Part shown: positions 1 to 64,000 of the stretch, piece by piece
Position numbering within the stretch: position 1 is the stretch's first letter
How the letters are laid out: every line of letters begins with the position of its first letter
NCBI GenBank assembly: GCA_017630215.1
Contig: JAGBVR010000010.1
Location: 173,100 to 237,099 of the forward strand
Length of the DNA stretch: 64,000 nt
Source: Bacteroidales bacterium
GTDB taxonomy: Bacteria > Bacteroidota > Bacteroidia > Bacteroidales > UBA932
Direction: 5' to 3'
The notes under the pieces: model-generated
The model's input: the letters and a program-made list of their open reading frames with translations, nothing else
What the model was told of the DNA's origin: nothing
Databases searched by the model: none
Made by a program: the position numbers and the translations under genes

Positions 1-447
1 ATGGCCGGCAAAGACGGACGAAGCATAAAGGAGATACTTCTGGACATTGTCGACACCCCTATCAGTCCTGAACTGCTTCCGGCCAATGAAAACGACGAGA
101 TTCAGCAAGTTACCGAAGATCTTGTAGGACCTTATGAACTTCATGACTTCTTCATCTACAATTTCATGAGATGCGGATACAGTCCTGACAAGATCTACTT
201 CCTTGCCCGTAAAGAATTCTCTTGTCATTCTGAAGAGCACAGCGACGTAAGGATCTCATCATACGACGACGAAACCATCCTAAAATGGCTCAGAACCTTC
301 GTCCGCCGCTTCTTCAACCAGCAGTTCAAACGCTCATGCATGCCGGACGGCCCTAAAGTAGGCTCTGTCGGGCTCTCCCCTCGCGGTGACTGGGACATGC
401 CATCCGACGCTTGGAGCACTCTATTCGCCACCGATATCAACGAATAA
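1..447 (+). CDS. nadE: NAD(+) synthetase, C-terminal end (gene truncated by window start)
   Basis: The last 148 residues of a glutamine-dependent NAD synthetase, which makes NAD from deamido-NAD, ATP and glutamine in the cytosol. The reading frame is open from base 1, and the ATG there is almost certainly an internal methionine. Typical C-terminal motifs are visible: SPELLPA (residues 22-28), the [14 protein letters not shown] block (about 38-51) and the closing [13 protein letters not shown]. The glutaminase and ATP-binding parts lie upstream of the window. The gene ends ten bases before the start of the next gene on the same strand, so the two may be cotranscribed. Identification rests on the remembered family signature. 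Confidence 0.9.
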
Positions 448-457
448 CCTACACAAC

Positions 458-1807
458 ATGAAAAAAACACTTCTTGCAATCATTGCAATGATCATCGGAC
501 TGATTGCATCTGCTCAGTCGAAGAGCCCTCTTGATGAGCTCAAAACTGTCTATAAAGACAAGAATGTCACATTCAGAAAGCTCGACAAACACACCTGGAT
601 AGGCTCAGGTAATGTTATGTCATCCGAAACAATGTACATTGTCGAAGGAAAGGACAAGGCAGTCCTTATCGACGCCGGAACCACCATTCCTGGTCTTGAC
701 AAAATCGTCAAAAAGATCACAAAGAAGCCTGTTACTCTGATACTTACCCATGTTCACCCGGACCATGCAGGAGCAGTAGGATGCTTTGACGAGGTATGGA
801 TTAATCCGGCAGACACCGTCTTCGTGCCGGAATTCATGCCAGAATACAAGGGAACGATAAAGTATCTGGAGCAGGGACAGATGATCGAACTTGGCGGCAG
901 GACACTTGAAACATACTTTACTCCGGGACACACCCCGGGATCGACCACATTTCTTGAGGTCGGCACTGACCATGGCTTCAGCGGAGACTCTTTCGGAAAC
1001 GGTAACCTTCTGGTGTTCTGCGACTTCAAGACATTAATCCAGACATGCAGGGATTCATATGAATATTTCATATCAAAGGGATACAAGAAATTCTACTGCG
1101 GACATTTCTTCGGAGTGAACTTTGACACTCCTGCCAGAGCGAAACTTATCGAAGATATGGCTGTAGAAGTGCTCGAGGGCCAGATCGAAGGAGAGCCTAC
1201 AGAAGGCTTCAGCAATATGAACAGAGTAATTGTCAGAGACGGTTTCCGTCTGAACTACAATGACACCAACCTTGCGAAAGAAAGATTTAGCAAAGACTAC
1301 GAGACTGTAGCTCCTAAGGATTTCGACGAGAATATCTTTGAACTCGTAGGAGATGACTGGACTGTAATCACTGCAGGCGACCAGCCTAATTCGATGGTAG
1401 CCAGCTGGGGTGGAACAGGAATCATGTTCAACAAGCCTGTAACCTGGTGTTTCCTCAGAGCAAACAGATACACACTGGAAAAAATCAAAGAAACAGGCAT
1501 ATACACAATGTGCTATTTCCCAGCAGATTACAAGGGAGACATCCTAAAATTCGGAACGTCATCCGGACGCAACACCGACAAGATGTCACAGACAGCCCTC
1601 AGTCCTGTGCCTACCCCTGATGGGGCTCCCGCTTACAAGGAAGCAAAGATCATAATCGAGTGCAAGCTCATTGCGGCTCCAACTGTCTCAAAGGAAGAAT
1701 TCTATACCGATGAAGGAAAGGAATTCCTTCAGGGCGGATATGACGAGGCGAAAGATTGGCATAAACTCGTATTCGGAGAGATTACAAACATCTATGTAAA
1801 GAAATAG
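458..1807 (+). CDS. Exported metallo-beta-lactamase fold hydrolase fused to a flavin-reductase-like domain
   Basis: A 449-residue protein with an N-terminal signal peptide (MKKTLLAIIAMIIGLIASA). A metallo-beta-lactamase domain follows, with the zinc motif THVHPDH near residue 98, GHTPGS, and GDSFG. The last 150 or so residues resemble a flavin reductase / FMN-binding domain (ITAGDQPNSMVASWG, NKPVTWCFLRANRYT, a closing FGEITNIYVK). The start at 458 is chosen because it gives the signal peptide; a longer frame from 386 overlaps nadE and adds unlike sequence. The domain order recalls flavodiiron-type proteins, but the second domain is flavin-reductase-like and the protein appears to be exported. 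Substrate unknown. It follows nadE closely; downstream lies a repeat-rich intergenic stretch. Confidence 0.8.
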   Translation: MKKTLLAIIAMIIGLIASAQSKSPLDELKTVYKDKNVTFRKLDKHTWIGSGNVMSSETMYIVEGKDKAVLIDAGTTIPGLDKIVKKITKKPVTLILTHVHPDHAGAVGCFDEVWINPADTVFVPEFMPEYKGTIKYLEQGQMIELGGRTLETYFTPGHTPGSTTFLEVGTDHGFSGDSFGNGNLLVFCDFKTLIQTCRDSYEYFISKGYKKFYCGHFFGVNFDTPARAKLIEDMAVEVLEGQIEGEPTEGFSNMNRVIVRDGFRLNYNDTNLAKERFSKDYETVAPKDFDENIFELVGDDWTVITAGDQPNSMVASWGGTGIMFNKPVTWCFLRANRYTLEKIKETGIYTMCYFPADYKGDILKFGTSSGRNTDKMSQTALSPVPTPDGAPAYKEAKIIIECKLIAAPTVSKEEFYTDEGKEFLQGGYDEAKDWHKLVFGEITNIYVKK

Positions 1808-1815
1808 GTCTGAAC

Positions 1816-1900
1816 CGAAAGCACAGAAAAGGCCGTTTTCGTTCTTTCACCCATCAAAACAGGGATCGAAAGCACAAAAACGGCCTATATTGTTCTTTTA
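1816..1900 (+). repeat. Two 34-bp imperfect repeats 51 bp apart (CGAAAGCAC family)
   Basis: Units at 1816-1849 and 1867-1900 both begin CGAAAGCACA and contain GGCC, separated by a 17-base spacer. The same pair, with the same 51-base period, is found in the opposite orientation at 18422-18506. GGCCGTTTT at 1831 and AAAACGGCC at 1877 also form an inverted repeat, and GTTCTTTTAAAGAAC (about 1892-1906) is a palindrome. The stretch lies between two converging genes, so it may also end transcription. Confidence 0.65.
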
Positions 1901-1908
1901 AAGAACGC

Positions 1909-2736
1909 TTACAGTGACTCTATGATTTTTGAGAAGAGAACGGTCATCTTGTCTGCAGCGGCATTAGCTGCTACGACCACATCGTCTCCATCATTTACAT
2001 AGTCCTCTGCGTAATCATCGTGAGCTTCATTCGTTATTACAGACATGCCGAAAACCGGAATATCCGAATGACGTGCCACGATTACCTCCGGGATTGTAGA
2101 CATTCCGACAGCATCAGCACCGATGAGACGGAAATATTTATACTCGGCCGGAGTCTCGTAAGAAGGACCTGTTCCGGCAAAATACACACCGCTCTTGAGC
2201 TCGTAACCAAGCCCTGCGGCTATCTCGAAAGCTCTCATTCTCAGCTTCTTGTCATAAGGACGAGTCATATCAGGGAAGCGAGGCCCGAATTCATCCATAT
2301 TCGGTCCTACAAGAGGATTAGGCAGATGATTGATATGGTCAGTAATCACCATAAGATCCCCTACCTTGAAGTCATAATTGACTCCACCCGCTGCATTTGA
2401 CACAAAAAGATACCGGATGCCCAGAACCTTCATAACTCTTATCGGAAGGGTCACCAGATCCATAGGATAGCCTTCATAATAATGGAAACGTCCCTGCATA
2501 GCTACTACAAACTTACCACCAAGTTCACCAGCGATAAAATTGCCCTTATGACCTACAGCAGTAGAAACCGGAAAGCCCGGAATTTCCTTATATGGGATCA
2601 CGATCGGGTTCTCTATTCTGTCTGCAAGCTTTCCAAGCCCGCTGCCGAGAACTATACCGGCAAACGGTTTTCTACCATCCAGCTTTGCCGCAATATATTG
2701 TGCGGCTGTCATAATCTTTTCTACTCTTGGATCCAT
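1909..2736 (-). CDS. Purine nucleoside phosphorylase, trimeric family
   Basis: A 275-residue enzyme that splits inosine or guanosine with phosphate into the free base and ribose-1-phosphate. Family signatures are seen in order: the phosphate loop VLGSGLG near residue 29, [37 protein letters not shown], and [10 protein letters not shown]. The glutamate of SYETPAE and the asparagine of ITNE match purine-recognition positions known in mammalian PNP. I chose the start at 2736 (MDPRVEKIM), because the longer frame to 2781 adds 15 unlike residues and reaches toward the upstream gene. It lies 47 bases downstream of the deaminase gene on the same strand, which suggests a shared purine or methylthioadenosine salvage route. 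Confidence 0.9.
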
Positions 2737-2783
2737 AGTATTAATTATTTTGAAATTCCTCTGCAATGCTCGGAATGACATTA

Positions 2784-4052
2784 TCAGAACTGCAACTTGT
2801 TCATTACCCTGCGGGCATCAGCCAGAATCTGTTCTTCTGCAGGAACCACTCGATCACGCATAATGAATTTTCCATCACATATGACAGACTCAACACAGTC
2901 AGAATGAGCAGAATAAACCAGATTTGCAAGAAATCTGGCAGGAGAAAGAAACTGATAGCCAGTCACATCTATAATAAGAAGGTCAGCCAAAGCTCCCGTC
3001 TCGATACGGCCTGCATTGAGCCCTAGCGCTTTGGCTGCATTGATGCCGGCCATTGCTGCAAGATCTTCCAATGGCATTGCTGCAGGGTCGTCACGCCAAG
3101 CCTTCTGCACGATTGCCGCAGTCTTCAAAGCCTCAAGAACATCGAGGTTATTGGAGGAACCACATCCGTCTGTACCTATGCAGACATTGGCTCCGGCCTC
3201 TTTCAATTCATTGTAACGGAAGCGATATCCGGAAGCAAGCTTCAGATTAGAATTGATATTATGCACGCAGGTCACTCCCCTCTCGCCCAATATCCTCACA
3301 TCATTATCTGAAAGCCACAATGTATGAGCTGCAATAACATCAGGCCCGAGCACGCCTAACGAATCAAGATACTCGACTGGAGACATACCATCATGCTCTC
3401 TCATACAGTCTTCCACTTCCTTACGTGTCTCGGAAATATGAATGTGAATCTTCAAGCCATGCTCACGTGCAAAATCCACGGCCCAAAGCATCATCGGCTC
3501 TCTCACCGAATAAATTGCGTGAATGGAAATGAGCAGCTGGGCCTTAGGATCCCATTCTCTGGTCATCTCATACATCTGGCGGCACTGTTCCTTCTGACGT
3601 TCTGACTCACCCGGATCATTCTTATCAAGCACGACATATGACAATGCCGGTCTCATTCCCAGTTCCATTGCCGCCTTATACGCCATAGGCATATGCCAGT
3701 ACTGGTCATTGAAGGTCGTAGTTCCCGTCTTGATCATTTCCAGACATGCCGCCTTTGTAGCACAATAGACATATTCATCATCAATATGCTCTTCTACCTG
3801 CCATATCTTATCAAGCCACTCGTGGAAAGCCATATCTTCACCAATTCCTTTCATAAGGGCCATTCCTGCATGAGTATGCATATTGACGAATGATGGGAAG
3901 GCTGCCTTTCCGGTACAATCCACAATTTCCGCTCCTTCAGACATAATGATGTGACTATCAGACGATACAACCGCAGCAATACGATTATCTTCAATAAGAA
4001 TATCTGATATAATTCCCTCTGCCAGAATATTTTTCAATATAATCCTACCCAT
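2784..4052 (-). CDS. Amidohydrolase, 5-methylthioadenosine/S-adenosylhomocysteine deaminase type
   Basis: A 422-residue metal-dependent deaminase of the cytosine deaminase/atrazine chlorohydrolase superfamily. Seen: the metal pair NMHTHAGM near residue 59, the [11 protein letters not shown] region, KIHIHISET with its metal histidine, AAHTLWL, and the terminal metal aspartate in [10 protein letters not shown]. This pattern is that of MtaD-type enzymes, which deaminate the adenine of methylthioadenosine, S-adenosylhomocysteine or adenosine. The start at 4052 (MGRIILKN) is preferred over 4061 because a TAACTTTG promoter element at 4083-4076 leaves almost no leader before 4061. Its product would be an inosine-type nucleoside, a plausible substrate for the phosphorylase encoded next. 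Exact substrate not provable here. Confidence 0.85.
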
Positions 4053-4075
4053 ACGACACATTCATTTAAAGTTTT

Positions 4076-4083
4076 CAAAGTTA
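4076..4083 (-). promoter_or_regulatory. Promoter -7 element for the deaminase-phosphorylase operon
   Basis: Reading the minus strand, TAACTTTG matches the Bacteroidota -7 consensus TAnnTTTG exactly and lies about 24 bases before the preferred start. No convincing TTTG -33 box is seen upstream, so the promoter call rests on one element. Confidence 0.45.
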
Positions 4084-4142
4084 AATAATTTTTCTAATAA
4101 ATTCATGCCCGCTACGCTACTTTTCATTTTTTTCAAACATTA

Positions 4143-4174
4143 TTTGAAAATAAGATAAAAAAGCATTACTTTTA
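4143..4174 (+). promoter_or_regulatory. Promoter of the 2-oxoacid:ferredoxin oxidoreductase operon
   Basis: TTTG at 4143-4146, 20 bases, then TACTTTTA at 4167-4174, seven of eight matches to TAnnTTTG. The implied leader is about 65 bases before the ferredoxin start at 4245. Confidence 0.6.
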
Positions 4175-4244
4175 CTTCGATTTTGAAACCAAAAACCGAA
4201 GTTTTCAAAGCAAGTCGAAACAAAACACTTAAAACTATATAATA

Positions 4245-4463
4245 ATGGCATTTAAAGGAGCTATCGAAGTGGATACACAGAAATGCAAGGGTTGCGGAGT
4301 ATGTGTGGAAAATTGTCCGACCAAGAGCATACAGCTCGCCAAACTGGTCAACAATAAAGGTTATCATTATGCCGAGATGGTCGGCGACGCTTGCGTAGGC
4401 TGTTCAAACTGCGCTATCGTTTGTCCTGATTCGGTTATTACTGTTTACAGAGTTAAAATCTAA
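4245..4463 (+). CDS. Ferredoxin-like 4Fe-4S subunit of a 2-oxoacid:ferredoxin oxidoreductase
   Basis: A 72-residue protein with two complete 4Fe-4S motifs: CKGCGVCVENCP near residues 14-25 and CVGCSNCAIVCP near 50-61. It is the electron-carrying delta subunit of the complex encoded by the next three genes. It accepts electrons from the thiamine-bound intermediate and passes them to soluble ferredoxin. Its stop codon overlaps the start of the alpha-subunit gene by one base (TAATG), which supports translational coupling. It is the first gene of the operon, behind the promoter at 4143-4174. Confidence 0.92.
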   Translation: MAFKGAIEVDTQKCKGCGVCVENCPTKSIQLAKLVNNKGYHYAEMVGDACVGCSNCAIVCPDSVITVYRVKI

Positions 4464-5551
4464 TGGATATGGCAGAGAAAATTCTGATGAAAGGAAACGA
4501 GGCGATTGCCATATCGGCAATACGCAACGGCGCGGACGGATATTTCGGATATCCTATCACTCCGCAGTCTGAGGTTATGGAAACCCTTATGAAGGAGAGA
4601 CCTTGGCTTACTACAGGTATGGTCGTACTTCAGGCAGAAAGTGAGACATCATCCATCAATATGGTATATGGCGGTGCATGCTGCGGAAAGAAGGTGATGA
4701 CATCTTCAAGCTCTCCGGGAATCAGCCTTATGTGCGAGGGACTTAGTTACCTTGCAGGTGCAGAGCTTCCATGTGTAATCGTAAACTGCCAGCGCGGAGG
4801 TCCGGGTCTTGGAACTATCCAGCCAAGCCAGAGTGACTACAACCAGTGCGTGAAAGGAGGCGGACACGGTGACTATAATGCAATAGTACTTGCTCCCGCA
4901 TCAGCACAGGACATGTACGACTTCGTGGATTGGGGATTCGACCTTGCATTCAAGTACCGCACTCCAGTGATCATCCTCGCCGACGGTATTGTTGGTCAGA
5001 TGATGGAGAAAGTCGAGCTTCGTCCTGAGAAGCCTCGCATGACTAAGGAGGAGCTCCTGAAGGTTGCACCTTGGGCTACTACTGGAAAGACTGCTGACAG
5101 ACCATATAATGTCATCACTTCACTCGCTCTCGAGTCTGATGTACAGGAGAGATTCAACCAGAAGCTCGCTGCCAAATACGAGGTGATCAAGGAGAATGAG
5201 GTGAAATACGAAGAGTATCAGACAGAAGATGCAGAGTATCTGTTCGTTGCATTCGGATGTTCAGCCCGTATCTGCGAGGCTGTCGTAGATCAGCTCCGCG
5301 AGGAAGGAATCAAGGCAGGTCTCCTCAGACCAGTGACTCTCTTCCCATTCCCTACAAAGAGGATCCAGGAGCTTTCTGGCCAGGTAAAGAGCATGATGAG
5401 CATCGAGCTTAATCTCGGCCAGATGGTGGATGACGTGAAGCTCGCAGTCAACGGAGCTGTCCCTGTAGGCTTCTACGGAAGACAGGGAGGTATCATCTAC
5501 ACTCCTGACGAAATCGCAGAGGCGTTCAAGAAGTTCAACAATCTGAAATAA
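4463..5551 (+). CDS. vorB: 2-oxoacid:ferredoxin oxidoreductase alpha subunit (VorB type)
   Basis: A 362-residue pyruvate:ferredoxin-type alpha subunit. It oxidatively decarboxylates a 2-oxoacid to its acyl-CoA while reducing ferredoxin. Seen: the GNEAIAISAIRNG opening, YPITPQSEVME, a domain with SSSSPGISLMCEGLSYLAGAE-like sequence, QRGGPGLGT and PSQSDYNQ. The length of about 360 residues, separate from the gamma subunit, fits the branched-chain (3-methyl-2-oxobutanoate) type better than the fused 2-oxoglutarate type. I remember the latter as having alpha and gamma joined in many Bacteroidales. The start at 4463 overlaps the ferredoxin stop; 4469 is possible. Substrate is inferred. Confidence 0.82.
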   Translation: MDMAEKILMKGNEAIAISAIRNGADGYFGYPITPQSEVMETLMKERPWLTTGMVVLQAESETSSINMVYGGACCGKKVMTSSSSPGISLMCEGLSYLAGAELPCVIVNCQRGGPGLGTIQPSQSDYNQCVKGGGHGDYNAIVLAPASAQDMYDFVDWGFDLAFKYRTPVIILADGIVGQMMEKVELRPEKPRMTKEELLKVAPWATTGKTADRPYNVITSLALESDVQERFNQKLAAKYEVIKENEVKYEEYQTEDAEYLFVAFGCSARICEAVVDQLREEGIKAGLLRPVTLFPFPTKRIQELSGQVKSMMSIELNLGQMVDDVKLAVNGAVPVGFYGRQGGIIYTPDEIAEAFKKFNNLK

Positions 5552-5560
5552 GGAAACACA

Positions 5561-6334
5561 ATGAATATAGAAGATATCAAGAAACCCGAGAACATCGTCT
5601 ATAAGAAGACCCCGATTCTCACAGACAATGTAATGCACTATTGCCCGGGCTGTTCTCACGGTACAGTTCACAAGCTTATCGCTGAGGTGATCGAAGAGAT
5701 GGGCATCCAGGAGGAGACAATCGCTGTCAGCCCTGTAGGCTGTTCTGTATTTGCGTATAATTATCTCAACGTAGACTGGCAGCAGGCTGCTCACGGACGT
5801 GCTCCAGCTCTTGCCACAGCGACAAAACGTCTCAATCCAGAGAAATACGTATTCACATATCAGGGTGACGGTGACCTTGCTTCGATCGGTACAGCTGAGA
5901 TCATTCACGCATGCAGCAGAGGTGAAAATATCGTAGTTATTTTCATCAATAACGGTATATATGGTATGACCGGAGGACAGATGGCTCCGACTACCCTTCT
6001 CGGCATGAAGACTGCAACTACCCCTTATGGTCGTGACGCAAAGCTTAACGGCTTCCCTCTTGTGCTAGCTCCTATGATCGCCCAGCTCGACGGAACAGCA
6101 TTCATCACCAGACAGTCAGTTCACACAGCACCAGCTGCCCGCAAGGCCAAGGCTGCTATCAGAAAGGCATTCGAATATAGCCAGAAAGGCATAGGTCTCT
6201 CATTTGTGGAGATTGTTGCTACATGTAACTCAGGATGGAAGATGAGTCCTACTGCTGCCAATAAGTGGATGGTAGAGAACATGTTCCCTAAATATCCTCT
6301 CGGAGACATCAAGGATGTATTGAAACAAGAGTAA
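5561..6334 (+). CDS. 2-oxoacid:ferredoxin oxidoreductase beta subunit (thiamine diphosphate-binding)
   Basis: A 257-residue subunit carrying the thiamine diphosphate site. Seen: HYCPGCSHGTVHKL near residue 26, SPVGCSVFAYNY, HGRAPALATATKRL, and the ThDP/metal motif GDGDLASIGTAEIIHA followed by NNGIYGMTGGQMAPTT. With the alpha subunit it forms the catalytic core. The C-terminal part (VEIVATCNSGWKMSP) is typical of Kor/Vor beta subunits. It starts nine bases after the alpha gene in the same operon. Confidence 0.9.
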   Translation: MNIEDIKKPENIVYKKTPILTDNVMHYCPGCSHGTVHKLIAEVIEEMGIQEETIAVSPVGCSVFAYNYLNVDWQQAAHGRAPALATATKRLNPEKYVFTYQGDGDLASIGTAEIIHACSRGENIVVIFINNGIYGMTGGQMAPTTLLGMKTATTPYGRDAKLNGFPLVLAPMIAQLDGTAFITRQSVHTAPAARKAKAAIRKAFEYSQKGIGLSFVEIVATCNSGWKMSPTAANKWMVENMFPKYPLGDIKDVLKQE

Positions 6335-6359
6335 TTAACTGATAATAAGAATAATAAAT

Positions 6360-6905
6360 ATGAAAGAAGAAATCATCATAGCTGGATTCGGCGGTCAGGG
6401 AGTACTCTCGATGGGAAAGATTCTCGCATATTGCGCTATCATGCAGGACATGGAAGTAACATGGATGCCTTCATATGGTCCTGAGATGCGTGGAGGAACA
6501 GCCAATGTAAGCGTTATCCTCAGCGACAAGAAGATCAGCTCACCTATCGTTACAAAATTCGATACTGTGATCGCGCTCAACCAGCAGTCACTCGACAAGT
6601 TCGAGAGTGCTGTAAAACCAGGAGGCCTTCTCATCTACGACCCTAATGGCATCACAGTTCCTCCTACAAGAACAGATATCAGCATCTGTAAGATCGACGC
6701 AATCAATGTTGCTGCTCAGGTAGGAAACTCTAAGGTATACAATATGGCGGTGATGGGAGCGTTCCTCAAGATGAAGCCGATCATCAAGTCTGAGAATATC
6801 GACAAGGGACTTGCAAAATGTATCCCTGCAAGATATGCAGATCTCATTTCACTCAACAAAGCTGCCATCGAAGAAGGTATGAAAGCGGTGGAAGTGATCC
6901 GATAA
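6360..6905 (+). CDS. 2-oxoacid:ferredoxin oxidoreductase gamma subunit
   Basis: A 181-residue gamma domain of the complex. Seen: IIIAGFGGQGVLSMGK at the N-terminus, SYGPEMRGGTANVSVI near residue 40, and a closing region with VYNMAVMGAFLK. In this family the domain completes the substrate and CoA pocket. It is the fourth and last gene; a 16-bp hairpin follows the stop. The order ferredoxin, alpha, beta, gamma is that of the four-subunit archaeal-type enzymes. Confidence 0.9.
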   Translation: MKEEIIIAGFGGQGVLSMGKILAYCAIMQDMEVTWMPSYGPEMRGGTANVSVILSDKKISSPIVTKFDTVIALNQQSLDKFESAVKPGGLLIYDPNGITVPPTRTDISICKIDAINVAAQVGNSKVYNMAVMGAFLKMKPIIKSENIDKGLAKCIPARYADLISLNKAAIEEGMKAVEVIR

Positions 6906-6921
6906 ACTGCTTGACATAGAT

Positions 6922-6968
6922 AAACTGCTTTGATTTCATCAATTTATTTTGAGAAATCAAAGCAGTTT
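6922..6968 (+). terminator. Terminator of the oxidoreductase operon
   Basis: A perfect 16-bp inverted repeat: AAACTGCTTTGATTTC at 6922-6937 and its complement at 6953-6968, with a 15-base loop. It ends next to GCTATTTTTG, which supplies T residues. The next promoter is embedded in it: the TTTG at 6948 is in the loop and TATTTTTG at 6971 follows the stem. Confidence 0.75.
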
Positions 6969-6978
6969 GCTATTTTTG
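6948..6978 (+). promoter_or_regulatory. Promoter of the zapB-like/zapA genes
   Basis: TTTG at 6948-6951, 19 bases, TATTTTTG at 6971-6978: an exact match to the Bacteroidota consensus. It overlaps the upstream terminator hairpin, so the end of one transcript and the start of the next are interleaved. The predicted leader before 7003 is about 20 bases. Confidence 0.7.
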
Positions 6979-7002
6979 CAAAGTAGGTTGAATTTATATA
7001 AA

Positions 7003-7275
7003 ATGCTGGAAACTGTAAAAGAAAGAATCAAGCAGCTGATTGCTGCATACGAGACGGAGAAAATGGAGCGCATCAGGCTTCAGTCCGAGCTTGAGCAGGC
7101 CAGAACACAGAACGAGACCTACAGAAAGCAGATTATAGAGTTAGAGAGACAGATCGATAACCAGAAGCTGACTGAGGCCTTTATGGCGGGTAGCACAGAT
7201 ACGAGCGCAGCCAAAAAGAAGATCGACAGTCTGATGAAGGAAATTGACAGATGCATAAAACTGATGGAGGGTTGA
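7003..7275 (+). CDS. Small coiled-coil protein, ZapB-like
   Basis: A 90-residue protein predicted to be almost wholly coiled coil: MLETVKERIKQLIAAYETEK, then heptad-like runs rich in Glu, Gln and Arg through residue 60. The start at 7003 is chosen because the longer frame to 6949 would begin inside the promoter. It lies one base before zapA and shares its promoter, so a role with ZapA at the division ring is likely. Sequence alone does not prove homology to enterobacterial ZapB, since short coiled coils look alike. Confidence 0.65.
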   Translation: MLETVKERIKQLIAAYETEKMERIRLQSELEQARTQNETYRKQIIELERQIDNQKLTEAFMAGSTDTSAAKKKIDSLMKEIDRCIKLMEG

Positions 7276-7276
7276 T

Positions 7277-7573
7277 ATGGCACAGGATATTACGATAAAA
7301 CTGGCAGGAAAGCCTTATCCTATCACAGCAGAGTCGCCGGAACAGGAACAGCTCATAAGAAGAGCTGCAGATGAAATCAACAGAAGGATTGCTGACTATC
7401 AGTCGAAGAATCCTGAAGGATTTATTGTTGACTTCATGTCATTTGCGGCATTGAACTTGTGCATGTCATATATAACTTTGTCAGACAAGATAAGCGCCTT
7501 GTATGGCGAGGAGGCAAAGCTTGTAAAAGAGCTGGACGGTTATCTGAAGAATATTGATAAAAACAGCCGTTAG
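7277..7573 (+). CDS. zapA: Cell division protein ZapA
   Basis: A 98-residue ZapA, a small protein that bundles FtsZ filaments. Seen: ITIKLAGKPYPITAESPEQEQLIRRAADEIN at the N-terminus (beta hairpin then helix, typical of ZapA) and a C-terminal helix ending LDGYLKNIDK. It starts one base after the coiled-coil gene. A non-coding RNA unit and rny follow, an arrangement that recalls the zapA-6S RNA neighbourhood of other bacteria. Confidence 0.85.
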   Translation: MAQDITIKLAGKPYPITAESPEQEQLIRRAADEINRRIADYQSKNPEGFIVDFMSFAALNLCMSYITLSDKISALYGEEAKLVKELDGYLKNIDKNSR

Positions 7574-7584
7574 TTATATTTTTG
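7554..7584 (+). promoter_or_regulatory. Promoter of the non-coding RNA
   Basis: TTG at 7554-7556 (in TATTG), 20 bases, then TATTTTTG at 7577-7584, an exact -7 match. It overlaps the 3' end of zapA and would start a transcript near 7588-7591. Confidence 0.65.
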
Positions 7585-7587
7585 CTG

Positions 7588-7796
7588 AAATCAACAGTAT
7601 TGATGTAACCGGGCAGACTCGGATGGCAATGACGGACCTATGTGACCCGCATGGGGATTCTGCATGAGCAGGACGGAGGATTTCAGAACCATTAATCCGG
7701 AGCCCAAATCTTATTTTGACAAGATTTTCTGTCAAACAAACTAACGGCTTTTATTATAACTTGACCAATCTGCAGAACAGTGGATTGGTCATTTTT
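7588..7796 (+). ncRNA. ssrS: Structured non-coding RNA, candidate 6S RNA
   Basis: A unit of about 205 bases with its own promoter and terminator and no open frame of note, placed between zapA and rny. 6S RNA is a long rod that binds the housekeeping RNA polymerase holoenzyme and damps transcription in stationary phase. Possible arms: GGGC (7611-7614) with GCCC (7702-7705), and CGGAT (7620-7624) with ATCCG (7695-7699), separated by an asymmetric internal loop, enclosing a central unpaired stretch. CTGAAATC (7585-7592) could alternatively pair with GATTTCAG (7679-7686). Length, position beside zapA and rod-like pairing suggest 6S, but no covariance model could be run here. Confidence 0.55.
7763..7796 (+). 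terminator. Terminator of the non-coding RNA
   Basis: GACCAATC (7763-7770) pairs with GATTGGTC (7783-7790), extended inside by CTG/CAG, and is followed by ATTTTTA. It ends the transcript from 7588. Confidence 0.75.
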
Positions 7797-7835
7797 ATGG
7801 CCTCAAGTGAAACAACTAAAAACCAATAATATTTT

Positions 7836-9377
7836 ATGGAAATACTATTTTACATTTTGTCTGCAGTCCTTGGCGCCATAGTGGCACTTGGCACATACAT
7901 ATTTGTCCGTAAGATACTTCTTAAGGGACAGAAGGATGAAATCATCCAGAAGGCAGAGCTAGAGGCAGAGAGCATAAAGAAGGAAAAGATCTTCCAAGCA
8001 AAGGAAAAGTTCCTCCAGCTCAAGAGCGAGCACGAGCAGTACATCAACGAAAAGAACAAGCACATCAGTGAGGTCGAGAGCCGTCTGAAACAGAAGGAGA
8101 ACTCACTGAACCAGCAGAATGCTGAGCTTGGACGTAAAAACAAGGAAGCCGACGCTATCAGGCAGAACCTGAAGAATCAGGTAGAGATTGCTGCAAAAAA
8201 GACAGAAGAATACGAAGCGCTTCGCCAGGAGGCCCTCAAGCAGATTGAGGAAATTGCCGGTCTGACTGCTGTGGAAGCGAAGAACCAGCTGATGGATAGC
8301 ATGAAGGCTGAGGCCAGGACCCAGGCTCAGTCATATATCAACGATGTGATGGATGAGGCACGTCTTACCGCAAGCAAAGAAGCCAAACGTATCGTCATCA
8401 ATACCATACAGCGCACAGCATCTGAGACAGCCATTGAGAATGCCGTAACTGTATTCCACATCGAAAGCGACGAAATCAAGGGTAGAATCATCGGCCGTGA
8501 GGGACGCAACATCCGTGCACTCGAGGCAGCTACTGGAGTGGAAATCGTCGTGGACGACACACCTGAGGCAATCCTTCTTTCAGCATTCGATCCGGTTAGA
8601 AGAGAAGTTGCACGTCTTGCGCTTCATCAGCTCGTGATCGACGGCCGTATCCACCCTGCCCGCATCGAGGAAGTGGTGGCAAAAGTCCAGAAGCAGCTTG
8701 AAGATGAGATCATGGAGACAGGTAAGAGAACATGTATAGATCTCGGTATCCATGGAATGCATATCGAGCTTGTAAAGCTCATCGGACGAATGAAATATCG
8801 TTCATCATACGGACAGAACCTTCTACAGCACGCTCGTGAAGTAGCAAACATCTGTGCCACAATGGCTTCCGAGCTCGGTCTCAATCCTAAAATCGCTAAG
8901 AGAGCTGGTCTTCTCCACGATATCGGAAAGGTTTCTGACGAAGATCCGGAACTTCCACATGCAATTCTCGGTATGAAACTCGCTGAGAAATATAAAGAGA
9001 AGCCAGAAGTATGCAATGCCATCGGTTCACACCACGAGGAAGTGGAAATGACCAGCATCATCTCTCCTCTCGTACTTGTTGGTGACGCCATTTCCGGAGC
9101 TCGTCCAGGTGCACGTCGCGAGGTGATCGAGTCATATATCAAGAGACTCAAGGACATGGAGAACATTGCAAAGTCTCACAACGGAGTGACCAAGACTTAT
9201 GCAATCCAGGCAGGACGCGAGCTTCGAGTTATCGTGGGGGCAGACCAGGTAACTGACCAGGAGGCAGAGGCAATGTCAGCTGATATAGCACGTCAGATTC
9301 AGGAGGAAATGGTTTATCCGGGACAGGTAAAGATCACCGTGATCCGCGAGACCAGATCCGTAGCATTCGCAAAATAA
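7836..9377 (+). CDS. rny: Ribonuclease Y
   Basis: A 513-residue membrane-anchored endoribonuclease that starts decay of many mRNAs. Domains in order: an N-terminal membrane helix (residues 1-25, [14 protein letters not shown]), a long coiled coil rich in Lys, Glu and Gln (about 30-170), a KH RNA-binding domain with [15 protein letters not shown] near 218, and an HD phosphohydrolase domain with the metal motif [12 protein letters not shown] near 363. Full length, all key residues present. It follows the non-coding RNA terminator, so it should have its own promoter; none is obvious. Confidence 0.95.
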
Positions 9378-9397
9378 ACCCTATACAATAAACATCA

Positions 9398-11353
9398 ATG
9401 AAAAAAATTATGACAATGCTCGCAGCGCTTCTCGTATCTGCTGCAGCTTTTGCCCAGGGCCAGCTCGTAACCTGGTCGTCTCACGTGGAGAAAGGTGAGG
9501 GTGATGTATATAAAGTGATTTTCACAGGAAAGGTCGCTGAAGGCTATCACACCTACACTCTTACTGATGAATTCTCTGCTACTGATCTTATGGACGCTGA
9601 CGTCGATGGTGGCGAACTCGTAGGAGATCCATATGAAGTCAGTACACCGGTAGAAGAAACTGACGAATACGGTGATCTGGCTAAACATTACTACAATGAA
9701 ATTATCATTGCACAGGATGTGATGGTAAATGATGGAAATGCAACATTTACCGGAACAATCTTCACTAATGCCTGCACCGGAGGCGCATGCAAGGCAGAGT
9801 ATTACGATTTTAACGTAAAGATCGGAAACGCAGCCGAAACAGTAGCAGAAGCAATCACAGAAGAGCCGGTACCGGCACAGAAGACAGCATTCCCATGGGG
9901 TCTGATCCTTCAGGCTATTCTCTGGGGATTTGCAATGCTTCTTACTCCTTGTGTATTCCCGATGGTACCTATGACGGTATCCTTCTTCCTTAAAGGCTCA
10001 GAGTCAGTTGCTCAGGGACGCTTCAAGGCAGGAATGTACGGACTGTTCATCGTACTCCTTTACACTCTCCCTATCGCACTCCTGATCGTGATTACACGTA
10101 TCATCGGAGGTGAATCAGTTACTGCTGACATCTTCAACTGGATCGCAACACACTGGCTCCCTAACATCTTGTTCTTCATCATCTTCATGGTGTTTGCAGC
10201 ATCATTCTTCGGAGCATTCGAGATCACTCTTCCACAGTCTCTCGTGAACAAGAGCGACAAAGGATCAGACAAGAAGGGACTTGCCGGCGTATTCTTCATG
10301 GCACTTACACTTGTGCTCGTTTCATTCTCTTGTACAGGTCCGATCGTAGGTAACGTGCTTATTCAGGCAACATCAAGCAATGGCGCATGGTGGATTCCTA
10401 TCGTGACTATGCTTGCCTTCTCAATTGCTTTCGCCCTTCCATTCACTCTCCTTGCATTCTTCCCTTCACTTCTGAAGGATCTGAAGAAGAGCGGCGGCGG
10501 ATGGTTGAACACAGTAAAGGTAGTAATGGGATTCATCGAGGTAGCACTCGGATTCAAGTTCCTCAGCATGGCTGACCAGACTTACCACTGGGGACTTCTT
10601 GACAGAGAAATCTACCTTGCTATCTGGATCGTGACATTTGCTCTCCTTGGATTCTATCTCCTTGGCAAGCTCAAGTTCGCTCATGATGACGATGTCCCAC
10701 ACATTTCAGTAACAAGACTTTCTCTTGCTATCGTAGTATTCTCATTCGTAGTATATATGGTACCAGGAATGTGGGGTGCTCCACTTAGCGGTCTCTCAGG
10801 CTACCTCCCTCCTATTTCAACTCAGGATTACATCCTTTCACCAGGAGGAACTGCCAATGTTGTAACAGTAGATGCTCCAGCAAAGAGCGAGGCCAAGAAG
10901 TATGACTTCCTCCACCTCCCTCACAATCTTGACGGTTACTTTGACCTGGAACAGGGACTGGAAGCTGCAAAAGAACTTGGCAAGCCGGTATTCGTGGATG
11001 TCACTGGCCATGCATGTGTAAACTGCCGAGAAATGGAGCAGAGAGTATGGAGCGATCCAGCTGCACTGGATATCCTCCGAAACGAGTACGTGATCGTTGC
11101 ACTGTATGTTGATGACAAACATAAACTTGACAAGGAAGACTGGGTGACTGATGCAGAAACCGGAAAGGTTTACAAGGACCTCGGACGAGCAAACTCGTAT
11201 ATCGCACGTGAGAGATTCAATGTAAATGCTCAGCCAAATTACATTCTCCTCTCACCTGACGGAGAAATCCTCGTTCCGACACACAGCTATGATCTTTCGG
11301 TCGAGAATTTCATCAACTTCCTTAACAGCGGAGTAGAGGCTTATAAGAAATAG
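9398..11353 (+). CDS. Thiol:disulfide interchange protein, DsbD-like
   Basis: A 651-residue inner-membrane protein that carries reducing power from the cytosol to periplasmic proteins. Seen: a signal peptide (MKKIMTMLAALLVSAAAFAQ), an N-terminal DsbD-alpha-like beta domain (about 20-150) with GACKAEYYDF, a membrane domain of eight or so helices opening with LTPCVFPMVPMTVSFFL and containing the second conserved Cys in SCTGPIVGNVL, and a C-terminal thioredoxin-like domain with CVNC at about residues 540-543. All three cysteine centres of DsbD are present. It starts 20 bases after rny. It may keep haem-binding cysteines reduced for the cytochrome c genes near 18-20 kb, which is inference. Confidence 0.9.
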   Translation: MKKIMTMLAALLVSAAAFAQGQLVTWSSHVEKGEGDVYKVIFTGKVAEGYHTYTLTDEFSATDLMDADVDGGELVGDPYEVSTPVEETDEYGDLAKHYYNEIIIAQDVMVNDGNATFTGTIFTNACTGGACKAEYYDFNVKIGNAAETVAEAITEEPVPAQKTAFPWGLILQAILWGFAMLLTPCVFPMVPMTVSFFLKGSESVAQGRFKAGMYGLFIVLLYTLPIALLIVITRIIGGESVTADIFNWIATHWLPNILFFIIFMVFAASFFGAFEITLPQSLVNKSDKGSDKKGLAGVFFMALTLVLVSFSCTGPIVGNVLIQATSSNGAWWIPIVTMLAFSIAFALPFTLLAFFPSLLKDLKKSGGGWLNTVKVVMGFIEVALGFKFLSMADQTYHWGLLDREIYLAIWIVTFALLGFYLLGKLKFAHDDDVPHISVTRLSLAIVVFSFVVYMVPGMWGAPLSGLSGYLPPISTQDYILSPGGTANVVTVDAPAKSEAKKYDFLHLPHNLDGYFDLEQGLEAAKELGKPVFVDVTGHACVNCREMEQRVWSDPAALDILRNEYVIVALYVDDKHKLDKEDWVTDAETGKVYKDLGRANSYIARERFNVNAQPNYILLSPDGEILVPTHSYDLSVENFINFLNSGVEAYKK

Positions 11354-11371
11354 CATATAGCTGAATATCAG

Positions 11372-11417
11372 ATGTCCCATCATCCACGAAGAGTATCTTC
11401 GGAAGATGATGGGACAT
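11372..11417. terminator. Bidirectional terminator between the DsbD-like gene and creD
   Basis: ATGTCCCATCATC (11372-11384) and GATGATGGGACAT (11405-11417) form a 13-bp stem, with an inner CGAAGA/TCTTCG stem near the tip. TTTT follows on the plus strand. The two genes converge on it. Confidence 0.8.
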
Positions 11418-11436
11418 TTTCTATTTACGAATCCTC

Positions 11437-12681
11437 TCAGTCTGCATCTGAAGGATTTTCCATCAGATTGTTCTTTCTTGTGAAATACATTATAAGTGAA
11501 AGTATAGCAAAGAGAGCTAATGAACCGACCAGAAGACTTCCAGTCTCAAGATTGAGAAGCACATAGATGAAGGCATAAAGTACAGCTACCGCCACTGTGC
11601 AGCCCACTGCTGTCTTCGACCGCAGGAAGCCAATGAAATATCCTCCGAGAGCTGTGACCGTCATCCCTGAGGCAATAAGATAGGCCCAGCCAAATGCGAG
11701 ATATTCAGACATTGACAGAAGGAGAAGATAGAAGAGACAAAGAGAGAAACCTGTCACAATGTATTGGATATAATTGACTTCCTGCCGTGATATAGTCTCC
11801 ACAAGGAATATAGCTGTAAAGACCAGGAGAATAATCAGGAACGAATACTTTATGGCACGGGTAGTCTGCTGATATTGGCTGACTGGCACTACAAATTCAA
11901 CATAGAATTCCGGATAATTGTTTCCATATGTATTGAATTCATTGACAACCCATTGAGCAGTAAAACCATCATCATTTACAGTCCTTTCATTAGGAAGGAA
12001 GGAGCCGTCAAACCCAGGTGAGGAATAATTGGAAGTCAGATTGACTTTGAAAGTATCAGACTTAGGGAAGAATCTGAGAGACTCCGCTCCTTTTGTTCTG
12101 AAAGAGATGGAATATTCGATGACCTGTCCCGGCACAAGAGTATCCATATCAAGTTTGGTGCGAAGGCCGTCTTCTGCAAGCGTAAACGTATAATCTCTCC
12201 CGTCGACATGGGCTGTGATTTTGTTTTCCAGGCCTTTGAAATTACCTATAGGAAAATACAAATAGGCCGTCCCGTTATAATATTTAAAATCATTGTCAGA
12301 AATGACAAAGGAGCCGTCAATCTTGAAATCAGCCTTGTATATCGGTATTTCATAGATGGAACGGTGCAGCATCTCCACATCCACATTTCCATTGATTTCC
12401 GCAGCATTTGCATTGATTTTCCTTACCTTGTCAGAATAAACGGCATTACCCTTGGGATCGATTTCATTCTGCTTGTAAGGAAACTTCAGTTCAGGTGCAT
12501 AGATCATCTGTGCACCTCCCACCTGTCTGGTCACTTCATTTTGAGCCTCAGATGAAAGTTCCTGACGGTCATCGATGAGATTTCTGACAAGTAAAATCGG
12601 AATCTGAAGAATCAGAACCGAAAGCAGGATAAAGACTCCCTTCCAGATCATCCTGCGTCCAAATGTGTTTTCCTTTACCAT
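11437..12681 (-). CDS. creD: Inner membrane protein CreD
   Basis: A 414-residue CreD-family cell-envelope protein. Seen: an N-terminal membrane helix (VFILLSVLILQIPILLV), a large periplasmic beta-rich domain (about 35-290) with VTRQVGGAQMIYAPEL and SLRFFPKSDTFKVNLTSNYSSPGFDGSFLP, and four to six C-terminal helices with the family run VNYIQYIVTGFSLCLFYLLLLSMSE. In enterobacteria CreD belongs to the CreBC regulon and affects envelope integrity and colicin tolerance. It is divergent from a LytTR regulator, with repeated motifs between, so control by that regulator is likely. Confidence 0.9.
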   Translation of the reverse strand: MVKENTFGRRMIWKGVFILLSVLILQIPILLVRNLIDDRQELSSEAQNEVTRQVGGAQMIYAPELKFPYKQNEIDPKGNAVYSDKVRKINANAAEINGNVDVEMLHRSIYEIPIYKADFKIDGSFVISDNDFKYYNGTAYLYFPIGNFKGLENKITAHVDGRDYTFTLAEDGLRTKLDMDTLVPGQVIEYSISFRTKGAESLRFFPKSDTFKVNLTSNYSSPGFDGSFLPNERTVNDDGFTAQWVVNEFNTYGNNYPEFYVEFVVPVSQYQQTTRAIKYSFLIILLVFTAIFLVETISRQEVNYIQYIVTGFSLCLFYLLLLSMSEYLAFGWAYLIASGMTVTALGGYFIGFLRSKTAVGCTVAVAVLYAFIYVLLNLETGSLLVGSLALFAILSLIMYFTRKNNLMENPSDAD

Positions 12682-12760
12682 ATTTGAGAGTGTTTAAAAA
12701 TTAGTTCTTATACAAAAATGAATAGAAAGTTCCTGATTTCTAAGATTTTCTCTACCTGTT

Positions 12761-12811
12761 TTATCAAATGTATCCCTAGCTTGATGAAATGGCGTCCTGA
12801 GCTGATGAAAT
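12761..12811. promoter_or_regulatory. Phased repeats between creD and the LytTR gene, candidate operator
   Basis: TTGATGAAAT (12781-12790) and CTGATGAAAT (12802-12811) are direct repeats exactly 21 bases apart. A weaker third unit, TTATCAAATG, begins 20 bases earlier at 12761. LytTR proteins are known to bind paired direct repeats about two helical turns apart, so this is a good candidate for autoregulation and control of creD. Confidence 0.5.
12765..12772 (-). promoter_or_regulatory. Possible creD promoter -7 element
   Basis: On the minus strand TACATTTG is an exact TAnnTTTG match about 84 bases before the creD start. It overlaps the first unit of the phased repeats, which would let a bound regulator block it. 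No clear -33 box. Confidence 0.35.
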
Positions 12812-12837
12812 TTTTATGAGTTATTGATAATCATTAC

Positions 12838-12845
12838 TAACTTTG
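12838..12845 (+). promoter_or_regulatory. Promoter -7 element of the LytTR gene
   Basis: TAACTTTG matches the -7 consensus exactly and lies 22 bases before the start at 12868. The phased repeats end 27 bases upstream, the position of an activator or -33-region site. The -33 box itself is poor, as expected for an activator-dependent promoter. Confidence 0.45.
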
Positions 12846-12867
12846 CATCCAAACCATATGGCAATTG

Positions 12868-13251
12868 ATGAAAGAACTTATTTTCTCAAATAGCGGCACT
12901 GAGCTTCTGAAGGTCCATCCGGAAGATATCATATATATCGAAGCGGACGGAAATTATTGCCGCATGCATCTCAGAGGAGGGTTCGAGCAGCAGCTATGGT
13001 TCAACAGACAGAGATTCATTTCCATCATCAGCAGTCAGCTAAGGGATGAGAAGCCTACTTTCATCGTTGTAGGAAGGAGCTTCATCATCAATCTTGCATA
13101 TATTTTCCGTATCAATCCCGTGCAGAGTGAACTGGTTTTATTTGATTCCGTTAAGCCGGAGCAGATGAGCCTACACGCTTCTCAAGAGGCATTGAACAAG
13201 CTGAAGAAGGAAATTCTCATATTGAATAAGGTGGAAGACTATGAAAGATAA
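12868..13251 (+). CDS. Stand-alone LytTR DNA-binding domain regulator
   Basis: A 127-residue protein that is essentially one LytTR domain: ILYIEA-type strand (DIIYIEADGNYCRMHL, residues 21-36), the RFISI region, and the VGRSFIINLAYIFRI motif (about 71-85) typical of LytTR. There is no receiver or membrane domain, so it must sense through a partner or bind constitutively. Start at 12868 (ATG); an in-frame TTG lies just before it. Its last 11 bases overlap the next gene, which implies coupling to that membrane protein. Divergent from creD. Confidence 0.85.
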   Translation: MKELIFSNSGTELLKVHPEDIIYIEADGNYCRMHLRGGFEQQLWFNRQRFISIISSQLRDEKPTFIVVGRSFIINLAYIFRINPVQSELVLFDSVKPEQMSLHASQEALNKLKKEILILNKVEDYER

Positions 13252-14107
13252 GGAATACAAAGATGACGATGTGGTCGTAATCGGTGGGGCCGGCTGGAAA
13301 CCTTCGCCACATGGAAGTTCCGGGAAAAATGACCGTAAATGGAAGATCATTGCAATATTGTCTGCAGTGGGACTCTTCCTGCTTGAAGGATTCTTTCTTG
13401 GCAAACACATATATTATAATAACCAATTCAACCGCTCACGCCCTGACAGCGAGATCATAGCCCAGCTGGCTTTCCCTATGCCGGGCTCAGCTGGAGTATC
13501 CATTCAGCATCAAGCAGTTATGGGAGTCAAGATGAAAATCTACGCCTTGAACGGACTTAAAGCTCATTTTACTGACACTGTTCCGGATTATTCGGATTCA
13601 TCAATATATTTCATTACAAGAAGTTCAGATTATAGGATCAAGAATGACCAGAAACATATCATCGGGGACTACATCGTAAATGGAAAAATAATTGCAGAGA
13701 GTCTTTGGAGGGCGGGATTCATGTCCGTCATTGATGGAAATGTCCAGATAGGTGTCAGCCGCAGTCCCAAGATCAGAAAACATATTGCAGAAAACTCAGG
13801 ATCGATGTTCAGGCAAATCGCTTTGGTATCAGCAGGGACAAGATGCGACGAACAGTTCGTACTTAAAGGCAAAGTAACAAGATGCGCATATGCCAGAGAT
13901 ATTGAAGGGAATCTTTATTTCGTGGAAACTGAAAATCCGGAAACATTGTATGGATTTGCGGACGCTCTCATTGAATATGGTTTTGCTGATGCGATATACA
14001 TTACAGGCGGAAGCCAGAAGGAATGCTTCTATCGCAGTGAAGATGGGACAGCTCATGGCAAATATACCGATGAAAAGCCTCATGAACTGGTAGTCTGGAC
14101 TAAATAG
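13241..14107 (+). CDS. Single-pass membrane protein, possibly phosphodiester glycosidase-like
   Basis: A 288-residue protein with a charged cytosolic tail (residues 1-33), one membrane helix (WKIIAILSAVGLFLLEGFFLG, in two parts near 34-54) and an extracytoplasmic domain. That domain has VSIQHQAVMG, ADALIEYGFADAIYITGGSQ and a closing HELVVWTK. The GFADAIYITGGSQKECFY stretch resembles the end of the NAGPA / DUF2233 phosphodiester glycosidase fold, a weak similarity from memory. The start overlaps the LytTR gene by 11 bases, so the pair is likely to be made together; it may act as the membrane sensor for the regulator. Function not established. Confidence 0.55.
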   Translation: MKDKEYKDDDVVVIGGAGWKPSPHGSSGKNDRKWKIIAILSAVGLFLLEGFFLGKHIYYNNQFNRSRPDSEIIAQLAFPMPGSAGVSIQHQAVMGVKMKIYALNGLKAHFTDTVPDYSDSSIYFITRSSDYRIKNDQKHIIGDYIVNGKIIAESLWRAGFMSVIDGNVQIGVSRSPKIRKHIAENSGSMFRQIALVSAGTRCDEQFVLKGKVTRCAYARDIEGNLYFVETENPETLYGFADALIEYGFADAIYITGGSQKECFYRSEDGTAHGKYTDEKPHELVVWTK

Positions 14108-14130
14108 CTTCTGTTTATGGATAAAAGGAA

Positions 14131-14166
14131 TGCCCCCGAAAGTTTATGATGTGACTTTCGGGGGCA
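14131..14166. terminator. Bidirectional terminator
   Basis: TGCCCCCGAAAGT (14131-14143) pairs perfectly with ACTTTCGGGGGCA (14154-14166), followed by CTTT. It separates the plus-strand membrane gene from the 3' end of glnS. Confidence 0.85.
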
Positions 14167-14181
14167 CTTTCTATAAGGCTT

Positions 14182-15864
14182 TTAGAACTTGAAACTGTCC
14201 TTAAGAGCTGTAGTCTTGTTGAATACGAAGTGGTCTGGAGTAGTATCCGGATCCTTGAAGAAGTATCCCACACGCTCGAACTGGACTGCGATACCTGAAT
14301 TGTCTTCGAGAAGAGCTGGTTCTGCATATCCCTTTGCAATCACGAGAGACTCCGGATTGAGGTAGTTCTTGTAATCCTCTCCCTCAGGAATCTGACCCAT
14401 CTGAGCCTCTGTGAAGAGCTTGTCATAAAGTCTGAGTTCCACTTCCTTGGCGTGCTCTGTCGACACCCAATGGATCGTACCCTTGACTGAACGCCACTCG
14501 CCTGCTCCAGGCTTTGATGTCGGATCGTAAGTACACTTGATCTCAACGATATTACCATCAGCATCCTTAACGACCTCCTGGCACTTGATGATATATGTAT
14601 ACTTGAGACGAACTTCTCCATCCGGCTTGAGACGGAAATACTTCTTAGGAGGCTCCTCCATGAAATCATTTCTCTCGATGTAAACCTCTCCGGTGAAAGG
14701 AACCTTACGAGAAGGTCCTTCCGGATCTGCCGGATTAAGAGGAGCATCGAACCACTCCACCTTGCCAGGCTCCCAGTTGGTGATAGTAAGCTTAACAGGG
14801 TCCTGTACGACCATATAACGGTTTGCACGCTCATTGAGGTCCTGACGTACACACCACTCCATCAGCTGAAGGTCGATGAGCTGCTCACGCTTTGCCACAC
14901 CCACTTTCTCAGCAAACATGCGCATTGACTCAGGAGTGTAACCGCGACGACGGATACCGCAGATAGTCGGCATACGAGGGTCATCCCAGCCGCTGACGAA
15001 ATTGTTCTTCACGAGTTCAAGGAGCTTTCGCTTAGACATCACGGTGTATGTAAGATTGAGTCTTGCGAACTCATACTGATGTGACGGGAATATGCCGAGC
15101 TTGTCGATGAACCAGTCGTAGAGTGGACGGTGAACATCGAACTCAAGGGTACAGATCGAGTGAGTGATGTTCTCGATACTGTCTGACTGGCCGTGAGCGT
15201 AGTCATACATAGGATAGATGCACCACTTGTCACCAGTTCTGTGATGATGCGCATGCAAAATACGGTAAAGAAGCGGGTCACGGAAAAGCATATTAGGATG
15301 AGCCATATCGATCTTCGCACGAAGAACCTTCTCGCCCTCAGCATACTTTCCGGCCTTCATTTCACGGAAAAGCTGTAGGTTTTCCTCGACGCTTCTGTTA
15401 CGGTAAGGGCTCTCTGTACCAGGTACCTGAACTGTACCACGACCGGCACGGATCTCCTCCTGAGTCTGATCATCCACGTATGCAAGTCCCTTCTTGATGA
15501 GTTCCTCAGCCCAGTCATAAAGCTGGTCGAAATAGTCCGAAGCATATCGCTCGTTCTCCCATTCGAAACCAAGCCACTTGATATCCTCCTTGATTGAGTC
15601 TACATACTCGGTGTCTTCCTTTACTGGGTTAGTATCGTCAAAACGGAGATTGGTCTTTCCGCCGTATTTCTTTGCAAGTCCGAAATTGATGCAGATACTC
15701 TTCGCATGTCCGATGTGAAGATATCCGTTCGGTTCAGGCGGGAAGCGGGTCATCACAGATTCACACTTGCCGCTTGCGAGATCAGCCTCGATGATCTCCT
15801 CCAAAAAGTTGAGATTCCTGGTCTCAACGCCTTCCTTGTTTACCTCTTCCATATCTATTGGCAA
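14182..15864 (-). CDS. glnS: Glutaminyl-tRNA synthetase
   Basis: A 560-residue class I aminoacyl-tRNA synthetase charging tRNA-Gln. Seen: the HIGH-type motif PPEPNGYLHIGHAKS near residue 42, the DDTNP motif, the KMSKS-type VMSKRKL near 276, and the C-terminal anticodon-binding beta barrels with YTYIIKCQEVVKD and RVGYFFKDPD. Length fits the family. Its presence means the organism charges Gln-tRNA directly. A second start at 15852 (MEEVNKEG) is possible. Divergent from yicC, with back-to-back promoters. Confidence 0.95.
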   Translation of the reverse strand: MPIDMEEVNKEGVETRNLNFLEEIIEADLASGKCESVMTRFPPEPNGYLHIGHAKSICINFGLAKKYGGKTNLRFDDTNPVKEDTEYVDSIKEDIKWLGFEWENERYASDYFDQLYDWAEELIKKGLAYVDDQTQEEIRAGRGTVQVPGTESPYRNRSVEENLQLFREMKAGKYAEGEKVLRAKIDMAHPNMLFRDPLLYRILHAHHHRTGDKWCIYPMYDYAHGQSDSIENITHSICTLEFDVHRPLYDWFIDKLGIFPSHQYEFARLNLTYTVMSKRKLLELVKNNFVSGWDDPRMPTICGIRRRGYTPESMRMFAEKVGVAKREQLIDLQLMEWCVRQDLNERANRYMVVQDPVKLTITNWEPGKVEWFDAPLNPADPEGPSRKVPFTGEVYIERNDFMEEPPKKYFRLKPDGEVRLKYTYIIKCQEVVKDADGNIVEIKCTYDPTSKPGAGEWRSVKGTIHWVSTEHAKEVELRLYDKLFTEAQMGQIPEGEDYKNYLNPESLVIAKGYAEPALLEDNSGIAVQFERVGYFFKDPDTTPDHFVFNKTTALKDSFKF

Positions 15865-15918
15865 TTATATTTCGTTACATAAACTGTATTTACAGTTTGC
15901 TATTTTCAAATAATCGAG

Positions 15919-15946
15919 CAAATATACGGATTTTTCAGTATTTTTG
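15919..15946. promoter_or_regulatory. Back-to-back promoter elements of glnS and yicC
   Basis: Minus strand: TATATTTG at 15926-15919 for glnS. Plus strand: TATTTTTG at 15939-15946 for yicC. Both match TAnnTTTG exactly and are separated by 12 bases, so the two promoters may compete for polymerase. Confidence 0.55.
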
Positions 15947-15972
15947 CGCTCTCAAACAAGAAAAACAGCATT

Positions 15973-16860
15973 ATGATAAAGTCAATGACAGGCTACGGCA
16001 AAGCCGAGGCACTACTTGAAGCAGGCAAGATCACAGTAGAAGTCCGCTCCCTCAACGGAAAAACCGCGGATATCAGCATAAAGACATCGTTCCTACCAAA
16101 AGACAAGGAAATGGCTGTTCGCCAGAAAATAGCAGCAGAGCTTACCAGAGGTAACATTGATTTCTTCGTGACTTTCGAGCCGAATGCAGCTGATAGCGCG
16201 AAGAAGATCAATATGGATCTGGCTATGGAATATTACCAGCAGATAAGCGAACTCGGCGGAAAGCTCGGAGCACACAATCTTTGGAACCAGAATCCCAATG
16301 ACCTTCTGGCCATGCTGCTCAGAATGCCTGAGGTTATGGATGCCAGGAAGCAGGATGTAATCACCGATGAGAACTGGCCGGTTGTGGAGGCCTGCATCGA
16401 TGAGGCTCTACGCAATATCAATGCATTCCGTGCGCAGGAAGGCGAAATTCTTTTTAAGGATGTAACCGATAAGGTCCATGCGATTCTCGATTACTCAAAG
16501 CAGATCGAAGAGTTTGAGAAAGAGCGCGTTGAGGCTATCAGAGAAAAAATTTTGAGCCGCTTTGCAGAACTCAAGGCTGAACCTGACCATAGTCGTCTGG
16601 AGCAGGAGATGATCTTCTACATAGAGAAGCTTGATATCAATGAAGAAAAGGTCCGTCTCCGTCAGCATTGCAATTATTTCCTTGACACCATCACCAACGA
16701 GCCGAATCCGGGAAAGAAATTAGGCTTCATCGCTCAGGAAATGGGACGCGAGATCAACACTACAGGTTCGAAAGCCAATCACACCGAGATCCAGAAGATC
16801 GTAGTGAAGATGAAGGACGAACTGGAGAAGATAAAGGAGCAGAGTCTGAACATCCTCTAA
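15973..16860 (+). CDS. yicC: YicC family endoribonuclease
   Basis: A 295-residue YicC/YloC protein. Seen: the family opening MIKSMTGYGKAEA, EVRSLNGKTADI, and the C-terminal DUF1732 region with EKVRLRQHCNYF, GKKLGFIAQEMGREINTTGSKAN and a final KMKDELEKIKEQSLNIL. Members from other bacteria have been shown to be stress-linked endoribonucleases. Full length, with a promoter element 27 bases upstream. A very long perfect hairpin follows. Confidence 0.93.
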   Translation: MIKSMTGYGKAEALLEAGKITVEVRSLNGKTADISIKTSFLPKDKEMAVRQKIAAELTRGNIDFFVTFEPNAADSAKKINMDLAMEYYQQISELGGKLGAHNLWNQNPNDLLAMLLRMPEVMDARKQDVITDENWPVVEACIDEALRNINAFRAQEGEILFKDVTDKVHAILDYSKQIEEFEKERVEAIREKILSRFAELKAEPDHSRLEQEMIFYIEKLDINEEKVRLRQHCNYFLDTITNEPNPGKKLGFIAQEMGREINTTGSKANHTEIQKIVVKMKDELEKIKEQSLNIL

Positions 16861-16892
16861 ATCAGAGAGCAGCTAACAGATTAAAAGACAAG

Positions 16893-16944
16893 CCTTTATA
16901 TAAAATGCCTGCTGTATCGACACAGCAGGCATTTTATATAAAGG
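16893..16944. terminator. Terminator with a 23-bp perfect stem
   Basis: Bases 16893-16915 and 16922-16944 are perfect inverted complements with a six-base loop; the stem core is TGCCTGCTGT/ACAGCAGGCA. It lies between converging yicC and the peroxidase gene. The same TGCCTGCTG core appears in the terminator at 28089-28122. Confidence 0.8.
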
Positions 16945-16973
16945 TCTATTTATCAAGCATTTGCGGGCCACCA

Positions 16974-18386
16974 TTAATGCTCGATTGTGTGATCATGGAT
17001 AGCTTCACGCGGATTATCGTTTGTCAGAAGTTTTCCTTGATACTCTCCGGTAAGAGTCTTAAGGAATCCTGTTATCTGATCTACCTCGGCAGAAGTCAGC
17101 TCTACTCCACTCTGATAGATACCCATATCGCGCACAGCGTCTTCGAGAGTCTCTCGGGTTCCGTCATGGTAGTAAGGCCATGTATGCTCGACATTACGAA
17201 GTCCAGGAACCTTGAAACGATGACGGTCACGCTCGATCTGAGTTTCCTTGTATCGTCCGTTATCCTCGTGAGTGAGTTCGAGACCACGGTCAGCAAAATA
17301 ATGACGGCGAAGGCCCATAAGTTCATATGACTGACCGCCAAGGTTAGGTCCCACATGGCAGGTAGCACAATCATATTTCTTAAAGAGCTCATAGCCTGCA
17401 AGTTCATCAGCTGTAATAGCTGAATCGTCACCATAGAGCCACTTATCGAAACGGGCATCAGGGGTTATGAGAGTTCTTTCGAATTCTTCTATTGCATCAG
17501 TGATATTAGCCTCTGTTAGTCCCTCAGGATAAACAGCCTTGAAAGACTTTGCAAAGTCTTTGTCAGCAGCGAGTTTCGCAATGACCTGGTCGAAAGACTC
17601 GGAAGCCATCTCTACAGGATTGAGCGGCGGACCGGCAGCCTGATCTGCAAGGGTCTTGGCACGGCCATCCCAGAACTGAACGAAATTGTAAACTGCATTA
17701 TAAACTGTAGGAGCATTGACACCACCGAGCTGATCATTTACTCCGTGAGAGTACTGATGATTGTCTACACCTGCTGTTTCGAGGGCATGGCAAGTCGCAC
17801 ATGAAACTGTATTGTCCACTGAAAGACGTGGGTCATGGAATAGTGCAAATCCGAGTGCTGCCTTTGCAGGATCGATATCTGTCGCGAGTTCCACAGGACG
17901 TACAGGTTCTGCAGCACGCGTTTCAGGAAGACCGTCATTGTACATTGCAATACGCTCCTTACGGATCCAGTCTAGTACAATTTCTCTCTTTTCTGAAGTC
18001 AATGAACTTCCCCAGTGAACCAGATAATACTTCGGCATAGGCATTCTGTCATCCAGAACGACCTTCTCGATCTTCGCAAGATCCACTGCAGAGATCTCGC
18101 CATCCACCTTGAGTGCATTCATAAAAGGCTTCATATCGTAGGCGCGATAGCCTGAGTCAATATCCGCCATTACGATCTTACCAGCCACAGGCATCTTCGC
18201 ATAGAAAGGAAGCTTAGGATCAGCAGAGTGGCAGCTCAAACATCCGCCATCCTCAAAGATCTTGTAGACCTGCTCATATTGAGGCAGATCCGCAGAAGGA
18301 ACCCTGTTCACGGCCCTGTAGACCACGACCATTGCGGCCGCCACCACCAGCAGCAGAACCGCACACCATCTTACTAATTTCTTCAT
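16974..18386 (-). CDS. Three-haem cytochrome c peroxidase
   Basis: A 470-residue periplasmic peroxidase reducing hydrogen peroxide with electrons from the quinone pool or cytochromes. An N-terminal membrane helix (residues 8-26) anchors it. Three CxxCH haem sites are seen: CLSCH at 49-53 in an extra N-terminal haem domain, CATCH at 196-200, and CATCH at 340-344, the last two in the usual CcpA/MauG core. The extra haem recalls the three-haem YhjA type of E. coli. It lies 125 bases downstream of ccsA, with a repeat pair between, in a cluster of maturation genes, which supports a dedicated haem-attachment system. Confidence 0.9.
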   Translation of the reverse strand: MKKLVRWCAVLLLVVAAAMVVVYRAVNRVPSADLPQYEQVYKIFEDGGCLSCHSADPKLPFYAKMPVAGKIVMADIDSGYRAYDMKPFMNALKVDGEISAVDLAKIEKVVLDDRMPMPKYYLVHWGSSLTSEKREIVLDWIRKERIAMYNDGLPETRAAEPVRPVELATDIDPAKAALGFALFHDPRLSVDNTVSCATCHALETAGVDNHQYSHGVNDQLGGVNAPTVYNAVYNFVQFWDGRAKTLADQAAGPPLNPVEMASESFDQVIAKLAADKDFAKSFKAVYPEGLTEANITDAIEEFERTLITPDARFDKWLYGDDSAITADELAGYELFKKYDCATCHVGPNLGGQSYELMGLRRHYFADRGLELTHEDNGRYKETQIERDRHRFKVPGLRNVEHTWPYYHDGTRETLEDAVRDMGIYQSGVELTSAEVDQITGFLKTLTGEYQGKLLTNDNPREAIHDHTIEH

Positions 18387-18421
18387 AATCGTATTGAATA
18401 GTTAATCATTTACTCATCAGC

Positions 18422-18506
18422 AAAAGCATGAAATTGGCCGTTTCTGTGCTTTCGATTGTATGTTTCACCGTCGAAAGCATGAAATTGGCCGTTTCTGTGC
18501 TTTCGA
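18422..18506 (-). repeat. Two 34-bp imperfect repeats 51 bp apart (CGAAAGCAC family), second locus
   Basis: Units at 18422-18455 and 18472-18506 share an almost identical 34-base sequence. Read on the minus strand it starts CGAAAGCACAGAAACGGCC and ends TGCTTTCG, so each unit is itself a hairpin. Period 51, spacer 17, as at 1816-1900. The repeat separates ccsA from the peroxidase gene. Confidence 0.7.
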
Positions 18507-18511
18507 CCGGA

Positions 18512-19339
18512 TCACCGGTTATAGACGTGCACGCTGTCAGATGCAGTCGGAAGATAATTCACTCCCCACCAGCACATCTGCAGGCAGAGAAAGCTGAAAA
18601 TCAGCAGCAGACATAACATCCTGCGGGAAGTCCGCCCCGACAGACGAAGATGTATATAAAGCATATAACTCAGCCAGGTGACAAGAGCCCAGGTCTCCTT
18701 AGGATCCCAGCTCCAGTAATGCCCCCATGCTTCCTTAGCCCACAAAGCACCCGAGAGCATACCAAAGGTCAGGAATGCCATACCTATATATACTAATGTG
18801 TCTGCAGCAGACATCACATTGTTCTTAGTAGTAAAAAGGCCCACAAGAGACAGGAGGAAAGCACATCCAAGGAAGGAATAGGAAAACATATAGACCGTCA
18901 CGTGGGGAATGAACCATGGACTCTGAAGAGCGGGCATCAATGTCTGGTCATGAATTTCCGGACGGAAGATATTGATCAATATAAACACCGTCGCAAGAAT
19001 TGTCGAATACGAAAGAATCCATCTGTAGCGCCAGCGGATGTAAGTGAACAAACCTGCAAAAAAAGCAAAAAAGGAATACCAAAGGCGGGTCTCCCCCATC
19101 GTCCTAAGCGGAGGGCGTCCAAGATCCACCCAAAGCAAAGCAATAAATGCAGCCAAAACCAAAAGGGCTGAAAATGAGGATGTTATTGCAATACCACGAC
19201 GTCTGCGGTAGCGCAAAGAAGACTCTGACCAATGGTCATTTGCACACAGAGACGCCACAGCTCCGACAGCTGAAAGCAATACGGCCGCGACACCGAACCA
19301 TATGAATATATTCCATCCCATAATATCAATCATCATCAT
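18512..19339 (-). CDS. ccsA: Cytochrome c maturation protein CcsA (system II)
   Basis: A 275-residue membrane protein that handles and presents haem for attachment to apocytochromes. Seen: seven or more hydrophobic helices and the tryptophan-rich haem-handling motif WAKEAWGHYWSWDPKETWALVTW (in two parts near residues 208-230), plus conserved histidines in WFIPHVTVYM and LYIHLRL. The start lies in an ATGATGATG run at 19339-19331, overlapping the ccsB stop by up to 14 bases, so translation is coupled. Works with CcsB. Alternative starts 19336 and 19333 are equally possible. Confidence 0.88.
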   Translation of the reverse strand: MMMIDIMGWNIFIWFGVAAVLLSAVGAVASLCANDHWSESSLRYRRRRGIAITSSFSALLVLAAFIALLWVDLGRPPLRTMGETRLWYSFFAFFAGLFTYIRWRYRWILSYSTILATVFILINIFRPEIHDQTLMPALQSPWFIPHVTVYMFSYSFLGCAFLLSLVGLFTTKNNVMSAADTLVYIGMAFLTFGMLSGALWAKEAWGHYWSWDPKETWALVTWLSYMLYIHLRLSGRTSRRMLCLLLIFSFLCLQMCWWGVNYLPTASDSVHVYNR

Positions 19340-20171
19340 TTCTTCTGCGTGGACCACATACAAACAGCATGAAGGCCCCAGCAAGCATCATTATCACTCC
19401 TGCCAATGCTGCATATTTCCATGGCTCATAAACAATCTGAAGTATGCAGCTGTATCCATCTTGCATGCTTTCGTAGCCGACAAGATAGATGTCCCTGCCA
19501 AATGAAAGACCGTACGGTTGATTGACTTTCAGTATCACATTTTCTCCGTCTACATTTACGAGGGCTTCATACATCGAAGGTACACCGTTGGAATATGTCT
19601 CTACACTGAATTCATCCAATGTTATTTCGAAAGGAAGCACTTCATAGGTCCCGTCAATTGTAAAAGCTTCCCTTACTGGAAGACTCTGCACGGCTCTGAT
19701 TCGGAGTTCCTCAGTGTCCGGGGCTCCCCAGAAAGCTGACGAAACGGCCAGAAGAAGCCCGGCATGATTCAATAGGAAACGCCACCTTACAGCTCCGAGT
19801 CTGGCACCGGTAGCCGTCTGGGCACGCCATCCTCTTAGAATCACAAAAAGCAGGACAGTCTGCAAATACAGCATTATAAAAGCGAACATCCAGGTAGAAA
19901 CCAGAGACCTTTCACCAGTTATTCCCACTACAAGACAGAATCCAAGGAAAAGCACGATAGATGAAATCGTAGCCCCTCGGGATAGCATAAAGTCAACGAA
20001 AAATGATTTACGACGGGTCTTCCATAATGAAATCATCACAACAGCCCACAGAAGGGCAAGGATAAGATTCAGCGGAAATGCAAGAAAGGAAATCGGAACA
20101 CTGCCCACCATAATCTGAAGGGCAAGGGCAACAGCCAGAAATATTGTAATAATAATGTAAGGCATGGCCAT
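19326..20171 (-). CDS. ccsB: Cytochrome c maturation protein ResB/CcsB-like
   Basis: A 281-residue membrane protein of the ResB family that, with CcsA, moves haem and holds apocytochrome c outside the membrane. Seen: four helices in the first 130 residues, then an extracytoplasmic beta-rich domain (about 150-250) with LPFEITLDEFSVETYSNG and VNQPYGLSFGRDIYLVGYES, and a last helix (YAALAGVIMMLAGAFMLFV). It is shorter than the usual 400-plus residues of ResB, as in compact Bacteroidota forms. The gene overlaps ccsA. Start 20171 or 20165; the close promoter element favours the second. Confidence 0.82.
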   Translation of the reverse strand: MAMPYIIITIFLAVALALQIMVGSVPISFLAFPLNLILALLWAVVMISLWKTRRKSFFVDFMLSRGATISSIVLFLGFCLVVGITGERSLVSTWMFAFIMLYLQTVLLFVILRGWRAQTATGARLGAVRWRFLLNHAGLLLAVSSAFWGAPDTEELRIRAVQSLPVREAFTIDGTYEVLPFEITLDEFSVETYSNGVPSMYEALVNVDGENVILKVNQPYGLSFGRDIYLVGYESMQDGYSCILQIVYEPWKYAALAGVIMMLAGAFMLFVCGPRRRNDDD

Positions 20172-20183
20172 GAACTTTAATTA

Positions 20184-20191
20184 CAAAAATA
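20184..20191 (-). promoter_or_regulatory. Promoter -7 element of the ccsB-ccsA-peroxidase operon
   Basis: TATTTTTG on the minus strand, an exact consensus match, only 13-19 bases before the possible starts, implying a very short leader. Confidence 0.5.
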
Positions 20192-20261
20192 CTGATTTTT
20201 CGTGAATCCGCAACAATTGGCCCGATTTTACCACAAATTTGATAGGCTATTAAATAAGATA

Positions 20262-20292
20262 TTTGCCTAAAAGAATAAAAACGCTAACTTTG
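20262..20292 (+). promoter_or_regulatory. Promoter of the BASS transporter-acyltransferase operon
   Basis: TTTG at 20262-20265, 19 bases, TAACTTTG at 20285-20292: full consensus match. Leader about 25 bases before 20321. Confidence 0.7.
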
Positions 20293-20320
20293 TCTTGCTA
20301 AACCATAAACCTTAATCGCA

Positions 20321-21292
20321 ATGAGTCCAGAAATCATTCGAGAATTAGACGCACTAAATGTCACAATGAACGGTGGTTCCACCCTTTTAAATGTCGTTCT
20401 CGCATTAGTAATGTTCGGAGTAGCCCTTGGCATAAAGCCCGCTACTTTCGTCGATATCATAAAGAATCCAAAATCGATCATCACCGGTATCGCATGCCAG
20501 CTGGTTCTCCTTCCAGCACTGACACTGGCCTTGATCATGGCTATGGGACAATGGATTTCACCGATGATCGCACTCGGTATGATCCTCGTAGCCTCATGTC
20601 CCGGCGGAAACATTTCAAACTTCATAACTTCGCTTTCCAGAGGAAATTCCGAGCTTTCAGTTTCACTCACAGCATTCAATACAGCTGTCTGCGTATTCAC
20701 CACTCCGCTCAATTTCGCATTCTGGGGCAAGATGTATCTGAACTTTGCCGGCAACCATTATATAGGCGAACTCCCCGAGCTTCAGATTCCGCTCGGTGAC
20801 ATTTTCCAAAGCATATTCATCATCATGGGTATTCCGCTTGTGCTCGGAATCCTTTGCGGCCAATACCTTCCGAAAGTGGCAAAGATACTCAGAAAACCTT
20901 TGCAGTACCTTTCAATCATAGTATTCATCGCAATGGTGATCATCATCTTCACAGGAAACCTGGACGTATTCATGAAATGCATCCGATATATCTTCCTGGT
21001 AGTGCTCCTGCACAATCTTCTTGCACTGGGAATCGGATTCGGAACAAGTACATTGCTTAAACTTCCATATAAAGACAGAAGGACAATCACCATCGAGACA
21101 GGTATCCAGAATTCTGGTCTGGGTCTCGTCCTCCTTCTCAACCCTAATATTTTCCCTGAAGTCGGAGCATGGGCTGATAACGGCGGGATGCTCGTCATCA
21201 CCGCATGGTGGGGCGTATGGCACATCATTTCAGGCCTGACTCTTGCAGGCATCTGGAGATGGAAAGGAAGAAAAGAAGCAACAGAGGAATAA
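20321..21292 (+). CDS. Bile acid:sodium symporter family (BASS) transporter
   Basis: A 323-residue secondary transporter with about nine hydrophobic helices. The family signature VASCPGGNISNFITSLSRG (near residue 90) and the repeat-related motif GIQNSGLGLVLLL (near 262) with conserved Asn/Gln sodium ligands are present. BASS proteins import bile acids, pantoate, 2-keto acids or other organic anions with sodium; the substrate cannot be read here. Own promoter; the acyltransferase gene starts one base after the stop, so the pair is one operon. Confidence 0.85.
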   Translation: MSPEIIRELDALNVTMNGGSTLLNVVLALVMFGVALGIKPATFVDIIKNPKSIITGIACQLVLLPALTLALIMAMGQWISPMIALGMILVASCPGGNISNFITSLSRGNSELSVSLTAFNTAVCVFTTPLNFAFWGKMYLNFAGNHYIGELPELQIPLGDIFQSIFIIMGIPLVLGILCGQYLPKVAKILRKPLQYLSIIVFIAMVIIIFTGNLDVFMKCIRYIFLVVLLHNLLALGIGFGTSTLLKLPYKDRRTITIETGIQNSGLGLVLLLNPNIFPEVGAWADNGGMLVITAWWGVWHIISGLTLAGIWRWKGRKEATEE

Positions 21293-21293
21293 T

Positions 21294-22610
21294 ATGATCA
21301 GAAAACATATTTACGACAAAGATTTTCTATACGACTTTCTTAAACCTATCGTTGACTGGTGCGTTAGGCACAGCTACAGGAAGGTCGAAGTAAAAGGCAG
21401 GGAAAACATTCCTGCTGACGGGGCTGTAATCATTACACCAAATCACTGCAACACATTGATGGATGCCCTTGTCGTACTTCGTGCATTCAAGAACGAATCT
21501 GTTTTCGGAGCAAGAGCAGATCTGTTCAAAAGGCCTTTCATAGCCAAGCTTATGTACTTTGTAAGAATCCTTCCGATGGTACGTCAGCGCGACGGTCTTC
21601 GTAATGTACTGAAAAACAATGAGACTCAGGAAGTCATCATCGAAATACTAGAGAACAAGGTCCGTTTTTGCATGTATCCGGAAGGAAAGCACAGGCCTGC
21701 GCATTCGCTGCAAAGTCTGGGTAAAGGAACATTCAGGGCTGCACTTGCTGCCAATGAGAAATTTGGCGACAAAATGCCAGTATACATTGTTCCAGCAGGT
21801 ATAGAATACGGTGATTACTTCCGATACAGAAGTACCTCCCTCCTCACTTTCGGAGAACCGATCAATGTAACGGAATTCGTCAAAGGACTGGATGTAGAGA
21901 ACCAGGCGCAGATGATCGAACCACTGAGAAAAGAGCTCGCAGCCAGGATGTCCGGACTTATAACCTTCTTGAAGGATGACGAAAATCTATATGTGAAATG
22001 GGCTCTGACCAGGATAGTGGCTGCAGCCAACGGTCTGAATTACGGCAATTTCGGCACAAGTCTTTACGACGGAATGAACGGAAACAGAGAGATCGTTCAA
22101 AGAATCGAGGCTGCCTGCGAAGAGAAGGCTGAACAAATGCAGAAGCTTCTTGAAAAAGTAGATGCTTTCGAAAAGAAGAGGAAGAAGAAAGGAATGTCTA
22201 TTTATTCCTTCACCAAGAAAAACACTCCCCTCAGAGCAGTCGGGAAAGCATTGGCTGCACTTATAGGCCTCCCATACTATATCTTCAGCACAACAGTAAG
22301 TTCCCCAATGTGGCTTACTTATTACCTGCTCAAGAGCAAGACTAGAGACAAAGCCTTCCATAACACAGTGGGATTCGGAATTAAACTGGGTCTGGGACTT
22401 GTCCTATACCCTGTCTACACAGCTCTGGCATTCTGCTTCATGAAATGGCAATTTGCCCTTGCAGCTCTGCTTCTAAGCATACCTTCATACAGTTTCTTCT
22501 TTGACTATAATGAAGGCATCAGAAGACTGGTATCAGACATAAGAGTATTGGCTGATAAGAAAATGAGAAGTATCTGCAAGGATATTGTAAAATCATTCAA
22601 GAAATTGTAA
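21294..22610 (+). CDS. PlsC-type acyltransferase with a long C-terminal membrane region
   Basis: A 438-residue protein with an N-terminal glycerophosphate acyltransferase fold: the histidine motif ITPNHCNTLMDALV (near residue 43), the MYPEGKHRPAHS motif (near 127) in place of FPEGTRS, and VPAGIEYGDY. The spacing from His to Asp is five residues, not the four of the classic HX4D box; I recall the longer spacing in Bacteroidota homologues. Residues 200-320 are helical and charged, and 320-420 hold two to three membrane helices. Likely acts on a lipid at the inner membrane. The start at 21294 follows the transporter stop by one base. Confidence 0.78.
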   Translation: MIRKHIYDKDFLYDFLKPIVDWCVRHSYRKVEVKGRENIPADGAVIITPNHCNTLMDALVVLRAFKNESVFGARADLFKRPFIAKLMYFVRILPMVRQRDGLRNVLKNNETQEVIIEILENKVRFCMYPEGKHRPAHSLQSLGKGTFRAALAANEKFGDKMPVYIVPAGIEYGDYFRYRSTSLLTFGEPINVTEFVKGLDVENQAQMIEPLRKELAARMSGLITFLKDDENLYVKWALTRIVAAANGLNYGNFGTSLYDGMNGNREIVQRIEAACEEKAEQMQKLLEKVDAFEKKRKKKGMSIYSFTKKNTPLRAVGKALAALIGLPYYIFSTTVSSPMWLTYYLLKSKTRDKAFHNTVGFGIKLGLGLVLYPVYTALAFCFMKWQFALAALLLSIPSYSFFFDYNEGIRRLVSDIRVLADKKMRSICKDIVKSFKKL

Positions 22611-22628
22611 AACCCAAACCTTTTATAT

Positions 22629-24089
22629 ATGAAAAAGACACTCATTACCGCTATTGCAGCCATTACGCTGTGCATGCCTTCATTCGCAGAAGAAGTTGCC
22701 GCTGCAGAAAACGATGTGAAGGCCAAGAAGGAAAAGAAGAATGTAACATACAACGAAAAAGGAGAAATCATCAAGACTGGTACCAATTTCGGTCCTCTCC
22801 CCGTAGTTGCATTCGACGCAGACCGCGGATTCCAGTTCGGTGCCCTCCTTAACCTCTACAATTTCGGTAACGGAGACACTTATCCTAACCCAAAGTCTAC
22901 CTGGTATTTCGAAGCATCAGCCTATACCAAGGAAAGCGCAATCAACAGCTACAAATTCATTATAAACTATGATAACAAGACTCTTATCCCAGGAGTAAGA
23001 ATGTCCATCTGTTCTGGCTACTACAAGGATGCCGCTTTGGATTTCTACGGATTCAATGGATATGAGAGCATATACAATATGAAAATGCTCGAGCCGACTT
23101 TCCAATTTGAAGACAATAAAGCCGGTGAGAAACTGCTGAAGAAATTCGAAGAAAAAGGCAAGCTGCCAAAAGGATTTTACCGCTTCGGACGCGACCTTAT
23201 CAAGGCCAAGGTAGACTTTACTGGAGAAATCCTCAAGAACTTCTATTGGGAAGCCGGTTATAACTTCTCATGGATGAAGACTGAGTCATTCAAACCAAAC
23301 GGCTACAGTGTATTGAATAATCCAGCTGATCCTTCAATGTATATAGAAGGCGGCACAACATTGTTTGACCTTTATAAAGCCTGGGGAATCATTTCACCGG
23401 AACAAGCAGACGGAGGTCTGATCTCATCTATCCGCGCAGGTCTTATGTACGACAGCCGTAATGTAGAGAACAATCCGACAAAAGGTATCTGGGCTGAAGC
23501 TCACATCATTGCAGCTCCTAAATGGCTCGGCACCACCGACCCTCATTACAAATATTGCATCACAATGCGCCAGTACCTTCCAATAGTGCAGGATAAGCTT
23601 ACATTCGCATACAGAGCCGCTTATCAGGGCACATTCGGAAACAGTTCACCTTGGTACGCAATGCCATTCTACACAAACGTAGGTCCGAAGGCAGACAATG
23701 ACGGATTCGGAGGCTATCGCACAGTCAGAGGTCTGATGCTCAATCGAGTACAGGGCCAGGACGTAGGATTCTACAATGCAGAACTCCGCTGGAGATTCAT
23801 CGACTTCAAGCTCTGGAAACAGAACATCGCTTTTGCAATCAGCGGATTCACTGACGGAGCACATGTTTTCAAGGGTTACAATATGGAGAACAAGACAGGC
23901 AAGTATCAGGAACTTTACGAAAAATTCGTGGACGTAAACAGAAAGGCCGACGGATTCCACGGATCGGCAGGTGCAGGTCTGCGCTTCATCATGAACCAGA
24001 ACTTCATCGTTGCATTGGAGTATGCACGCTGCTTCAACAAGCAGGACGGAAACGGAGCTTTCTATATCAATACCGGCTTCCTGTTCTAG
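22629..24089 (+). CDS. Omp85/BamA-type outer-membrane barrel protein
   Basis: A 486-residue exported protein (signal peptide MKKTLITAIAAITLCMPSFAE). After a charged linker the chain is alternating beta strand to the end, with the lid-lock type motif GGYRTVRG near residue 360 matching the VRGY/F signature of Omp85 barrels, and a C-terminal aromatic (FYINTGFLF) typical of barrel insertion. No POTRA repeats are seen, so it is a short surface-antigen-like member, not BamA itself. It follows the acyltransferase gene by 18 bases and probably shares its transcript; the pairing hints at an envelope lipid role. Confidence 0.75.
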   Translation: MKKTLITAIAAITLCMPSFAEEVAAAENDVKAKKEKKNVTYNEKGEIIKTGTNFGPLPVVAFDADRGFQFGALLNLYNFGNGDTYPNPKSTWYFEASAYTKESAINSYKFIINYDNKTLIPGVRMSICSGYYKDAALDFYGFNGYESIYNMKMLEPTFQFEDNKAGEKLLKKFEEKGKLPKGFYRFGRDLIKAKVDFTGEILKNFYWEAGYNFSWMKTESFKPNGYSVLNNPADPSMYIEGGTTLFDLYKAWGIISPEQADGGLISSIRAGLMYDSRNVENNPTKGIWAEAHIIAAPKWLGTTDPHYKYCITMRQYLPIVQDKLTFAYRAAYQGTFGNSSPWYAMPFYTNVGPKADNDGFGGYRTVRGLMLNRVQGQDVGFYNAELRWRFIDFKLWKQNIAFAISGFTDGAHVFKGYNMENKTGKYQELYEKFVDVNRKADGFHGSAGAGLRFIMNQNFIVALEYARCFNKQDGNGAFYINTGFLF

Positions 24090-24098
24090 TTGCATCCT

Positions 24099-24145
24099 GA
24101 CATTCTGAGCACAGCAATTGTCATTCTTAGCGCAGCGAAGAATCT
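24099..24145. repeat. Degenerate interspersed motif (TGTCATTCTGAGC type)
   Basis: Two neighbouring units, TGACATTCTGAGCACAGC and TTGTCATTCTTAGCGCAGC, repeat a theme also seen on the minus strand at 2758-2785 and 27959-28060. It looks like a genome-wide interspersed repeat in spacers. Confidence 0.4.
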
Positions 24146-24154
24146 ACACTGATA

Positions 24155-24185
24155 TTGCTTTTCAAAAATTATTTTGATAAATTTG
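24155..24185 (+). promoter_or_regulatory. Promoter of gdhA
   Basis: TTG at 24155-24157 (TATTG), 20 bases, TAAATTTG at 24178-24185: full consensus match. The -7 box runs straight into the hairpin at 24185-24210. Confidence 0.65.
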
Positions 24186-24210
24186 TGCTTTCGCGCTTCT
24201 GCGAAAGCAC
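24185..24210 (+). terminator. Hairpin plus T-run between the barrel gene and gdhA
   Basis: GTGCTTTCGC (24185-24194) pairs with GCGAAAGCAC (24201-24210), followed by seven T. It has the form of an intrinsic terminator for the upstream operon, yet the gdhA promoter overlaps it. Its arms share GTGCTTTCG with the repeats at 1816 and 18422. Confidence 0.65.
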
Positions 24211-24245
24211 TTTTTTTATTTCTAACCCATTAACCAGTTAGTAGT

Positions 24246-25601
24246 ATGGATCAGTTCACTCAAAACTATGTGGACGGATTTATGGCTGATCTCATTGCCA
24301 GAAATCCGGGAGAAAAAGAGTTTCATCAGGCAGTAAAGGAAGTCCTGGAAAGCGTTGCCCCATATATTGTCGAGCATCCTTATCTTATGGACCAGAAGAT
24401 ACTTGAAAGAATCGTCGAACCAGAAAGAATCATCATTTTCCGCGTTCCTTGGCTGGACGATGAAGGCGAGGTACGGGTAAACAGGGGCTACAGAGTCCAG
24501 TGTAACAGTGCGATTGGACCTTACAAGGGCGGTATCCGTTTCCACCCGAGCGTTAACCTCAGCATCATGAAATTCCTCGCATTTGAGCAGACTTTCAAGA
24601 ACAGCCTCACTACCCTCCCGATGGGAGCAGGCAAAGGAGGTTCTGACTTCGATCCCAAAGGCAAATCAGACAATGAAGTGATGCGATTCTGCCAGAGCTT
24701 TATGACAGAGCTTCAAAAGCATATCGGAGCTGACACAGACGTACCTGCAGGAGACATCGGAGTCGGAGGACGCGAGATTGGCTATATGTTCGGTCAATAC
24801 AAGAGACTGCGCGACGAATTCACCGGCGTGCTCACCGGTAAAGGCCAGATGTGGGGAGGAAGCCCTCTCAGACCGGAAGCGACCGGTTACGGCACATGCT
24901 ACTTCGCAAGCGCAATGCTCGCTACACGCGGCGACAGTTACGAAGGAAAGACTGTCGCAATCTCGGGATCGGGCAACGTAGCTCAGTTCGCGGCCCAGAA
25001 AGCTCTTCAGCTAGGGGCTAAGGTACTGACAATGTCTGACTCAAACGGTTACATTTATGATCCGGACGGAATCGACGCAGACAAGCTAGCCTACATTATG
25101 GAGCTGAAGAACGTCTATAGAGGACGTATCAGAGAATATGTTGAGAAATATCCGACAGCTCAGTATCACGCCGGGGAGCGTCCTTGGAGTGTGAAATGCG
25201 ACATTGCAATGCCTTGCGCCACTCAGAACGAACTTAACGGAGAGCAGGCAAAGACATTGGTAGAAAATGGATGCATATGCGTAGCTGAAGGTGCAAATAT
25301 GCCTTGCACACCTGAAGCCATCGAGGTATTCCAGACTGCAAAACTTCTCTACTCACCAGGAAAGGCATCCAATGCCGGCGGAGTAGCCACCTCAGGACTC
25401 GAAATGACTCAGAACTCCATGAGACTCAGATGGACACGCGAAGAAGTAGACCAACACCTTAAGCAGATTATGACAGATATCCACGAAGCATGCGTGAAAT
25501 ATGGAACAGAGGAAGACGGTTATGTGAACTATGTGAAGGGTGCGAATATCGCAGGATTCATCAAGGTAGCTGAAGCTATGATGGCTCACGGTCTTGTTTA
25601 G
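24246..25601 (+). CDS. gdhA: NADP-type glutamate dehydrogenase
   Basis: A 451-residue hexameric glutamate dehydrogenase interconverting 2-oxoglutarate plus ammonia and glutamate. Seen: the substrate region GGIRFHPSVNLSIMKFL (about 97-113), TTLPMGAGKGGSDFDPKGKSD (in two parts near 124-144) with the catalytic lysine, PAGDIGVGGREIGYM, the dinucleotide fold VAISGSGNVAQFAAQKA near 239, and the closing GANIAGFIKVAEAM. Length fits the small family. It is the main ammonia assimilation route in many Bacteroidales. Own promoter; terminator follows. Confidence 0.95.
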   Translation: MDQFTQNYVDGFMADLIARNPGEKEFHQAVKEVLESVAPYIVEHPYLMDQKILERIVEPERIIIFRVPWLDDEGEVRVNRGYRVQCNSAIGPYKGGIRFHPSVNLSIMKFLAFEQTFKNSLTTLPMGAGKGGSDFDPKGKSDNEVMRFCQSFMTELQKHIGADTDVPAGDIGVGGREIGYMFGQYKRLRDEFTGVLTGKGQMWGGSPLRPEATGYGTCYFASAMLATRGDSYEGKTVAISGSGNVAQFAAQKALQLGAKVLTMSDSNGYIYDPDGIDADKLAYIMELKNVYRGRIREYVEKYPTAQYHAGERPWSVKCDIAMPCATQNELNGEQAKTLVENGCICVAEGANMPCTPEAIEVFQTAKLLYSPGKASNAGGVATSGLEMTQNSMRLRWTREEVDQHLKQIMTDIHEACVKYGTEEDGYVNYVKGANIAGFIKVAEAMMAHGLV

Positions 25602-25622
25602 GATATAAAAAAGTCGTAAATT

Positions 25623-25665
25623 AGCAGACTGTTTTGCTCTATGACAGGCAATCAGTCTGCTTTTT
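25623..25665 (+). terminator. Terminator of gdhA
   Basis: AGCAGACTG (25623-25631) pairs with CAGTCTGCT (25653-25661), followed by TTTTAATT. Loop about 21 bases. Confidence 0.75.
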
Positions 25666-25690
25666 AATTGACCATCAGACATTTAAATAT

Positions 25691-26302
25691 ATGCACATAG
25701 GAATCGCCGGAAATATCGGATGCGGAAAGACTACGCTCACAAGAATGCTGTCACAGCATTACGGATGGACGCCGAAGTATGAGGCCGTTACATATAACCC
25801 ATATCTTGAAGACTACTACAAGGATATCCAGAGATGGTCTTACAACCTCGAGACCTATTTCCTGGCACAAAGATTCCAGGACTTGGTGGAAATCTCAAAA
25901 TCAGAAGATGTAATCATCCAGGACAGGACCATTATGGAGGGAGTGCATATCTTCGTAGCTAACAACAAGGCAATGGGTAACCTCTCAGACCGAGATTTCG
26001 ACACCTACATGCAGCTTTTCAACCTCATGATGTCAATGGTCAGAGAGCCAGATCTTCTAATTTATCTGAAATCATCGGTTCCTACATTGGTTTCACAGAT
26101 TCAGAAACGCGGACGCGACTACGAAAAAAGCATAAGCATCGAATATCTGAGCAATCTGAATGAAAGATATGACGAGTGGATTGCCAACTACAAAGGTAAA
26201 GTGCTTGTAATCGAGGCCGATGACCTCGACTTCGAGCATAGACCTGAAGACTTTGCACAAATCACCGACAAGATCGACGCGCAGCTTTACGGCCTCTTCT
26301 AG
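25691..26302 (+). CDS. Deoxynucleoside kinase
   Basis: A 203-residue salvage kinase that phosphorylates deoxynucleosides (deoxyadenosine, deoxycytidine or deoxyguanosine) with ATP. Seen: P-loop GNIGCGKTTL at residues 6-15, the base-binding EPVTYNPY-like segment (EAVTYNPYLEDYY), DRTIMEGVHIF (DR motif, near 80), and the lid RGRDYEKSIS near 140. The start at 25691 (MHIGIAGNIG) places the P-loop where the family has it; the longer frame to 25634 would run into the terminator. Full length for the bacterial dNK family. Confidence 0.88.
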   Translation: MHIGIAGNIGCGKTTLTRMLSQHYGWTPKYEAVTYNPYLEDYYKDIQRWSYNLETYFLAQRFQDLVEISKSEDVIIQDRTIMEGVHIFVANNKAMGNLSDRDFDTYMQLFNLMMSMVREPDLLIYLKSSVPTLVSQIQKRGRDYEKSISIEYLSNLNERYDEWIANYKGKVLVIEADDLDFEHRPEDFAQITDKIDAQLYGLF

Positions 26303-26330
26303 AGAGGAGCCAATAGTCTAACAATCAATA

Positions 26331-26381
26331 AGATGCGAGTTCTACGTGCCGCACTAAGGGGAGCACGCAGAACTCGCATCT
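26331..26381. terminator. Bidirectional terminator
   Basis: AGATGCGAGTTCT (26331-26343) pairs with AGAACTCGCATCT (26369-26381), with an inner GTGC/GCAC pair. It lies between the converging kinase and permease genes. Confidence 0.65.
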
Positions 26382-26416
26382 CACTAAGAATCAGCGTATT
26401 AAAATCTTCCTATGTA

Positions 26417-27913
26417 TTAGAATCCCGGAAGATCGAGGTAGAGAGTCGGAATGAGAAGTAGGAAACCCAAGACAATCATCGCCAAGATGAACTTCCAGGC
26501 CCATCTGAACCATTTCTCATACGGAATCTTGGCTACTGACAGTACGGCCATAAGGACTCCCGAGCATGGAGTTATCATATTCGTGAATCCGTCACCGAAC
26601 TGGAAAGCCAGTACAGTAGCCTGGCGCGACACCCCGATGAGATCCGAAAACGGCGCCATGATCGGCATTGTCACCGCGGCTTTGGCAGAAGCTGATGGAA
26701 TAAAGACATTGATGAAAGTCTGGATTCCGTACATTGTTCCAAGCGCTCCTGCGCGGCCGGTCCCGTCGAGAGCTGATGCCATCGCCCCCAGCATTGTATC
26801 TATCACCTGACCTTCTTTCAATATCACGATTATACCGGCGGCAAAACCGATTATCAAGGCAGCAGAGAAAATATCCTTTGCGCCAGCAATGAATTCTTTG
26901 GCAATATCATCTGCACCATAGCCTACCGCAACGCCGGAAGCCACTGCAAGAGCTAGAAAGAGTGCGCATATCTCCTGAAGATACCAGCCATATCCCATCA
27001 CACCCACCACCATGAACAATATGCAGAACATCAGCATATTGAGGATGAACATTCTGGATGATTTGAGAAGGGCAGGTATGGAAACCGCGGCAAAAAGTGC
27101 GGTCAACACCCAAAGAAGCCAAGGCGTATCGAATTTAGCCTGCCCCAATGTGATGACACAATCCGATGCATAATAAACTGAGAACAATATAAGGATGACT
27201 GTCAGGATTCCGAAGCAGATCCATGCAGAGAGACCACTCCCCTTTCCTTCTGAAACTTCATCCCTCTCCACATCTTCTTCGAATGCATCAATCGGTTTTC
27301 TTATACGTGATGCATACCAGAGGGTGAATGCTATGGCCGCAGCCATAAGAACGACCCAGCATATAATCCTGTACTCGATGCCGGAGAAAAGAGGCAGATC
27401 AGACATATCCTGAGCGATACCGATAGTAAAAGGATTCAGCATAGCACCGGCAAATCCCACATGAGCCGCCACATACACCATACATACACCAGTAAACTCA
27501 TCATAACCAAGGCGCTTCGCCAATGGAATCGCCACAGCAACAAACGCTATAGTCTCCTCACTCATGCCGAAAACAGCCCCGAAAAGGCCGAAAAGAAGCA
27601 TTATAAGGGTGATGACAATGTTACCCACGCCCAGTCTGCGTATAAGGCTGAAACGTTCAAGTTCCTGGACCTTCGAAATAAACTTCAATATGCCCTCATC
27701 CACAGCCTTGGTACTGTTCACCACCCAGAATGCGCCTCCGATAACAAGCACGAAAGCGATAATCCCGGCTTGCTGGCTGAATCCCTCATAAAGTGCAGAA
27801 AACACCTGCCAGGTCTGAGGATTGCCTCCGGGGACAAACCAGGTCGATACCGCACAGATCAGCAGTACTGTGAAAATAATGACGTAGGTATTGGGAACTT
27901 TGAACTTTGACAT
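26417..27913 (-). CDS. YfcC family permease
   Basis: A 498-residue inner-membrane protein with about twelve helices, related to the C4-dicarboxylate/arginine-type DcuC-YfcC permeases. Seen: MSKFKVPNTYVIIFTVLLIC, FWVVNSTKAVDEGI, the VFGMSEETIAF motif near residue 115, QTFINVFIPSASAKAAVTMPIMAPFSDLI near 410 and ITPCSGVLMAVLSVAKIPYEKW near 455. These hairpin-loop motifs are the transport core. Substrate unknown; family members have been linked to peptides, amino acids or carboxylates. No promoter element recognised. Confidence 0.85.
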   Translation of the reverse strand: MSKFKVPNTYVIIFTVLLICAVSTWFVPGGNPQTWQVFSALYEGFSQQAGIIAFVLVIGGAFWVVNSTKAVDEGILKFISKVQELERFSLIRRLGVGNIVITLIMLLFGLFGAVFGMSEETIAFVAVAIPLAKRLGYDEFTGVCMVYVAAHVGFAGAMLNPFTIGIAQDMSDLPLFSGIEYRIICWVVLMAAAIAFTLWYASRIRKPIDAFEEDVERDEVSEGKGSGLSAWICFGILTVILILFSVYYASDCVITLGQAKFDTPWLLWVLTALFAAVSIPALLKSSRMFILNMLMFCILFMVVGVMGYGWYLQEICALFLALAVASGVAVGYGADDIAKEFIAGAKDIFSAALIIGFAAGIIVILKEGQVIDTMLGAMASALDGTGRAGALGTMYGIQTFINVFIPSASAKAAVTMPIMAPFSDLIGVSRQATVLAFQFGDGFTNMITPCSGVLMAVLSVAKIPYEKWFRWAWKFILAMIVLGFLLLIPTLYLDLPGF

Positions 27914-27958
27914 AATGAATATGGTATTTTATTAAAAGATTCTCACGTCGCCCTACGG

Positions 27959-28060
27959 GCTACTCAGAAAGACAGAAGAAGGCATCTTGTGAGCTACTCA
28001 GAATGACAGGAGACAGAGATCCTGCTGGCTCCTCTGAAAGAGAGGAAGATGCGTGATAGA
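27959..28060. repeat. Three degenerate tandem repeats of about 34 bp
   Basis: GCTACTCAGAAAGACAG (27959), GCTACTCAGAATGACAG (27993) and GCTCCTCTGAAAGAGAG (28028) begin units spaced 34-35 bases. They match, in reverse, the TGTCATTCTGAGC motif at 24099. The stretch is the spacer upstream of the permease gene. Confidence 0.5.
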
Positions 28061-28088
28061 CAAAAGCTTCAATATCAGCGGTTTAACA

Positions 28089-28122
28089 AATATGCCTGCT
28101 GCATAGTGACAGCAGGCATATT
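28089..28122 (-). terminator. Terminator of the long lipoprotein operon
   Basis: AATATGCCTGCTG (28089-28101) pairs with CAGCAGGCATATT (28110-28122). It lies 52 bases past the stop of the last lipoprotein gene on the minus strand and is the first strong stem after that run. Confidence 0.6.
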
Positions 28123-28173
28123 CCGTAAACTTATGAAACACAAAGGCTTAAGCACCACCTTGTGATATCGGAT

Positions 28174-29538
28174 TTATTTTGTAGACCAGGTTCCACCGCC
28201 GTTATCCCAAGTTCCTTCTTTTACAGTATAGAGATTTGTTCCGTCGGTAGGAACAGTGAGGTCTGCTGTCTGATTCCACTTGTTATTCCAATCATTATTA
28301 GCATTACCTGGATTCATGCGACAGAAAATGATGTTGGTATATCCTTCAATATCAGCCTTATCAAACTCATAGATTCCATCTGAATCAGAAGCCGCCACCA
28401 TATCTATCCATTTCTCTGGCTTGCCATCCTGAAATGCATAAACTGCAAAACGAGCATTAGCCTGAGTCCAGTTGCTGTTTGGCTTGAGGTAGATATACTC
28501 TGGCTCCGGTTCCACTGTCGGCTGATCGTACGGGAGTTCATCGAACGGATTGCCCTCGATACCACCATTGTACTCACCATAGAAATCAGGATCGATAGTG
28601 ATCTCGAATGACGCATAGTCAGTCAGTACATTCTCACCGATGATGTTTGTTCTCCAGTTACGGCGTACAGGAACATTAGGAATGCTGATGGTATTGATTT
28701 CACGAGTACCCTGGAGGAATGTGATCTTATATGCATCAAGCTGATCCTTTTCACCGGTAACTGCGTCTGCTACAAGAATATAATTCATCGAAAGATATGA
28801 ATATTCGTGAGCTGTAGGATAGTCTGCCTTATTGTAGACATTGAGCTTCTGCTGCGGAAGAGCAGCCGCTTTGAAGGTGAACTCTTTTCCTTCTGATGCC
28901 ACTCCAGAGAAGAGATCAAATCTTGTCGCGGCATTTGAAAGAGTTACAGAAGTGTTGTCTATAACGACTCCCGCTGCCTTTGCAGCATCGATATCATCCT
29001 GAGTAGTACCGACATTGATCTGTGCAAACGGGCGTGTAAGAGTAATGTTTTCAATACTCATATCAGCCTCAATATGGAGCTTTGCAACAGCGTAAAAAGC
29101 ATCACGTGACTCATCATTCGCAGCAAGAGCATCATAGTTCACTGTAAGATAAGGAGGATACTGAGCTGTGAGAGCGTAGTGGCTCTTACCTTCTGCCTGT
29201 GCCCAGAACACGAATTCATAATCCTGTCCCTTAACAAGTCTTACAGATACCTTGGCATCGAGATCATCCGCACCCTGGAAATCTTCGATTTCAGGCTGAA
29301 GCTGATCCAAAAGAACTCCGTCCTTATAGACATAGAAAAGGAGTTCCTTCTCGTATGTGTCTGCATAACCGATTCCGGTCCCTGCAGGTGCAGCCTTAGT
29401 AGCAATAGCACTTTCTGTGTTGATGGCGAATGTCACTTCGACCTCATCCTGACTGCTTGCAGGAATGTTTTCTCTCTGACAAGCAAATGCCGCCACAAGG
29501 ATCATAATAGTGGCCGCATAGCGGAAAAACTTTTTCAT
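28174..29538 (-). CDS. Fimbrillin-like lipoprotein with C-terminal starch-binding-like module (array gene A)
   Basis: A 454-residue lipoprotein: signal peptide with lipobox cysteine at residue 20 (AFAC-QREN). The shared N-terminal domain (about 25-335) shows VTFAINTESAIATKA, YEFVFWAQ, NDESRDAFYAV, RPFAQINVG, YLSMNYILVAD and RRNWRTNIIG. I believe this matches the Bacteroidales family DUF6562. The last 105 residues (IYLKPNSNWTQANARFAVY to GGGTWSTK, with IIFCRMNPGN) resemble the CBM26/starch-binding modules of surface glycan-binding proteins. Last gene of the run; gene B has the same architecture, with nearly identical 3' DNA. Likely surface exposed; glycan binding is inferred. Confidence 0.82.
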   Translation of the reverse strand: MKKFFRYAATIMILVAAFACQRENIPASSQDEVEVTFAINTESAIATKAAPAGTGIGYADTYEKELLFYVYKDGVLLDQLQPEIEDFQGADDLDAKVSVRLVKGQDYEFVFWAQAEGKSHYALTAQYPPYLTVNYDALAANDESRDAFYAVAKLHIEADMSIENITLTRPFAQINVGTTQDDIDAAKAAGVVIDNTSVTLSNAATRFDLFSGVASEGKEFTFKAAALPQQKLNVYNKADYPTAHEYSYLSMNYILVADAVTGEKDQLDAYKITFLQGTREINTISIPNVPVRRNWRTNIIGENVLTDYASFEITIDPDFYGEYNGGIEGNPFDELPYDQPTVEPEPEYIYLKPNSNWTQANARFAVYAFQDGKPEKWIDMVAASDSDGIYEFDKADIEGYTNIIFCRMNPGNANNDWNNKWNQTADLTVPTDGTNLYTVKEGTWDNGGGTWSTK

Positions 29539-29561
29539 TGTAGTTATGGTTAATTAGTTAT

Positions 29562-29596
29562 TGGCAGCCTCGGGCGCGGTCAGGCGCCCGGGACTG
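29562..29596 (-). repeat. GGTCA-loop hairpin, copy 1
   Basis: CGGGCGC (29571-29577) and GCGCCCG (29584-29590) around loop GGTCAG, in the 66-base gap between array genes B and A. One of ten related hairpins whose stems differ but pair. Confidence 0.65.
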
Positions 29597-29604
29597 AATT
29601 TGTC

Positions 29605-30960
29605 TTATTTTGTAGACCAGGTTCCACCGCCGTTATCCCAAGTTCCTTCCTTGACGGTATACAGGTTTGTACCATCTGTCGGAACTTTAAGGTCAGATGT
29701 CTGATTCCACTTGTTATCCCAGTTGTTATTAGCATTACCAGGATTCATGCGACAGAAGATGATGTTAGGATTACCCTGAAGAGCATCCTTGCTGATTTCA
29801 TAGATTCCATCATCATCAGCATCAGTCATAGGATCCCATCTCTCTGCAACTCCCCATGAATAAACTGCAAAACGAGCATTATCTACCTCCCAATTTGCAT
29901 TAGGCTTGAGATAAAGATTGTTATCTACAGGCTCCGGAGCCACAGTACCATTGTAAGGATACTCCTTCCAGTCGCTACCCTCTGGATCATACTCACCGTC
30001 AAATGCAGGATCGATCACGATGCTGAATGTCGACATATCAGTAAGGATATTCTCGCTGATGATGTTTGTACGATAGTTACGACGTACAGGAACATTGTTG
30101 ATCTGGATAGGATTGTTCACTGGTTGATCGTTACCCTCCTCGTAGAAGTCAACAACGAAAGTAACAAGTCCCTTCTCTGTACCGTCAGCTGAGTTATCAG
30201 CTACGAGGACATAGTTGAGTGAAAGGTACTCATACTCTGTCGCCTGCTCCTGTCCCTTGTATACAGAAAGAGTATTCTCACCTGCAGGGAGGGTATTCAT
30301 AGGAAGAGCTGCAGCTGCAAAAGTAACATCGACATTACCCTCAGTCTTACCGCTGAAGAGGTTAAGAACATTAGCGACACCCTTTACAGTCACCTCTGAC
30401 TTAGTTACAGTCACACCTGCTGTCTGCGCTGCAGTATAATCTAGAGTACCGACATTGATCTGAGCCACAGCACGTCTGAGAGTGATATCCTGATTAAGAT
30501 TGCTGTCAGTTACCTTATAGCCCTCAAGAGTTGCATACCAAGCATCGCGATACTTGTTGTTTGCAACAAGACCACCATAGTTTACAGTCACATTCTTGTT
30601 CTCGAGATCAACTGTGTAGTAGTTTGTACCCTTTGAATCAGCCCAGAACACGAAATCATAAGTCTGTCCCTTTACGAGAGTTACTGTAACTGTAGCCTCG
30701 TTGTCTGTGCCGAAGTCATCTGCAACAGAATAAACAGCTGGTGAGAGAAGCTGGCCATTACGGTAAACACCGAAAGTGAGTTCCTTTTCCCACTCTGGAG
30801 CTTCACCTACAACCGCCTTAGACTGGATAGCCTCATTAGAGATAGTGAAGGTAACTTCTACTGCTTCACCTTTGCCAAGCTCAGGAGATACCTCCTTCTG
30901 GCATGATGCCGCGAATGCCATTGAAAGCAGAGCGGCCGAATAAAAAAGGATCTTTTTCAT
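29605..30960 (-). CDS. Fimbrillin-like lipoprotein with C-terminal starch-binding-like module (array gene B)
   Basis: A 451-residue lipoprotein, lipobox cysteine at 20 (AASC-QKEV). The shared N-terminal domain has VTFTISNEAIQSKA, YDFVFWAD, NKYRDAWYA, RRAVAQINVG (a variant of RPFAQIN), YLSLNYVLVAD and RRNYRTNIIS. The C-terminal module (about 345-451: LYLKPNANWEVDNARFAVY, NIIFCRMNPGN, final TWDNGGGTWSTK) matches gene A at protein level and its end matches at DNA level, showing a recent duplication or conversion. Spacing to gene C is 33 bases, so it is cotranscribed. Predicted cell-surface carbohydrate-binding subunit; ligand not known. Confidence 0.82.
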   Translation of the reverse strand: MKKILFYSAALLSMAFAASCQKEVSPELGKGEAVEVTFTISNEAIQSKAVVGEAPEWEKELTFGVYRNGQLLSPAVYSVADDFGTDNEATVTVTLVKGQTYDFVFWADSKGTNYYTVDLENKNVTVNYGGLVANNKYRDAWYATLEGYKVTDSNLNQDITLRRAVAQINVGTLDYTAAQTAGVTVTKSEVTVKGVANVLNLFSGKTEGNVDVTFAAAALPMNTLPAGENTLSVYKGQEQATEYEYLSLNYVLVADNSADGTEKGLVTFVVDFYEEGNDQPVNNPIQINNVPVRRNYRTNIISENILTDMSTFSIVIDPAFDGEYDPEGSDWKEYPYNGTVAPEPVDNNLYLKPNANWEVDNARFAVYSWGVAERWDPMTDADDDGIYEISKDALQGNPNIIFCRMNPGNANNNWDNKWNQTSDLKVPTDGTNLYTVKEGTWDNGGGTWSTK

Positions 30961-30993
30961 GATATTGATTAGTTGTTGTTGATTTCAGATATA

Positions 30994-31941
30994 TTAGTTC
31001 TGCGGCCAATTCTCGATGTAAGGAGAATCAACATCGTAAATCGGAATGATTTCCACTACGAAATGAGCCGGACCGGTAAAGAATTCACCGATGATGTTTG
31101 TGCGATAGTTTCTCTGATAAGGAACATTCTCCACAGGAATGACGATTTCCGCATTGTTATAGGTGAAGATTCCTGTAACAGAAGGAAGCATACCCTTTGT
31201 CTGAGGTGCGAGAACATAGTTCATAGATACATAGCTGTATGTCTGGTTATCACCATTGATCTCAAGCTTCTCACCGCTTGCTGCAGGAACAGGTGTAGAA
31301 TAGAATGCTGCATTTGTTGAACCTGTAGCTGTTCTGTCAAGAACATTCAGCACATTAGGAAGACCTGAAATCTCTACCTGTGAAAGCATTCTGAGTCCGA
31401 GGTCTGTCACCTCTGAATAATCTTTTGCTCCGAAATTGATCTGAGCGAACGGACGATAAAGATCTACCTTTGTAGGAGTCGATACCACCTTGTAACCCTC
31501 GACGAGCTGATAGAAAGCATCACGATTCTCATCATTGGCCGCTGTACTGTAGCTATCCACAGTGACAGTCTGCGCCTGAGGATCAAATGTATAAGGAGCA
31601 TCTGGTGACTGAGCCCAGAATACGATGTCATATGGATAGTTCTTTACAAGTTTGAGCTCTACAGTCATGGTGAGTGCACCATTTTCGAACTTCAAAGGCT
31701 CGTCATTGTGAAGAAGAAGCCTTCTTTCTGCGTTATTGGCATCATAGACAGCATAATAAAGATCAGTAGCAGTCTTTCCATCTGAATATGCCTTAGTGGC
31801 AATACTTTCAGGAACAGATACAGCAAGAACTGCAACAGCCTCTTCACCCTCAGGGAGAGACACTGCCGGAGTTTCTTTCTGGCAAGATGCAGCTGCGATC
31901 AATCCGGCCACAGCCGCTGCAATCCAAAAAATCTTTTTCAT
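30994..31941 (-). CDS. Short fimbrillin-like lipoprotein, shared domain only (array gene C)
   Basis: A 315-residue lipoprotein, lipobox cysteine at 20 (AASC-QKET). It consists of the shared domain alone: VLAVSVPESIATKAYSDG, YDIVFWAQ, NDENRDAFYQL, YRPFAQINFGAKD, YVSMNYVLAP and YQRNYRTNIIGEFF, with a final strand HFVVEIIPIY. With genes D and E it forms a group of minimal subunits lacking any C-terminal extension, as would suit stalk or filler subunits if the family polymerises. The signal-peptide DNA is nearly identical to that of genes E and H. Confidence 0.82.
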   Translation of the reverse strand: MKKIFWIAAAVAGLIAAASCQKETPAVSLPEGEEAVAVLAVSVPESIATKAYSDGKTATDLYYAVYDANNAERRLLLHNDEPLKFENGALTMTVELKLVKNYPYDIVFWAQSPDAPYTFDPQAQTVTVDSYSTAANDENRDAFYQLVEGYKVVSTPTKVDLYRPFAQINFGAKDYSEVTDLGLRMLSQVEISGLPNVLNVLDRTATGSTNAAFYSTPVPAASGEKLEINGDNQTYSYVSMNYVLAPQTKGMLPSVTGIFTYNNAEIVIPVENVPYQRNYRTNIIGEFFTGPAHFVVEIIPIYDVDSPYIENWPQN

Positions 31942-31969
31942 TATTTTATAAGTTATAGTTGTTATTCAA

Positions 31970-32917
31970 TTACTTAATAGGATTACCGTTCTCATCGATA
32001 TCGTAGTCATAATCATCAAACTTCTCAAGTACTACGACTTTCACCTCTGCGAACTCAGTAAGGAAGTTACCAATGATGTTGGTACGATGATTTCTCTGAT
32101 AAGGCACGTTCTGTACTTCGATGACAACAGGATTTGCCGACTTATCGTGTGTAAATGTAGCACTAACGCTGTTAAGCTTCTTGGCATCAGCAGCAAGGAC
32201 ATAATTCATCGAGTACCAGCCATACTGAACACCCTGAACTGAATAATATGCCGGATCGGTCGGAACTGCAGTGGCCTCAAGTTTTGTCGATGCACTGCCT
32301 TCCACCTCTCCTGTAAGAACGTTCAAAACTGTCGGAAGACCGTCAATTGCAACTGTGGACTTGAGTGACTTATGCACATCCACTTCCTCCACTGACTTAT
32401 AATCTGCAGCAAGGAAATTGATCTGGGCGAAAGGACGTCTGAGTCCTACAGTGCGTGACTCCCCTGCCTTTGAGACCTTTATGATTTCCTGCTTGCAGAA
32501 AGCATCGCGATACTCATCATTAGCGAGGCCTTCATAGTCGACCTCCACCTTGGCCAAAGAAACGAATTCAGTAAGGTCATATGCATTCTGCTCGCCCTCA
32601 GCATCCTCATACTGAGCCCAGAAAACAAAGTTGTAAGGATAATCCTTGACGAGCTGGACATCGAAAGAGGCAGTTTTATCACTAATAATTTCCTTTCCGG
32701 CAAGTCCCTCTACAGGATCATTGTTCTCATCAAATGCAGCCCAATATACACAGTTGACAGTACGGCCGTCAGCAATATCCTTTGTCTGAGCATCTGATGG
32801 AGCCACTACAGAAAGTCTTACTGTAGTTTTACCGGCACCTGTAAGGAAATTGTTTTCTTTCTGGCAAGAAACCATTGCTACAACAGCAGTCAATGTCAAT
32901 AAAAAAAATCTTTTCAT
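31970..32917 (-). CDS. Short fimbrillin-like lipoprotein, shared domain only (array gene D)
   Basis: A 315-residue lipoprotein, lipobox cysteine at 18 (MVSC-QKEN). Shared-domain motifs: VRLSVVAPSDAQTKDIADG, YNFVFWAQ, NDEYRDAFCK, RRPFAQINFLAAD, YGWYSMNYVLAAD and YQRNHRTNIIGNFLTEF, ending in an acidic tail FDDYDYDIDENGNPIK. Closest to gene E: both have the FLAADYK variant and HRTNIIG. Lies 28 bases upstream of gene C; a GGTCA hairpin separates it from E. Function inferred only from family resemblance. Confidence 0.82.
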   Translation of the reverse strand: MKRFFLLTLTAVVAMVSCQKENNFLTGAGKTTVRLSVVAPSDAQTKDIADGRTVNCVYWAAFDENNDPVEGLAGKEIISDKTASFDVQLVKDYPYNFVFWAQYEDAEGEQNAYDLTEFVSLAKVEVDYEGLANDEYRDAFCKQEIIKVSKAGESRTVGLRRPFAQINFLAADYKSVEEVDVHKSLKSTVAIDGLPTVLNVLTGEVEGSASTKLEATAVPTDPAYYSVQGVQYGWYSMNYVLAADAKKLNSVSATFTHDKSANPVVIEVQNVPYQRNHRTNIIGNFLTEFAEVKVVVLEKFDDYDYDIDENGNPIK

Positions 32918-32949
32918 ATAGTTTCAGTTTTTAATTTTCGATATAAGTG

Positions 32950-32985
32950 GCAGCTCCAGGCGCGGTCAGACGCCAGGAGCCGATT
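32950..32985 (-). repeat. GGTCA-loop hairpin, copy 2
   Basis: GCTCCAGGCG (32953-32962) and CGCCAGGAGC (32971-32980), paired except for one A-A mismatch, loop CGGTCAGA. In the 72-base gap between genes E and D. Confidence 0.65.
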
Positions 32986-32989
32986 TCCG

Positions 32990-33955
32990 CTAGATCTGCG
33001 GATAAGTTTCAATATATTCGTCATCGAATCCCTCTACAACGATCAGCTGCACCTTTACTTTTTCAGTAAAGAAATTACCGATGATGTTGGTACGATGATT
33101 TCTCTCATAAGGAACGTTATTTACCTCGATGCTTACACCATCCACCTTCTTATCGTGATAGAAGAGACCTGTTACATCTTTTGTATCCTTATCTGTAGCG
33201 AGAATGTAATTCATTGAATACCAACCATATGTAGTAGCAACACCTGTAGCTGGATCAGTAATGGTATAATACTTATCCTCTGAAGGAATGGCATACTTTG
33301 CGAGATTTACGGTAGTACCGGCAGCATCTTTGTCCACAGTTCCATCAATACCGTTGAGAACAGAAGGAAGGCCTTCCATAAGGATGGTGGAAGTCATATT
33401 TGTATTAAGTCCCACAGCCTCCACATCCTTGTAATCAGCAGCAAGGAAATTGATCTGAGCGAAAGGACGGTAAAGCTGAACTTCCTTCACCTCATTATCA
33501 GAAACGATAGTGATAATCTGGTTAGCATAGAAGGCATCACGATTCTCATCATTGGCATTTCCGCCATAGTTCACAACGACCTTACCATCTTCATTGAATG
33601 TACTGAGGCCGTACGCTGCATTCTGGCCGTATTCATCTCCCACGTGTGCCCAGAAGACAAAGTTATAGTCATAATGCTTTACAAGAGTCACCTCGATCTC
33701 TGCTTTCATTCCATTGATGACAGCTGTTCCAGCGAGACCGGCTATAGGCTTATCGTTATTGTCAAACGCTGCCCAATGGACGATATTTGCCTTCTTTCCA
33801 TCAGAAATGGTTCTTGTCTGAACAGCTGGAGTCTGCACAGAAAGAGTCACATTGGCAGTCTCGCCATTTACACCGCTCTGAGGGGCTTCTTTCTGGCAAG
33901 ATGCAGCCGCGAACAATCCGGCCACAGCCGCTGCAATCCAAAGAATCTTCTTCAT
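32990..33955 (-). CDS. Short fimbrillin-like lipoprotein, shared domain only (array gene E)
   Basis: A 321-residue lipoprotein, lipobox cysteine at 20 (AASC-QKEA). Shared-domain motifs: VTLSVQTPAVQTRTISDG, YNFVFWAH, NDENRDAFYA, YRPFAQINFLAAD, YGWYSMNYILATD and YERNHRTNIIGNFF. It is a paralog of gene D over the full length and has no extension. Gap to gene F is 43 bases, to gene D 72. The first beta strand ending in Thr-Arg is the position where type V pilins are cut, a possible parallel. Confidence 0.82.
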   Translation of the reverse strand: MKKILWIAAAVAGLFAAASCQKEAPQSGVNGETANVTLSVQTPAVQTRTISDGKKANIVHWAAFDNNDKPIAGLAGTAVINGMKAEIEVTLVKHYDYNFVFWAHVGDEYGQNAAYGLSTFNEDGKVVVNYGGNANDENRDAFYANQIITIVSDNEVKEVQLYRPFAQINFLAADYKDVEAVGLNTNMTSTILMEGLPSVLNGIDGTVDKDAAGTTVNLAKYAIPSEDKYYTITDPATGVATTYGWYSMNYILATDKDTKDVTGLFYHDKKVDGVSIEVNNVPYERNHRTNIIGNFFTEKVKVQLIVVEGFDDEYIETYPQI

Positions 33956-33998
33956 AATATAAAATGTTTAAATAATTTTCAATATGTAAATGTCAATC

Positions 33999-36149
33999 TT
34001 ACTTCACAGGTGCATCGATCACTGTACCAGCGACAGTGAAAGTAACTACAGCATCCTTATACTCACGGGCAGGATCCACTACACCATAACCTACATTCTG
34101 TGCTCTGGTATAAGCATCCTTGTAGAAATCCTCACGACAGACAGCATCTACTGTAGAATCTGCATCAATGCTTCCAGTAAGAGAAGCCGCGTGGAAACCG
34201 GTTCCGATACCTGCGGCATACTTTCCTCCGATAGCCTTGATTTTCGAATTGACGATAGTGATGTCATTGACAGAGTTTGTCGCATTCGCGGTGCAGTGAG
34301 TATCATAGCCGGAACCGATACCAGCTCCGAACTGTCCTCCGATCGCATTGACTGTAGAATTCTCAATATAGATCTTTACAATCTGCTTGTTATCTGCTGA
34401 AATATCGCCTGCATAACGGCTTCCACCGATTCCTGCAGAAGCGTTTCCTCCAAGAGCCTCGGAAATTGTAGAATTCAGAATGGTGATATCAGTATCCTGC
34501 CAATAGCGGGCACCGATAGCCGCCGCCTTGCTTCCTCCCTCGGCTTTATTGACTGTAGAGCCCTCGATGAAGATCACAGCACCACCGATTGCAGGTGCTC
34601 CCTCCGGCTCACTCTTACCATACTTAGGGTCGTTAAGGCACTCTGCCTGAGGATAACCGCCACGAGCTGAAACAGACTTCACATCCTTTATAGTAACTCT
34701 CGCATTCTCGCCACCGATTCCATATCCACCCTTGCCATATCCTTTGGCTGTCAGATAGTTAAGAGCATCGACATTGATCACACCCTGGCCACCGACTCCG
34801 CTTCCGCCATATGTATCGTCCACGCCAGCACCGCCTACAGCTACAAGCTCATTACCTGTAAGTGTAAGAGTGGCATCGGCAGGGACAGAGATTGCATCAG
34901 CTGCACCGGAAAGTTCTGCTTTACCGACAACGGTCACTTTCACATCTGCATTTTCCACAAGTGTAAGAGCGCTTCCCTCTGCGGCATCGATGACAGTATT
35001 GTCAAGTACAATGTCAATATCACCGCCGACAGTGAAAGGAAGAGCCGCGGTACCTACATTGATGATAGTACCCTCTGCACCCACGAATACCACGCCTTCG
35101 GCAATCTCTGAAGGAAGATTCCAGGTACCTGCAGGAACATAAAGTTCTGTACCTGCGATACGAGCAAGGCTGTCAAGCTTCTTCTGCGTGAACTCCACAC
35201 CCGGATCAATGATATTGAAATCAGGCTTCTCGAACATCTCATCAAGGACAATGCTCATAATGGCAATTTCAGTAAAGAAGTTACCTATGATGTTTGTACG
35301 ATGATTTCTCAGAACAGGAACATTATCCACCTTTACAGTTCTGTCGATATTTCCGCCAGTATACTTGAAATTTGCTGTAATGCTTGAAATCAATGCCGGC
35401 TCAGTACCTTTAGGAGCAAGGACATAGTTCATCGAAACATACTTATATCCGACTTTATTCACTTCAAGAAGACGAGGATCATTCGGAATGGCAGCAAGAG
35501 TGAAATCTGCAGCGGCAGTTTCAGTTCCGACAGACTCTGTAAGAAGATCGAGGGTATTAGGGACCTCTGCACTTACGAGAGAAGACTGCATTCCTGCATC
35601 CACTGATGCCTGGTCATAATAATCTACAACAGACTGATAGTCAGCAGATCCGAAATTGATCTGTGCAAAAGGACGATAAAGAGTCACAGTCTCCTGAAGC
35701 AGTCCGTCTGTTACTTTGAGATTCTGACGTACAGCATAGAAGGCATCACGATAGTCATCATTTGCCACGCCGTCATAGCTGACTGTCATCTTAGCGTTCT
35801 CCCAGTCAAATGCGAATGCACTGCACTGCTGAGCCTGAGCCCAGAACACCACATCATAATTCAGATCCTTGACGAGCTGAAGTCTGATGGTCGCAGTCTT
35901 TCCAGATACAGCCACACCTTCAGATGTGTTGCTGAGGCTCGGAATCATCTTTCCCTGATCAGTGTAGGTCGCATAATAAAGGACCAATGCCTTCTCACCA
36001 TCTGCAATAGCCTTAGTGCCGAGTGCTCCTGGAAGAGCCACCTCGAAGGACACTTCGGATTTTGCTCCGACCTGCTCGATCTGATCTACCTTCTGACAGG
36101 CAGCGGCACAAACCACAGCCGCCAGAATGAAATAGAAAATACGTTTCAT
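33999..36149 (-). CDS. Fimbrillin-like lipoprotein with glycine-rich repeat C-terminus (array gene F)
   Basis: A 716-residue lipoprotein; start at 36149 gives signal MKRIFYFILAAVVCAAAC with lipobox cysteine 18. The shared domain to about 310: VSFEVALPGALGTKAIADG, YDVVFWAQ, NDDYRDAFYAV, YRPFAQINFGSAD, YVSMNYVLAP and LRNHRTNIIGNFFTE. Then IIDPGVEFTQKKLD and a beta-strand region (about 330-470) like pectate-lyase helices. It ends in a Gly-rich part with repeated units such as AIGGA, AGIGGS, AGIGSG and AGIGTG (about 475-670), each tied to a strand like DITILNST or KIYIENST. This is the only array member with that repeat type. Surface adhesin role inferred. Confidence 0.8.
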   Translation of the reverse strand: MKRIFYFILAAVVCAAACQKVDQIEQVGAKSEVSFEVALPGALGTKAIADGEKALVLYYATYTDQGKMIPSLSNTSEGVAVSGKTATIRLQLVKDLNYDVVFWAQAQQCSAFAFDWENAKMTVSYDGVANDDYRDAFYAVRQNLKVTDGLLQETVTLYRPFAQINFGSADYQSVVDYYDQASVDAGMQSSLVSAEVPNTLDLLTESVGTETAAADFTLAAIPNDPRLLEVNKVGYKYVSMNYVLAPKGTEPALISSITANFKYTGGNIDRTVKVDNVPVLRNHRTNIIGNFFTEIAIMSIVLDEMFEKPDFNIIDPGVEFTQKKLDSLARIAGTELYVPAGTWNLPSEIAEGVVFVGAEGTIINVGTAALPFTVGGDIDIVLDNTVIDAAEGSALTLVENADVKVTVVGKAELSGAADAISVPADATLTLTGNELVAVGGAGVDDTYGGSGVGGQGVINVDALNYLTAKGYGKGGYGIGGENARVTIKDVKSVSARGGYPQAECLNDPKYGKSEPEGAPAIGGAVIFIEGSTVNKAEGGSKAAAIGARYWQDTDITILNSTISEALGGNASAGIGGSRYAGDISADNKQIVKIYIENSTVNAIGGQFGAGIGSGYDTHCTANATNSVNDITIVNSKIKAIGGKYAAGIGTGFHAASLTGSIDADSTVDAVCREDFYKDAYTRAQNVGYGVVDPAREYKDAVVTFTVAGTVIDAPVK

Positions 36150-36176
36150 AAAGTTAAATTTGTTTTTGTCTCTTGG

Positions 36177-36233
36177 CAACCCTCAGCCCGGTCAGGGGCT
36201 GGGGGTCGGGGTTATTCCCGGATGAGCGGGAAT
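36177..36233 (-). repeat. GGTCA-loop hairpin, copy 3, with a second hairpin
   Basis: AGCCC (36185-36189) and GGGCT (36196-36200), extended by CCCTC with GGGGG, loop GGTCAG. A second stem follows: ATTCCCG (36214-36220) with CGGGAAT (36227-36233). The compound form recurs at 59598-59665. Lies in the 89-base gap between genes G and F. Confidence 0.65.
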
Positions 36234-36238
36234 CTTTA

Positions 36239-39200
36239 TTACATAGCCTGAACTGTCCAGTTAGCACCGTTCTTAACTGCCTGATAGCCTTCAGCTACCC
36301 ACTGTGTAGGGTCGAAGTTGAAAGTACCGCCGGTGATGATTACCTGGCCACCGTTAGAGGTAACAATCTTATTATTTGAAGCGGGACCATTATATGTACC
36401 ACCTTTCACATAGATGATTGCATTTGAATCAGCCCAGAAGAAGCTGTTCTTGGCTCTATCATTTGTAAAAGTACCATCATTGACTGTAATTGTAGTACCC
36501 TCATCTTTAGCACAGAAAATATAACGACTTGTTCTTTCTGGCTTATGATTAATCACTCCGCTGTTAAATACGACATCAGCACCTTGTCCTGCCAATACAC
36601 CGGCACGAACGAAGTTTGCGTCATTGATAGTCACCTGATTTTCTCCAGATACTTGAATAGCATACCAGGTCGAATTGGCAGTACTACCAGCATTAAGCTG
36701 CTGATTCTGCATATTGAAGACAAGATCTCTAGTAACTTCGAAACCAGTACCGACGCTGCTGATAGTGGCAGTGAATGTAATTACATTTGCAAGGGTATTA
36801 TCAAGTGCATTCTGCAATTCAGAAGAAGAAGCGACATCCACAGCCGGAATGTTTACAGGGTAAACTGAGAACTTCTCTGCACCAGTGATTGAATACTTAC
36901 CTTCAGGGACAACAAATGCTTCCTCATCGTCACCGTTTGTAAATACGATATCATACTCCTGAGCGGCGCCACGAGTAAGAACGTTTGTACCAGAGAGAGC
37001 GATTGAATACTCGTTACCTGCTGTAAGCTTGCGCACAACTACAGGAAGGTTTGCCTTGATCGAAGCATTGTTAAGATCAAGAGCAGCTGTTACACCGTCT
37101 GCACGGATACCATAGCTATCCACTGCGAAATCAACATTGCTTATGTTGATATCTGTACTTGTACCGAGGGCGATACCTCTACCGCTATTCTCAATTGTAA
37201 CATTATCCACAGTCACACCAGCTGTTCCATAAAGCTGCATCAATGAATGCATACCAGCGACAGTACTGTTCTTCACAGTGATATCGAATCCCTGACGGAT
37301 CTTAAGACCAACGACCTTAGCATCACCAGTGAAAGTACAGCCATCCACTGTTACATTGTGAGCATATCTTTCAACTGAACCTGTGCTGTTAGACTCGATG
37401 AAGTTCAATTCAGATCCCGCGTGATTGAAATTGATGTTTCTGAACTCAAGTGTCTCAGCACCATTGCTGCGTGCCTGACCATGGATGAAGAATGTTCCGT
37501 CATAAGAATTAGCAGAACCATCGATAATGAGATCTACACCCTCTTTCTGAGTAATGATCACGTCACCCTCGATATCAGCAACGATCTTGATCCAAGTGCT
37601 TGCAGCGGCGGCATCAACTGCAGCCTGAAGCTCCTCGAGAGTAGCCACTGTCTGTGTATTTGTCACAACAGCCTCGTTTACAGTATTGTCTGAAAGGTCA
37701 TCAGTAGAGATCATACGTCCGACGATCTGACCTACATACGCATCCTCAGGCTTATCGACATACGGAGTATAAGTCTGATCAACAACAAGCTCAATGTTGT
37801 TTACAGTATTACGGTTCACAACAGCATTCTTCTGAGCAGTACCGATTACACCACCGATGCAGCGATATCCTACAAGATATGCATTTGTTACAGTGTTGTC
37901 TGAAACCTCATAGCCATTCTCTCCTACATAACCGATAAGACCACCGACATTGTTACCATCGTCATAGATGAATGTACCATCAACGATAGATGCATAAGGG
38001 ATAGAGTTGATCTCTACATTTTCAGCAGAACACTCCTTCACATTACCATAGATGAAACCTACGAGTGCACCTGCACTGTAATTACCCTCAACGAGGACAT
38101 CCTCAACGTTAAGGTTATAGATAGAACCCTTCACTCTTCCGAAAAGACCTGCATTTTCTCTTTCAGGCTCAGCACCTACTCTCCAGCTGTCACCTCTTAC
38201 TGCATAATCAGATACTGTATAGCCATTACCAAGAATTGTAACAGGATCTGTTGCCCAGAGATAGATAGGAAGGAAGCCCTGGCCCATCATATCGATATCA
38301 GCTGCAAAGCTGATAGTCTTTCCACTGAAGTCAATCTCACCGTTGTTTGACTTCTCTGAGAGCCAAAGGATATGACCCGGCTTCTCAATTGTATAAGTGT
38401 TGGTTACCATATCATACTCAGGCACCTCAAGAAGACCTACTGAAATACCCTCATCATCCTTAAGGAATGACTGGTCGATCACGATCTGGAGCTTAGCGTC
38501 AGCAGCAAAGAGGTCACCGATGATGTTCGTACGATAGTTCTTCTTCAACGGAACGTTCGCGATAGCGTGATGAACTGGAAGATCCATACCGAGATTGAAT
38601 GTAGCCTCCACGCTTACAAGGTCGCTGTCCTTAAGCATAAGCATATAGTCCATAGCGATCCAAGTATACTCGCCATTCTCAGTTACGAGCATCTCCTTCT
38701 CTGTTGCAATGCCTTCAGCCTCAAAAGTTACAGCACCAGTCTCATTCTCACCGACACCGTCAAGAGTGTTGAATGAAGTAGCGAGACCTGTCACGGTAAC
38801 CTTTGTTTTACCGACTTCAACAGGACCGAAAGATGTAGCCATCTTAGATGCACCGAAGTTAAGCTGTGCAAAAGGACGGTAGAGAACTACTGTCTCGTTG
38901 ATGGCACCGTTAACCTTGATAGTCTTTACTGCGTAATATGCATCATACTTGTCATTATTGCCATATGGCTCCATAACACTGTAATCCACATTTACATTCT
39001 TAAGAGTTTCCCAGCTGTAAGCACCGCAGTCCTTATTCTGAGCCCAGAAGATAAAGTTGTAAGTCTGGTCAGCTACGAGTGAGAGCTTGATGTCAGCCTT
39101 TCTACCTGATACGGCAGCAGATTCGTACGGAGTACCGTCTTCTGTGTAAACGGGAAGTTTCTTAGACCAGTTTGAGTTCCAGACCTCGAAGTAAACGATG

Positions 39201-39367
39201 TTTGCACTATCAGCCTGAGCGATTGCTCTGGTCTGAGGTGTTCCTGGAACTTCTACAGAAAGAGACACGAGAGCCTTGCCGTCTTTAACGACATTCACCG
39301 GTTCCTTCTGGCACGACGCAGCAAACATTCCGAGTGCCGCAGCCGCAAAGAACAATAATTTTTTCAT
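36239..39367 (-). CDS. Fimbrillin-like lipoprotein with GLUG and beta-helix modules (array gene G)
   Basis: A 1042-residue lipoprotein, lipobox cysteine 19 (AASC-QKEP). Shared domain to about 320: VSLSVEVPGTPQTRAIAQA, YNFIFWAQ, YRPFAQLNFGASK, YTWIAMDYMLML and LKKNYRTNIIGDLFAAD. Then a GLUG-type region (about 330-560) with AGLFGRVKG, AGALVGFIYG, VGGLIGYVGE. Then a right-handed beta-helix region (about 590-850) with VIITQKEGVDLIIDG, RYAHNVTVDGCTFTGD and MHSLMQLYG, shared with genes L and M. A second helix (ELQNALDNTL to GGTFNFDPTQW) ends the protein. Cotranscribed: 20 bases from gene H. Function inferred as surface binding. Confidence 0.82.
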   Translation of the reverse strand: MKKLLFFAAAALGMFAASCQKEPVNVVKDGKALVSLSVEVPGTPQTRAIAQADSANIVYFEVWNSNWSKKLPVYTEDGTPYESAAVSGRKADIKLSLVADQTYNFIFWAQNKDCGAYSWETLKNVNVDYSVMEPYGNNDKYDAYYAVKTIKVNGAINETVVLYRPFAQLNFGASKMATSFGPVEVGKTKVTVTGLATSFNTLDGVGENETGAVTFEAEGIATEKEMLVTENGEYTWIAMDYMLMLKDSDLVSVEATFNLGMDLPVHHAIANVPLKKNYRTNIIGDLFAADAKLQIVIDQSFLKDDEGISVGLLEVPEYDMVTNTYTIEKPGHILWLSEKSNNGEIDFSGKTISFAADIDMMGQGFLPIYLWATDPVTILGNGYTVSDYAVRGDSWRVGAEPERENAGLFGRVKGSIYNLNVEDVLVEGNYSAGALVGFIYGNVKECSAENVEINSIPYASIVDGTFIYDDGNNVGGLIGYVGENGYEVSDNTVTNAYLVGYRCIGGVIGTAQKNAVVNRNTVNNIELVVDQTYTPYVDKPEDAYVGQIVGRMISTDDLSDNTVNEAVVTNTQTVATLEELQAAVDAAAASTWIKIVADIEGDVIITQKEGVDLIIDGSANSYDGTFFIHGQARSNGAETLEFRNINFNHAGSELNFIESNSTGSVERYAHNVTVDGCTFTGDAKVVGLKIRQGFDITVKNSTVAGMHSLMQLYGTAGVTVDNVTIENSGRGIALGTSTDINISNVDFAVDSYGIRADGVTAALDLNNASIKANLPVVVRKLTAGNEYSIALSGTNVLTRGAAQEYDIVFTNGDDEEAFVVPEGKYSITGAEKFSVYPVNIPAVDVASSSELQNALDNTLANVITFTATISSVGTGFEVTRDLVFNMQNQQLNAGSTANSTWYAIQVSGENQVTINDANFVRAGVLAGQGADVVFNSGVINHKPERTSRYIFCAKDEGTTITVNDGTFTNDRAKNSFFWADSNAIIYVKGGTYNGPASNNKIVTSNGGQVIITGGTFNFDPTQWVAEGYQAVKNGANWTVQAM

Positions 39368-39387
39368 AATTTAGTGTATATAAATAA

Positions 39388-42087
39388 TTACTTTACCAAT
39401 TCAGGGACTCCAGCTGTCAATACCCAAGTATAAGGGCAATAGCTCTGATGACCTGCTCGTGTGCTGTTATAATCAGCAATAGCAGCATTCATTGCTTCCA
39501 CGTCAGCAGGAGTGATAGCTGAAACTGAATCAAATGCATAGCAAGCGGTTGAGCTACCGGTTCCGACTACTTTTGAGATACCTGAAGCCTTCACAGCCCA
39601 CGATCCGTAGATAAGATCAGTATTAGTGGTCTTACCAACAAGAAGTCCTTTACTTGCTGCAGCTGAAAGAGACTCTGCAGTGCTCCAGCAAGCGATAACA
39701 CCAGCCTCTGAATTAGGATGACTAGAGTTATCCCTAAAAAGCTGAGAAGTAATGCCACCTGCAAAATTACCAGAAGCAGTTACATCACCAGTGTTACCAC
39801 AAGCTATAATATATGCATTCCTATAATTCCAATAATCCCTTGTGTATCCTGAAATACCGCCTACATTTGAAGAACCACTTACCTTCGCAGCATTTACTGA
39901 GTGAAGAATCACACTGCCATACTGGAATCCTACAAGTCCTCCTACATCTGAAGAACCTGTTACAGTGGTATTTGCATCTGTAGAGCAATCAGACATTACA
40001 CTATAAGTATCAGATTCTCTTGTATAGAAATGAGCCGCGATTGCTGCTGTTTTAGCGCCTCCAGTAATAGTAGAATTATATACGTGGCAATTGCTGATGG
40101 ATTTTGCATTCTGAGAATAACATACAATACCGGCTGTATAAGATGCAGTCGAATAGATTACGGCATCGCTGAGAGAGAAATTGTTGATTGCCACTGCATC
40201 CATATTCATATCAGGCTCACCTTCACCTTTACCTCCATATAACACACCGATGAAAGAAGTGAAAGATGAAGTACTGTTCATACGAAGTCCTCTGAGAGCC
40301 TTTCCGTTACCTTCGATAGTTCCTTCGAAATAAGGTAAATTATTGTCTAACATACCTGCAGTGATCCAGTTGCTTCCGCTTGGAACTCCGCCAGAAACTG
40401 TGATAGGGTCGCCTGTAAATGTATAGGTCTCATTAGCAGAATCGATCTCTATTTCACGTGCTGGAAGAGTGACGTTTGCCTTGAAAGACACATTGACTGT
40501 GTTATCGATATAAGTCACATGATAAGCCCACTTTGCAAGACCATCTGCATTATATACATAATAAGTATTGCCCTCAAATTCATAGTCGATATCCAGAACT
40601 ACGTCATATGTACCATCACCGTTATCGATTGCACAGTATCCAGGTGCACAGAAATTAACCTGCGGATTCTCTGCCGCGTTATTTTCAGGATTGAAACCTA
40701 CATAAGTACCACCGGTAGCAAGGATCTTGGCTGTTCCATTCTTTCCGTTGGCATCGCTGAGATTAAGGACATAAGTATTATCGTTGAGACTGTCTCTGAA
40801 GAGACCTCCTGAGATATTGATTGTACCCTCTGAGGCATAAGCAGCTGTGTATGCACCTACATACTCACCACCCTCGATATTAAGAGTACCGCCGCGGACC
40901 TCGACTGCATAGTCCTCTGAGCCACCGTCTACAAGACCATCACCCTTGATAGTAACTACAGAGCCGTTCTGTACGCTGATAAGTGCCGATACTTCACCTG
41001 GACGATAAACTGACTGATCGTCGATAGTCTTGATGCTGTAACCGTTAAGATCGATTACAATCGGCTTGCCAGGACCTGCAACAGCAATCATAGGATTCTC
41101 CGGATAGAGAAGGATGTCTCCATAAAGAGTGATGAGACCTCCCTCGTGGAGAGCAGCGAACACGTCATAATCAGGCTTTTCAAATGCAGGCTCGATAACT
41201 ACATCGAGATGTGCGTCTGCAGTGAAGAGGTCACCGATAATGTTTGTACGATAGTTCTTTCTAAGGGGAACATTGCTGATTTCGTGAAGAACAGGAGCCT
41301 TCATTCCGAGGTTGAAAGAAGCAGTCACATCCACATTGCACTGGTCGTCTGTCATAAGCATATAATCCATAGCGATCCAAGTGTATGTAGTGTTGTTTGT
41401 CGCAAGAAGCTCAGTAGTATTAACCTTGCCTGCAGCCTTGAAAGTAACTGTTTCTGGTGTACCTATACCGATATGATTTACAGTAGAGAATACTGGTGCA
41501 AGGCCTTCTACAGTAATCTCAGAACCTTCCACAACGATATCACCGAAAAGTGAAGTCATCTTTGAGGCACCGAAATTAAGCTGTGAGAATGGACGATAGA
41601 GAGTCACGGTCTCCTTGATCGAGCCCTTAACTTCGAAAGTCTCGACAGCATAATATGCGTCATACTTGTCCTGGTTACCATCAGCGGCGATTACGCTGTA
41701 GTCGATTCCTACATTCTGAAGGTCAGTCACATCATAGGCATTGTGATCCTTGTCCTGAGCCCAGAAAATGAAGTTGTAAGTCTGGTCGGTGATAAGGGTA
41801 ACCTCGATGGTTGCCTCCTTGTTCACTACATCAGCAGTAGCAAGTTCACCATCCTTCGGATAAAGCTGTTTGCTCCAATCCGAGTTCCAGATCTCATAAT
41901 AAAGAATGTCAGCATTCTCCGCCTGAGAGATAGACATACCTGCCTTAGTCTCAAGAGTTTCCGGCATCTTTACGGTCAAAGTAACCACACCGTCACCATC
42001 AGTGACTTCGGGTGCAGGATTCTTCTGACACGAAGCAGCTGTGAGCAATCCCGCTACAGCGGCCGCAATCCAAAAAATCTTTTTCAT
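39388..42087 (-). CDS. Fimbrillin-like lipoprotein with beta-helix and GLUG modules (array gene H)
   Basis: An 899-residue lipoprotein, lipobox cysteine 20 (AASC-QKNP). Shared domain: VTLTVKMPETLETKAGMS, YNFIFWAQ, YRPFSQLNFGASK, YTWIAMDYMLM and LRKNYRTNIIGDLFTAD. The next part (about 330-520) has short strands with repeated NGY, IEGG, ISGG turns like a parallel beta-helix (IDLNGYSIKTI, LNIEGGEYVG, INISGGLFRD). A GLUG region follows (about 540-880) with YFEGTIEGNG, VGGLVGFQYG, VGGISGYTRD. Module order is opposite to gene G. Closest to G in the N-domain. The tail WVLTAGVPELVK ends the gene. Confidence 0.82.
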   Translation of the reverse strand: MKKIFWIAAAVAGLLTAASCQKNPAPEVTDGDGVVTLTVKMPETLETKAGMSISQAENADILYYEIWNSDWSKQLYPKDGELATADVVNKEATIEVTLITDQTYNFIFWAQDKDHNAYDVTDLQNVGIDYSVIAADGNQDKYDAYYAVETFEVKGSIKETVTLYRPFSQLNFGASKMTSLFGDIVVEGSEITVEGLAPVFSTVNHIGIGTPETVTFKAAGKVNTTELLATNNTTYTWIAMDYMLMTDDQCNVDVTASFNLGMKAPVLHEISNVPLRKNYRTNIIGDLFTADAHLDVVIEPAFEKPDYDVFAALHEGGLITLYGDILLYPENPMIAVAGPGKPIVIDLNGYSIKTIDDQSVYRPGEVSALISVQNGSVVTIKGDGLVDGGSEDYAVEVRGGTLNIEGGEYVGAYTAAYASEGTINISGGLFRDSLNDNTYVLNLSDANGKNGTAKILATGGTYVGFNPENNAAENPQVNFCAPGYCAIDNGDGTYDVVLDIDYEFEGNTYYVYNADGLAKWAYHVTYIDNTVNVSFKANVTLPAREIEIDSANETYTFTGDPITVSGGVPSGSNWITAGMLDNNLPYFEGTIEGNGKALRGLRMNSTSSFTSFIGVLYGGKGEGEPDMNMDAVAINNFSLSDAVIYSTASYTAGIVCYSQNAKSISNCHVYNSTITGGAKTAAIAAHFYTRESDTYSVMSDCSTDANTTVTGSSDVGGLVGFQYGSVILHSVNAAKVSGSSNVGGISGYTRDYWNYRNAYIIACGNTGDVTASGNFAGGITSQLFRDNSSHPNSEAGVIACWSTAESLSAAASKGLLVGKTTNTDLIYGSWAVKASGISKVVGTGSSTACYAFDSVSAITPADVEAMNAAIADYNSTRAGHQSYCPYTWVLTAGVPELVK

Positions 42088-42131
42088 AAGTTTAAAATAT
42101 AGTTGTTAATTTTTTTTGTTATTTCTTTTAA

Positions 42132-45100
42132 TTACTGCTGCATAACTGATCCGGTTCCTTCGTTGTCATCAGCGATAGTGGCACCTTCGTTTAAACCTAC
42201 TATCAAGCCATTGTAACCCTCCGGATTGTCAAGCCAATAAATGTTACCTTTATGCTTATTGCCTGATACATTGCCACTTACAATGTATCCGACGATACCA
42301 CCAAGGGCACGATAACCGGTAATGTCAGCTTCGTTGATATTGTCAGCAACACTTGCGGAATCACCTTTGACATAACCTACGATTCCTCCTACAGAGGTGG
42401 CATCCTTCGTATTCGAAGCAACTGATGTTACGTCAGCAATATTCTTACATCCTGTAACTGTAGAGTTCTGACAATCTCCGACAATTCCTCCGATATGCCA
42501 CTGAATAGCAGAAACTTCACCGGAATTTTCACAACCAGTCACGGAAGTGCCTGTAACATAACCAGCAATACCGCCTACAAATCTGCCACCTGAGACTTCT
42601 GCTGTATTTTTACAATTAGTAACAGGTTTTGATGAATATCCTGTAATTCCTCCGATGTAGTGAGTATTATTACCAATATTACATATTACAGAACCTGAAT
42701 TATTACATTCTGACGCACCTCCATTTCCTGTAATACCACCGACATATTTTTCTGATTTAGTGGTTTTTACACTGCCGGTGTTGTCTGATCCTGAAACAGT
42801 ACCACTACCTGTAATACCTCCTACATATGACGTTCCGGTCACAACGCCTGAGTTTTTAGAATCTGTGACATCACCATCTCCGGTAATACCTCCTGTATAA
42901 CCTATACCGGTAACATTTCCTGTATTCTGTGAAAATGATACGGAACCACGACCAGCAATTCCTCCAGTATTAGTTCGTACGGTGCTAGATATATCTCCCT
43001 TATTTAAGCAATTAGAGATAGTTCCATTAGAGTCACCTACTACACCGCCGATACAATATGAGGTTCCAGAAACTAAAGAATAGTTTGAGCAATTCACAAC
43101 ATTTCCGGCAGATTCTCCAACAACACCTCCAACATACTGTACTCCTGAAACTACCGCATAATTAGAACAGTTAGAAATTTCAGAATCTTTGCGTGCCCTA
43201 CCAACTACTGCACCTAGACTATTTGCTGAACTGGTAAGCGTACCACTGAGTACATTACAATTCTTGACTGAACCAGAATAAAGATCTCCTACAATTGCGG
43301 CGGTATAACGATGACTTGCCATAACGGAGACATTACTAAAGTTAATATTCTGGATTGTTCCTGAAAGGGCTCCTACAAAACCTGTATATTCAGAAGTAGA
43401 ATTGAGAGTAAGATTATAAACAGTAAAGTTATTTCCTTCGATATTGCCTTTAAATGTATAGCGCTGGTTGAAATTTGATCTTCCTATCGAAGCCCACACA
43501 GTTCCTTCTGGTAGAGTGATATCGGCCATAAGTTCAAGACTTACTACATATGAATTGGCTTCAGCACCTGCAGCAGCTTCTTCCCTCCAAGCCAAGAGAC
43601 CATTTGCTGTATATACCTTATAAAGGATATTGGTACCTACCACCTCACGAGTATAGTCTGTAGGTGAAAGAACGATCTCTGTTCCGTTATCGACATTGCC
43701 AGTCAGGGTGTCTGGTGAGAAGGCTGAATCCTGACCACCGACGAAGGCTCCGACACTTGTGTAGCCTTCTACTGAACCAGAATGCGTGTTATATGTCACG
43801 ACAGCTTCTTCGTTATATCCGACGATACCGCCGACCTTATCCTGTCCGGAAACTGAGCCGGAGTGAACATTGTCTGTAACAGATCCCGCATCAGCGAATC
43901 CTACGATACCACCGAGGTATGAGACTCCGGTAACTGCTCCGTGATTCTCAGAACCGGAAATAGTGTGAGCTGCATCGTACTTAGCACCAGAAATACCTCC
44001 GACACTCTGATTTCCGTCGACATCGCCATAGTTATCACAGTCGGTCACGGTCATAGACGAACCAGCAATACCACCGACATAATCATTACCTGACACATCT
44101 CCACGGTTAGTGCTTTCCTTGATGAGAATTTGTCCCTTGGTAAATCCACCTATGATACCACCGACATAATTTGCATTAGAAGTAACTTTACCGGAATTTT
44201 CACAATTTGTTAATTCAGTAATATTAGAATTAACATTGCCAGATTTTCTACCCACTATACCACCGGCATAATCACCGGTAGCGATTACGTCACCTGAGTT
44301 AATGCAATTACTTATTATCTTATCTCCTGCGTTTGCAGTTCCACTGATACCTCCGACACAAGTCTTACCTGTAACCTTTCCAGAGTTGGTACATCCTGTA
44401 GCTCCTCCCTGACCTACGATTCCTGCTGCATACTGTCCAGTACTGTAGATATTACCTGTATTATGACTATTTGTAACATTTCCTATACCTGAAATTCCTG
44501 CTACTTCTATATCTGTTCCTGTAATATTACCAGAGTTACGTGAGTCAGTAACATCACCAGAACCAGTAATACCTGCTACTGTTTTGTATGAAGTCACATT
44601 ACCGGAATTGGTAGATCCGGTTACATCACCTCGACCGGTAATTCCACCTGTATAACCATTCTTCGTAGTGTTATTTATAATGGTTCCGTAGTTCTGGCAA
44701 TTATCACAAGATACATATCCACCGATACCTCCAACATAATTTCCATTACCAGTGATATTTGCTTTATTGGTACAATTGACTACTATAATAGTTCTGCCAG
44801 GAAGAGAGGACTCATCAACACCGACAATACCGGCAGCACCTTGCCCACTGGACTGAATAGTACCATTAAGGATATGGCAGTTTTCGATTCTTACTGCAGC
44901 TGCAGACACTACTGCTGCAATACCAGCCACATATGAACTTGTAGAATGGATATTGACATTAGATAGATTTAGGTTCTTGATGGATCCGCCGTTAATCTGT
45001 CCTATGAATCCGGCACCTCTTACATCAGTCTTGACTGTTATATTGCTGATAGTATGTCCCTTGCCATCTATGTTTCCATTATAATGGTTAGGAGTATAGT

Positions 45101-48100
45101 TTCCTGCATAGTTTCCTATCGGAGTCCAGTTCGACTCACCAGCGGCCACTACAGGAAGAACGATGTCTGTCTCAAGAGTAAGATTACAAGCAAATCCTTC
45201 CTCCACTGACTTATGAGCCTCAGCTACCCAAGCCTCGAATCCCTTCTGAGTGTAAACGATATATGAAACAGCAGTGCCGTCAACAGTTCTGGTGAAGTCG
45301 TTATTCTCGAGGATATCAAGACTACCGGTATTGACATTGCCGGTTACAGTATCAGGAGAATAGGATGGATTCTGAAGACCTACGAAGTATGCAACATTAG
45401 TATAGCCTGAGATATTACCTGAGTTTGTATTATGGACTACATTAGCATTTTCATTAGATGCCAGGATAGCTGCTACTCTATCTTCACCTGCGATATTTCC
45501 GCTATTGGTATTTTCAGTCACGTTACAGTTATATGTGCCTGATATAATCGATACAATACCGGAAACATAACCTACACCGGAAACATTACCCTTATTTTCA
45601 TTTCGGGCAAGAGCTGTATTGCTGTATCCGCTTCGAGATTTGAAGCTGGATGCGATACCAGCTACATACTGCTCTCCTTCGATCATTCCTTCATTGACGC
45701 AATCGGCCAGAGAGTTACTGCTCGATGAAATAATTCCTGCAACATACTCTCTACCCTTGATATCTCCCTTATTTGTACAAGCGCCAAGATTACCAAGGTA
45801 ACTGCTGCCATTTCCACAAGTAATACCTGCGACATAGTCACGTCCTGTGATATCACCTTCATTATGAGAATAAGTTGAATTACCATTAGCTGTTATACCG
45901 GCAACCCTATCAACACCTGTGACATCACCAAAGTTCTGATTCTCAGTTGTATTGCCCAAAGAATATGTTCCATAGACTCCGGCAACATAGTTACCGGTAC
46001 CTGTAACATTACCTCTATTTATAGACTTGGTCGCGTATGCGTGACCTGCGATACCACCCACATACGAAGCACCTGAAATCTCGGCCTCATTCGAAGAGTT
46101 ACTTACCCCACCGTAATATTCGCTATAACCGAGAATAGCACCGACATTGTTACCTGTTGCTGTAACCTTTCCTGAAAGTACGTGACAGTTGTCGACCTTA
46201 CCGTCGTTAGTAACCTGTCCGATGACAGCACCTACATTCTTGGCACCGCTGATATTGACATTATCAAGCTTGAGGTTAGTAACAACATTACCCTTATAAC
46301 TTGCCGCGCCGATGAATCCGACATTCGATCCACCGCTGATAGTAAGGTTAGAGATAGTGAAGCCTGCACCGTCGATGATTCCGTTGTAAGGGGCAGATGT
46401 CGTACCCAGCGGAGTCCAGTTTGAGCTGCCTTCCTCCACTACTGGAAGTTCGATATCAGCCGCGAGGAGAAGATTCACCTTGTCTGACTTCTTGTCCACG
46501 GCGTTCTGATGAGCGGCCGCGCGCCACATCTCGAGACCTTCAGCTGTGTAGACTGTATATGTCGTAACCTCAGGCTCAATCTTTACGGTAAAGTCCTGAT
46601 CTACAACGATAACCTTGACGATACACTGGTATGTATTGCCTGACTGTGTTGTAGAAGATTCGTCAAGCCAACCGAAGATACCTCCGAGCTTGCCTTCCTC
46701 AGTACCGAAGACATCACCGAAGTTAGAGTTATTCTCAAGAGTACCATCCTCGATACCTCCGACAATACCTCCGGCATATACACCTCCAGTGACCTTGCCC
46801 TGGTTCTTGTTGCCGGTAACCTGTCCGTTAGAACCACCAAGGATACCACCGATATAATAACCTGATCCAGTGACAGTTCCAGTGTTGGTACAGTCGATGG
46901 CGTTACCGAATCCACCGATACCTCCCACATAGTATGTAATGGTAGATGTTATGACTGAAGCCGAGTTGGTACATCCGATGGCTGTGCCGCCGAATCCATT
47001 GCCTGATCCGCTTGCTCCTTGGTCGAATCCAGTCTCGAATCCACCACCAAAGAGACCTCCGCAAGGTCCGCCACCGATGCCGGAAACGCTTCCTCCCTTG
47101 ACGTGACAATCCTTGATTATATACTTCTTATGACCATATCCTACAACAGTACCTGTTCCGTATTTATTAGACGAAAGGATATGTACGTTTCTGAATATGA
47201 GGTTCTGAGCGACGATTCCTCCTTCTTCTCCGTCCCATGCGCCGATGAATCCTGCCGGCTCTCCCTCTGAGTCGATCGACATATCAGAGATATAATGTCC
47301 GGCTCCGTCAATAGTACCGTCATATGGATGATCGTAAGTACCTACCGGAGTCCAGTTAGCCTCACCTTCAATGTATTCGAGAATAATATCCGCTCCGAGG
47401 ATAAGATGGATCTTTCTGTCAGTGTCATCCAGAGCATCCTGATGAGCCGCCTGTCTCCAAGCCTCAAGTCCTTCCGGAGTAAATACTGTATATGTGAGAT
47501 CATCACCGTCCTGAGTAATCACAAAATTTGGAACAGGCGTTTCTCCACCTTCTTCCGAACCACCTTCATCACCGACAATATTGTCTGGAGTCTGGAATTT
47601 TTCATCTACAACGATCTTGAAGAAAGCCTCAGAAGTGAGGAGGTCACCGATGATATTGGTTCTGTAGTTTTCTTTGATAGGGACATTATCGATAGAAAGC
47701 TCGACTTCACCGTGGGTGGTGTGGAATTTCATATCCACCTTCACATTGTCGGAATTACCGTTCACGATGAGGTAGTTCATTCCGAGCCAGTAGTATGAAG
47801 TATTGTTCACTTCAAGAATCTTCTTTACTGCATCTTCATCACCGTTCGGTGTGATGTTCTGCTGGAAGTGAACTTCGCGGGATCCTTCACCCTCACCGGT
47901 AATGGTATTGAAAGTGTCAGCAATACCGTAAGCTGTTACTTCTGAATAATTTACCTTAAGAGATTCTGTAAGATTCAATGAAGATACGTCGTAAGTTTCT
48001 GTTCCGAGGTTCAGCTGCGAGAACGGACGGTAGAGGGTGATGGTTTCCTCTATTGAGCCCGATACGTGGATGGTCTCATGCGCGAAGAAGGCTGCACGGC

Positions 48101-48524
48101 TCTCGTCGTTGGCCTTTTCGTCATCATATGTCTTGATGCCCACACGGCGAAGGTCAGACACATCATAGTGCTCTTCACCTTCCTCTGGATCCACCTGAGC
48201 CCAGAAAATGAAGTTGTATGTCTGATCAAGGATCAATGACAGGTCAAGTGTGAATACACCATCTCCGTCAGTATCCCTCTCCGAGCCTTTGGCAAGAGGC
48301 TTTGCTGCATCGAGAATACCCTCAGGATATATCTCCCAATGGAGAATATCGATATTGGACGCATCTGCAATCGCCCTTGTCTGCTGATCGACTGTCTGGA
48401 GCGTCAAGCTGACCTTTGCACCACCATCATCGATGCCGTCAGTGATCTCCTTCTGGCAAGAGCCAGCGGAAAGCATCAAAGCCGCCATCGCTGCAAAGCT
48501 GATAAACTTTCTAAACATCTTCAT
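42132..48524 (-). CDS. Giant fimbrillin-like lipoprotein with four GLUG-repeat modules (array gene I)
   Basis: A 2130-residue lipoprotein, lipobox cysteine 23 (AGSC-QKEI). Shared N-domain to about 310: VSLTLQTVDQQTRAIADA, YNFIFWAQ, NDESRAAFFA, YRPFSQLNLG, YWLGMNYLIVNG and IKENYRTNIIGDLLT. Four homologous modules follow, starting near residues 333, 658, 1088 and 1636. Each opens with a strand and helix like VYTAEGLEMWRAAAHQ, then NWTPxG and DGxGxxISN, and continues as dozens of GLUG units of the form VGGIVGY with a Cys-rich NCxNxG turn. The open frame is unbroken over 6.4 kb. Probably a long surface rod or adhesin; internal duplication is plain. Confidence 0.85.
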   Translation of the reverse strand: MKMFRKFISFAAMAALMLSAGSCQKEITDGIDDGGAKVSLTLQTVDQQTRAIADASNIDILHWEIYPEGILDAAKPLAKGSERDTDGDGVFTLDLSLILDQTYNFIFWAQVDPEEGEEHYDVSDLRRVGIKTYDDEKANDESRAAFFAHETIHVSGSIEETITLYRPFSQLNLGTETYDVSSLNLTESLKVNYSEVTAYGIADTFNTITGEGEGSREVHFQQNITPNGDEDAVKKILEVNNTSYYWLGMNYLIVNGNSDNVKVDMKFHTTHGEVELSIDNVPIKENYRTNIIGDLLTSEAFFKIVVDEKFQTPDNIVGDEGGSEEGGETPVPNFVITQDGDDLTYTVFTPEGLEAWRQAAHQDALDDTDRKIHLILGADIILEYIEGEANWTPVGTYDHPYDGTIDGAGHYISDMSIDSEGEPAGFIGAWDGEEGGIVAQNLIFRNVHILSSNKYGTGTVVGYGHKKYIIKDCHVKGGSVSGIGGGPCGGLFGGGFETGFDQGASGSGNGFGGTAIGCTNSASVITSTITYYVGGIGGFGNAIDCTNTGTVTGSGYYIGGILGGSNGQVTGNKNQGKVTGGVYAGGIVGGIEDGTLENNSNFGDVFGTEEGKLGGIFGWLDESSTTQSGNTYQCIVKVIVVDQDFTVKIEPEVTTYTVYTAEGLEMWRAAAHQNAVDKKSDKVNLLLAADIELPVVEEGSSNWTPLGTTSAPYNGIIDGAGFTISNLTISGGSNVGFIGAASYKGNVVTNLKLDNVNISGAKNVGAVIGQVTNDGKVDNCHVLSGKVTATGNNVGAILGYSEYYGGVSNSSNEAEISGASYVGGIAGHAYATKSINRGNVTGTGNYVAGVYGTYSLGNTTENQNFGDVTGVDRVAGITANGNSTYSHNEGDITGRDYVAGITCGNGSSYLGNLGACTNKGDIKGREYVAGIISSSSNSLADCVNEGMIEGEQYVAGIASSFKSRSGYSNTALARNENKGNVSGVGYVSGIVSIISGTYNCNVTENTNSGNIAGEDRVAAILASNENANVVHNTNSGNISGYTNVAYFVGLQNPSYSPDTVTGNVNTGSLDILENNDFTRTVDGTAVSYIVYTQKGFEAWVAEAHKSVEEGFACNLTLETDIVLPVVAAGESNWTPIGNYAGNYTPNHYNGNIDGKGHTISNITVKTDVRGAGFIGQINGGSIKNLNLSNVNIHSTSSYVAGIAAVVSAAAVRIENCHILNGTIQSSGQGAAGIVGVDESSLPGRTIIVVNCTNKANITGNGNYVGGIGGYVSCDNCQNYGTIINNTTKNGYTGGITGRGDVTGSTNSGNVTSYKTVAGITGSGDVTDSRNSGNITGTDIEVAGISGIGNVTNSHNTGNIYSTGQYAAGIVGQGGATGCTNSGKVTGKTCVGGISGTANAGDKIISNCINSGDVIATGDYAGGIVGRKSGNVNSNITELTNCENSGKVTSNANYVGGIIGGFTKGQILIKESTNRGDVSGNDYVGGIAGSSMTVTDCDNYGDVDGNQSVGGISGAKYDAAHTISGSENHGAVTGVSYLGGIVGFADAGSVTDNVHSGSVSGQDKVGGIVGYNEEAVVTYNTHSGSVEGYTSVGAFVGGQDSAFSPDTLTGNVDNGTEIVLSPTDYTREVVGTNILYKVYTANGLLAWREEAAAGAEANSYVVSLELMADITLPEGTVWASIGRSNFNQRYTFKGNIEGNNFTVYNLTLNSTSEYTGFVGALSGTIQNINFSNVSVMASHRYTAAIVGDLYSGSVKNCNVLSGTLTSSANSLGAVVGRARKDSEISNCSNYAVVSGVQYVGGVVGESAGNVVNCSNYSLVSGTSYCIGGVVGDSNGTISNCLNKGDISSTVRTNTGGIAGRGSVSFSQNTGNVTGIGYTGGITGDGDVTDSKNSGVVTGTSYVGGITGSGTVSGSDNTGSVKTTKSEKYVGGITGNGGASECNNSGSVICNIGNNTHYIGGITGYSSKPVTNCKNTAEVSGGRFVGGIAGYVTGTSVTGCENSGEVSAIQWHIGGIVGDCQNSTVTGCKNIADVTSVASNTKDATSVGGIVGYVKGDSASVADNINEADITGYRALGGIVGYIVSGNVSGNKHKGNIYWLDNPEGYNGLIVGLNEGATIADDNEGTGSVMQQ

Positions 48525-48544
48525 TGTAATTATCTTTTTTATCT

Positions 48545-48583
48545 GGCACCCCGCAGCGCGGTCAGGCGCTGTGGGGCGAAAAT
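48545..48583 (-). repeat. GGTCA-loop hairpin, copy 4
   Basis: CCCCGCAGCGC (48549-48559) and GCGCTGTGGGG (48566-48576): eleven pairs with one G-T, loop GGTCAG. In the 64-base gap between genes J and I. The best-paired copy. Confidence 0.7.
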
Positions 48584-48588
48584 TTATA

Positions 48589-51500
48589 TTAGAGGAGACG
48601 TCCGATCACTTCGTCACGAACATTGGCACCTGTGCCTGTGCCGTTTGCCTCTACTGTAACATTAGTTGCAGAGCATCCTGTTACATTAGCCTCCCTACCG
48701 GCACCGATAACCTGACCTGCGTCACGACCAGCCGATACTGTAGAGTTAGCTGCTGTACAATTCTTCACTGGAGTTGCTACTGTAGCATTTCCGATGAGTG
48801 CACCTGCCTTGTCACCATCTGCATCATTGTTAGCCTTGGTACAAGTAACAGCAGCACCTGTAACGTGGCAGTTCTCCACAAGAGCTGTCTCCTGAGTGAT
48901 ATAACCCACAAGAGCACCGCAATTGTGATGACCTTTGATTGTTGCACCTGCAATCTTCACGTTCTTGATGTGACCGTGACCTGCTGTGTGAGACTCAACC
49001 CATCCGAAAAGACCTGATGAATAGTTTGCTCCTGTCTGAGCCTCTGAATCCACATTGAGGTTAGAGATTGTATAGTTCTGACCATCGAATACGCCGTTGA
49101 ATGTAGTAGCACCTGTCTGGCCTACTGGAGTCCAAGGTGTATTTGCAAGGTCGATGTCTGCAGCAAGCTTGACTGTCTTACCTGAGAATGCGTTCTTTGA
49201 GACATTTACCTGATTTGCGAACCATTTCATACCGGCCACATCGTAAAGAAGATATACACCGTCCTCGAGTCCTACACCATCAGCATACATCTTGTTGCCA
49301 TCTACATAGACATCAGCCTTTTCTTCACCCTTCTTGACGTTCCAGAGAGTGCTGTTAGACTTTGAGCCTGCTGCAAATCCATTAGCAACAGTAGAATTGA
49401 TGTTTACTGTGTATTTTTTAACGAGCGAACCGTCGATCTCGATTGCTGCCTTACCTTCTACAGGAACAGATGCATTGAGAGTACACTCATTGAGAGTAAC
49501 CACTGATTCAAATGAAGATGTTTCGTGGTAAACCAATACTGACTTTCCTGCTGAATTGAATGTACAGCCTTCGAATACAACATTCTTCGCACCGTAAGTC
49601 CATACATTGTAAGCATCTGAAGATGTCTGAATGAATGTACAGTTCTCGAATCTTACATTATTACCATAGAGGAAAGGCTGACCAATGATGATACAGTTCC
49701 TGTAAATCTCACCATCAGTGTGCTGGAAACCTGTATAATTTGCATTTGAGAATACAAGTGTTACGTTCTCGATGATGACATCACCATGGACACCGAATTT
49801 CTTATCAGCTACGTTAAGAACTACATTTTCAGGATTGCCGATACCCTTAAGAGCAACACCGGCCTTGTATGTAGAAACTGAATATTCACCTGCAGGAATT
49901 TCCACTGTTGAACCAGCTTCTGCCTCTGCAATAGCGTCAGCAAGCATCTTGTTCTCATCGACAAACACCTCATTGTTCTTCTGCTCAAATGCAAATGTAG
50001 TGACATCAGTATCAGTCTCGTAGATATAAAGATTCTGGTCACCAGCCTGGCAGCCGCTGAACTTAGAATTCTTGATAGTAATAGAAGTCTCTGCATTAAC
50101 TGTACCGATAGCTACGCCTGGCTTCTTGCTGAGAGGACCGAACCAGCAGCCGTCAACTACGATTTCCACAACCTCTGATCCGTATGCCTCGTGAGTCTTG
50201 AGTCCGCGTGAACCAGCGAAAGAACAGCCATTGAAGTATGCCTTGCCGTCGCTTACCCATACTGCATACTCATTGTCGTGGTTAGAGTTGAAAGAGCAGC
50301 CATTGAAAGCAGCCTCTTCACCTTCGATCATAATGGCCTTTACTACCTCACAATTGTTAAGTTCGAGGACGCCTGCCATTTCAAGATAGCCAAACTCCCA
50401 GCTATTCTCTGCATATGAAACAGACTTATCAACTATCTTGAGGTTATTGAAAGTAAGCACACCACCGTTTGCAAGACAGATAGGGCCGACACCGGCACCT
50501 GTTGCAGTGAATGTATTGCCGTTACCATTGATAACTACTGCCGAAATTGGAGAATCCGCTGGAAGAAGAGGAGTAGATCCGATTTCGGCACCTGTTGCCC
50601 AGAAAACATCACCACTGAGGTCAATTGTAACAACCGGTCCTTCAGCGGCCTTTGTAGCTGCCTTTGCAGCTGCATCAGCATGAGCAAGGATTGATGCAAG
50701 AGCATCCTCTGGAGCCTCACCGTTAACAACATAGTTAAAGCCATTTACATTTGACCAACCATTGTTAACGATAACTTCATCCGGTGTCTGGAACTCCTCA
50801 TCGATAACTACATTGAATGTAGCACCTGTAGTAAGGAAGTCACCGAGAAGGTTAGTTCTGTAGTTCTCCTTTACTGGAACGTTGGTTACAGTGTGGTTTA
50901 CATCACCGAAGTTTGTAACGAGAGTCACATCCACCTCTACATTGTCTGAATCACCGCAAACGATGAGGTAATTCATACCGAGCCAATAATAATAAAGGTC
51001 GTTTACAAGAAGAAGCTTGTCAGTCGCATCTTTAGGTGCGTTTGGAGTAACTGCCGCTGCGAATGTAACTTCCTGCTCACCCTCACCCTTTCCTGTAAGA
51101 GTATTGAAAGAAGTAGCGATGTTAGTCACGGTCATCTCTGTAGTTTCCACCTTGACGTTACCGCCATTGACATTGTTGAATGATGTCTCGTAAGTAGTCG
51201 AACCGAGGTTGATCTGAGCGAACGGACGTGTAAGCTCGATAGTCTCGTTGATGGCTACACCGTTCTCTGTAGAGAAAGGATAAACCTTGAAGAAAGCGGC
51301 ACGCGACTCATCGTTTGCCATTTCATTTGCGTAGTCATTGATCTGCACATTACGGAGGTCAGCTGTGTTATAGTGACCAGCTCCGTTTACCTCTGCCCAG
51401 AAGATGATAGTGTAATCCTGATCGGCAAGAAGTTTAAGCTCGACATTGAACTCTTTGTTTTTGTCAGTGTCGATGATAGTCTTCTCTCCGAGAGGCTGAG

Positions 51501-51711
51501 CTGCAGTAGCGATTTCTGCAGTCTTGTAGATCTCCCAATGGAGAGCATCAATGTTTGTTCCATCAGCGATTGCCCTGGTAGCAATATCGCCGGCAGACAC
51601 TGTGAATGTCACAGTGGTGTCTCCGTCAGTAACAGGATCAAGCTCCTGCTGGCAAGAGCCCGCAAGAACCATAGCCGCTAAAGCGGAAACGAAAAGCATA
51701 AATCTTTTCAT
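48589..51711 (-). CDS. Fimbrillin-like lipoprotein with beta-helix and GLUG modules (array gene J)
   Basis: A 1040-residue lipoprotein, lipobox cysteine 20 (AGSC-QQEL). Shared domain: VTFTVSAGDIATRAIADG, YTIIFWAE, NDESRAAFFK, TRPFAQINLGS, YWLGMNYLIVCG and VKENYRTNLLGDFLT. Two right-handed beta-helix stretches follow (about 340-550 and 570-800), with LNNCEVVK, FNGCSFNS, FENCTFIQ and FEGCTFNS rungs spaced about 20 residues. A C-terminal GLUG region ends the protein (about 840-1035: PWTPVGQTGATTFNGVFDG, CGALVGYIT, AGALIGNAT). First gene of the ten-gene run behind the promoter at 51930-51962. Ligand unknown. Confidence 0.82.
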   Translation of the reverse strand: MKRFMLFVSALAAMVLAGSCQQELDPVTDGDTTVTFTVSAGDIATRAIADGTNIDALHWEIYKTAEIATAAQPLGEKTIIDTDKNKEFNVELKLLADQDYTIIFWAEVNGAGHYNTADLRNVQINDYANEMANDESRAAFFKVYPFSTENGVAINETIELTRPFAQINLGSTTYETSFNNVNGGNVKVETTEMTVTNIATSFNTLTGKGEGEQEVTFAAAVTPNAPKDATDKLLLVNDLYYYWLGMNYLIVCGDSDNVEVDVTLVTNFGDVNHTVTNVPVKENYRTNLLGDFLTTGATFNVVIDEEFQTPDEVIVNNGWSNVNGFNYVVNGEAPEDALASILAHADAAAKAATKAAEGPVVTIDLSGDVFWATGAEIGSTPLLPADSPISAVVINGNGNTFTATGAGVGPICLANGGVLTFNNLKIVDKSVSYAENSWEFGYLEMAGVLELNNCEVVKAIMIEGEEAAFNGCSFNSNHDNEYAVWVSDGKAYFNGCSFAGSRGLKTHEAYGSEVVEIVVDGCWFGPLSKKPGVAIGTVNAETSITIKNSKFSGCQAGDQNLYIYETDTDVTTFAFEQKNNEVFVDENKMLADAIAEAEAGSTVEIPAGEYSVSTYKAGVALKGIGNPENVVLNVADKKFGVHGDVIIENVTLVFSNANYTGFQHTDGEIYRNCIIIGQPFLYGNNVRFENCTFIQTSSDAYNVWTYGAKNVVFEGCTFNSAGKSVLVYHETSSFESVVTLNECTLNASVPVEGKAAIEIDGSLVKKYTVNINSTVANGFAAGSKSNSTLWNVKKGEEKADVYVDGNKMYADGVGLEDGVYLLYDVAGMKWFANQVNVSKNAFSGKTVKLAADIDLANTPWTPVGQTGATTFNGVFDGQNYTISNLNVDSEAQTGANYSSGLFGWVESHTAGHGHIKNVKIAGATIKGHHNCGALVGYITQETALVENCHVTGAAVTCTKANNDADGDKAGALIGNATVATPVKNCTAANSTVSAGRDAGQVIGAGREANVTGCSATNVTVEANGTGTGANVRDEVIGRLL

Positions 51712-51742
51712 GTCGTTGAAATTAGTTAGTAATAATTGTGTT

Positions 51743-51775
51743 TGCAGCCCAGGGTGCGGTCAGGCACTCAAAGCC
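51743..51775 (-). repeat. GGTCA-loop hairpin, copy 5
   Basis: GGGTGC (51752-51757) and GCACTC (51764-51769), one G-T pair, loop GGTCAG, 32 bases upstream of the gene J start, inside its leader. Confidence 0.55.
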
Positions 51776-51929
51776 GAAAATGGCCCCTCCCGAAGCTCTC
51801 GGGCGACCTTTTACTGAAAACGAAACCAATTGACCATCAAGCAAATAAAAGCCTTACCGCGCGACTTCCTGTCACGAGTAGAGCCGAAAATAGACTTTTA
51901 GCCAATGAAACACAATAATATAAATTGCA

Positions 51930-51962
51930 CAAATGTATGTAAATAAACCTTGCAAATCAATA
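51930..51962 (-). promoter_or_regulatory. Promoter of the ten-gene lipoprotein run J to A
   Basis: On the minus strand: TATTG (51962-51958), 20 bases, TACATTTG (51937-51930), an exact -7 match. The leader to 51711 is about 215 bases and contains hairpin copy 5. Gaps downstream of J never exceed 89 bases and no second consensus promoter was found in them. Confidence 0.65.
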
Positions 51963-52005
51963 CTATATGCATCTTTTTTCGGTTTCAGTATTTCAATGAA
52001 CTTTT

Positions 52006-52045
52006 TTGGCAACCCCAAGCCCGGTCAAGGGCTTGAGGTCGATTA
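52006..52045 (-). repeat. GGTCA-loop hairpin, copy 6
   Basis: AAGCCC (52017-52022) and GGGCTT (52029-52034), extended by CC/GG, loop GGTCAA, 14 bases after the stop of gene K. Confidence 0.6.
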
Positions 52046-52058
52046 TCAACAATCAGGA

Positions 52059-54617
52059 TTACTCCTCAAAAGTACAATCTGTGAAAGTAACCTCTGCTCT
52101 GGTTGTATCCACAGCGTAACCTGGGCAGAATGTACATTTTACAAATTCTGTATTAGAGTATGGACGGCAATATTTGTATCCATTGCCCTCGCCGAATGAA
52201 CAATTAACGAACTTAGCCTCACCTGCAGTCTTAGCAAAAGATGTCCAACCATTAAATGTACAGTTGGTTGCCTCGATAGTCTGATAAAGGCCCTGATCGC
52301 AAGAAATAGTGTAAGTGGTGCCTGTAATAGTTACATTCTCAAGAACAACCTTCTCAGAGTGTGTACTTGTATGGTTGATGAAGATACCACGGAATGAGCC
52401 GGTCACTGTAAGGTTCTTGATAAGACCACCAGTTGTGTTGATACCTGAATCCCAAGTACCGCCAGCACCCTGGATGTTGAGTGTGTAACCGTTTCCATCG
52501 ATAGTCTGGCCATTCTTGATATTGATACCTGTTGCTCCATAAGCGTTGCTCATGCTTGCAGGCTCGATCTTGATGTCCTTCATGAAGAACACACCTTCAT
52601 TTGCCTCCAATGCAGCTACAAGCTCGTCAGCAGTAGCAACTGGAGTCAAACCGTTAATAGTATAAACTCCATACACATTATCATACCTCTGGACAAACTC
52701 TACTCCGTCAATGATCACCTTGCTGCCAGCTCTGTTAGAAAGAGTATAACCACGACCTACATAACCCATGTAATCGAGCGGAGATGCGACAGAACCATCT
52801 GCATTTGTACCAGAAATCTCACCTTTGTAAGAGCAGTTTGTAAGAACACATGGAGTAGCTGTATTGTCAGCCCATCCACCAGCGATACCACCAACGCGAT
52901 ACTCGTCATTGTGACGACCCTCACGACCAGCAACGACTGAAACATTACCAGTGGTATGGCAGTCTACGAATTCAGAGTCACCAGCAGCGATACCTACAAG
53001 ACCACCTGCGAAGAACTTATTGACTGTTACATCAATGTTTGAAGAACAGTTCTCGAAGTACATCTTACCCTGAAGCTGACCAGCAAGAGCACCTGTGTTG
53101 TTGTTAGCGATAAGCGAGCTGCCCTCGTTAGCCTCTACATGAACATTCTTCATCGTTACATTACCGTAAGAGTTACCACCAGCCACTACAGCAACACGGC
53201 TTGCACCATTAGCATCCTGAGTAGCATAAATCTGGATGTCACCCTTTACAGTCACGTTCTCGATAGTAGAAGTACCTTCCAAAGAGCCGGCAACTGCTCC
53301 GATGTGACCCTGGCTGTGATCAATATCCAAGCAAGGGATATTGATATATACATTCTCAAATGTTACATTCTTGATCGTAGCATCCTCTGCGTAGCCAAAG
53401 AATCCAATATATGCCTTACCTTCCTTAGCTTCAGTCTCAACAAGCTTAAGATTCTTGATTGTATAACCGTTACCATCGAAGATTCCTGTAAATGGCTTCT
53501 CAGGTGTACCTACTGGAATCCAGTTCGATACAACTTCTGAACGAGTCAGTACGAGTTTTGAAAGGTCGATATCGCCACCCAAAACAATATTCTGGTATTC
53601 CTCATTACCATTAGCAATCTCTTCCGCCACCTTTACGAGTTCCTCAGCTGATGAAATAGATACGTAGCTTGTTTCACCTTCAACAACATAATCGTTTGCC
53701 TCAAATGCCTCATCAACTACGATCTCGAACTCGGTCTTGCTGGTAAGAAGGTTACCGATGATGTTGGTACGGTAGTTCTCCTTTACAGGGACGCTACCGA
53801 TAGTATTCTCGATAACACCCTTGTCAGTAGTGATCTTGTAAGACACTTCTACAGTCTTCTCCTGAACTGGAACAAGAAGGTAGTTCATTGCAACATAGTG
53901 GTAATTAGAACCATTTACTGCAAGTGCCTGACCATTCTTTGCTGGAGTAGGAGTAGCATTGAATGTAAACGGTACTGACTCATCCTTACCCTGACCCTTA
54001 ACGAGGTCAAAAGTAGCGGCAAGACCCTTTACTGTCATCTCAGACTTCTGAACATCGATGGTATATCCCTGAGTCTGGCCCTCCTGAACTGGTGAGAGGC
54101 TGGCCTCGGTAGTACCAAGGTTGATCTGAGCGAAAGGACGAACGAGAGTAACATCGTAATTCTGCTGAGTTTCAGTGTTGAAATCGTGTCTTACGAAGAA
54201 CGCTGCACGAGACTCATCGTTACCATAAAGAGGATTGTAAACAACGCTTACCTCACGGAGGTCACCGATATTGTAATGACCGGCATCCTTCACCTGAGCC
54301 CAGAAAAGGATAGTGTACTCCTGATCCTGGAGAAGGTCAAGCTCAACAGAGGCCTTTTTATTGGCCATAGGGACTACGCCCTGTGCGAGAGGACCATCAG
54401 TACCATCAAGGGCATTTGGTGCCTCATAAGTCTTGTAAACGGCCCAGTGAACCTCGTTCACATTCTCACCGTCTGCATAAGCTCTGGTGTCGAGATCACC
54501 AGGAGCTGTCACTGTGAAAGTCACAGGACCACCGACAGGCTCCAGATTCTCTCTCTGGCATGAACCAGCGAAAAGAAGAGTAGCCAATGCGGCTGCGCAA
54601 TAAATCAGCTTTTTCAT
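52059..54617 (-). CDS. Fimbrillin-like lipoprotein with GLUG and beta-helix modules (array gene K)
   Basis: An 852-residue lipoprotein, lipobox cysteine 20 (AGSC-QREN). Shared domain: VTFTVTAPGDLDTRAYADG, YTILFWAQ, NDESRAAFFV, VRPFAQINLGT, YVAMNYLLVP and VKENYRTNIIGNLLT. A GLUG region (about 320-640) has NWIPVGTPEKPFTGIFDGNG, GHIGAVAGSLEG, TGALAGQLQG and VGGIAGGWAD. A short beta-helix ends it, with FINHTST, ATNCTFNGW and FVNCSFGEG. It stands 205 bases downstream of the Rpn nuclease gene, with no consensus promoter seen, so it may be read through from that gene. The signal peptide is nearly that of genes L and M. Confidence 0.82.
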   Translation of the reverse strand: MKKLIYCAAALATLLFAGSCQRENLEPVGGPVTFTVTAPGDLDTRAYADGENVNEVHWAVYKTYEAPNALDGTDGPLAQGVVPMANKKASVELDLLQDQEYTILFWAQVKDAGHYNIGDLREVSVVYNPLYGNDESRAAFFVRHDFNTETQQNYDVTLVRPFAQINLGTTEASLSPVQEGQTQGYTIDVQKSEMTVKGLAATFDLVKGQGKDESVPFTFNATPTPAKNGQALAVNGSNYHYVAMNYLLVPVQEKTVEVSYKITTDKGVIENTIGSVPVKENYRTNIIGNLLTSKTEFEIVVDEAFEANDYVVEGETSYVSISSAEELVKVAEEIANGNEEYQNIVLGGDIDLSKLVLTRSEVVSNWIPVGTPEKPFTGIFDGNGYTIKNLKLVETEAKEGKAYIGFFGYAEDATIKNVTFENVYINIPCLDIDHSQGHIGAVAGSLEGTSTIENVTVKGDIQIYATQDANGASRVAVVAGGNSYGNVTMKNVHVEANEGSSLIANNNTGALAGQLQGKMYFENCSSNIDVTVNKFFAGGLVGIAAGDSEFVDCHTTGNVSVVAGREGRHNDEYRVGGIAGGWADNTATPCVLTNCSYKGEISGTNADGSVASPLDYMGYVGRGYTLSNRAGSKVIIDGVEFVQRYDNVYGVYTINGLTPVATADELVAALEANEGVFFMKDIKIEPASMSNAYGATGINIKNGQTIDGNGYTLNIQGAGGTWDSGINTTGGLIKNLTVTGSFRGIFINHTSTHSEKVVLENVTITGTTYTISCDQGLYQTIEATNCTFNGWTSFAKTAGEAKFVNCSFGEGNGYKYCRPYSNTEFVKCTFCPGYAVDTTRAEVTFTDCTFEE

Positions 54618-54671
54618 AATGAAAAAAATTAGTTAATAGTTAAATATTTAGTTTTTCTAGTTTAATCTTAG

Positions 54672-54740
54672 CGGCCAACAGCCCGATCAAAGGCTTGAAG
54701 GTCAATTTCTTCGTCATCCCCGCTTTCGTCGGGATTTTAT
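54672..54740 (-). repeat. GGTCA-loop hairpin, copy 7 (degenerate), with second hairpin
   Basis: AGCC (54680-54683) and GGCT (54692-54695) around CGATCAAA, a worn copy. TCCCCGC/CGGGA with a TTTCGT loop follows at about 54717-54734. Lies 55 bases upstream of gene K. Confidence 0.45.
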
Positions 54741-54765
54741 ACCGGATTCGTCACAACGCAACGAA

Positions 54766-54793
54766 CCGCCTCATCGGCCAGGGCCGCGGGCGG
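54766..54793 (-). repeat. Palindrome 3' of the first Rpn gene
   Basis: CCGCC (54766-54770) and GGCGG (54789-54793) with an inner GGCC pair. The whole stretch 54761-54821, outside the coding region, matches 63627-63687 next to the second Rpn gene, including the run GAATATTTCAATATCTCTGA. A conserved 3' end suggests the gene and palindrome move or duplicate together. Confidence 0.6.
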
Positions 54794-54821
54794 AACGAAA
54801 AGAATATTTCAATATCTCTGA

Positions 54822-55796
54822 CTATTTCTCTGCAAGGATCGACTCCACCTTATCGAGAGTCATATCCAGATAATCTGCTATCTGAGATGCTGGCATACCT
54901 TTGGAGTAGAGGTGGCGAATAATAATCCGACGGCCTTCCTCTCGACCTTCCTCTCGACCCAACTCGCGTCCTTCATCGCGAGCATAATCTATTGTATTTA
55001 AATAATCACTCATATGTTCCAGGGATTGACGATATGCATATAATTCTTCGTCCGTAAAGTTATTAATATTCGCCAAATTAAACAAGCGGTCGAACTCGAT
55101 TTCATCAAATCCTTCAGGTCTTTCAGGTAAATCCGGCATATGACAGAACAGATACATCCACTTTTCATAAGGATCGACCAGATCGCAGACCTCCTTCTTG
55201 AATCGTCCAAGTTCCAGAAAGACATACCGAAGATTATTGGTCAATCTCTCACCGTATGTCTCCTCCCGGATGCTATAGGATGAATAACAACGCTCCTGAG
55301 GCCAGTTATGACAATGCTCCAGCTTGAAATTCAATATCGACACCATTATCACCGGCTTGAGATCATACTCCCATTTGAACTTATGGACAGGGAGTCCCTG
55401 ACGCGACCGCTGAGTCTTCACACGCTCATACCGCTCACGAGCTTTACGGCCCTGTTCCAATATCGGATAACTCGTATAATAAAGCGCCCGCTCACGGAAA
55501 TTCTTCTGACGTGCCTTCTGCATCTCCACGATGAACGTGCTACCATTCCTGCAACGGCAGGACAGGTCAAACACCGATTGTCTATCATCTGCAGTTTCAC
55601 CAAGATGATGAGTCTCAATAAAAGTGACATCTTCGATTTCAACATCTTTCAGCATACGGTTAAGGAAGGCTATCAGCACGTCTTTGTTCTCTTCACTTCC
55701 GAAAATACGCTTGAACATAAAGTCATTCAGAAGGTCAGCATAATTGCCTCGTATTCCTTGCAGGCCCACAGTTTCCTGATCTATAACATTCTCCAT
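54822..55796 (-). CDS. Rpn-family recombination-promoting nuclease / PD-(D/E)XK transposase-like protein
   Basis: A 324-residue protein of the Rpn/transposase_31-type family: a PD-(D/E)XK endonuclease that raises RecA-independent recombination in E. coli. Seen: GNYADLLNDFMFKRIFG (residues 16-32), the catalytic pair FDLSCRC with FIVEMQKA (Asp and Glu-x-Gln, near 80-97), YYTSYPILEQG, and a C-terminal GREEGREEGRR repeat followed by a helix-turn-helix-like KGMPASQIADYLDMTLDKVESILAEK (in two parts). Start 55796 chosen for its purine-rich leader. It lies between lipoprotein genes L and K, same strand. A second copy enters at the window end. Confidence 0.85.
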   Translation of the reverse strand: MENVIDQETVGLQGIRGNYADLLNDFMFKRIFGSEENKDVLIAFLNRMLKDVEIEDVTFIETHHLGETADDRQSVFDLSCRCRNGSTFIVEMQKARQKNFRERALYYTSYPILEQGRKARERYERVKTQRSRQGLPVHKFKWEYDLKPVIMVSILNFKLEHCHNWPQERCYSSYSIREETYGERLTNNLRYVFLELGRFKKEVCDLVDPYEKWMYLFCHMPDLPERPEGFDEIEFDRLFNLANINNFTDEELYAYRQSLEHMSDYLNTIDYARDEGRELGREEGREEGRRIIIRHLYSKGMPASQIADYLDMTLDKVESILAEK

Positions 55797-55939
55797 AACT
55801 CTTTTTTCTGCAAAGTTCCGGAGCATTAGCCGTATACTCAAAAAGAATACGGTTATCTTTCAAAAACAGCCCTACAGGGTATCCAGCGGCATATCCCTGA
55901 GCTAAAATTTGTTCGATTTTTATAAAAAATCCAACAAAT

Positions 55940-55964
55940 TGTTCCACGAATCAACTGTGGAACA
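55940..55964. repeat. Inverted repeat upstream of the first Rpn gene
   Basis: TGTTCCAC (55940-55947) pairs with GTGGAACA (55957-55964), loop of nine bases. Role unknown; could mark an element end or a regulator site. The rest of the 250-base gap shows only hairpin copy 8 and its TATGTCAAAGAACTTT flank. Confidence 0.4.
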
Positions 55965-55998
55965 CTCTTTTCGTTTCCAGTATGTCAAAGAACTTTTA

Positions 55999-56036
55999 TT
56001 GGCAACCCCAAGCCAGGTCAAGGGCTTGAGGTCGGA
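55999..56036 (-). repeat. GGTCA-loop hairpin, copy 8
   Basis: AAGCC (56010-56014) and GGCTT (56023-56027) around AGGTCAAG, just after the stop of gene L. The 30 bases on its low-coordinate side match those beside copy 6. Confidence 0.6.
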
Positions 56037-56046
56037 AATATAAATA

Positions 56047-59000
56047 TTAGAGATTTTCAAAAGTCACGTTTTCAACAGTCACACCTGCAGCCTCATTGAA
56101 AAGATTATCTGAGCCTGTTGTATAAATTGCGGCATGAGCGGAATATGAATTAGGAGCATAAAGTTTCACGTTCTTCACGGTACAATTTTCAAATGCAATT
56201 GCATCGTTATCGTTCGCATTTACAAATGCAACCATTCCAGCAGTACAGAAATCGTGCTGTGTAGCTTTTACCGTAACATTCTCTACATCGCAATTCTTAA
56301 GAGTTGCAGTCACGGTAGAAGATCCCTCATTATATACAGTTCCAATCAGAGGAGCCACTTTGTATGCACCTGTAAATGAAGAATTCTTGACATCAACATT
56401 GTCGAGGAGCACATTCTGATAAGACTGAACAGTAAGAACTGATACATTGATTCCTGTTGACTCAACCTTTGCATTATCAAAAGTAATATCTTTGATCACT
56501 ACATCACCAAAACCGGCAAAGCGAGTAAACATCGCCTGACCATTGATAGTAAGGTTGCTAAGAGTATAGCCGTTTCCATTGATCTCAGCAATCTCAAACT
56601 TTGAATCAGCGTGAGAGTCTACAGGAGTCCAAGTATAGCCAGCAAAGTCAATATCATTCTTAAGGCAAAGAACAGCATCACGACCTGCACTCTGATCTGC
56701 AAACATCTCATTCAGTTTCTTGAGACCAGCTGCAGTAGTTACGTTATATGTCGTACCATTCTTATAAAGGCCGTCTACAACTTTGTCACCATAGTTATCA
56801 CGTGGGAAAACAAGGAGATCATCAGCACCTGTAATAGTATAGGTTCCGGTTGGAGTTACGTAAGCTGCATCATCTGAACCATTTGTGAAGATCACCTGAT
56901 AAAGCTCTGGAGTAGTCAATGTGCACTCACCCGCCAACTCTACGCTATAATTCTTTGTCAACTTACGAACGATAACAGGCTGGATTGCGTTGATTGAAGT
57001 ATTCTCCACCTTAAGGTTAGAAGGATTCTCACCATCTGCACGAATACCATATGCATTAACTGTAAAATCCGAATTCTTGACAACTACTGCAGATGATCCG
57101 ATAGATGCACCGTTCTTTGAATTCTCGAGTGTGACATTTTCAATAACTATTCCGTTACCACCTGTAGTCCACATAAGAGAGTGAAGTCCAGTAGCTGTTG
57201 AATTTTTTGTCACCATCTTGAAACACTGACGATAACGCATAGCTACAACATTCTCTGCACCATTACCTGTAAATGTACAATTGTCAACAGTCACGTTATG
57301 AGCGTATCTTTTACCAATTGTCTTAGCATCATCGCAAGAGATGAAATCAAGAGCAGTAGCATCGGTGTGTTCGAAGTTGATGTTTTTGAATGTAATGGTT
57401 TCAGGTGATTCACCCTGAGTACCACCTTCAAGGTAGAAAGTACCATCAAACTTCTTGTCAAGACCGTTGATAATAACGTCCACACCGACTTTCTGGCGGA
57501 TTGTTACATTTCCATTGATGTCATTAAGGAAATTAATTATCAGAGTCGTATTTTGTGCATTGCTTAAAGCACGCTGAATATCAGCGACATTTGATGCATA
57601 CACTAAAACATTGGAATTTGTAATAATAAGATTTCCTTCGTCACCATAACAACGTCCTACGAGTCCATTGTTCTCAAACAGGTACACATCATTTCCTGAT
57701 GCATCTTTACAATAAAGTGTACCAGAATATTCACAACCTTCGAGTGTAACAGTTCCGTCATAAGATCCTGCAATACCACCGATTCTCATAATCTGATTCT
57801 CAGTAGCATCAGCGGCAGTTTCTACTCTTCTCACATCACCGCTTGAAGAACAATTTGTAAGCACACTACGTGGATTGAGATAACCAGCTATACCACCTAC
57901 GATGCCTGCCTGTGAGTAAACATCAATATTTGAAGTTACATTTGTCATAGCAACAGGACAAAGAGGAGCACCAACAACTCCACCGATAAAGAGATTACCC
58001 TTTACATAGCTATCTTCAGATGCATCTACTGTTACATTATTAAGAGTCAATGAAGCCGCGCTGAAACCGCCGACTACAGCACCGATTCTCTGAGCACCTG
58101 TCTTATCCATTGGACCTTCAACCTTGATATCACCAGTAAGTTTGACATTCTCAATGACTGTAGTGCCATCTGGGTATCCTACGAGTGCACCAAGATGACC
58201 ACCAGCCCAAGAATTGTCACCAACTGAAGCCTTAATACTTGCATTGTGGATGTTAAGGTTTTTGATGACTGCATTATTAGTACAACCGAAAAGGCCAAGA
58301 TAGCAATCTGCCTCAGTGGCATTAACATTAAGGTTACTGATAGTGTGGTTGCCACCGTCGAAAGTACCTTCAAATGTTTCCCAATATCCGATAGGTGTCC
58401 AAAGCGAATTGTTAAGGTCAATATCAGATTCGAGTTTGAATGTCTGTCCCTTGAAAGTATTAGCTTCTGCTCTTGTAAGAGTACCGTTCACTGCTGCTGC
58501 AAGCCAAGCAAGATCAGCAGCCTCATCTACAGTATATGTCTGAGTCTCAGCATTATATGCAGGCGCAGTAATTGATTCACCATTCCACTGATCAACAGTC
58601 TCATCAGGAGTATTGAACTCAGCATCCACAACGATCTGGTAGTCAACCTTGCTTGTAAGGAGGTTACCGATGATGTTTGTACGGTAGTTCTCTTTGAGAG
58701 GAACTGAAGATACTGTGTTGTTTACAGTTCCTTCCATGCCGCCGTTGAGCTTAGTCACGATATCATACTCTACGGTAGCGTTGTCACCAGCAAAGAGGTA
58801 GTTCATACCTGCATATTCATAATTCACACCGTTTACCTCGAGAGTAGAAGGATCAGTAGGAACTGAATTCATAAGGAACTCGATAACCTTAGGCTCAGAT
58901 GCTTCGTTTGTAGCAACATTGAACTTTGTGTTTGCATTAGTAACCTTTACCTTAGAGCTGACAAGTTCCACATCATAAGCTGTAGATGTGTTGAGAGTAC

Positions 59001-59547
59001 CGAGGTTAAGCTGTGCGAATGGACGACGGAGTGTCACCTCAGAACCGGTAGCTGTACCGTCCTTCTTCACGTGTCTGCAGTCGTTGACGTAAGCCACTGC
59101 GTAGAAAGCAGCAAGACGCTCGTCATTAGCCGCATAAGCCTCTGTTGCGGTGCTAGTGTAATGAACCGCTGTAAGCTCCTGAGTATCATAAACACCTGTA
59201 CCCTTAACCTGAGCCCAGAAAAGAACTGTGAACTTCTGGTCGTTCACAAGGTCGAGAGTGATGGAAGCCTTGTTCACGCCATTCTCCTCAGCCATTGTGG
59301 TAGTAGCCTGATAAAGCTTCTGAGCGTTCTGAGTAAGCTCGCCAAGCTCATTGGTAAGCCACACCTCATAAACAAGCTCATTGACATTCAGACCGTCAGC
59401 AATAGCCTTAGTCTGAACATTTGCCGGAGCCTCCACTGTGAAAGTCACAGTGCCGTTTCCTGCAACAGGCTCAAGCTTCTCCTGCTGGCAAGAACCAGCG
59501 AAGATTGCCATAGCGAGCGCCGCTGCGCAATAAAGCAATTTTTTCAT
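56047..59547 (-). CDS. Fimbrillin-like lipoprotein with GLUG and beta-helix modules (array gene L)
   Basis: A 1166-residue lipoprotein, lipobox cysteine 20 (AGSC-QQEK). Shared domain: VTFTVEAPANVQTKAIADG, FTVLFWAQ, NDERLAAFYAV, RRPFAQLNLGT, YEYAGMNYLFAG and LKENYRTNIIGNLLT. A GLUG region (about 345-660) opens with LWTPIGYWETFEGTFDGG and has GHLGALVGYPDG and VGGIAGYLNP. A beta-helix region (about 670-930) has VTIRQKVGVDVIING, RYAHNVTVDNCTFTGN and HSLMWTTGG, shared with G and M. A last GLUG-like part runs to the end. Gene L and M lie between the two Rpn genes. Surface role inferred. Confidence 0.82.
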   Translation of the reverse strand: MKKLLYCAAALAMAIFAGSCQQEKLEPVAGNGTVTFTVEAPANVQTKAIADGLNVNELVYEVWLTNELGELTQNAQKLYQATTTMAEENGVNKASITLDLVNDQKFTVLFWAQVKGTGVYDTQELTAVHYTSTATEAYAANDERLAAFYAVAYVNDCRHVKKDGTATGSEVTLRRPFAQLNLGTLNTSTAYDVELVSSKVKVTNANTKFNVATNEASEPKVIEFLMNSVPTDPSTLEVNGVNYEYAGMNYLFAGDNATVEYDIVTKLNGGMEGTVNNTVSSVPLKENYRTNIIGNLLTSKVDYQIVVDAEFNTPDETVDQWNGESITAPAYNAETQTYTVDEAADLAWLAAAVNGTLTRAEANTFKGQTFKLESDIDLNNSLWTPIGYWETFEGTFDGGNHTISNLNVNATEADCYLGLFGCTNNAVIKNLNIHNASIKASVGDNSWAGGHLGALVGYPDGTTVIENVKLTGDIKVEGPMDKTGAQRIGAVVGGFSAASLTLNNVTVDASEDSYVKGNLFIGGVVGAPLCPVAMTNVTSNIDVYSQAGIVGGIAGYLNPRSVLTNCSSSGDVRRVETAADATENQIMRIGGIAGSYDGTVTLEGCEYSGTLYCKDASGNDVYLFENNGLVGRCYGDEGNLIITNSNVLVYASNVADIQRALSNAQNTTLIINFLNDINGNVTIRQKVGVDVIINGLDKKFDGTFYLEGGTQGESPETITFKNINFEHTDATALDFISCDDAKTIGKRYAHNVTVDNCTFTGNGAENVVAMRYRQCFKMVTKNSTATGLHSLMWTTGGNGIVIENVTLENSKNGASIGSSAVVVKNSDFTVNAYGIRADGENPSNLKVENTSINAIQPVIVRKLTKNYSVELAGECTLTTPELYQVIFTNGSDDAAYVTPTGTYTITGADDLLVFPRDNYGDKVVDGLYKNGTTYNVTTAAGLKKLNEMFADQSAGRDAVLCLKNDIDFAGYTWTPVDSHADSKFEIAEINGNGYTLSNLTINGQAMFTRFAGFGDVVIKDITFDNAKVESTGINVSVLTVQSYQNVLLDNVDVKNSSFTGAYKVAPLIGTVYNEGSSTVTATLKNCDVENVTVKATQHDFCTAGMVAFVNANDNDAIAFENCTVKNVKLYAPNSYSAHAAIYTTGSDNLFNEAAGVTVENVTFENL

Positions 59548-59597
59548 AATGAGATAATTTTGGTTAATAAATAATTATTGGTTTTGTCTTTTAATCT

Positions 59598-59660
59598 TTG
59601 CAACCCTCAGCCCGGTCAGGGGCTGGGGGTCGGGAATTATTCCCAGTTTGACAGGGAATC
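59598..59660 (-). repeat. GGTCA-loop hairpin, copy 9, with a second hairpin
   Basis: AGCCC (59609-59613) and GGGCT (59620-59624), extended by CCTC/GGGG, loop GGTCAG. ATTCCC/GGGAAT follows at about 59638-59657. Nearly the same compound as copy 3. In the 117-base gap between genes M and L. Confidence 0.65.
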
Positions 59661-59664
59661 TGTA

Positions 59665-62600
59665 TTACTCAGCATAGACTGTAAAGCCTTCCTGTGCTTC
59701 CACATTTGCAATGCTGAACTTTCTGCTTGAAGAACCAATTACATTGTATTCTGAGTCATACAATGTGTTACCTGTTGCGGTCACCTTAGCTGTCAAAGCG
59801 GATGTGTATGACGTAAGATTCGCTAATGAGTTATTCATAACGTTTCCTGTGAATACTATCGAGTCATAGGCACTAACATAAACGTGAGCATTTGTGCAGG
59901 TGTTACCTTCGATGACTACAGACTTGAAGTCTCTAGCAGCCTCATTATCACTGATTCCACGTCTCTTCCAATCAGTGAAGGTGCTATTCTTGATTGAAAC
60001 AGTCATATCAATCTTGTTATCAGTATGAGCTGCACCCTGACCGAAGATGATTCCGTAGCGACTATTCGCATTTAGATTACCGATGAAACTAGAGTTATCT
60101 ACAGAAATAGAAGATTTTGCTGATACAGCAGTTGTCAAAGTACTTGGAGTCTCGCTCAAATCGATAGTGAGATTCTTAACTACAGCAGCTTTTTCAAACT
60201 CAAATGCATAATTACCGTTACCATTGGATATCTCGCCGGCAAACTTGATAGTATGACCCATTCCATCAATTGTTACAGGCTTAACAAAGAGACCACCATT
60301 CTTCTTAAAGTCCCATTTTGTAGAAACTGTGATGTCATTTACTACATAGACAGTACCTTCGAACGTATTTGCAGTCTTAAGATCCTCTACGGTACTTACA
60401 GCGAAGTCACGCGGATAAACTGGGAGGTCGTTAGCACCAAAGAACTTGTAAAGACCTGTAGGAGCAGCAAGTGCATTCAGATCATCTGTACCGTTAGTGA
60501 ATACTGCAGCATACTTACCAGTGAAGTTAAGAGTTACATTCTTGCTGAAATCTGCAATATATTCCTTGTCCTGAGAAGTCACCTTACGTACGAAAACAGG
60601 AGTTTCTGCTGTGATGTTTGAGTTCTCAATTACGAGTTCTCCTCGATTGGCATCAGCATCGGTACGTACGCCATATGCCTTTACATTGATTTCAGCACCC
60701 TTAAGAGTAGGGATTGCAGTATTACCAAATGAAATACCGTTCTTACAGTTAGTTATAGTTACATTCTCTACAGTTACATCGTTATCGCAGCTCTGAACCT
60801 GAAGGAGAGAATGCATATTCTCTGCAGAACAGTTCTTTACAGCGAAATGATAAGTCTTCTGAGTGCTGATAGCAGAAACATTCTCATTGAATGTAGGAGT
60901 GTAGAATGTACAGTCCTCAATTGTCACATTGTGTGAATAACGCTCATTCTTACCATTAAGCGAACCAGGAGCTGAAACGAATGTCTTGGCTGTCTCTGTC
61001 TCGAACTTGATGTTCTTGATGGTAAGGGCCTCGGCGCCGTCAGCACGGTTGTCGCCATCGATAGTGATAGTACCATCATACTTCAGACCTTCACCGTCAA
61101 TTACGACATCAATGCCAGGTCTCTGAACAATAGTAACGTCACCTGCAAGGTCCTTATATAATTTGATAGAACAGTTCTTTGCGACATTGTTTGCTGCATA
61201 TTGAAGCTTCTCAGTTGAAGACACATAATAGTCCTTTTTAGAATAGAACATCGTGTTATCAACGTTATCCTTCTCTATGAGAGTTGTACCTGTTCCCAGG
61301 TTGAAAGCCATTGCATTATACGCTTCGAAAGTATTACCTTCTGCGTATACTGAAGATCCCTGATTCTGAAGTACCCAAATACAAGCTCCATAATAGATTT
61401 CATTAAATGCATATAAGCTTGTAAGAGTAGCATTCTTGACAGTCACAGTATTCTTTGCACCGTGTACATTGATAACATTTGCACCTTCATATGTACCGCC
61501 GATAACATTAACCTTATGACCTGTACCATTACCAGATATATTGACCGCATAGGTCCAGTCATTTGTTGTCTCATCGGTAAAATCAACAGTACACTCATTC
61601 AAAGTAAGAGTTACATTCGACAAGCTTCCGTCAATAGATACGCCACGTACATCTGAAGGGTAAACCATAACTGCAGTCGAAACAATGTCAAGATCATTGA
61701 TTGTAACCTCAGTACCTGATGTTGTAAGACGGAAAGCACGGTTTGCTGATGTAGTAAATGTATGACCATTACCATTGATTACCACTGACCTGTCTATCAA
61801 AACAACAGCCTCAGTCTTTAAGTCTGCAGCAATTGTAATAACCTTCACATCAGAAGCAAGAGCTGCGTTAAGAGTAGCAAGATCCTTTACAGCGTCAGCT
61901 GGTACAGGTGCATTACCCTCACCTACTACCTTATCAGCTTCTGAATCGGAAACAACCAATGTTCCGTTATTACTATTTACGAGAACTGCTCCATTATCTG
62001 CGAGGTCAATACCTGAGATAGATACATTAGCACCTTCGTCAATAGTGTTGATAAGATTACCAAGACCAATGATTGTCGCACCACCGATAGTAGTTGCTGA
62101 TCTTGTCACAACTGGAGTCTCACCGTAAATATTGAGAGTAACACCAGAAGCAATAGCAAGAGAGTTGACAGCAAGGCCTGTCATATCATACTCTGCAGCA
62201 GTAAGGTAGAAGTTTCCACCGCCAGCCATAAGGTTATTGATTGAGTAAGCAAGACCATTGGCATTCGAAACCTCGTAGTCGCCATTGATATTCTTAACTA
62301 CACCCTCATTAATAACTTCAACGTGAGCTTCACCTTCTCCACCAAGGAAACCAGGCTGGAGGTCTACTGTGTAAGTAGCGTTTGAAGTAAGGAGGTTACC
62401 TACGATGTTTGTGCGGTAGTTCTTCTTTACTGGAACATTGTTGATGGTGTTGTTCACTGTACCATTGACAGTCTCGATCTCATAATACACAGTAACATTG
62501 CCCTCTGGCACGAGAATGTAGTTCATTGCAACGAGGTCATAGTCCACTGAATTAACAGTTACCGTCTTTTCGAATGGAACTGCATTCTTATCGAATTCCA

Positions 62601-63213
62601 CTGAAGTTTCTCCTGAAACAGCACCGTCAAACACATTATATGTTACTGGAATATCAGAAACTCTTACAAAAGAGTTCAATGGAGTAACATCATAACCAGC
62701 TGTAGTAGTAACGAGCGTAGCAATGTTAAGCTGAGCAAAAGGACGTGTAAGAGTTACTGTCTTACCTGTAGCTGCATCAAAATTCACGAGCTGATCCATT
62801 CCGCAGAATGCGTCGCGGTCATTGTTGTTAGAAGCCGCCTGCTTAACGGTAACCTTTCTAAGATCGGCAAGGTCAAAATAATCTACACCAGTCTTGTTAG
62901 CCCAGAAAAGGATGGTGTAGTCCTGATCGTTGAGGAGGTCGAGAACGACAGTAGTGGTATTGCCTGTCATAGTCTCTTTCTTCTCGAAAAGAAGAGGAGC
63001 TGTAGCAAGTTCATCAGCATCAGCTGTCTTGTACACCTCGTAGTAGAGATCATAGCTTTCATAGCCGTGGGATCCCTTAGTCTGCACAGTCTCAGGAAGC
63101 GAGATCGTGTAAGTCACGCCACCATTGACTACAGGCTCGAGATTCTCTCTCTGGCAAGAGCCGGTGAAGAGAACCGCTGAAAGCGCTGCCGCGCAATAAA
63201 GCAATTTTTTCAT
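59665..63213 (-). CDS. Fimbrillin-like lipoprotein with beta-helix modules (array gene M)
   Basis: A 1182-residue lipoprotein; the start at 63213 gives signal MKKLLYCAAALSAVLFTGSC with lipobox cysteine 20 followed by QREN. The upstream in-frame extension to 63309 covers the leader and is rejected. Shared domain: VTYTISLPETVQTKG, YTILFWAN, NNNDRDAFCG, TRPFAQLNIAT, YDLVAMNYILVP and VKKNYRTNIVGNLLT. Beta-helix regions follow (about 350-700 and 705-960), the second with VTIVQRPGIDVVIDG and RYSHNVTIEDCTFYT, shared with G and L. More strands lead to the end (KFSIANVEAQEGFTVYAE). Own consensus promoter 220 bases upstream. Confidence 0.82.
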   Translation of the reverse strand: MKKLLYCAAALSAVLFTGSCQRENLEPVVNGGVTYTISLPETVQTKGSHGYESYDLYYEVYKTADADELATAPLLFEKKETMTGNTTTVVLDLLNDQDYTILFWANKTGVDYFDLADLRKVTVKQAASNNNDRDAFCGMDQLVNFDAATGKTVTLTRPFAQLNIATLVTTTAGYDVTPLNSFVRVSDIPVTYNVFDGAVSGETSVEFDKNAVPFEKTVTVNSVDYDLVAMNYILVPEGNVTVYYEIETVNGTVNNTINNVPVKKNYRTNIVGNLLTSNATYTVDLQPGFLGGEGEAHVEVINEGVVKNINGDYEVSNANGLAYSINNLMAGGGNFYLTAAEYDMTGLAVNSLAIASGVTLNIYGETPVVTRSATTIGGATIIGLGNLINTIDEGANVSISGIDLADNGAVLVNSNNGTLVVSDSEADKVVGEGNAPVPADAVKDLATLNAALASDVKVITIAADLKTEAVVLIDRSVVINGNGHTFTTSANRAFRLTTSGTEVTINDLDIVSTAVMVYPSDVRGVSIDGSLSNVTLTLNECTVDFTDETTNDWTYAVNISGNGTGHKVNVIGGTYEGANVINVHGAKNTVTVKNATLTSLYAFNEIYYGACIWVLQNQGSSVYAEGNTFEAYNAMAFNLGTGTTLIEKDNVDNTMFYSKKDYYVSSTEKLQYAANNVAKNCSIKLYKDLAGDVTIVQRPGIDVVIDGEGLKYDGTITIDGDNRADGAEALTIKNIKFETETAKTFVSAPGSLNGKNERYSHNVTIEDCTFYTPTFNENVSAISTQKTYHFAVKNCSAENMHSLLQVQSCDNDVTVENVTITNCKNGISFGNTAIPTLKGAEINVKAYGVRTDADANRGELVIENSNITAETPVFVRKVTSQDKEYIADFSKNVTLNFTGKYAAVFTNGTDDLNALAAPTGLYKFFGANDLPVYPRDFAVSTVEDLKTANTFEGTVYVVNDITVSTKWDFKKNGGLFVKPVTIDGMGHTIKFAGEISNGNGNYAFEFEKAAVVKNLTIDLSETPSTLTTAVSAKSSISVDNSSFIGNLNANSRYGIIFGQGAAHTDNKIDMTVSIKNSTFTDWKRRGISDNEAARDFKSVVIEGNTCTNAHVYVSAYDSIVFTGNVMNNSLANLTSYTSALTAKVTATGNTLYDSEYNVIGSSSRKFSIANVEAQEGFTVYAE

Positions 63214-63286
63214 AAAAGTGCAATTTTGGTAAGAAAGGATACAATCCTCCCTTACCCGGTTAAACATAAAATTAGTGAAATATTTG

Positions 63287-63316
63287 CGACCCAAGGTGCG
63301 GTCAAGCACCTACGGC
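63287..63316 (-). repeat. GGTCA-loop hairpin, copy 10
   Basis: AGGTGC (63294-63299) and GCACCT (63306-63311), perfect six-pair stem, loop GGTCAA. Lies in the leader of gene M, about 75 bases before its start. Confidence 0.65.
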
Positions 63317-63430
63317 CAATCCATCTCTTCAGGCCACAGGAAACCGTAAAGCCCCATCATTCAGACACTTCTGAAGACGGGAACTAAAACCGTATTACCA
63401 CATTCTCTTCGTTACACACAATTTAGCACA

Positions 63431-63462
63431 CAAATCTAATAATAATTGCTGAAAACAACAAA
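63431..63462 (-). promoter_or_regulatory. Promoter of array gene M
   Basis: On the minus strand: TTTG (63462-63459), 20 bases, TAGATTTG (63438-63431), a full consensus match. The leader of about 210 bases carries hairpin copy 10, as gene J's leader carries copy 5. Confidence 0.7.
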
Positions 63463-63631
63463 CGAAATCATCTGTTTCACGTCCCATATGTCAAAGAACT
63501 TTGCTACACTTGCAAGGTCGTTTTTTTAGAGACCGGCAGCCATCCGCGAGGGTATTCCAATTTCGCGCCACACATCATTCAGAGAGGCGTCTGCTGCGTG
63601 AGAATCTCACGGGTCGTTGTAAAACGACGAT

Positions 63632-63659
63632 CCGCCACGACAGCCGAAGCCACGGGCGG
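63632..63659 (-). repeat. Palindrome 3' of the second Rpn gene
   Basis: CCGCC (63632-63636) and GGCGG (63655-63659). Homologous to 54766-54793, with the flanking non-coding bases conserved up to the stop codon. Confidence 0.6.
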
Positions 63660-63687
63660 AAAGAAAAGAGTATTTCAATATCTCTGA

Positions 63688-64000
63688 TTATTTCTCTGCT
63701 AGGATCGATTCTACCTGATCCAGCGACATATCCAGAAAGTCGGCAATCTGAGATGCCGGCATTCCTTTAGCGTGAAACTGGCGGATAGTCTGAGAGACTC
63801 CCTGCACGATGCCCTGCTCGATGCCCTGCTCGATTCCTTTCTCGATACCCTGCTCGATACCTTCTTCAAGCTTGGCTCTCATCATACCATTCAGTCGTTT
63901 TTCGTCGTTCATCTCTTTCTCGTATTCTATGCGTTTTTCCTCAGTGAAGGCACTGATCTCACAAGCACGGAAGATGCATTCATAGATCTCATTCTGAAGC
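63688..64000 (-). CDS. Second Rpn-family nuclease, C-terminal end (gene truncated by window end)
   Basis: The 3' end of a second Rpn/PD-(D/E)XK gene. The frame stays open from the stop at 63688 to the window edge: before the ATG at 63912 it reads NEIYECIFRACEISAFTEEKRIEYEKE, which fits the middle of this family, so that ATG is internal. The tail has GIEQGIEKGIEQGIEQGIVQG, encoded by 12-base tandem repeats at 63800-63862, then KGMPASQIADFLDMSLDQVESILAEK (in two parts), near-identical to the end of the first copy. The catalytic domain lies outside the window. Same orientation as the first copy. Confidence 0.82.
   Translation of the reverse strand, partial: LQNEIYECIFRACEISAFTEEKRIEYEKEMNDEKRLNGMMRAKLEEGIEQGIEKGIEQGIEQGIVQGVSQTIRQFHAKGMPASQIADFLDMSLDQVESILAEK

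Follow-up and report, generated by a model that had tools for sequence, protein, structure and literature searches.

A many-tailed array of predicted type V pilin-like lipoproteins with exchangeable C-termini in a Bacteroidales genome

The minus strand of a Bacteroidales contig carries, between positions 28174 and 63213 of the 64,000-nucleotide stretch analysed here (the window; positions 173100-237099 of contig C7), thirteen lipoprotein genes, A to M, which have a base domain of about 300 residues (280-310) in common and differ in the tail that follows it. The order of the bases is conserved among related arrays, and the tails are exchanged. Judging by the modelled fold of one member, we place the array structurally with the type V pilins and regard it as a recombining one that is rich in tips. 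The most likely explanation, to which we assign a probability of about 0.62, is that it encodes a type V pilus-type subunit set, namely tip and accessory pilins with exchangeable distal modules.

Results

The thirteen genes and their base domain

A sequence-only reading of the same DNA had listed thirteen consecutive minus-strand genes. All of them are present where it placed them (Table 1), with the likely start of M at the ATG at 63213. They are indeed consecutive from A to K and from L to M, but a PDDEXK_2/Rpn gene intervenes between K and L.

Table 1. Features of the array, in window coordinates
Feature	Coordinates	Strand	Description
Gene A	28174..29538	-	DUF6562/type V pilin-like lipoprotein; 130-aa tail, 67% identical to B tail
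Gene B	29605..30960	-	base domain and 127-aa tail; syntenic gene of L021/G169 (base 51%) without such a tail
Hairpin, B-A junction	29557..29604	-	post-stop, 57.4 bits
Gene C	30994..31941	-	base domain only; best G266 match (base 43%) has a 116-aa tail
Gene D	31970..32917	-	base domain only; syntenic gene of L021/G169 (base 66%) with a 420-aa tail
Hairpin, E-D junction	32943..32990	-	post-stop, 55.0 bits
Gene E	32990..33955	-	base domain only; model pLDDT 82.7, type V pilin fold
Gene F	33999..36149	-	base domain and 402-aa tail
Hairpin, G-F junction	36169..36216	-	post-stop, 61.3 bits
Gene G	36239..39367	-	base domain and 733-aa tail
Gene H	39388..42087	-	base domain and 589-aa tail
Gene I	42132..48524	-	base domain and 1812-aa tail (Pfam Peptidase_M26_N)
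Hairpin, J-I junction	48539..48586	-	post-stop, 62.9 bits
Gene J	48589..51711	-	base domain and 725-aa tail
Weak hairpin copy just before J	51737..51784	-	not after a stop, 25.3 bits
Hairpin after K	52002..52049	-	post-stop, 65.9 bits
Gene K	52059..54617	-	base domain and 539-aa tail (Pectate_lyase_5, Glug)
PDDEXK_2/Rpn family nuclease-transposase gene	54822..55841	-	within the array, between K and L
Hairpin after L	55995..56042	-	post-stop, 61.9 bits
Gene L	56047..59547	-	base domain and 846-aa tail (Glug, barely above cut-off)
Hairpin, M-L junction	59593..59640	-	post-stop, 57.5 bits
Gene M	59665..63213	-	base domain and long tail; DUF6562 56 bits
Second Rpn-type gene, 3' part	63690..64000	-	cut by the contig end

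The sequence-only reading had made its claim of a single paralogous family depend beforehand on the alignment of the N-terminal domains, and the base domains of all 13 proteins do align end to end, with pairwise identities of 24-54% and 20 invariant columns. The Cys-Gln lipobox that it named occurs in every protein, as does the FWA of its FWAQ motif. Its T-K/R-A motif is found in the exact form T-[K/R]-A in only 9 of the 13, but in the looser form [T/S]-[K/R] in all of them, 24-29 residues past the lipobox Cys (T in twelve, S in B).

Profile searches against DUF6562 and the FimA/Mfa families had been suggested as a check. They reached DUF6562 (PF20200; curated cut-off 25 bits) in all 13 proteins, but not Mfa_like_1 or Mfa2. 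Twelve whole proteins score above the DUF6562 cut-off; whole-length M has no match above it and is recognised only as an isolated domain (56.1 bits). The scores of the array members, 34-70 bits, compare with 254 bits for the canonical member on contig C16. With hhalign, the array domain showed no relation to the Mfa_like_1 (PF13149) proteins of the same genome (1.3%) or to two Mfa2 (PF08842) proteins (1.0%). M alone gave a weak match to Mfa2 (E 0.018, 15.1 bits, below the cut-off of 21.2). A profile search of the PDB with the base domains returned nothing significant (best E 0.35), and a search of the accessible literature for the family name found no paper naming DUF6562. As the sequence profiles gave no relation, the kinship of the array to type V pilins rests on the fold, DUF6562 and the gene neighbourhood.

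The predicted structure of E (pLDDT 82.7), the one member of the thirteen that was modelled, is a two-domain beta-sandwich of the type V pilin fold, in which the [T/S]-[K/R] site lies in the loop after strand 1. Its 27 top matches in the PDB are all Bacteroidota proteins, 25 of them described as fimbrial or adhesion proteins; the matches include FimA and Mfa1-4. The sequence-only reading had called the family fimbrillin-like, subject to the predicted structures not being of unrelated folds, and the model of E agrees with the name. The fold result also gives DUF6562 a class name.

Tails

The absence of an extension in C, D and E, noted earlier, is borne out by tails of only 4-6 aa. The other ten proteins carry tails of 130 aa (A), 127 aa (B), 402 aa (F) and 539-1812 aa (G-M). 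The description of A and B as starch-binding-like finds no support: the only Pfam family in either protein is DUF6562, the A tail on its own has no match in NCBIfam, and a PDB search with it produced only a repetitive, unconvincing match. That G to M carry GLUG and beta-helix tails is true in part. Pfam matches lie above the cut-off in I (Peptidase_M26_N), K (Pectate_lyase_5 and Glug) and, barely, L (Glug), but below it in G and J, as also in F; none of this kind was found in H or M, nor in A or B. A PDB search with the K tail gave nothing significant (best E 0.2).

Extent of the array and its upstream partners

Thirteen is a lower bound for the size of the array, because the window ends where the contig ends (C7 ends at 237099). 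The source assembly, 58% complete and in 50 contigs, contains at least 19 members, with 13 in the window, five on C16 and one on C1. The last of the five on C16 ends 784 bases from the left contig end, in an orientation that would continue C7, and the terminal 783 bases contain no ORF of at least 100 aa and no Rpn match. C16 also encodes a protein with a weak Y1_Tnp match (E 0.018, below the cut-off).

On C16 the order is a DUF3575 gene, then a canonical DUF6562 gene, then the variants, and it is the same in genomes G032 and G136, where DUF3575 was likewise assigned by Pfam. In four more genomes (G169, G192, G155 and G166) the canonical DUF6562 gene is preceded by a putative counterpart, which resembles the DUF3575 gene in position, size and opening sequence.

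The sequence-only reading knew of no array of this size. Related arrays do exist: G266 has 15 members on one contig, G032 eight and G019 seven. The first four members in G266 match C16-type members or, once, L at only 28-39% identity (32-39% for the C16-type matches). From the fifth onward the matches, at 43% identity or more, are M, M, L, K, M, J, I, G, F and C in order. This order correlates with that of the window with a rho of 0.93, a value reached in 1 of 20000 shuffles; the last gene (H, 32%) was left out. After the G266 array come genes for deoxynucleoside kinase, glutamate dehydrogenase and an Omp85-type protein, identified by sequence and order, and the window flank, assigned by Pfam, is alike with an intervening DcuC gene in addition. 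In G032 a single contig carries a canonical member (45%), two C16-type members (41% and 51%), L, K, J, a G-type and a C-type member (34%); 809 of 20000 shuffles were as ordered as its four genes from L to G, which have identities of at least 45%. From these sequence comparisons we infer one ancestral array. Furthermore, the collinearity with G266 and G032 suggests that the array here probably comprises 18 genes, of which the C16 locus would be the upstream part.

The statement that no assembly, usher or TonB-receptor gene accompanies the array can be upheld only for the window, where a Pfam scan of 28 of the 44 ORFs (those of at least 150 aa) gave neither an usher nor a SusC-type gene; partners probably exist elsewhere. 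The fim/mfa-type set of DUF3575 outer-membrane protein, anchor, stalk and tip was not found in the window. However, since related arrays open with DUF3575 and a short canonical DUF6562 gene, and this pair is present on C16, the array is probably not without partners. We take an Omp85-domain gene at 22629-24089, on the strand opposite to the array, as a probable neighbour, since it likewise lies beside the array of G266, along with the same housekeeping genes.

The proposed neighbourhood survey did turn up related arrays, some of them with a DUF3575 head, so that the present one is not unique. Of 400 genomes of the genus, this one included, 48 have DUF6562 (46 over the cut-off); the array-type domain is present in 20 of 393 genomes and 13 of 206 genera of the order (E up to 1e-10; this genome included).

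Tail exchange between relatives

Exchangeable C-termini had also been claimed, and here the claim held: between relatives the order of the bases is kept while tails are gained, lost or replaced. Relative to the syntenic locus L021/G169 (JAGKTT010000037.1, isolate cow4.3), the bases of A, C, E, F and G are 89, 91, 89, 87 and 93% identical, and those of B, D and H are 51, 66 and 61% identical. B and D differ from their syntenic genes by a whole tail. The tail of H has no BLAST match to its syntenic counterpart, with a local alignment of 31% over 144 aa. In G the DNA identity to G169 of about 79-98% drops to 54-64% across the last 850 nt or so. I has a base 99% and a tail 65% identical to those in G169, and its counterpart in G266 (base 61%) has no tail. 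Part of the F tail, 361 alignment columns long, matches the C-terminal end of a protein from G123 at 51%, although the two bases share only 26% identity.

A survey covered 91 members, drawn from 14 genomes or records and scoring at least 90 bits for the domain (weaker members, including the canonical ones, were left out). It yielded 43 pairs between genomes with bases at least 50% identical over 200 aa; the 43 are not independent of one another, and in some the two genes occupy paralogous slots and not equal ones. The tails are homologous over at least 70% of both in four pairs, partly homologous in 15 and aligned over less than 15% in 12. In six pairs a tail has been gained or lost, and in the remaining six both are short. 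Fast divergence may explain part of the difference, because the four fully homologous pairs all come from the two closest genomes.

The clearest case is a reciprocal swap between the neighbouring slots K and L of G032 and G266. The bases pair by slot (K-K 62%, L-L 73%). The G032 K-slot tail, however, matches the G266 L-slot tail at 78% over 725 aa (DNA 90% over 1607 nt), and the G032 L-slot tail matches the G266 K-slot tail at 56% over 704 aa (DNA 78% over 1021 nt). The switch occurs about 220-280 residues past the base-domain motif. As the proximal tails stay with their bases (K-K 63% over 327 aa, L-L 50% over 442 aa), only the distal part moved. Tail segments are also common to different families of the order. 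Those in G533, which belongs to another family, are 85% identical over 217 aa to the J slot of G032 (DNA 76%) and 77% identical over 162 aa to window K (DNA 72%), with bases 30-32% identical. If transfer is the cause, these DNA identities imply that it was not recent.

A hairpin after the stop codons

Seven copies of a hairpin follow array stop codons in the window and two more do so on C16; an eighth, weak window copy precedes J. The element has an 11-bp stem, a [C/T]TGACC loop and, in nearly all strong copies, a 3' TGCCA. All eight window junctions with gaps of at least 64 nt have it, seven by the model and the degenerate Rpn-K copy by eye; none of the five gaps of at most 44 nt does. In a wider set, 31 of the 35 copies for which an upstream gene was measured start -4 to 28 nt past a DUF6562 stop codon, and the other four lie 14-37 nt ahead of a DUF6562 start, after intervening DNA.

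In 36 distinct rows from 37 matches, an alignment fitted to the model, 93.5% of stem positions pair vs 73.9% in shuffles (0 of 500 as high), both partners change in nine of 11 pairs, and covariation amounts to 0.556 vs 0.217. A MAFFT alignment of 17 first copies gave similar pairing (93.0% vs 78.1%) and covariation (0.487 vs 0.216; each 0 of 500), with five of 11 pairs changing on both sides, a count that 244 of 500 shuffles reached. The strand is ambiguous: pair counts slightly favour sense (93.5% vs 89.5%), and predicted energies are lower for antisense in five of the eight window copies.

Model R1 found 10 matches in this genome at E <0.001, all on the two array contigs, with the next at E 0.9 (150 of 258 candidates scored), and model R2 found 11 (15 of 310 scored). 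Within the genus, 195 of 400 sampled genomes contain the hairpin vs 48 of 400 that contain DUF6562; hence, it is not dedicated to this family. We read 24 further loci by eye (of 29 new ones, five from known arrays were left out). At 19 of them the hairpin follows the end of a sense ORF (-12 to 60 nt). The gene after it mostly looks like one for a lipoprotein, in several cases a fimbrillin- or Sus-like one. Rfam has no match in window positions 28000-64000 at E up to 1. We read the hairpin as an intercistronic RNA element of surface-lipoprotein operons and as a candidate RNA family separate from the array.

Other roles were weighed as well. A recombination site or cassette boundary was considered, as GNAT genes in G032 and G169 have a copy on either side, and as the homology that the window shares with G169 in the region upstream of I begins within a hairpin. 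The presence in 195 of 400 genomes and beside other lipoprotein-type genes makes a general intercistronic role likelier, though a part in recombination is conceivable. An integron-like cassette was examined too; not every junction has the folded element, which in addition follows genes of other operons, and no integrase occurs among the Pfam matches of the 28 scanned window proteins. A REP-like palindrome, suggested by the weak Y1_Tnp match on C16, was rejected because copies were not found scattered in this genome (among the scored candidates of R1), and an intrinsic terminator because no T-run follows the hairpin at the window junctions. Titles and abstract openings of the literature on fimbrillins, tip pilins and recombination and on intercistronic hairpins mention no such array or element.

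Upstream of M, at 63431-63462, lies a candidate Bacteroidales-type promoter pattern. The consensus has four matches in the window vs 1.1 expected by chance, which is weak. A search of four intergenic stretches for inverted repeats gave short, imperfect ones only, of 12 nt in the K-J gap, of 18 nt around Rpn and of 14 nt inside Rpn, and invertible promoters were set aside as unlikely.

Discussion

If the array encodes pilus-type subunits, each protein would be a lipoprotein with a two-domain pilin base. The fold and the literature suggest that a surface clostripain-type protease would cut the T-K/R loop after the first strand, thus opening the acceptor groove. The short C, D and E may build the stalk or act as adaptors; the ten with tails (A, B and F-M) may be alternative tip or accessory subunits that carry adhesin-like modules. 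The DUF3575 protein encoded at the C16 locus would be the partner in the outer membrane, and the canonical DUF6562 protein from there would be anchor-like. Tails would be exchanged by homologous recombination between paralogues and with incoming DNA. We infer cleavage, assembly and adhesion, and the earlier idea of a dedicated surface display system is plausible. A more far-reaching version, which we put forward tentatively and at less than even odds, is a slot-and-tip system of many-tip fibres, in which the bases keep their places, distal adhesin modules pass between slots and bacterial families, and the hairpin serves as RNA punctuation, as crossover homology or as both.

Other explanations have to be weighed against the subunit set. 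The proteins could be free-standing surface lipoproteins that never polymerise, with the base as a pedestal and each tail acting alone as an adhesin or glycan-binding module. The lipobox in every member fits this, as do the lack of a stalk gene recognisable by sequence among the 28 scanned window proteins and a number of tailed paralogues that exceeds the needs of one fibre tip. However, the [T/S]-[K/R] site after strand 1, present in 13 of 13, would be superfluous in a static pedestal, and the DUF3575-headed relatives and the neighbourhood of locus L023 imply a pilus-type partner. We regard this explanation as unlikely.

It is quite improbable, in our judgement, that the array is a store for antigenic variation, with expression limited to one or a few genes and the others acting as donors for gene conversion of tails. 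Such a store would account for the reciprocal and cross-family sharing of tails, for the first 66 nt of C, E and H, which are 80-94% identical vs 55-62% in the DNA after that, and for the dispersed tailed copies with similar 5' regions in G533. Yet all 13 frames are open, the order of the bases is kept between species, which a donor store does not need, and the inverted repeats are of the short, imperfect kind described above. Diversification of the tails in place by a diversity-generating retroelement is very improbable. A passage of a review (PMC12632263) reports that such elements diversify tip pilins in Bacteroides, but the differences seen here are replacement, gain and loss of whole segments rather than point changes in a short variable region, and no reverse transcriptase family is among the Pfam matches of the 28 scanned window proteins.

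What uncultured Bacteroidales adhere to and how they alter it are largely open questions, and the array bears on both. The bases stay and the tips move, which makes the unit of adhesin change visible in sequence and suggests modular change of cell attachment. The tail modules could also serve as a marker for tracking adhesin exchange in communities.

Among known systems, the array resembles the type V pili of Bacteroidota (FimA/Mfa1-5, with stalk, anchor and tip pilins) in its two-domain beta fold and lipobox, in a first strand followed by a K/R site, in extra C-terminal domains, which some type V pilins also have, and in the DUF3575 or Mfa2 neighbourhood of related loci. It differs in that its profiles do not reach Mfa_like_1 or Mfa2 and in having 13 or more paralogues with no stalk identifiable by sequence. 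Elsewhere in the same genome, C45 carries an Mfa2 locus and C2 a DUF3575-DUF5119-Mfa_like_1 array. As on C16, the outer-membrane-protein-type gene of the C2 array overlaps the next gene by four bases and is followed by pilin-like paralogues, the last one long, but Mfa_like_1 (eight matches) stands in place of DUF6562 and only one member is long-tailed. Allelic and domain exchange of surface adhesins is also described in a passage on Porphyromonas gingivalis (PMC5266723), where fimA/fimCDE and the gingipain adhesin domains vary by strain and the divergent region begins inside fimC. That exchange, as far as the passage goes, is allelic between strains, whereas the array adds a swap between neighbouring slots and tail segments common to different bacterial families.

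A hairpin shared by array junctions and other loci

A covarying hairpin with a [C/T]TGACC loop and a 3' TGCCA lies directly 3' of the stop codons at gene junctions of the array (28174-63213), and a search of the window with Rfam gave no match to it. The same hairpin was found at loci L019, L052-L057, L060, L061, L075, L076 and L099-L124 and occurs genus-wide in 195 of 400 genomes. When the neighbours of its copies were read by eye, the genes downstream were often of the lipoprotein type.

Possible signs of exchange within and around the array

The opening 66 nt of genes C, E and H (starts at 31941, 33955 and 42087) are 80-94% identical, and the DNA beyond is 55-62% identical. Judged from these sequences, the leaders look as if they had been homogenised. 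The inverted repeat in the gap between K and J (see table) could delimit an invertible segment or could have arisen by chance. An imperfect 18-nt inverted repeat also surrounds the Rpn/PDDEXK_2-type gene within the array, and comparable gaps in the arrays of two relatives, G032 and G169, are filled by GNAT acetyltransferase genes. Upstream of the C16 locus, on another contig of the source genome, an IS200-like (Y1) transposase-type protein (L019:16745-17659) gave a weak match under the cut-off (E 0.018).

Rpn/PDDEXK_2-type genes and inverted repeat of the array
Feature	Position	Remark
Rpn/PDDEXK_2-type gene	54822-55841	within array
Rpn/PDDEXK_2-type gene	63690-64000	array end
Imperfect 12-nt inverted repeat, K-J gap	51732-51743 and 51908-51919	arms separated by 164 nt

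Dispersed and parallel gene sets

G533, a genome from another family of the order, holds 17 base-domain matches, fragments counted, which are spread over many contigs (L070-L084), mainly as single scattered genes. Several of these genes have similar 5' DNA, divergent tails and 80-130 bp repeats nearby, and at least four contigs end within such genes.

The source genome itself carries a second array on contig C2 (L065, G000:C2:58000-77900), in which DUF3575 and DUF5119 genes are followed by Mfa_like_1-type paralogues, with eight Mfa_like_1 matches and a last member of 1211 aa. Like the C16 locus, it has a four-base overlap between its first two genes.
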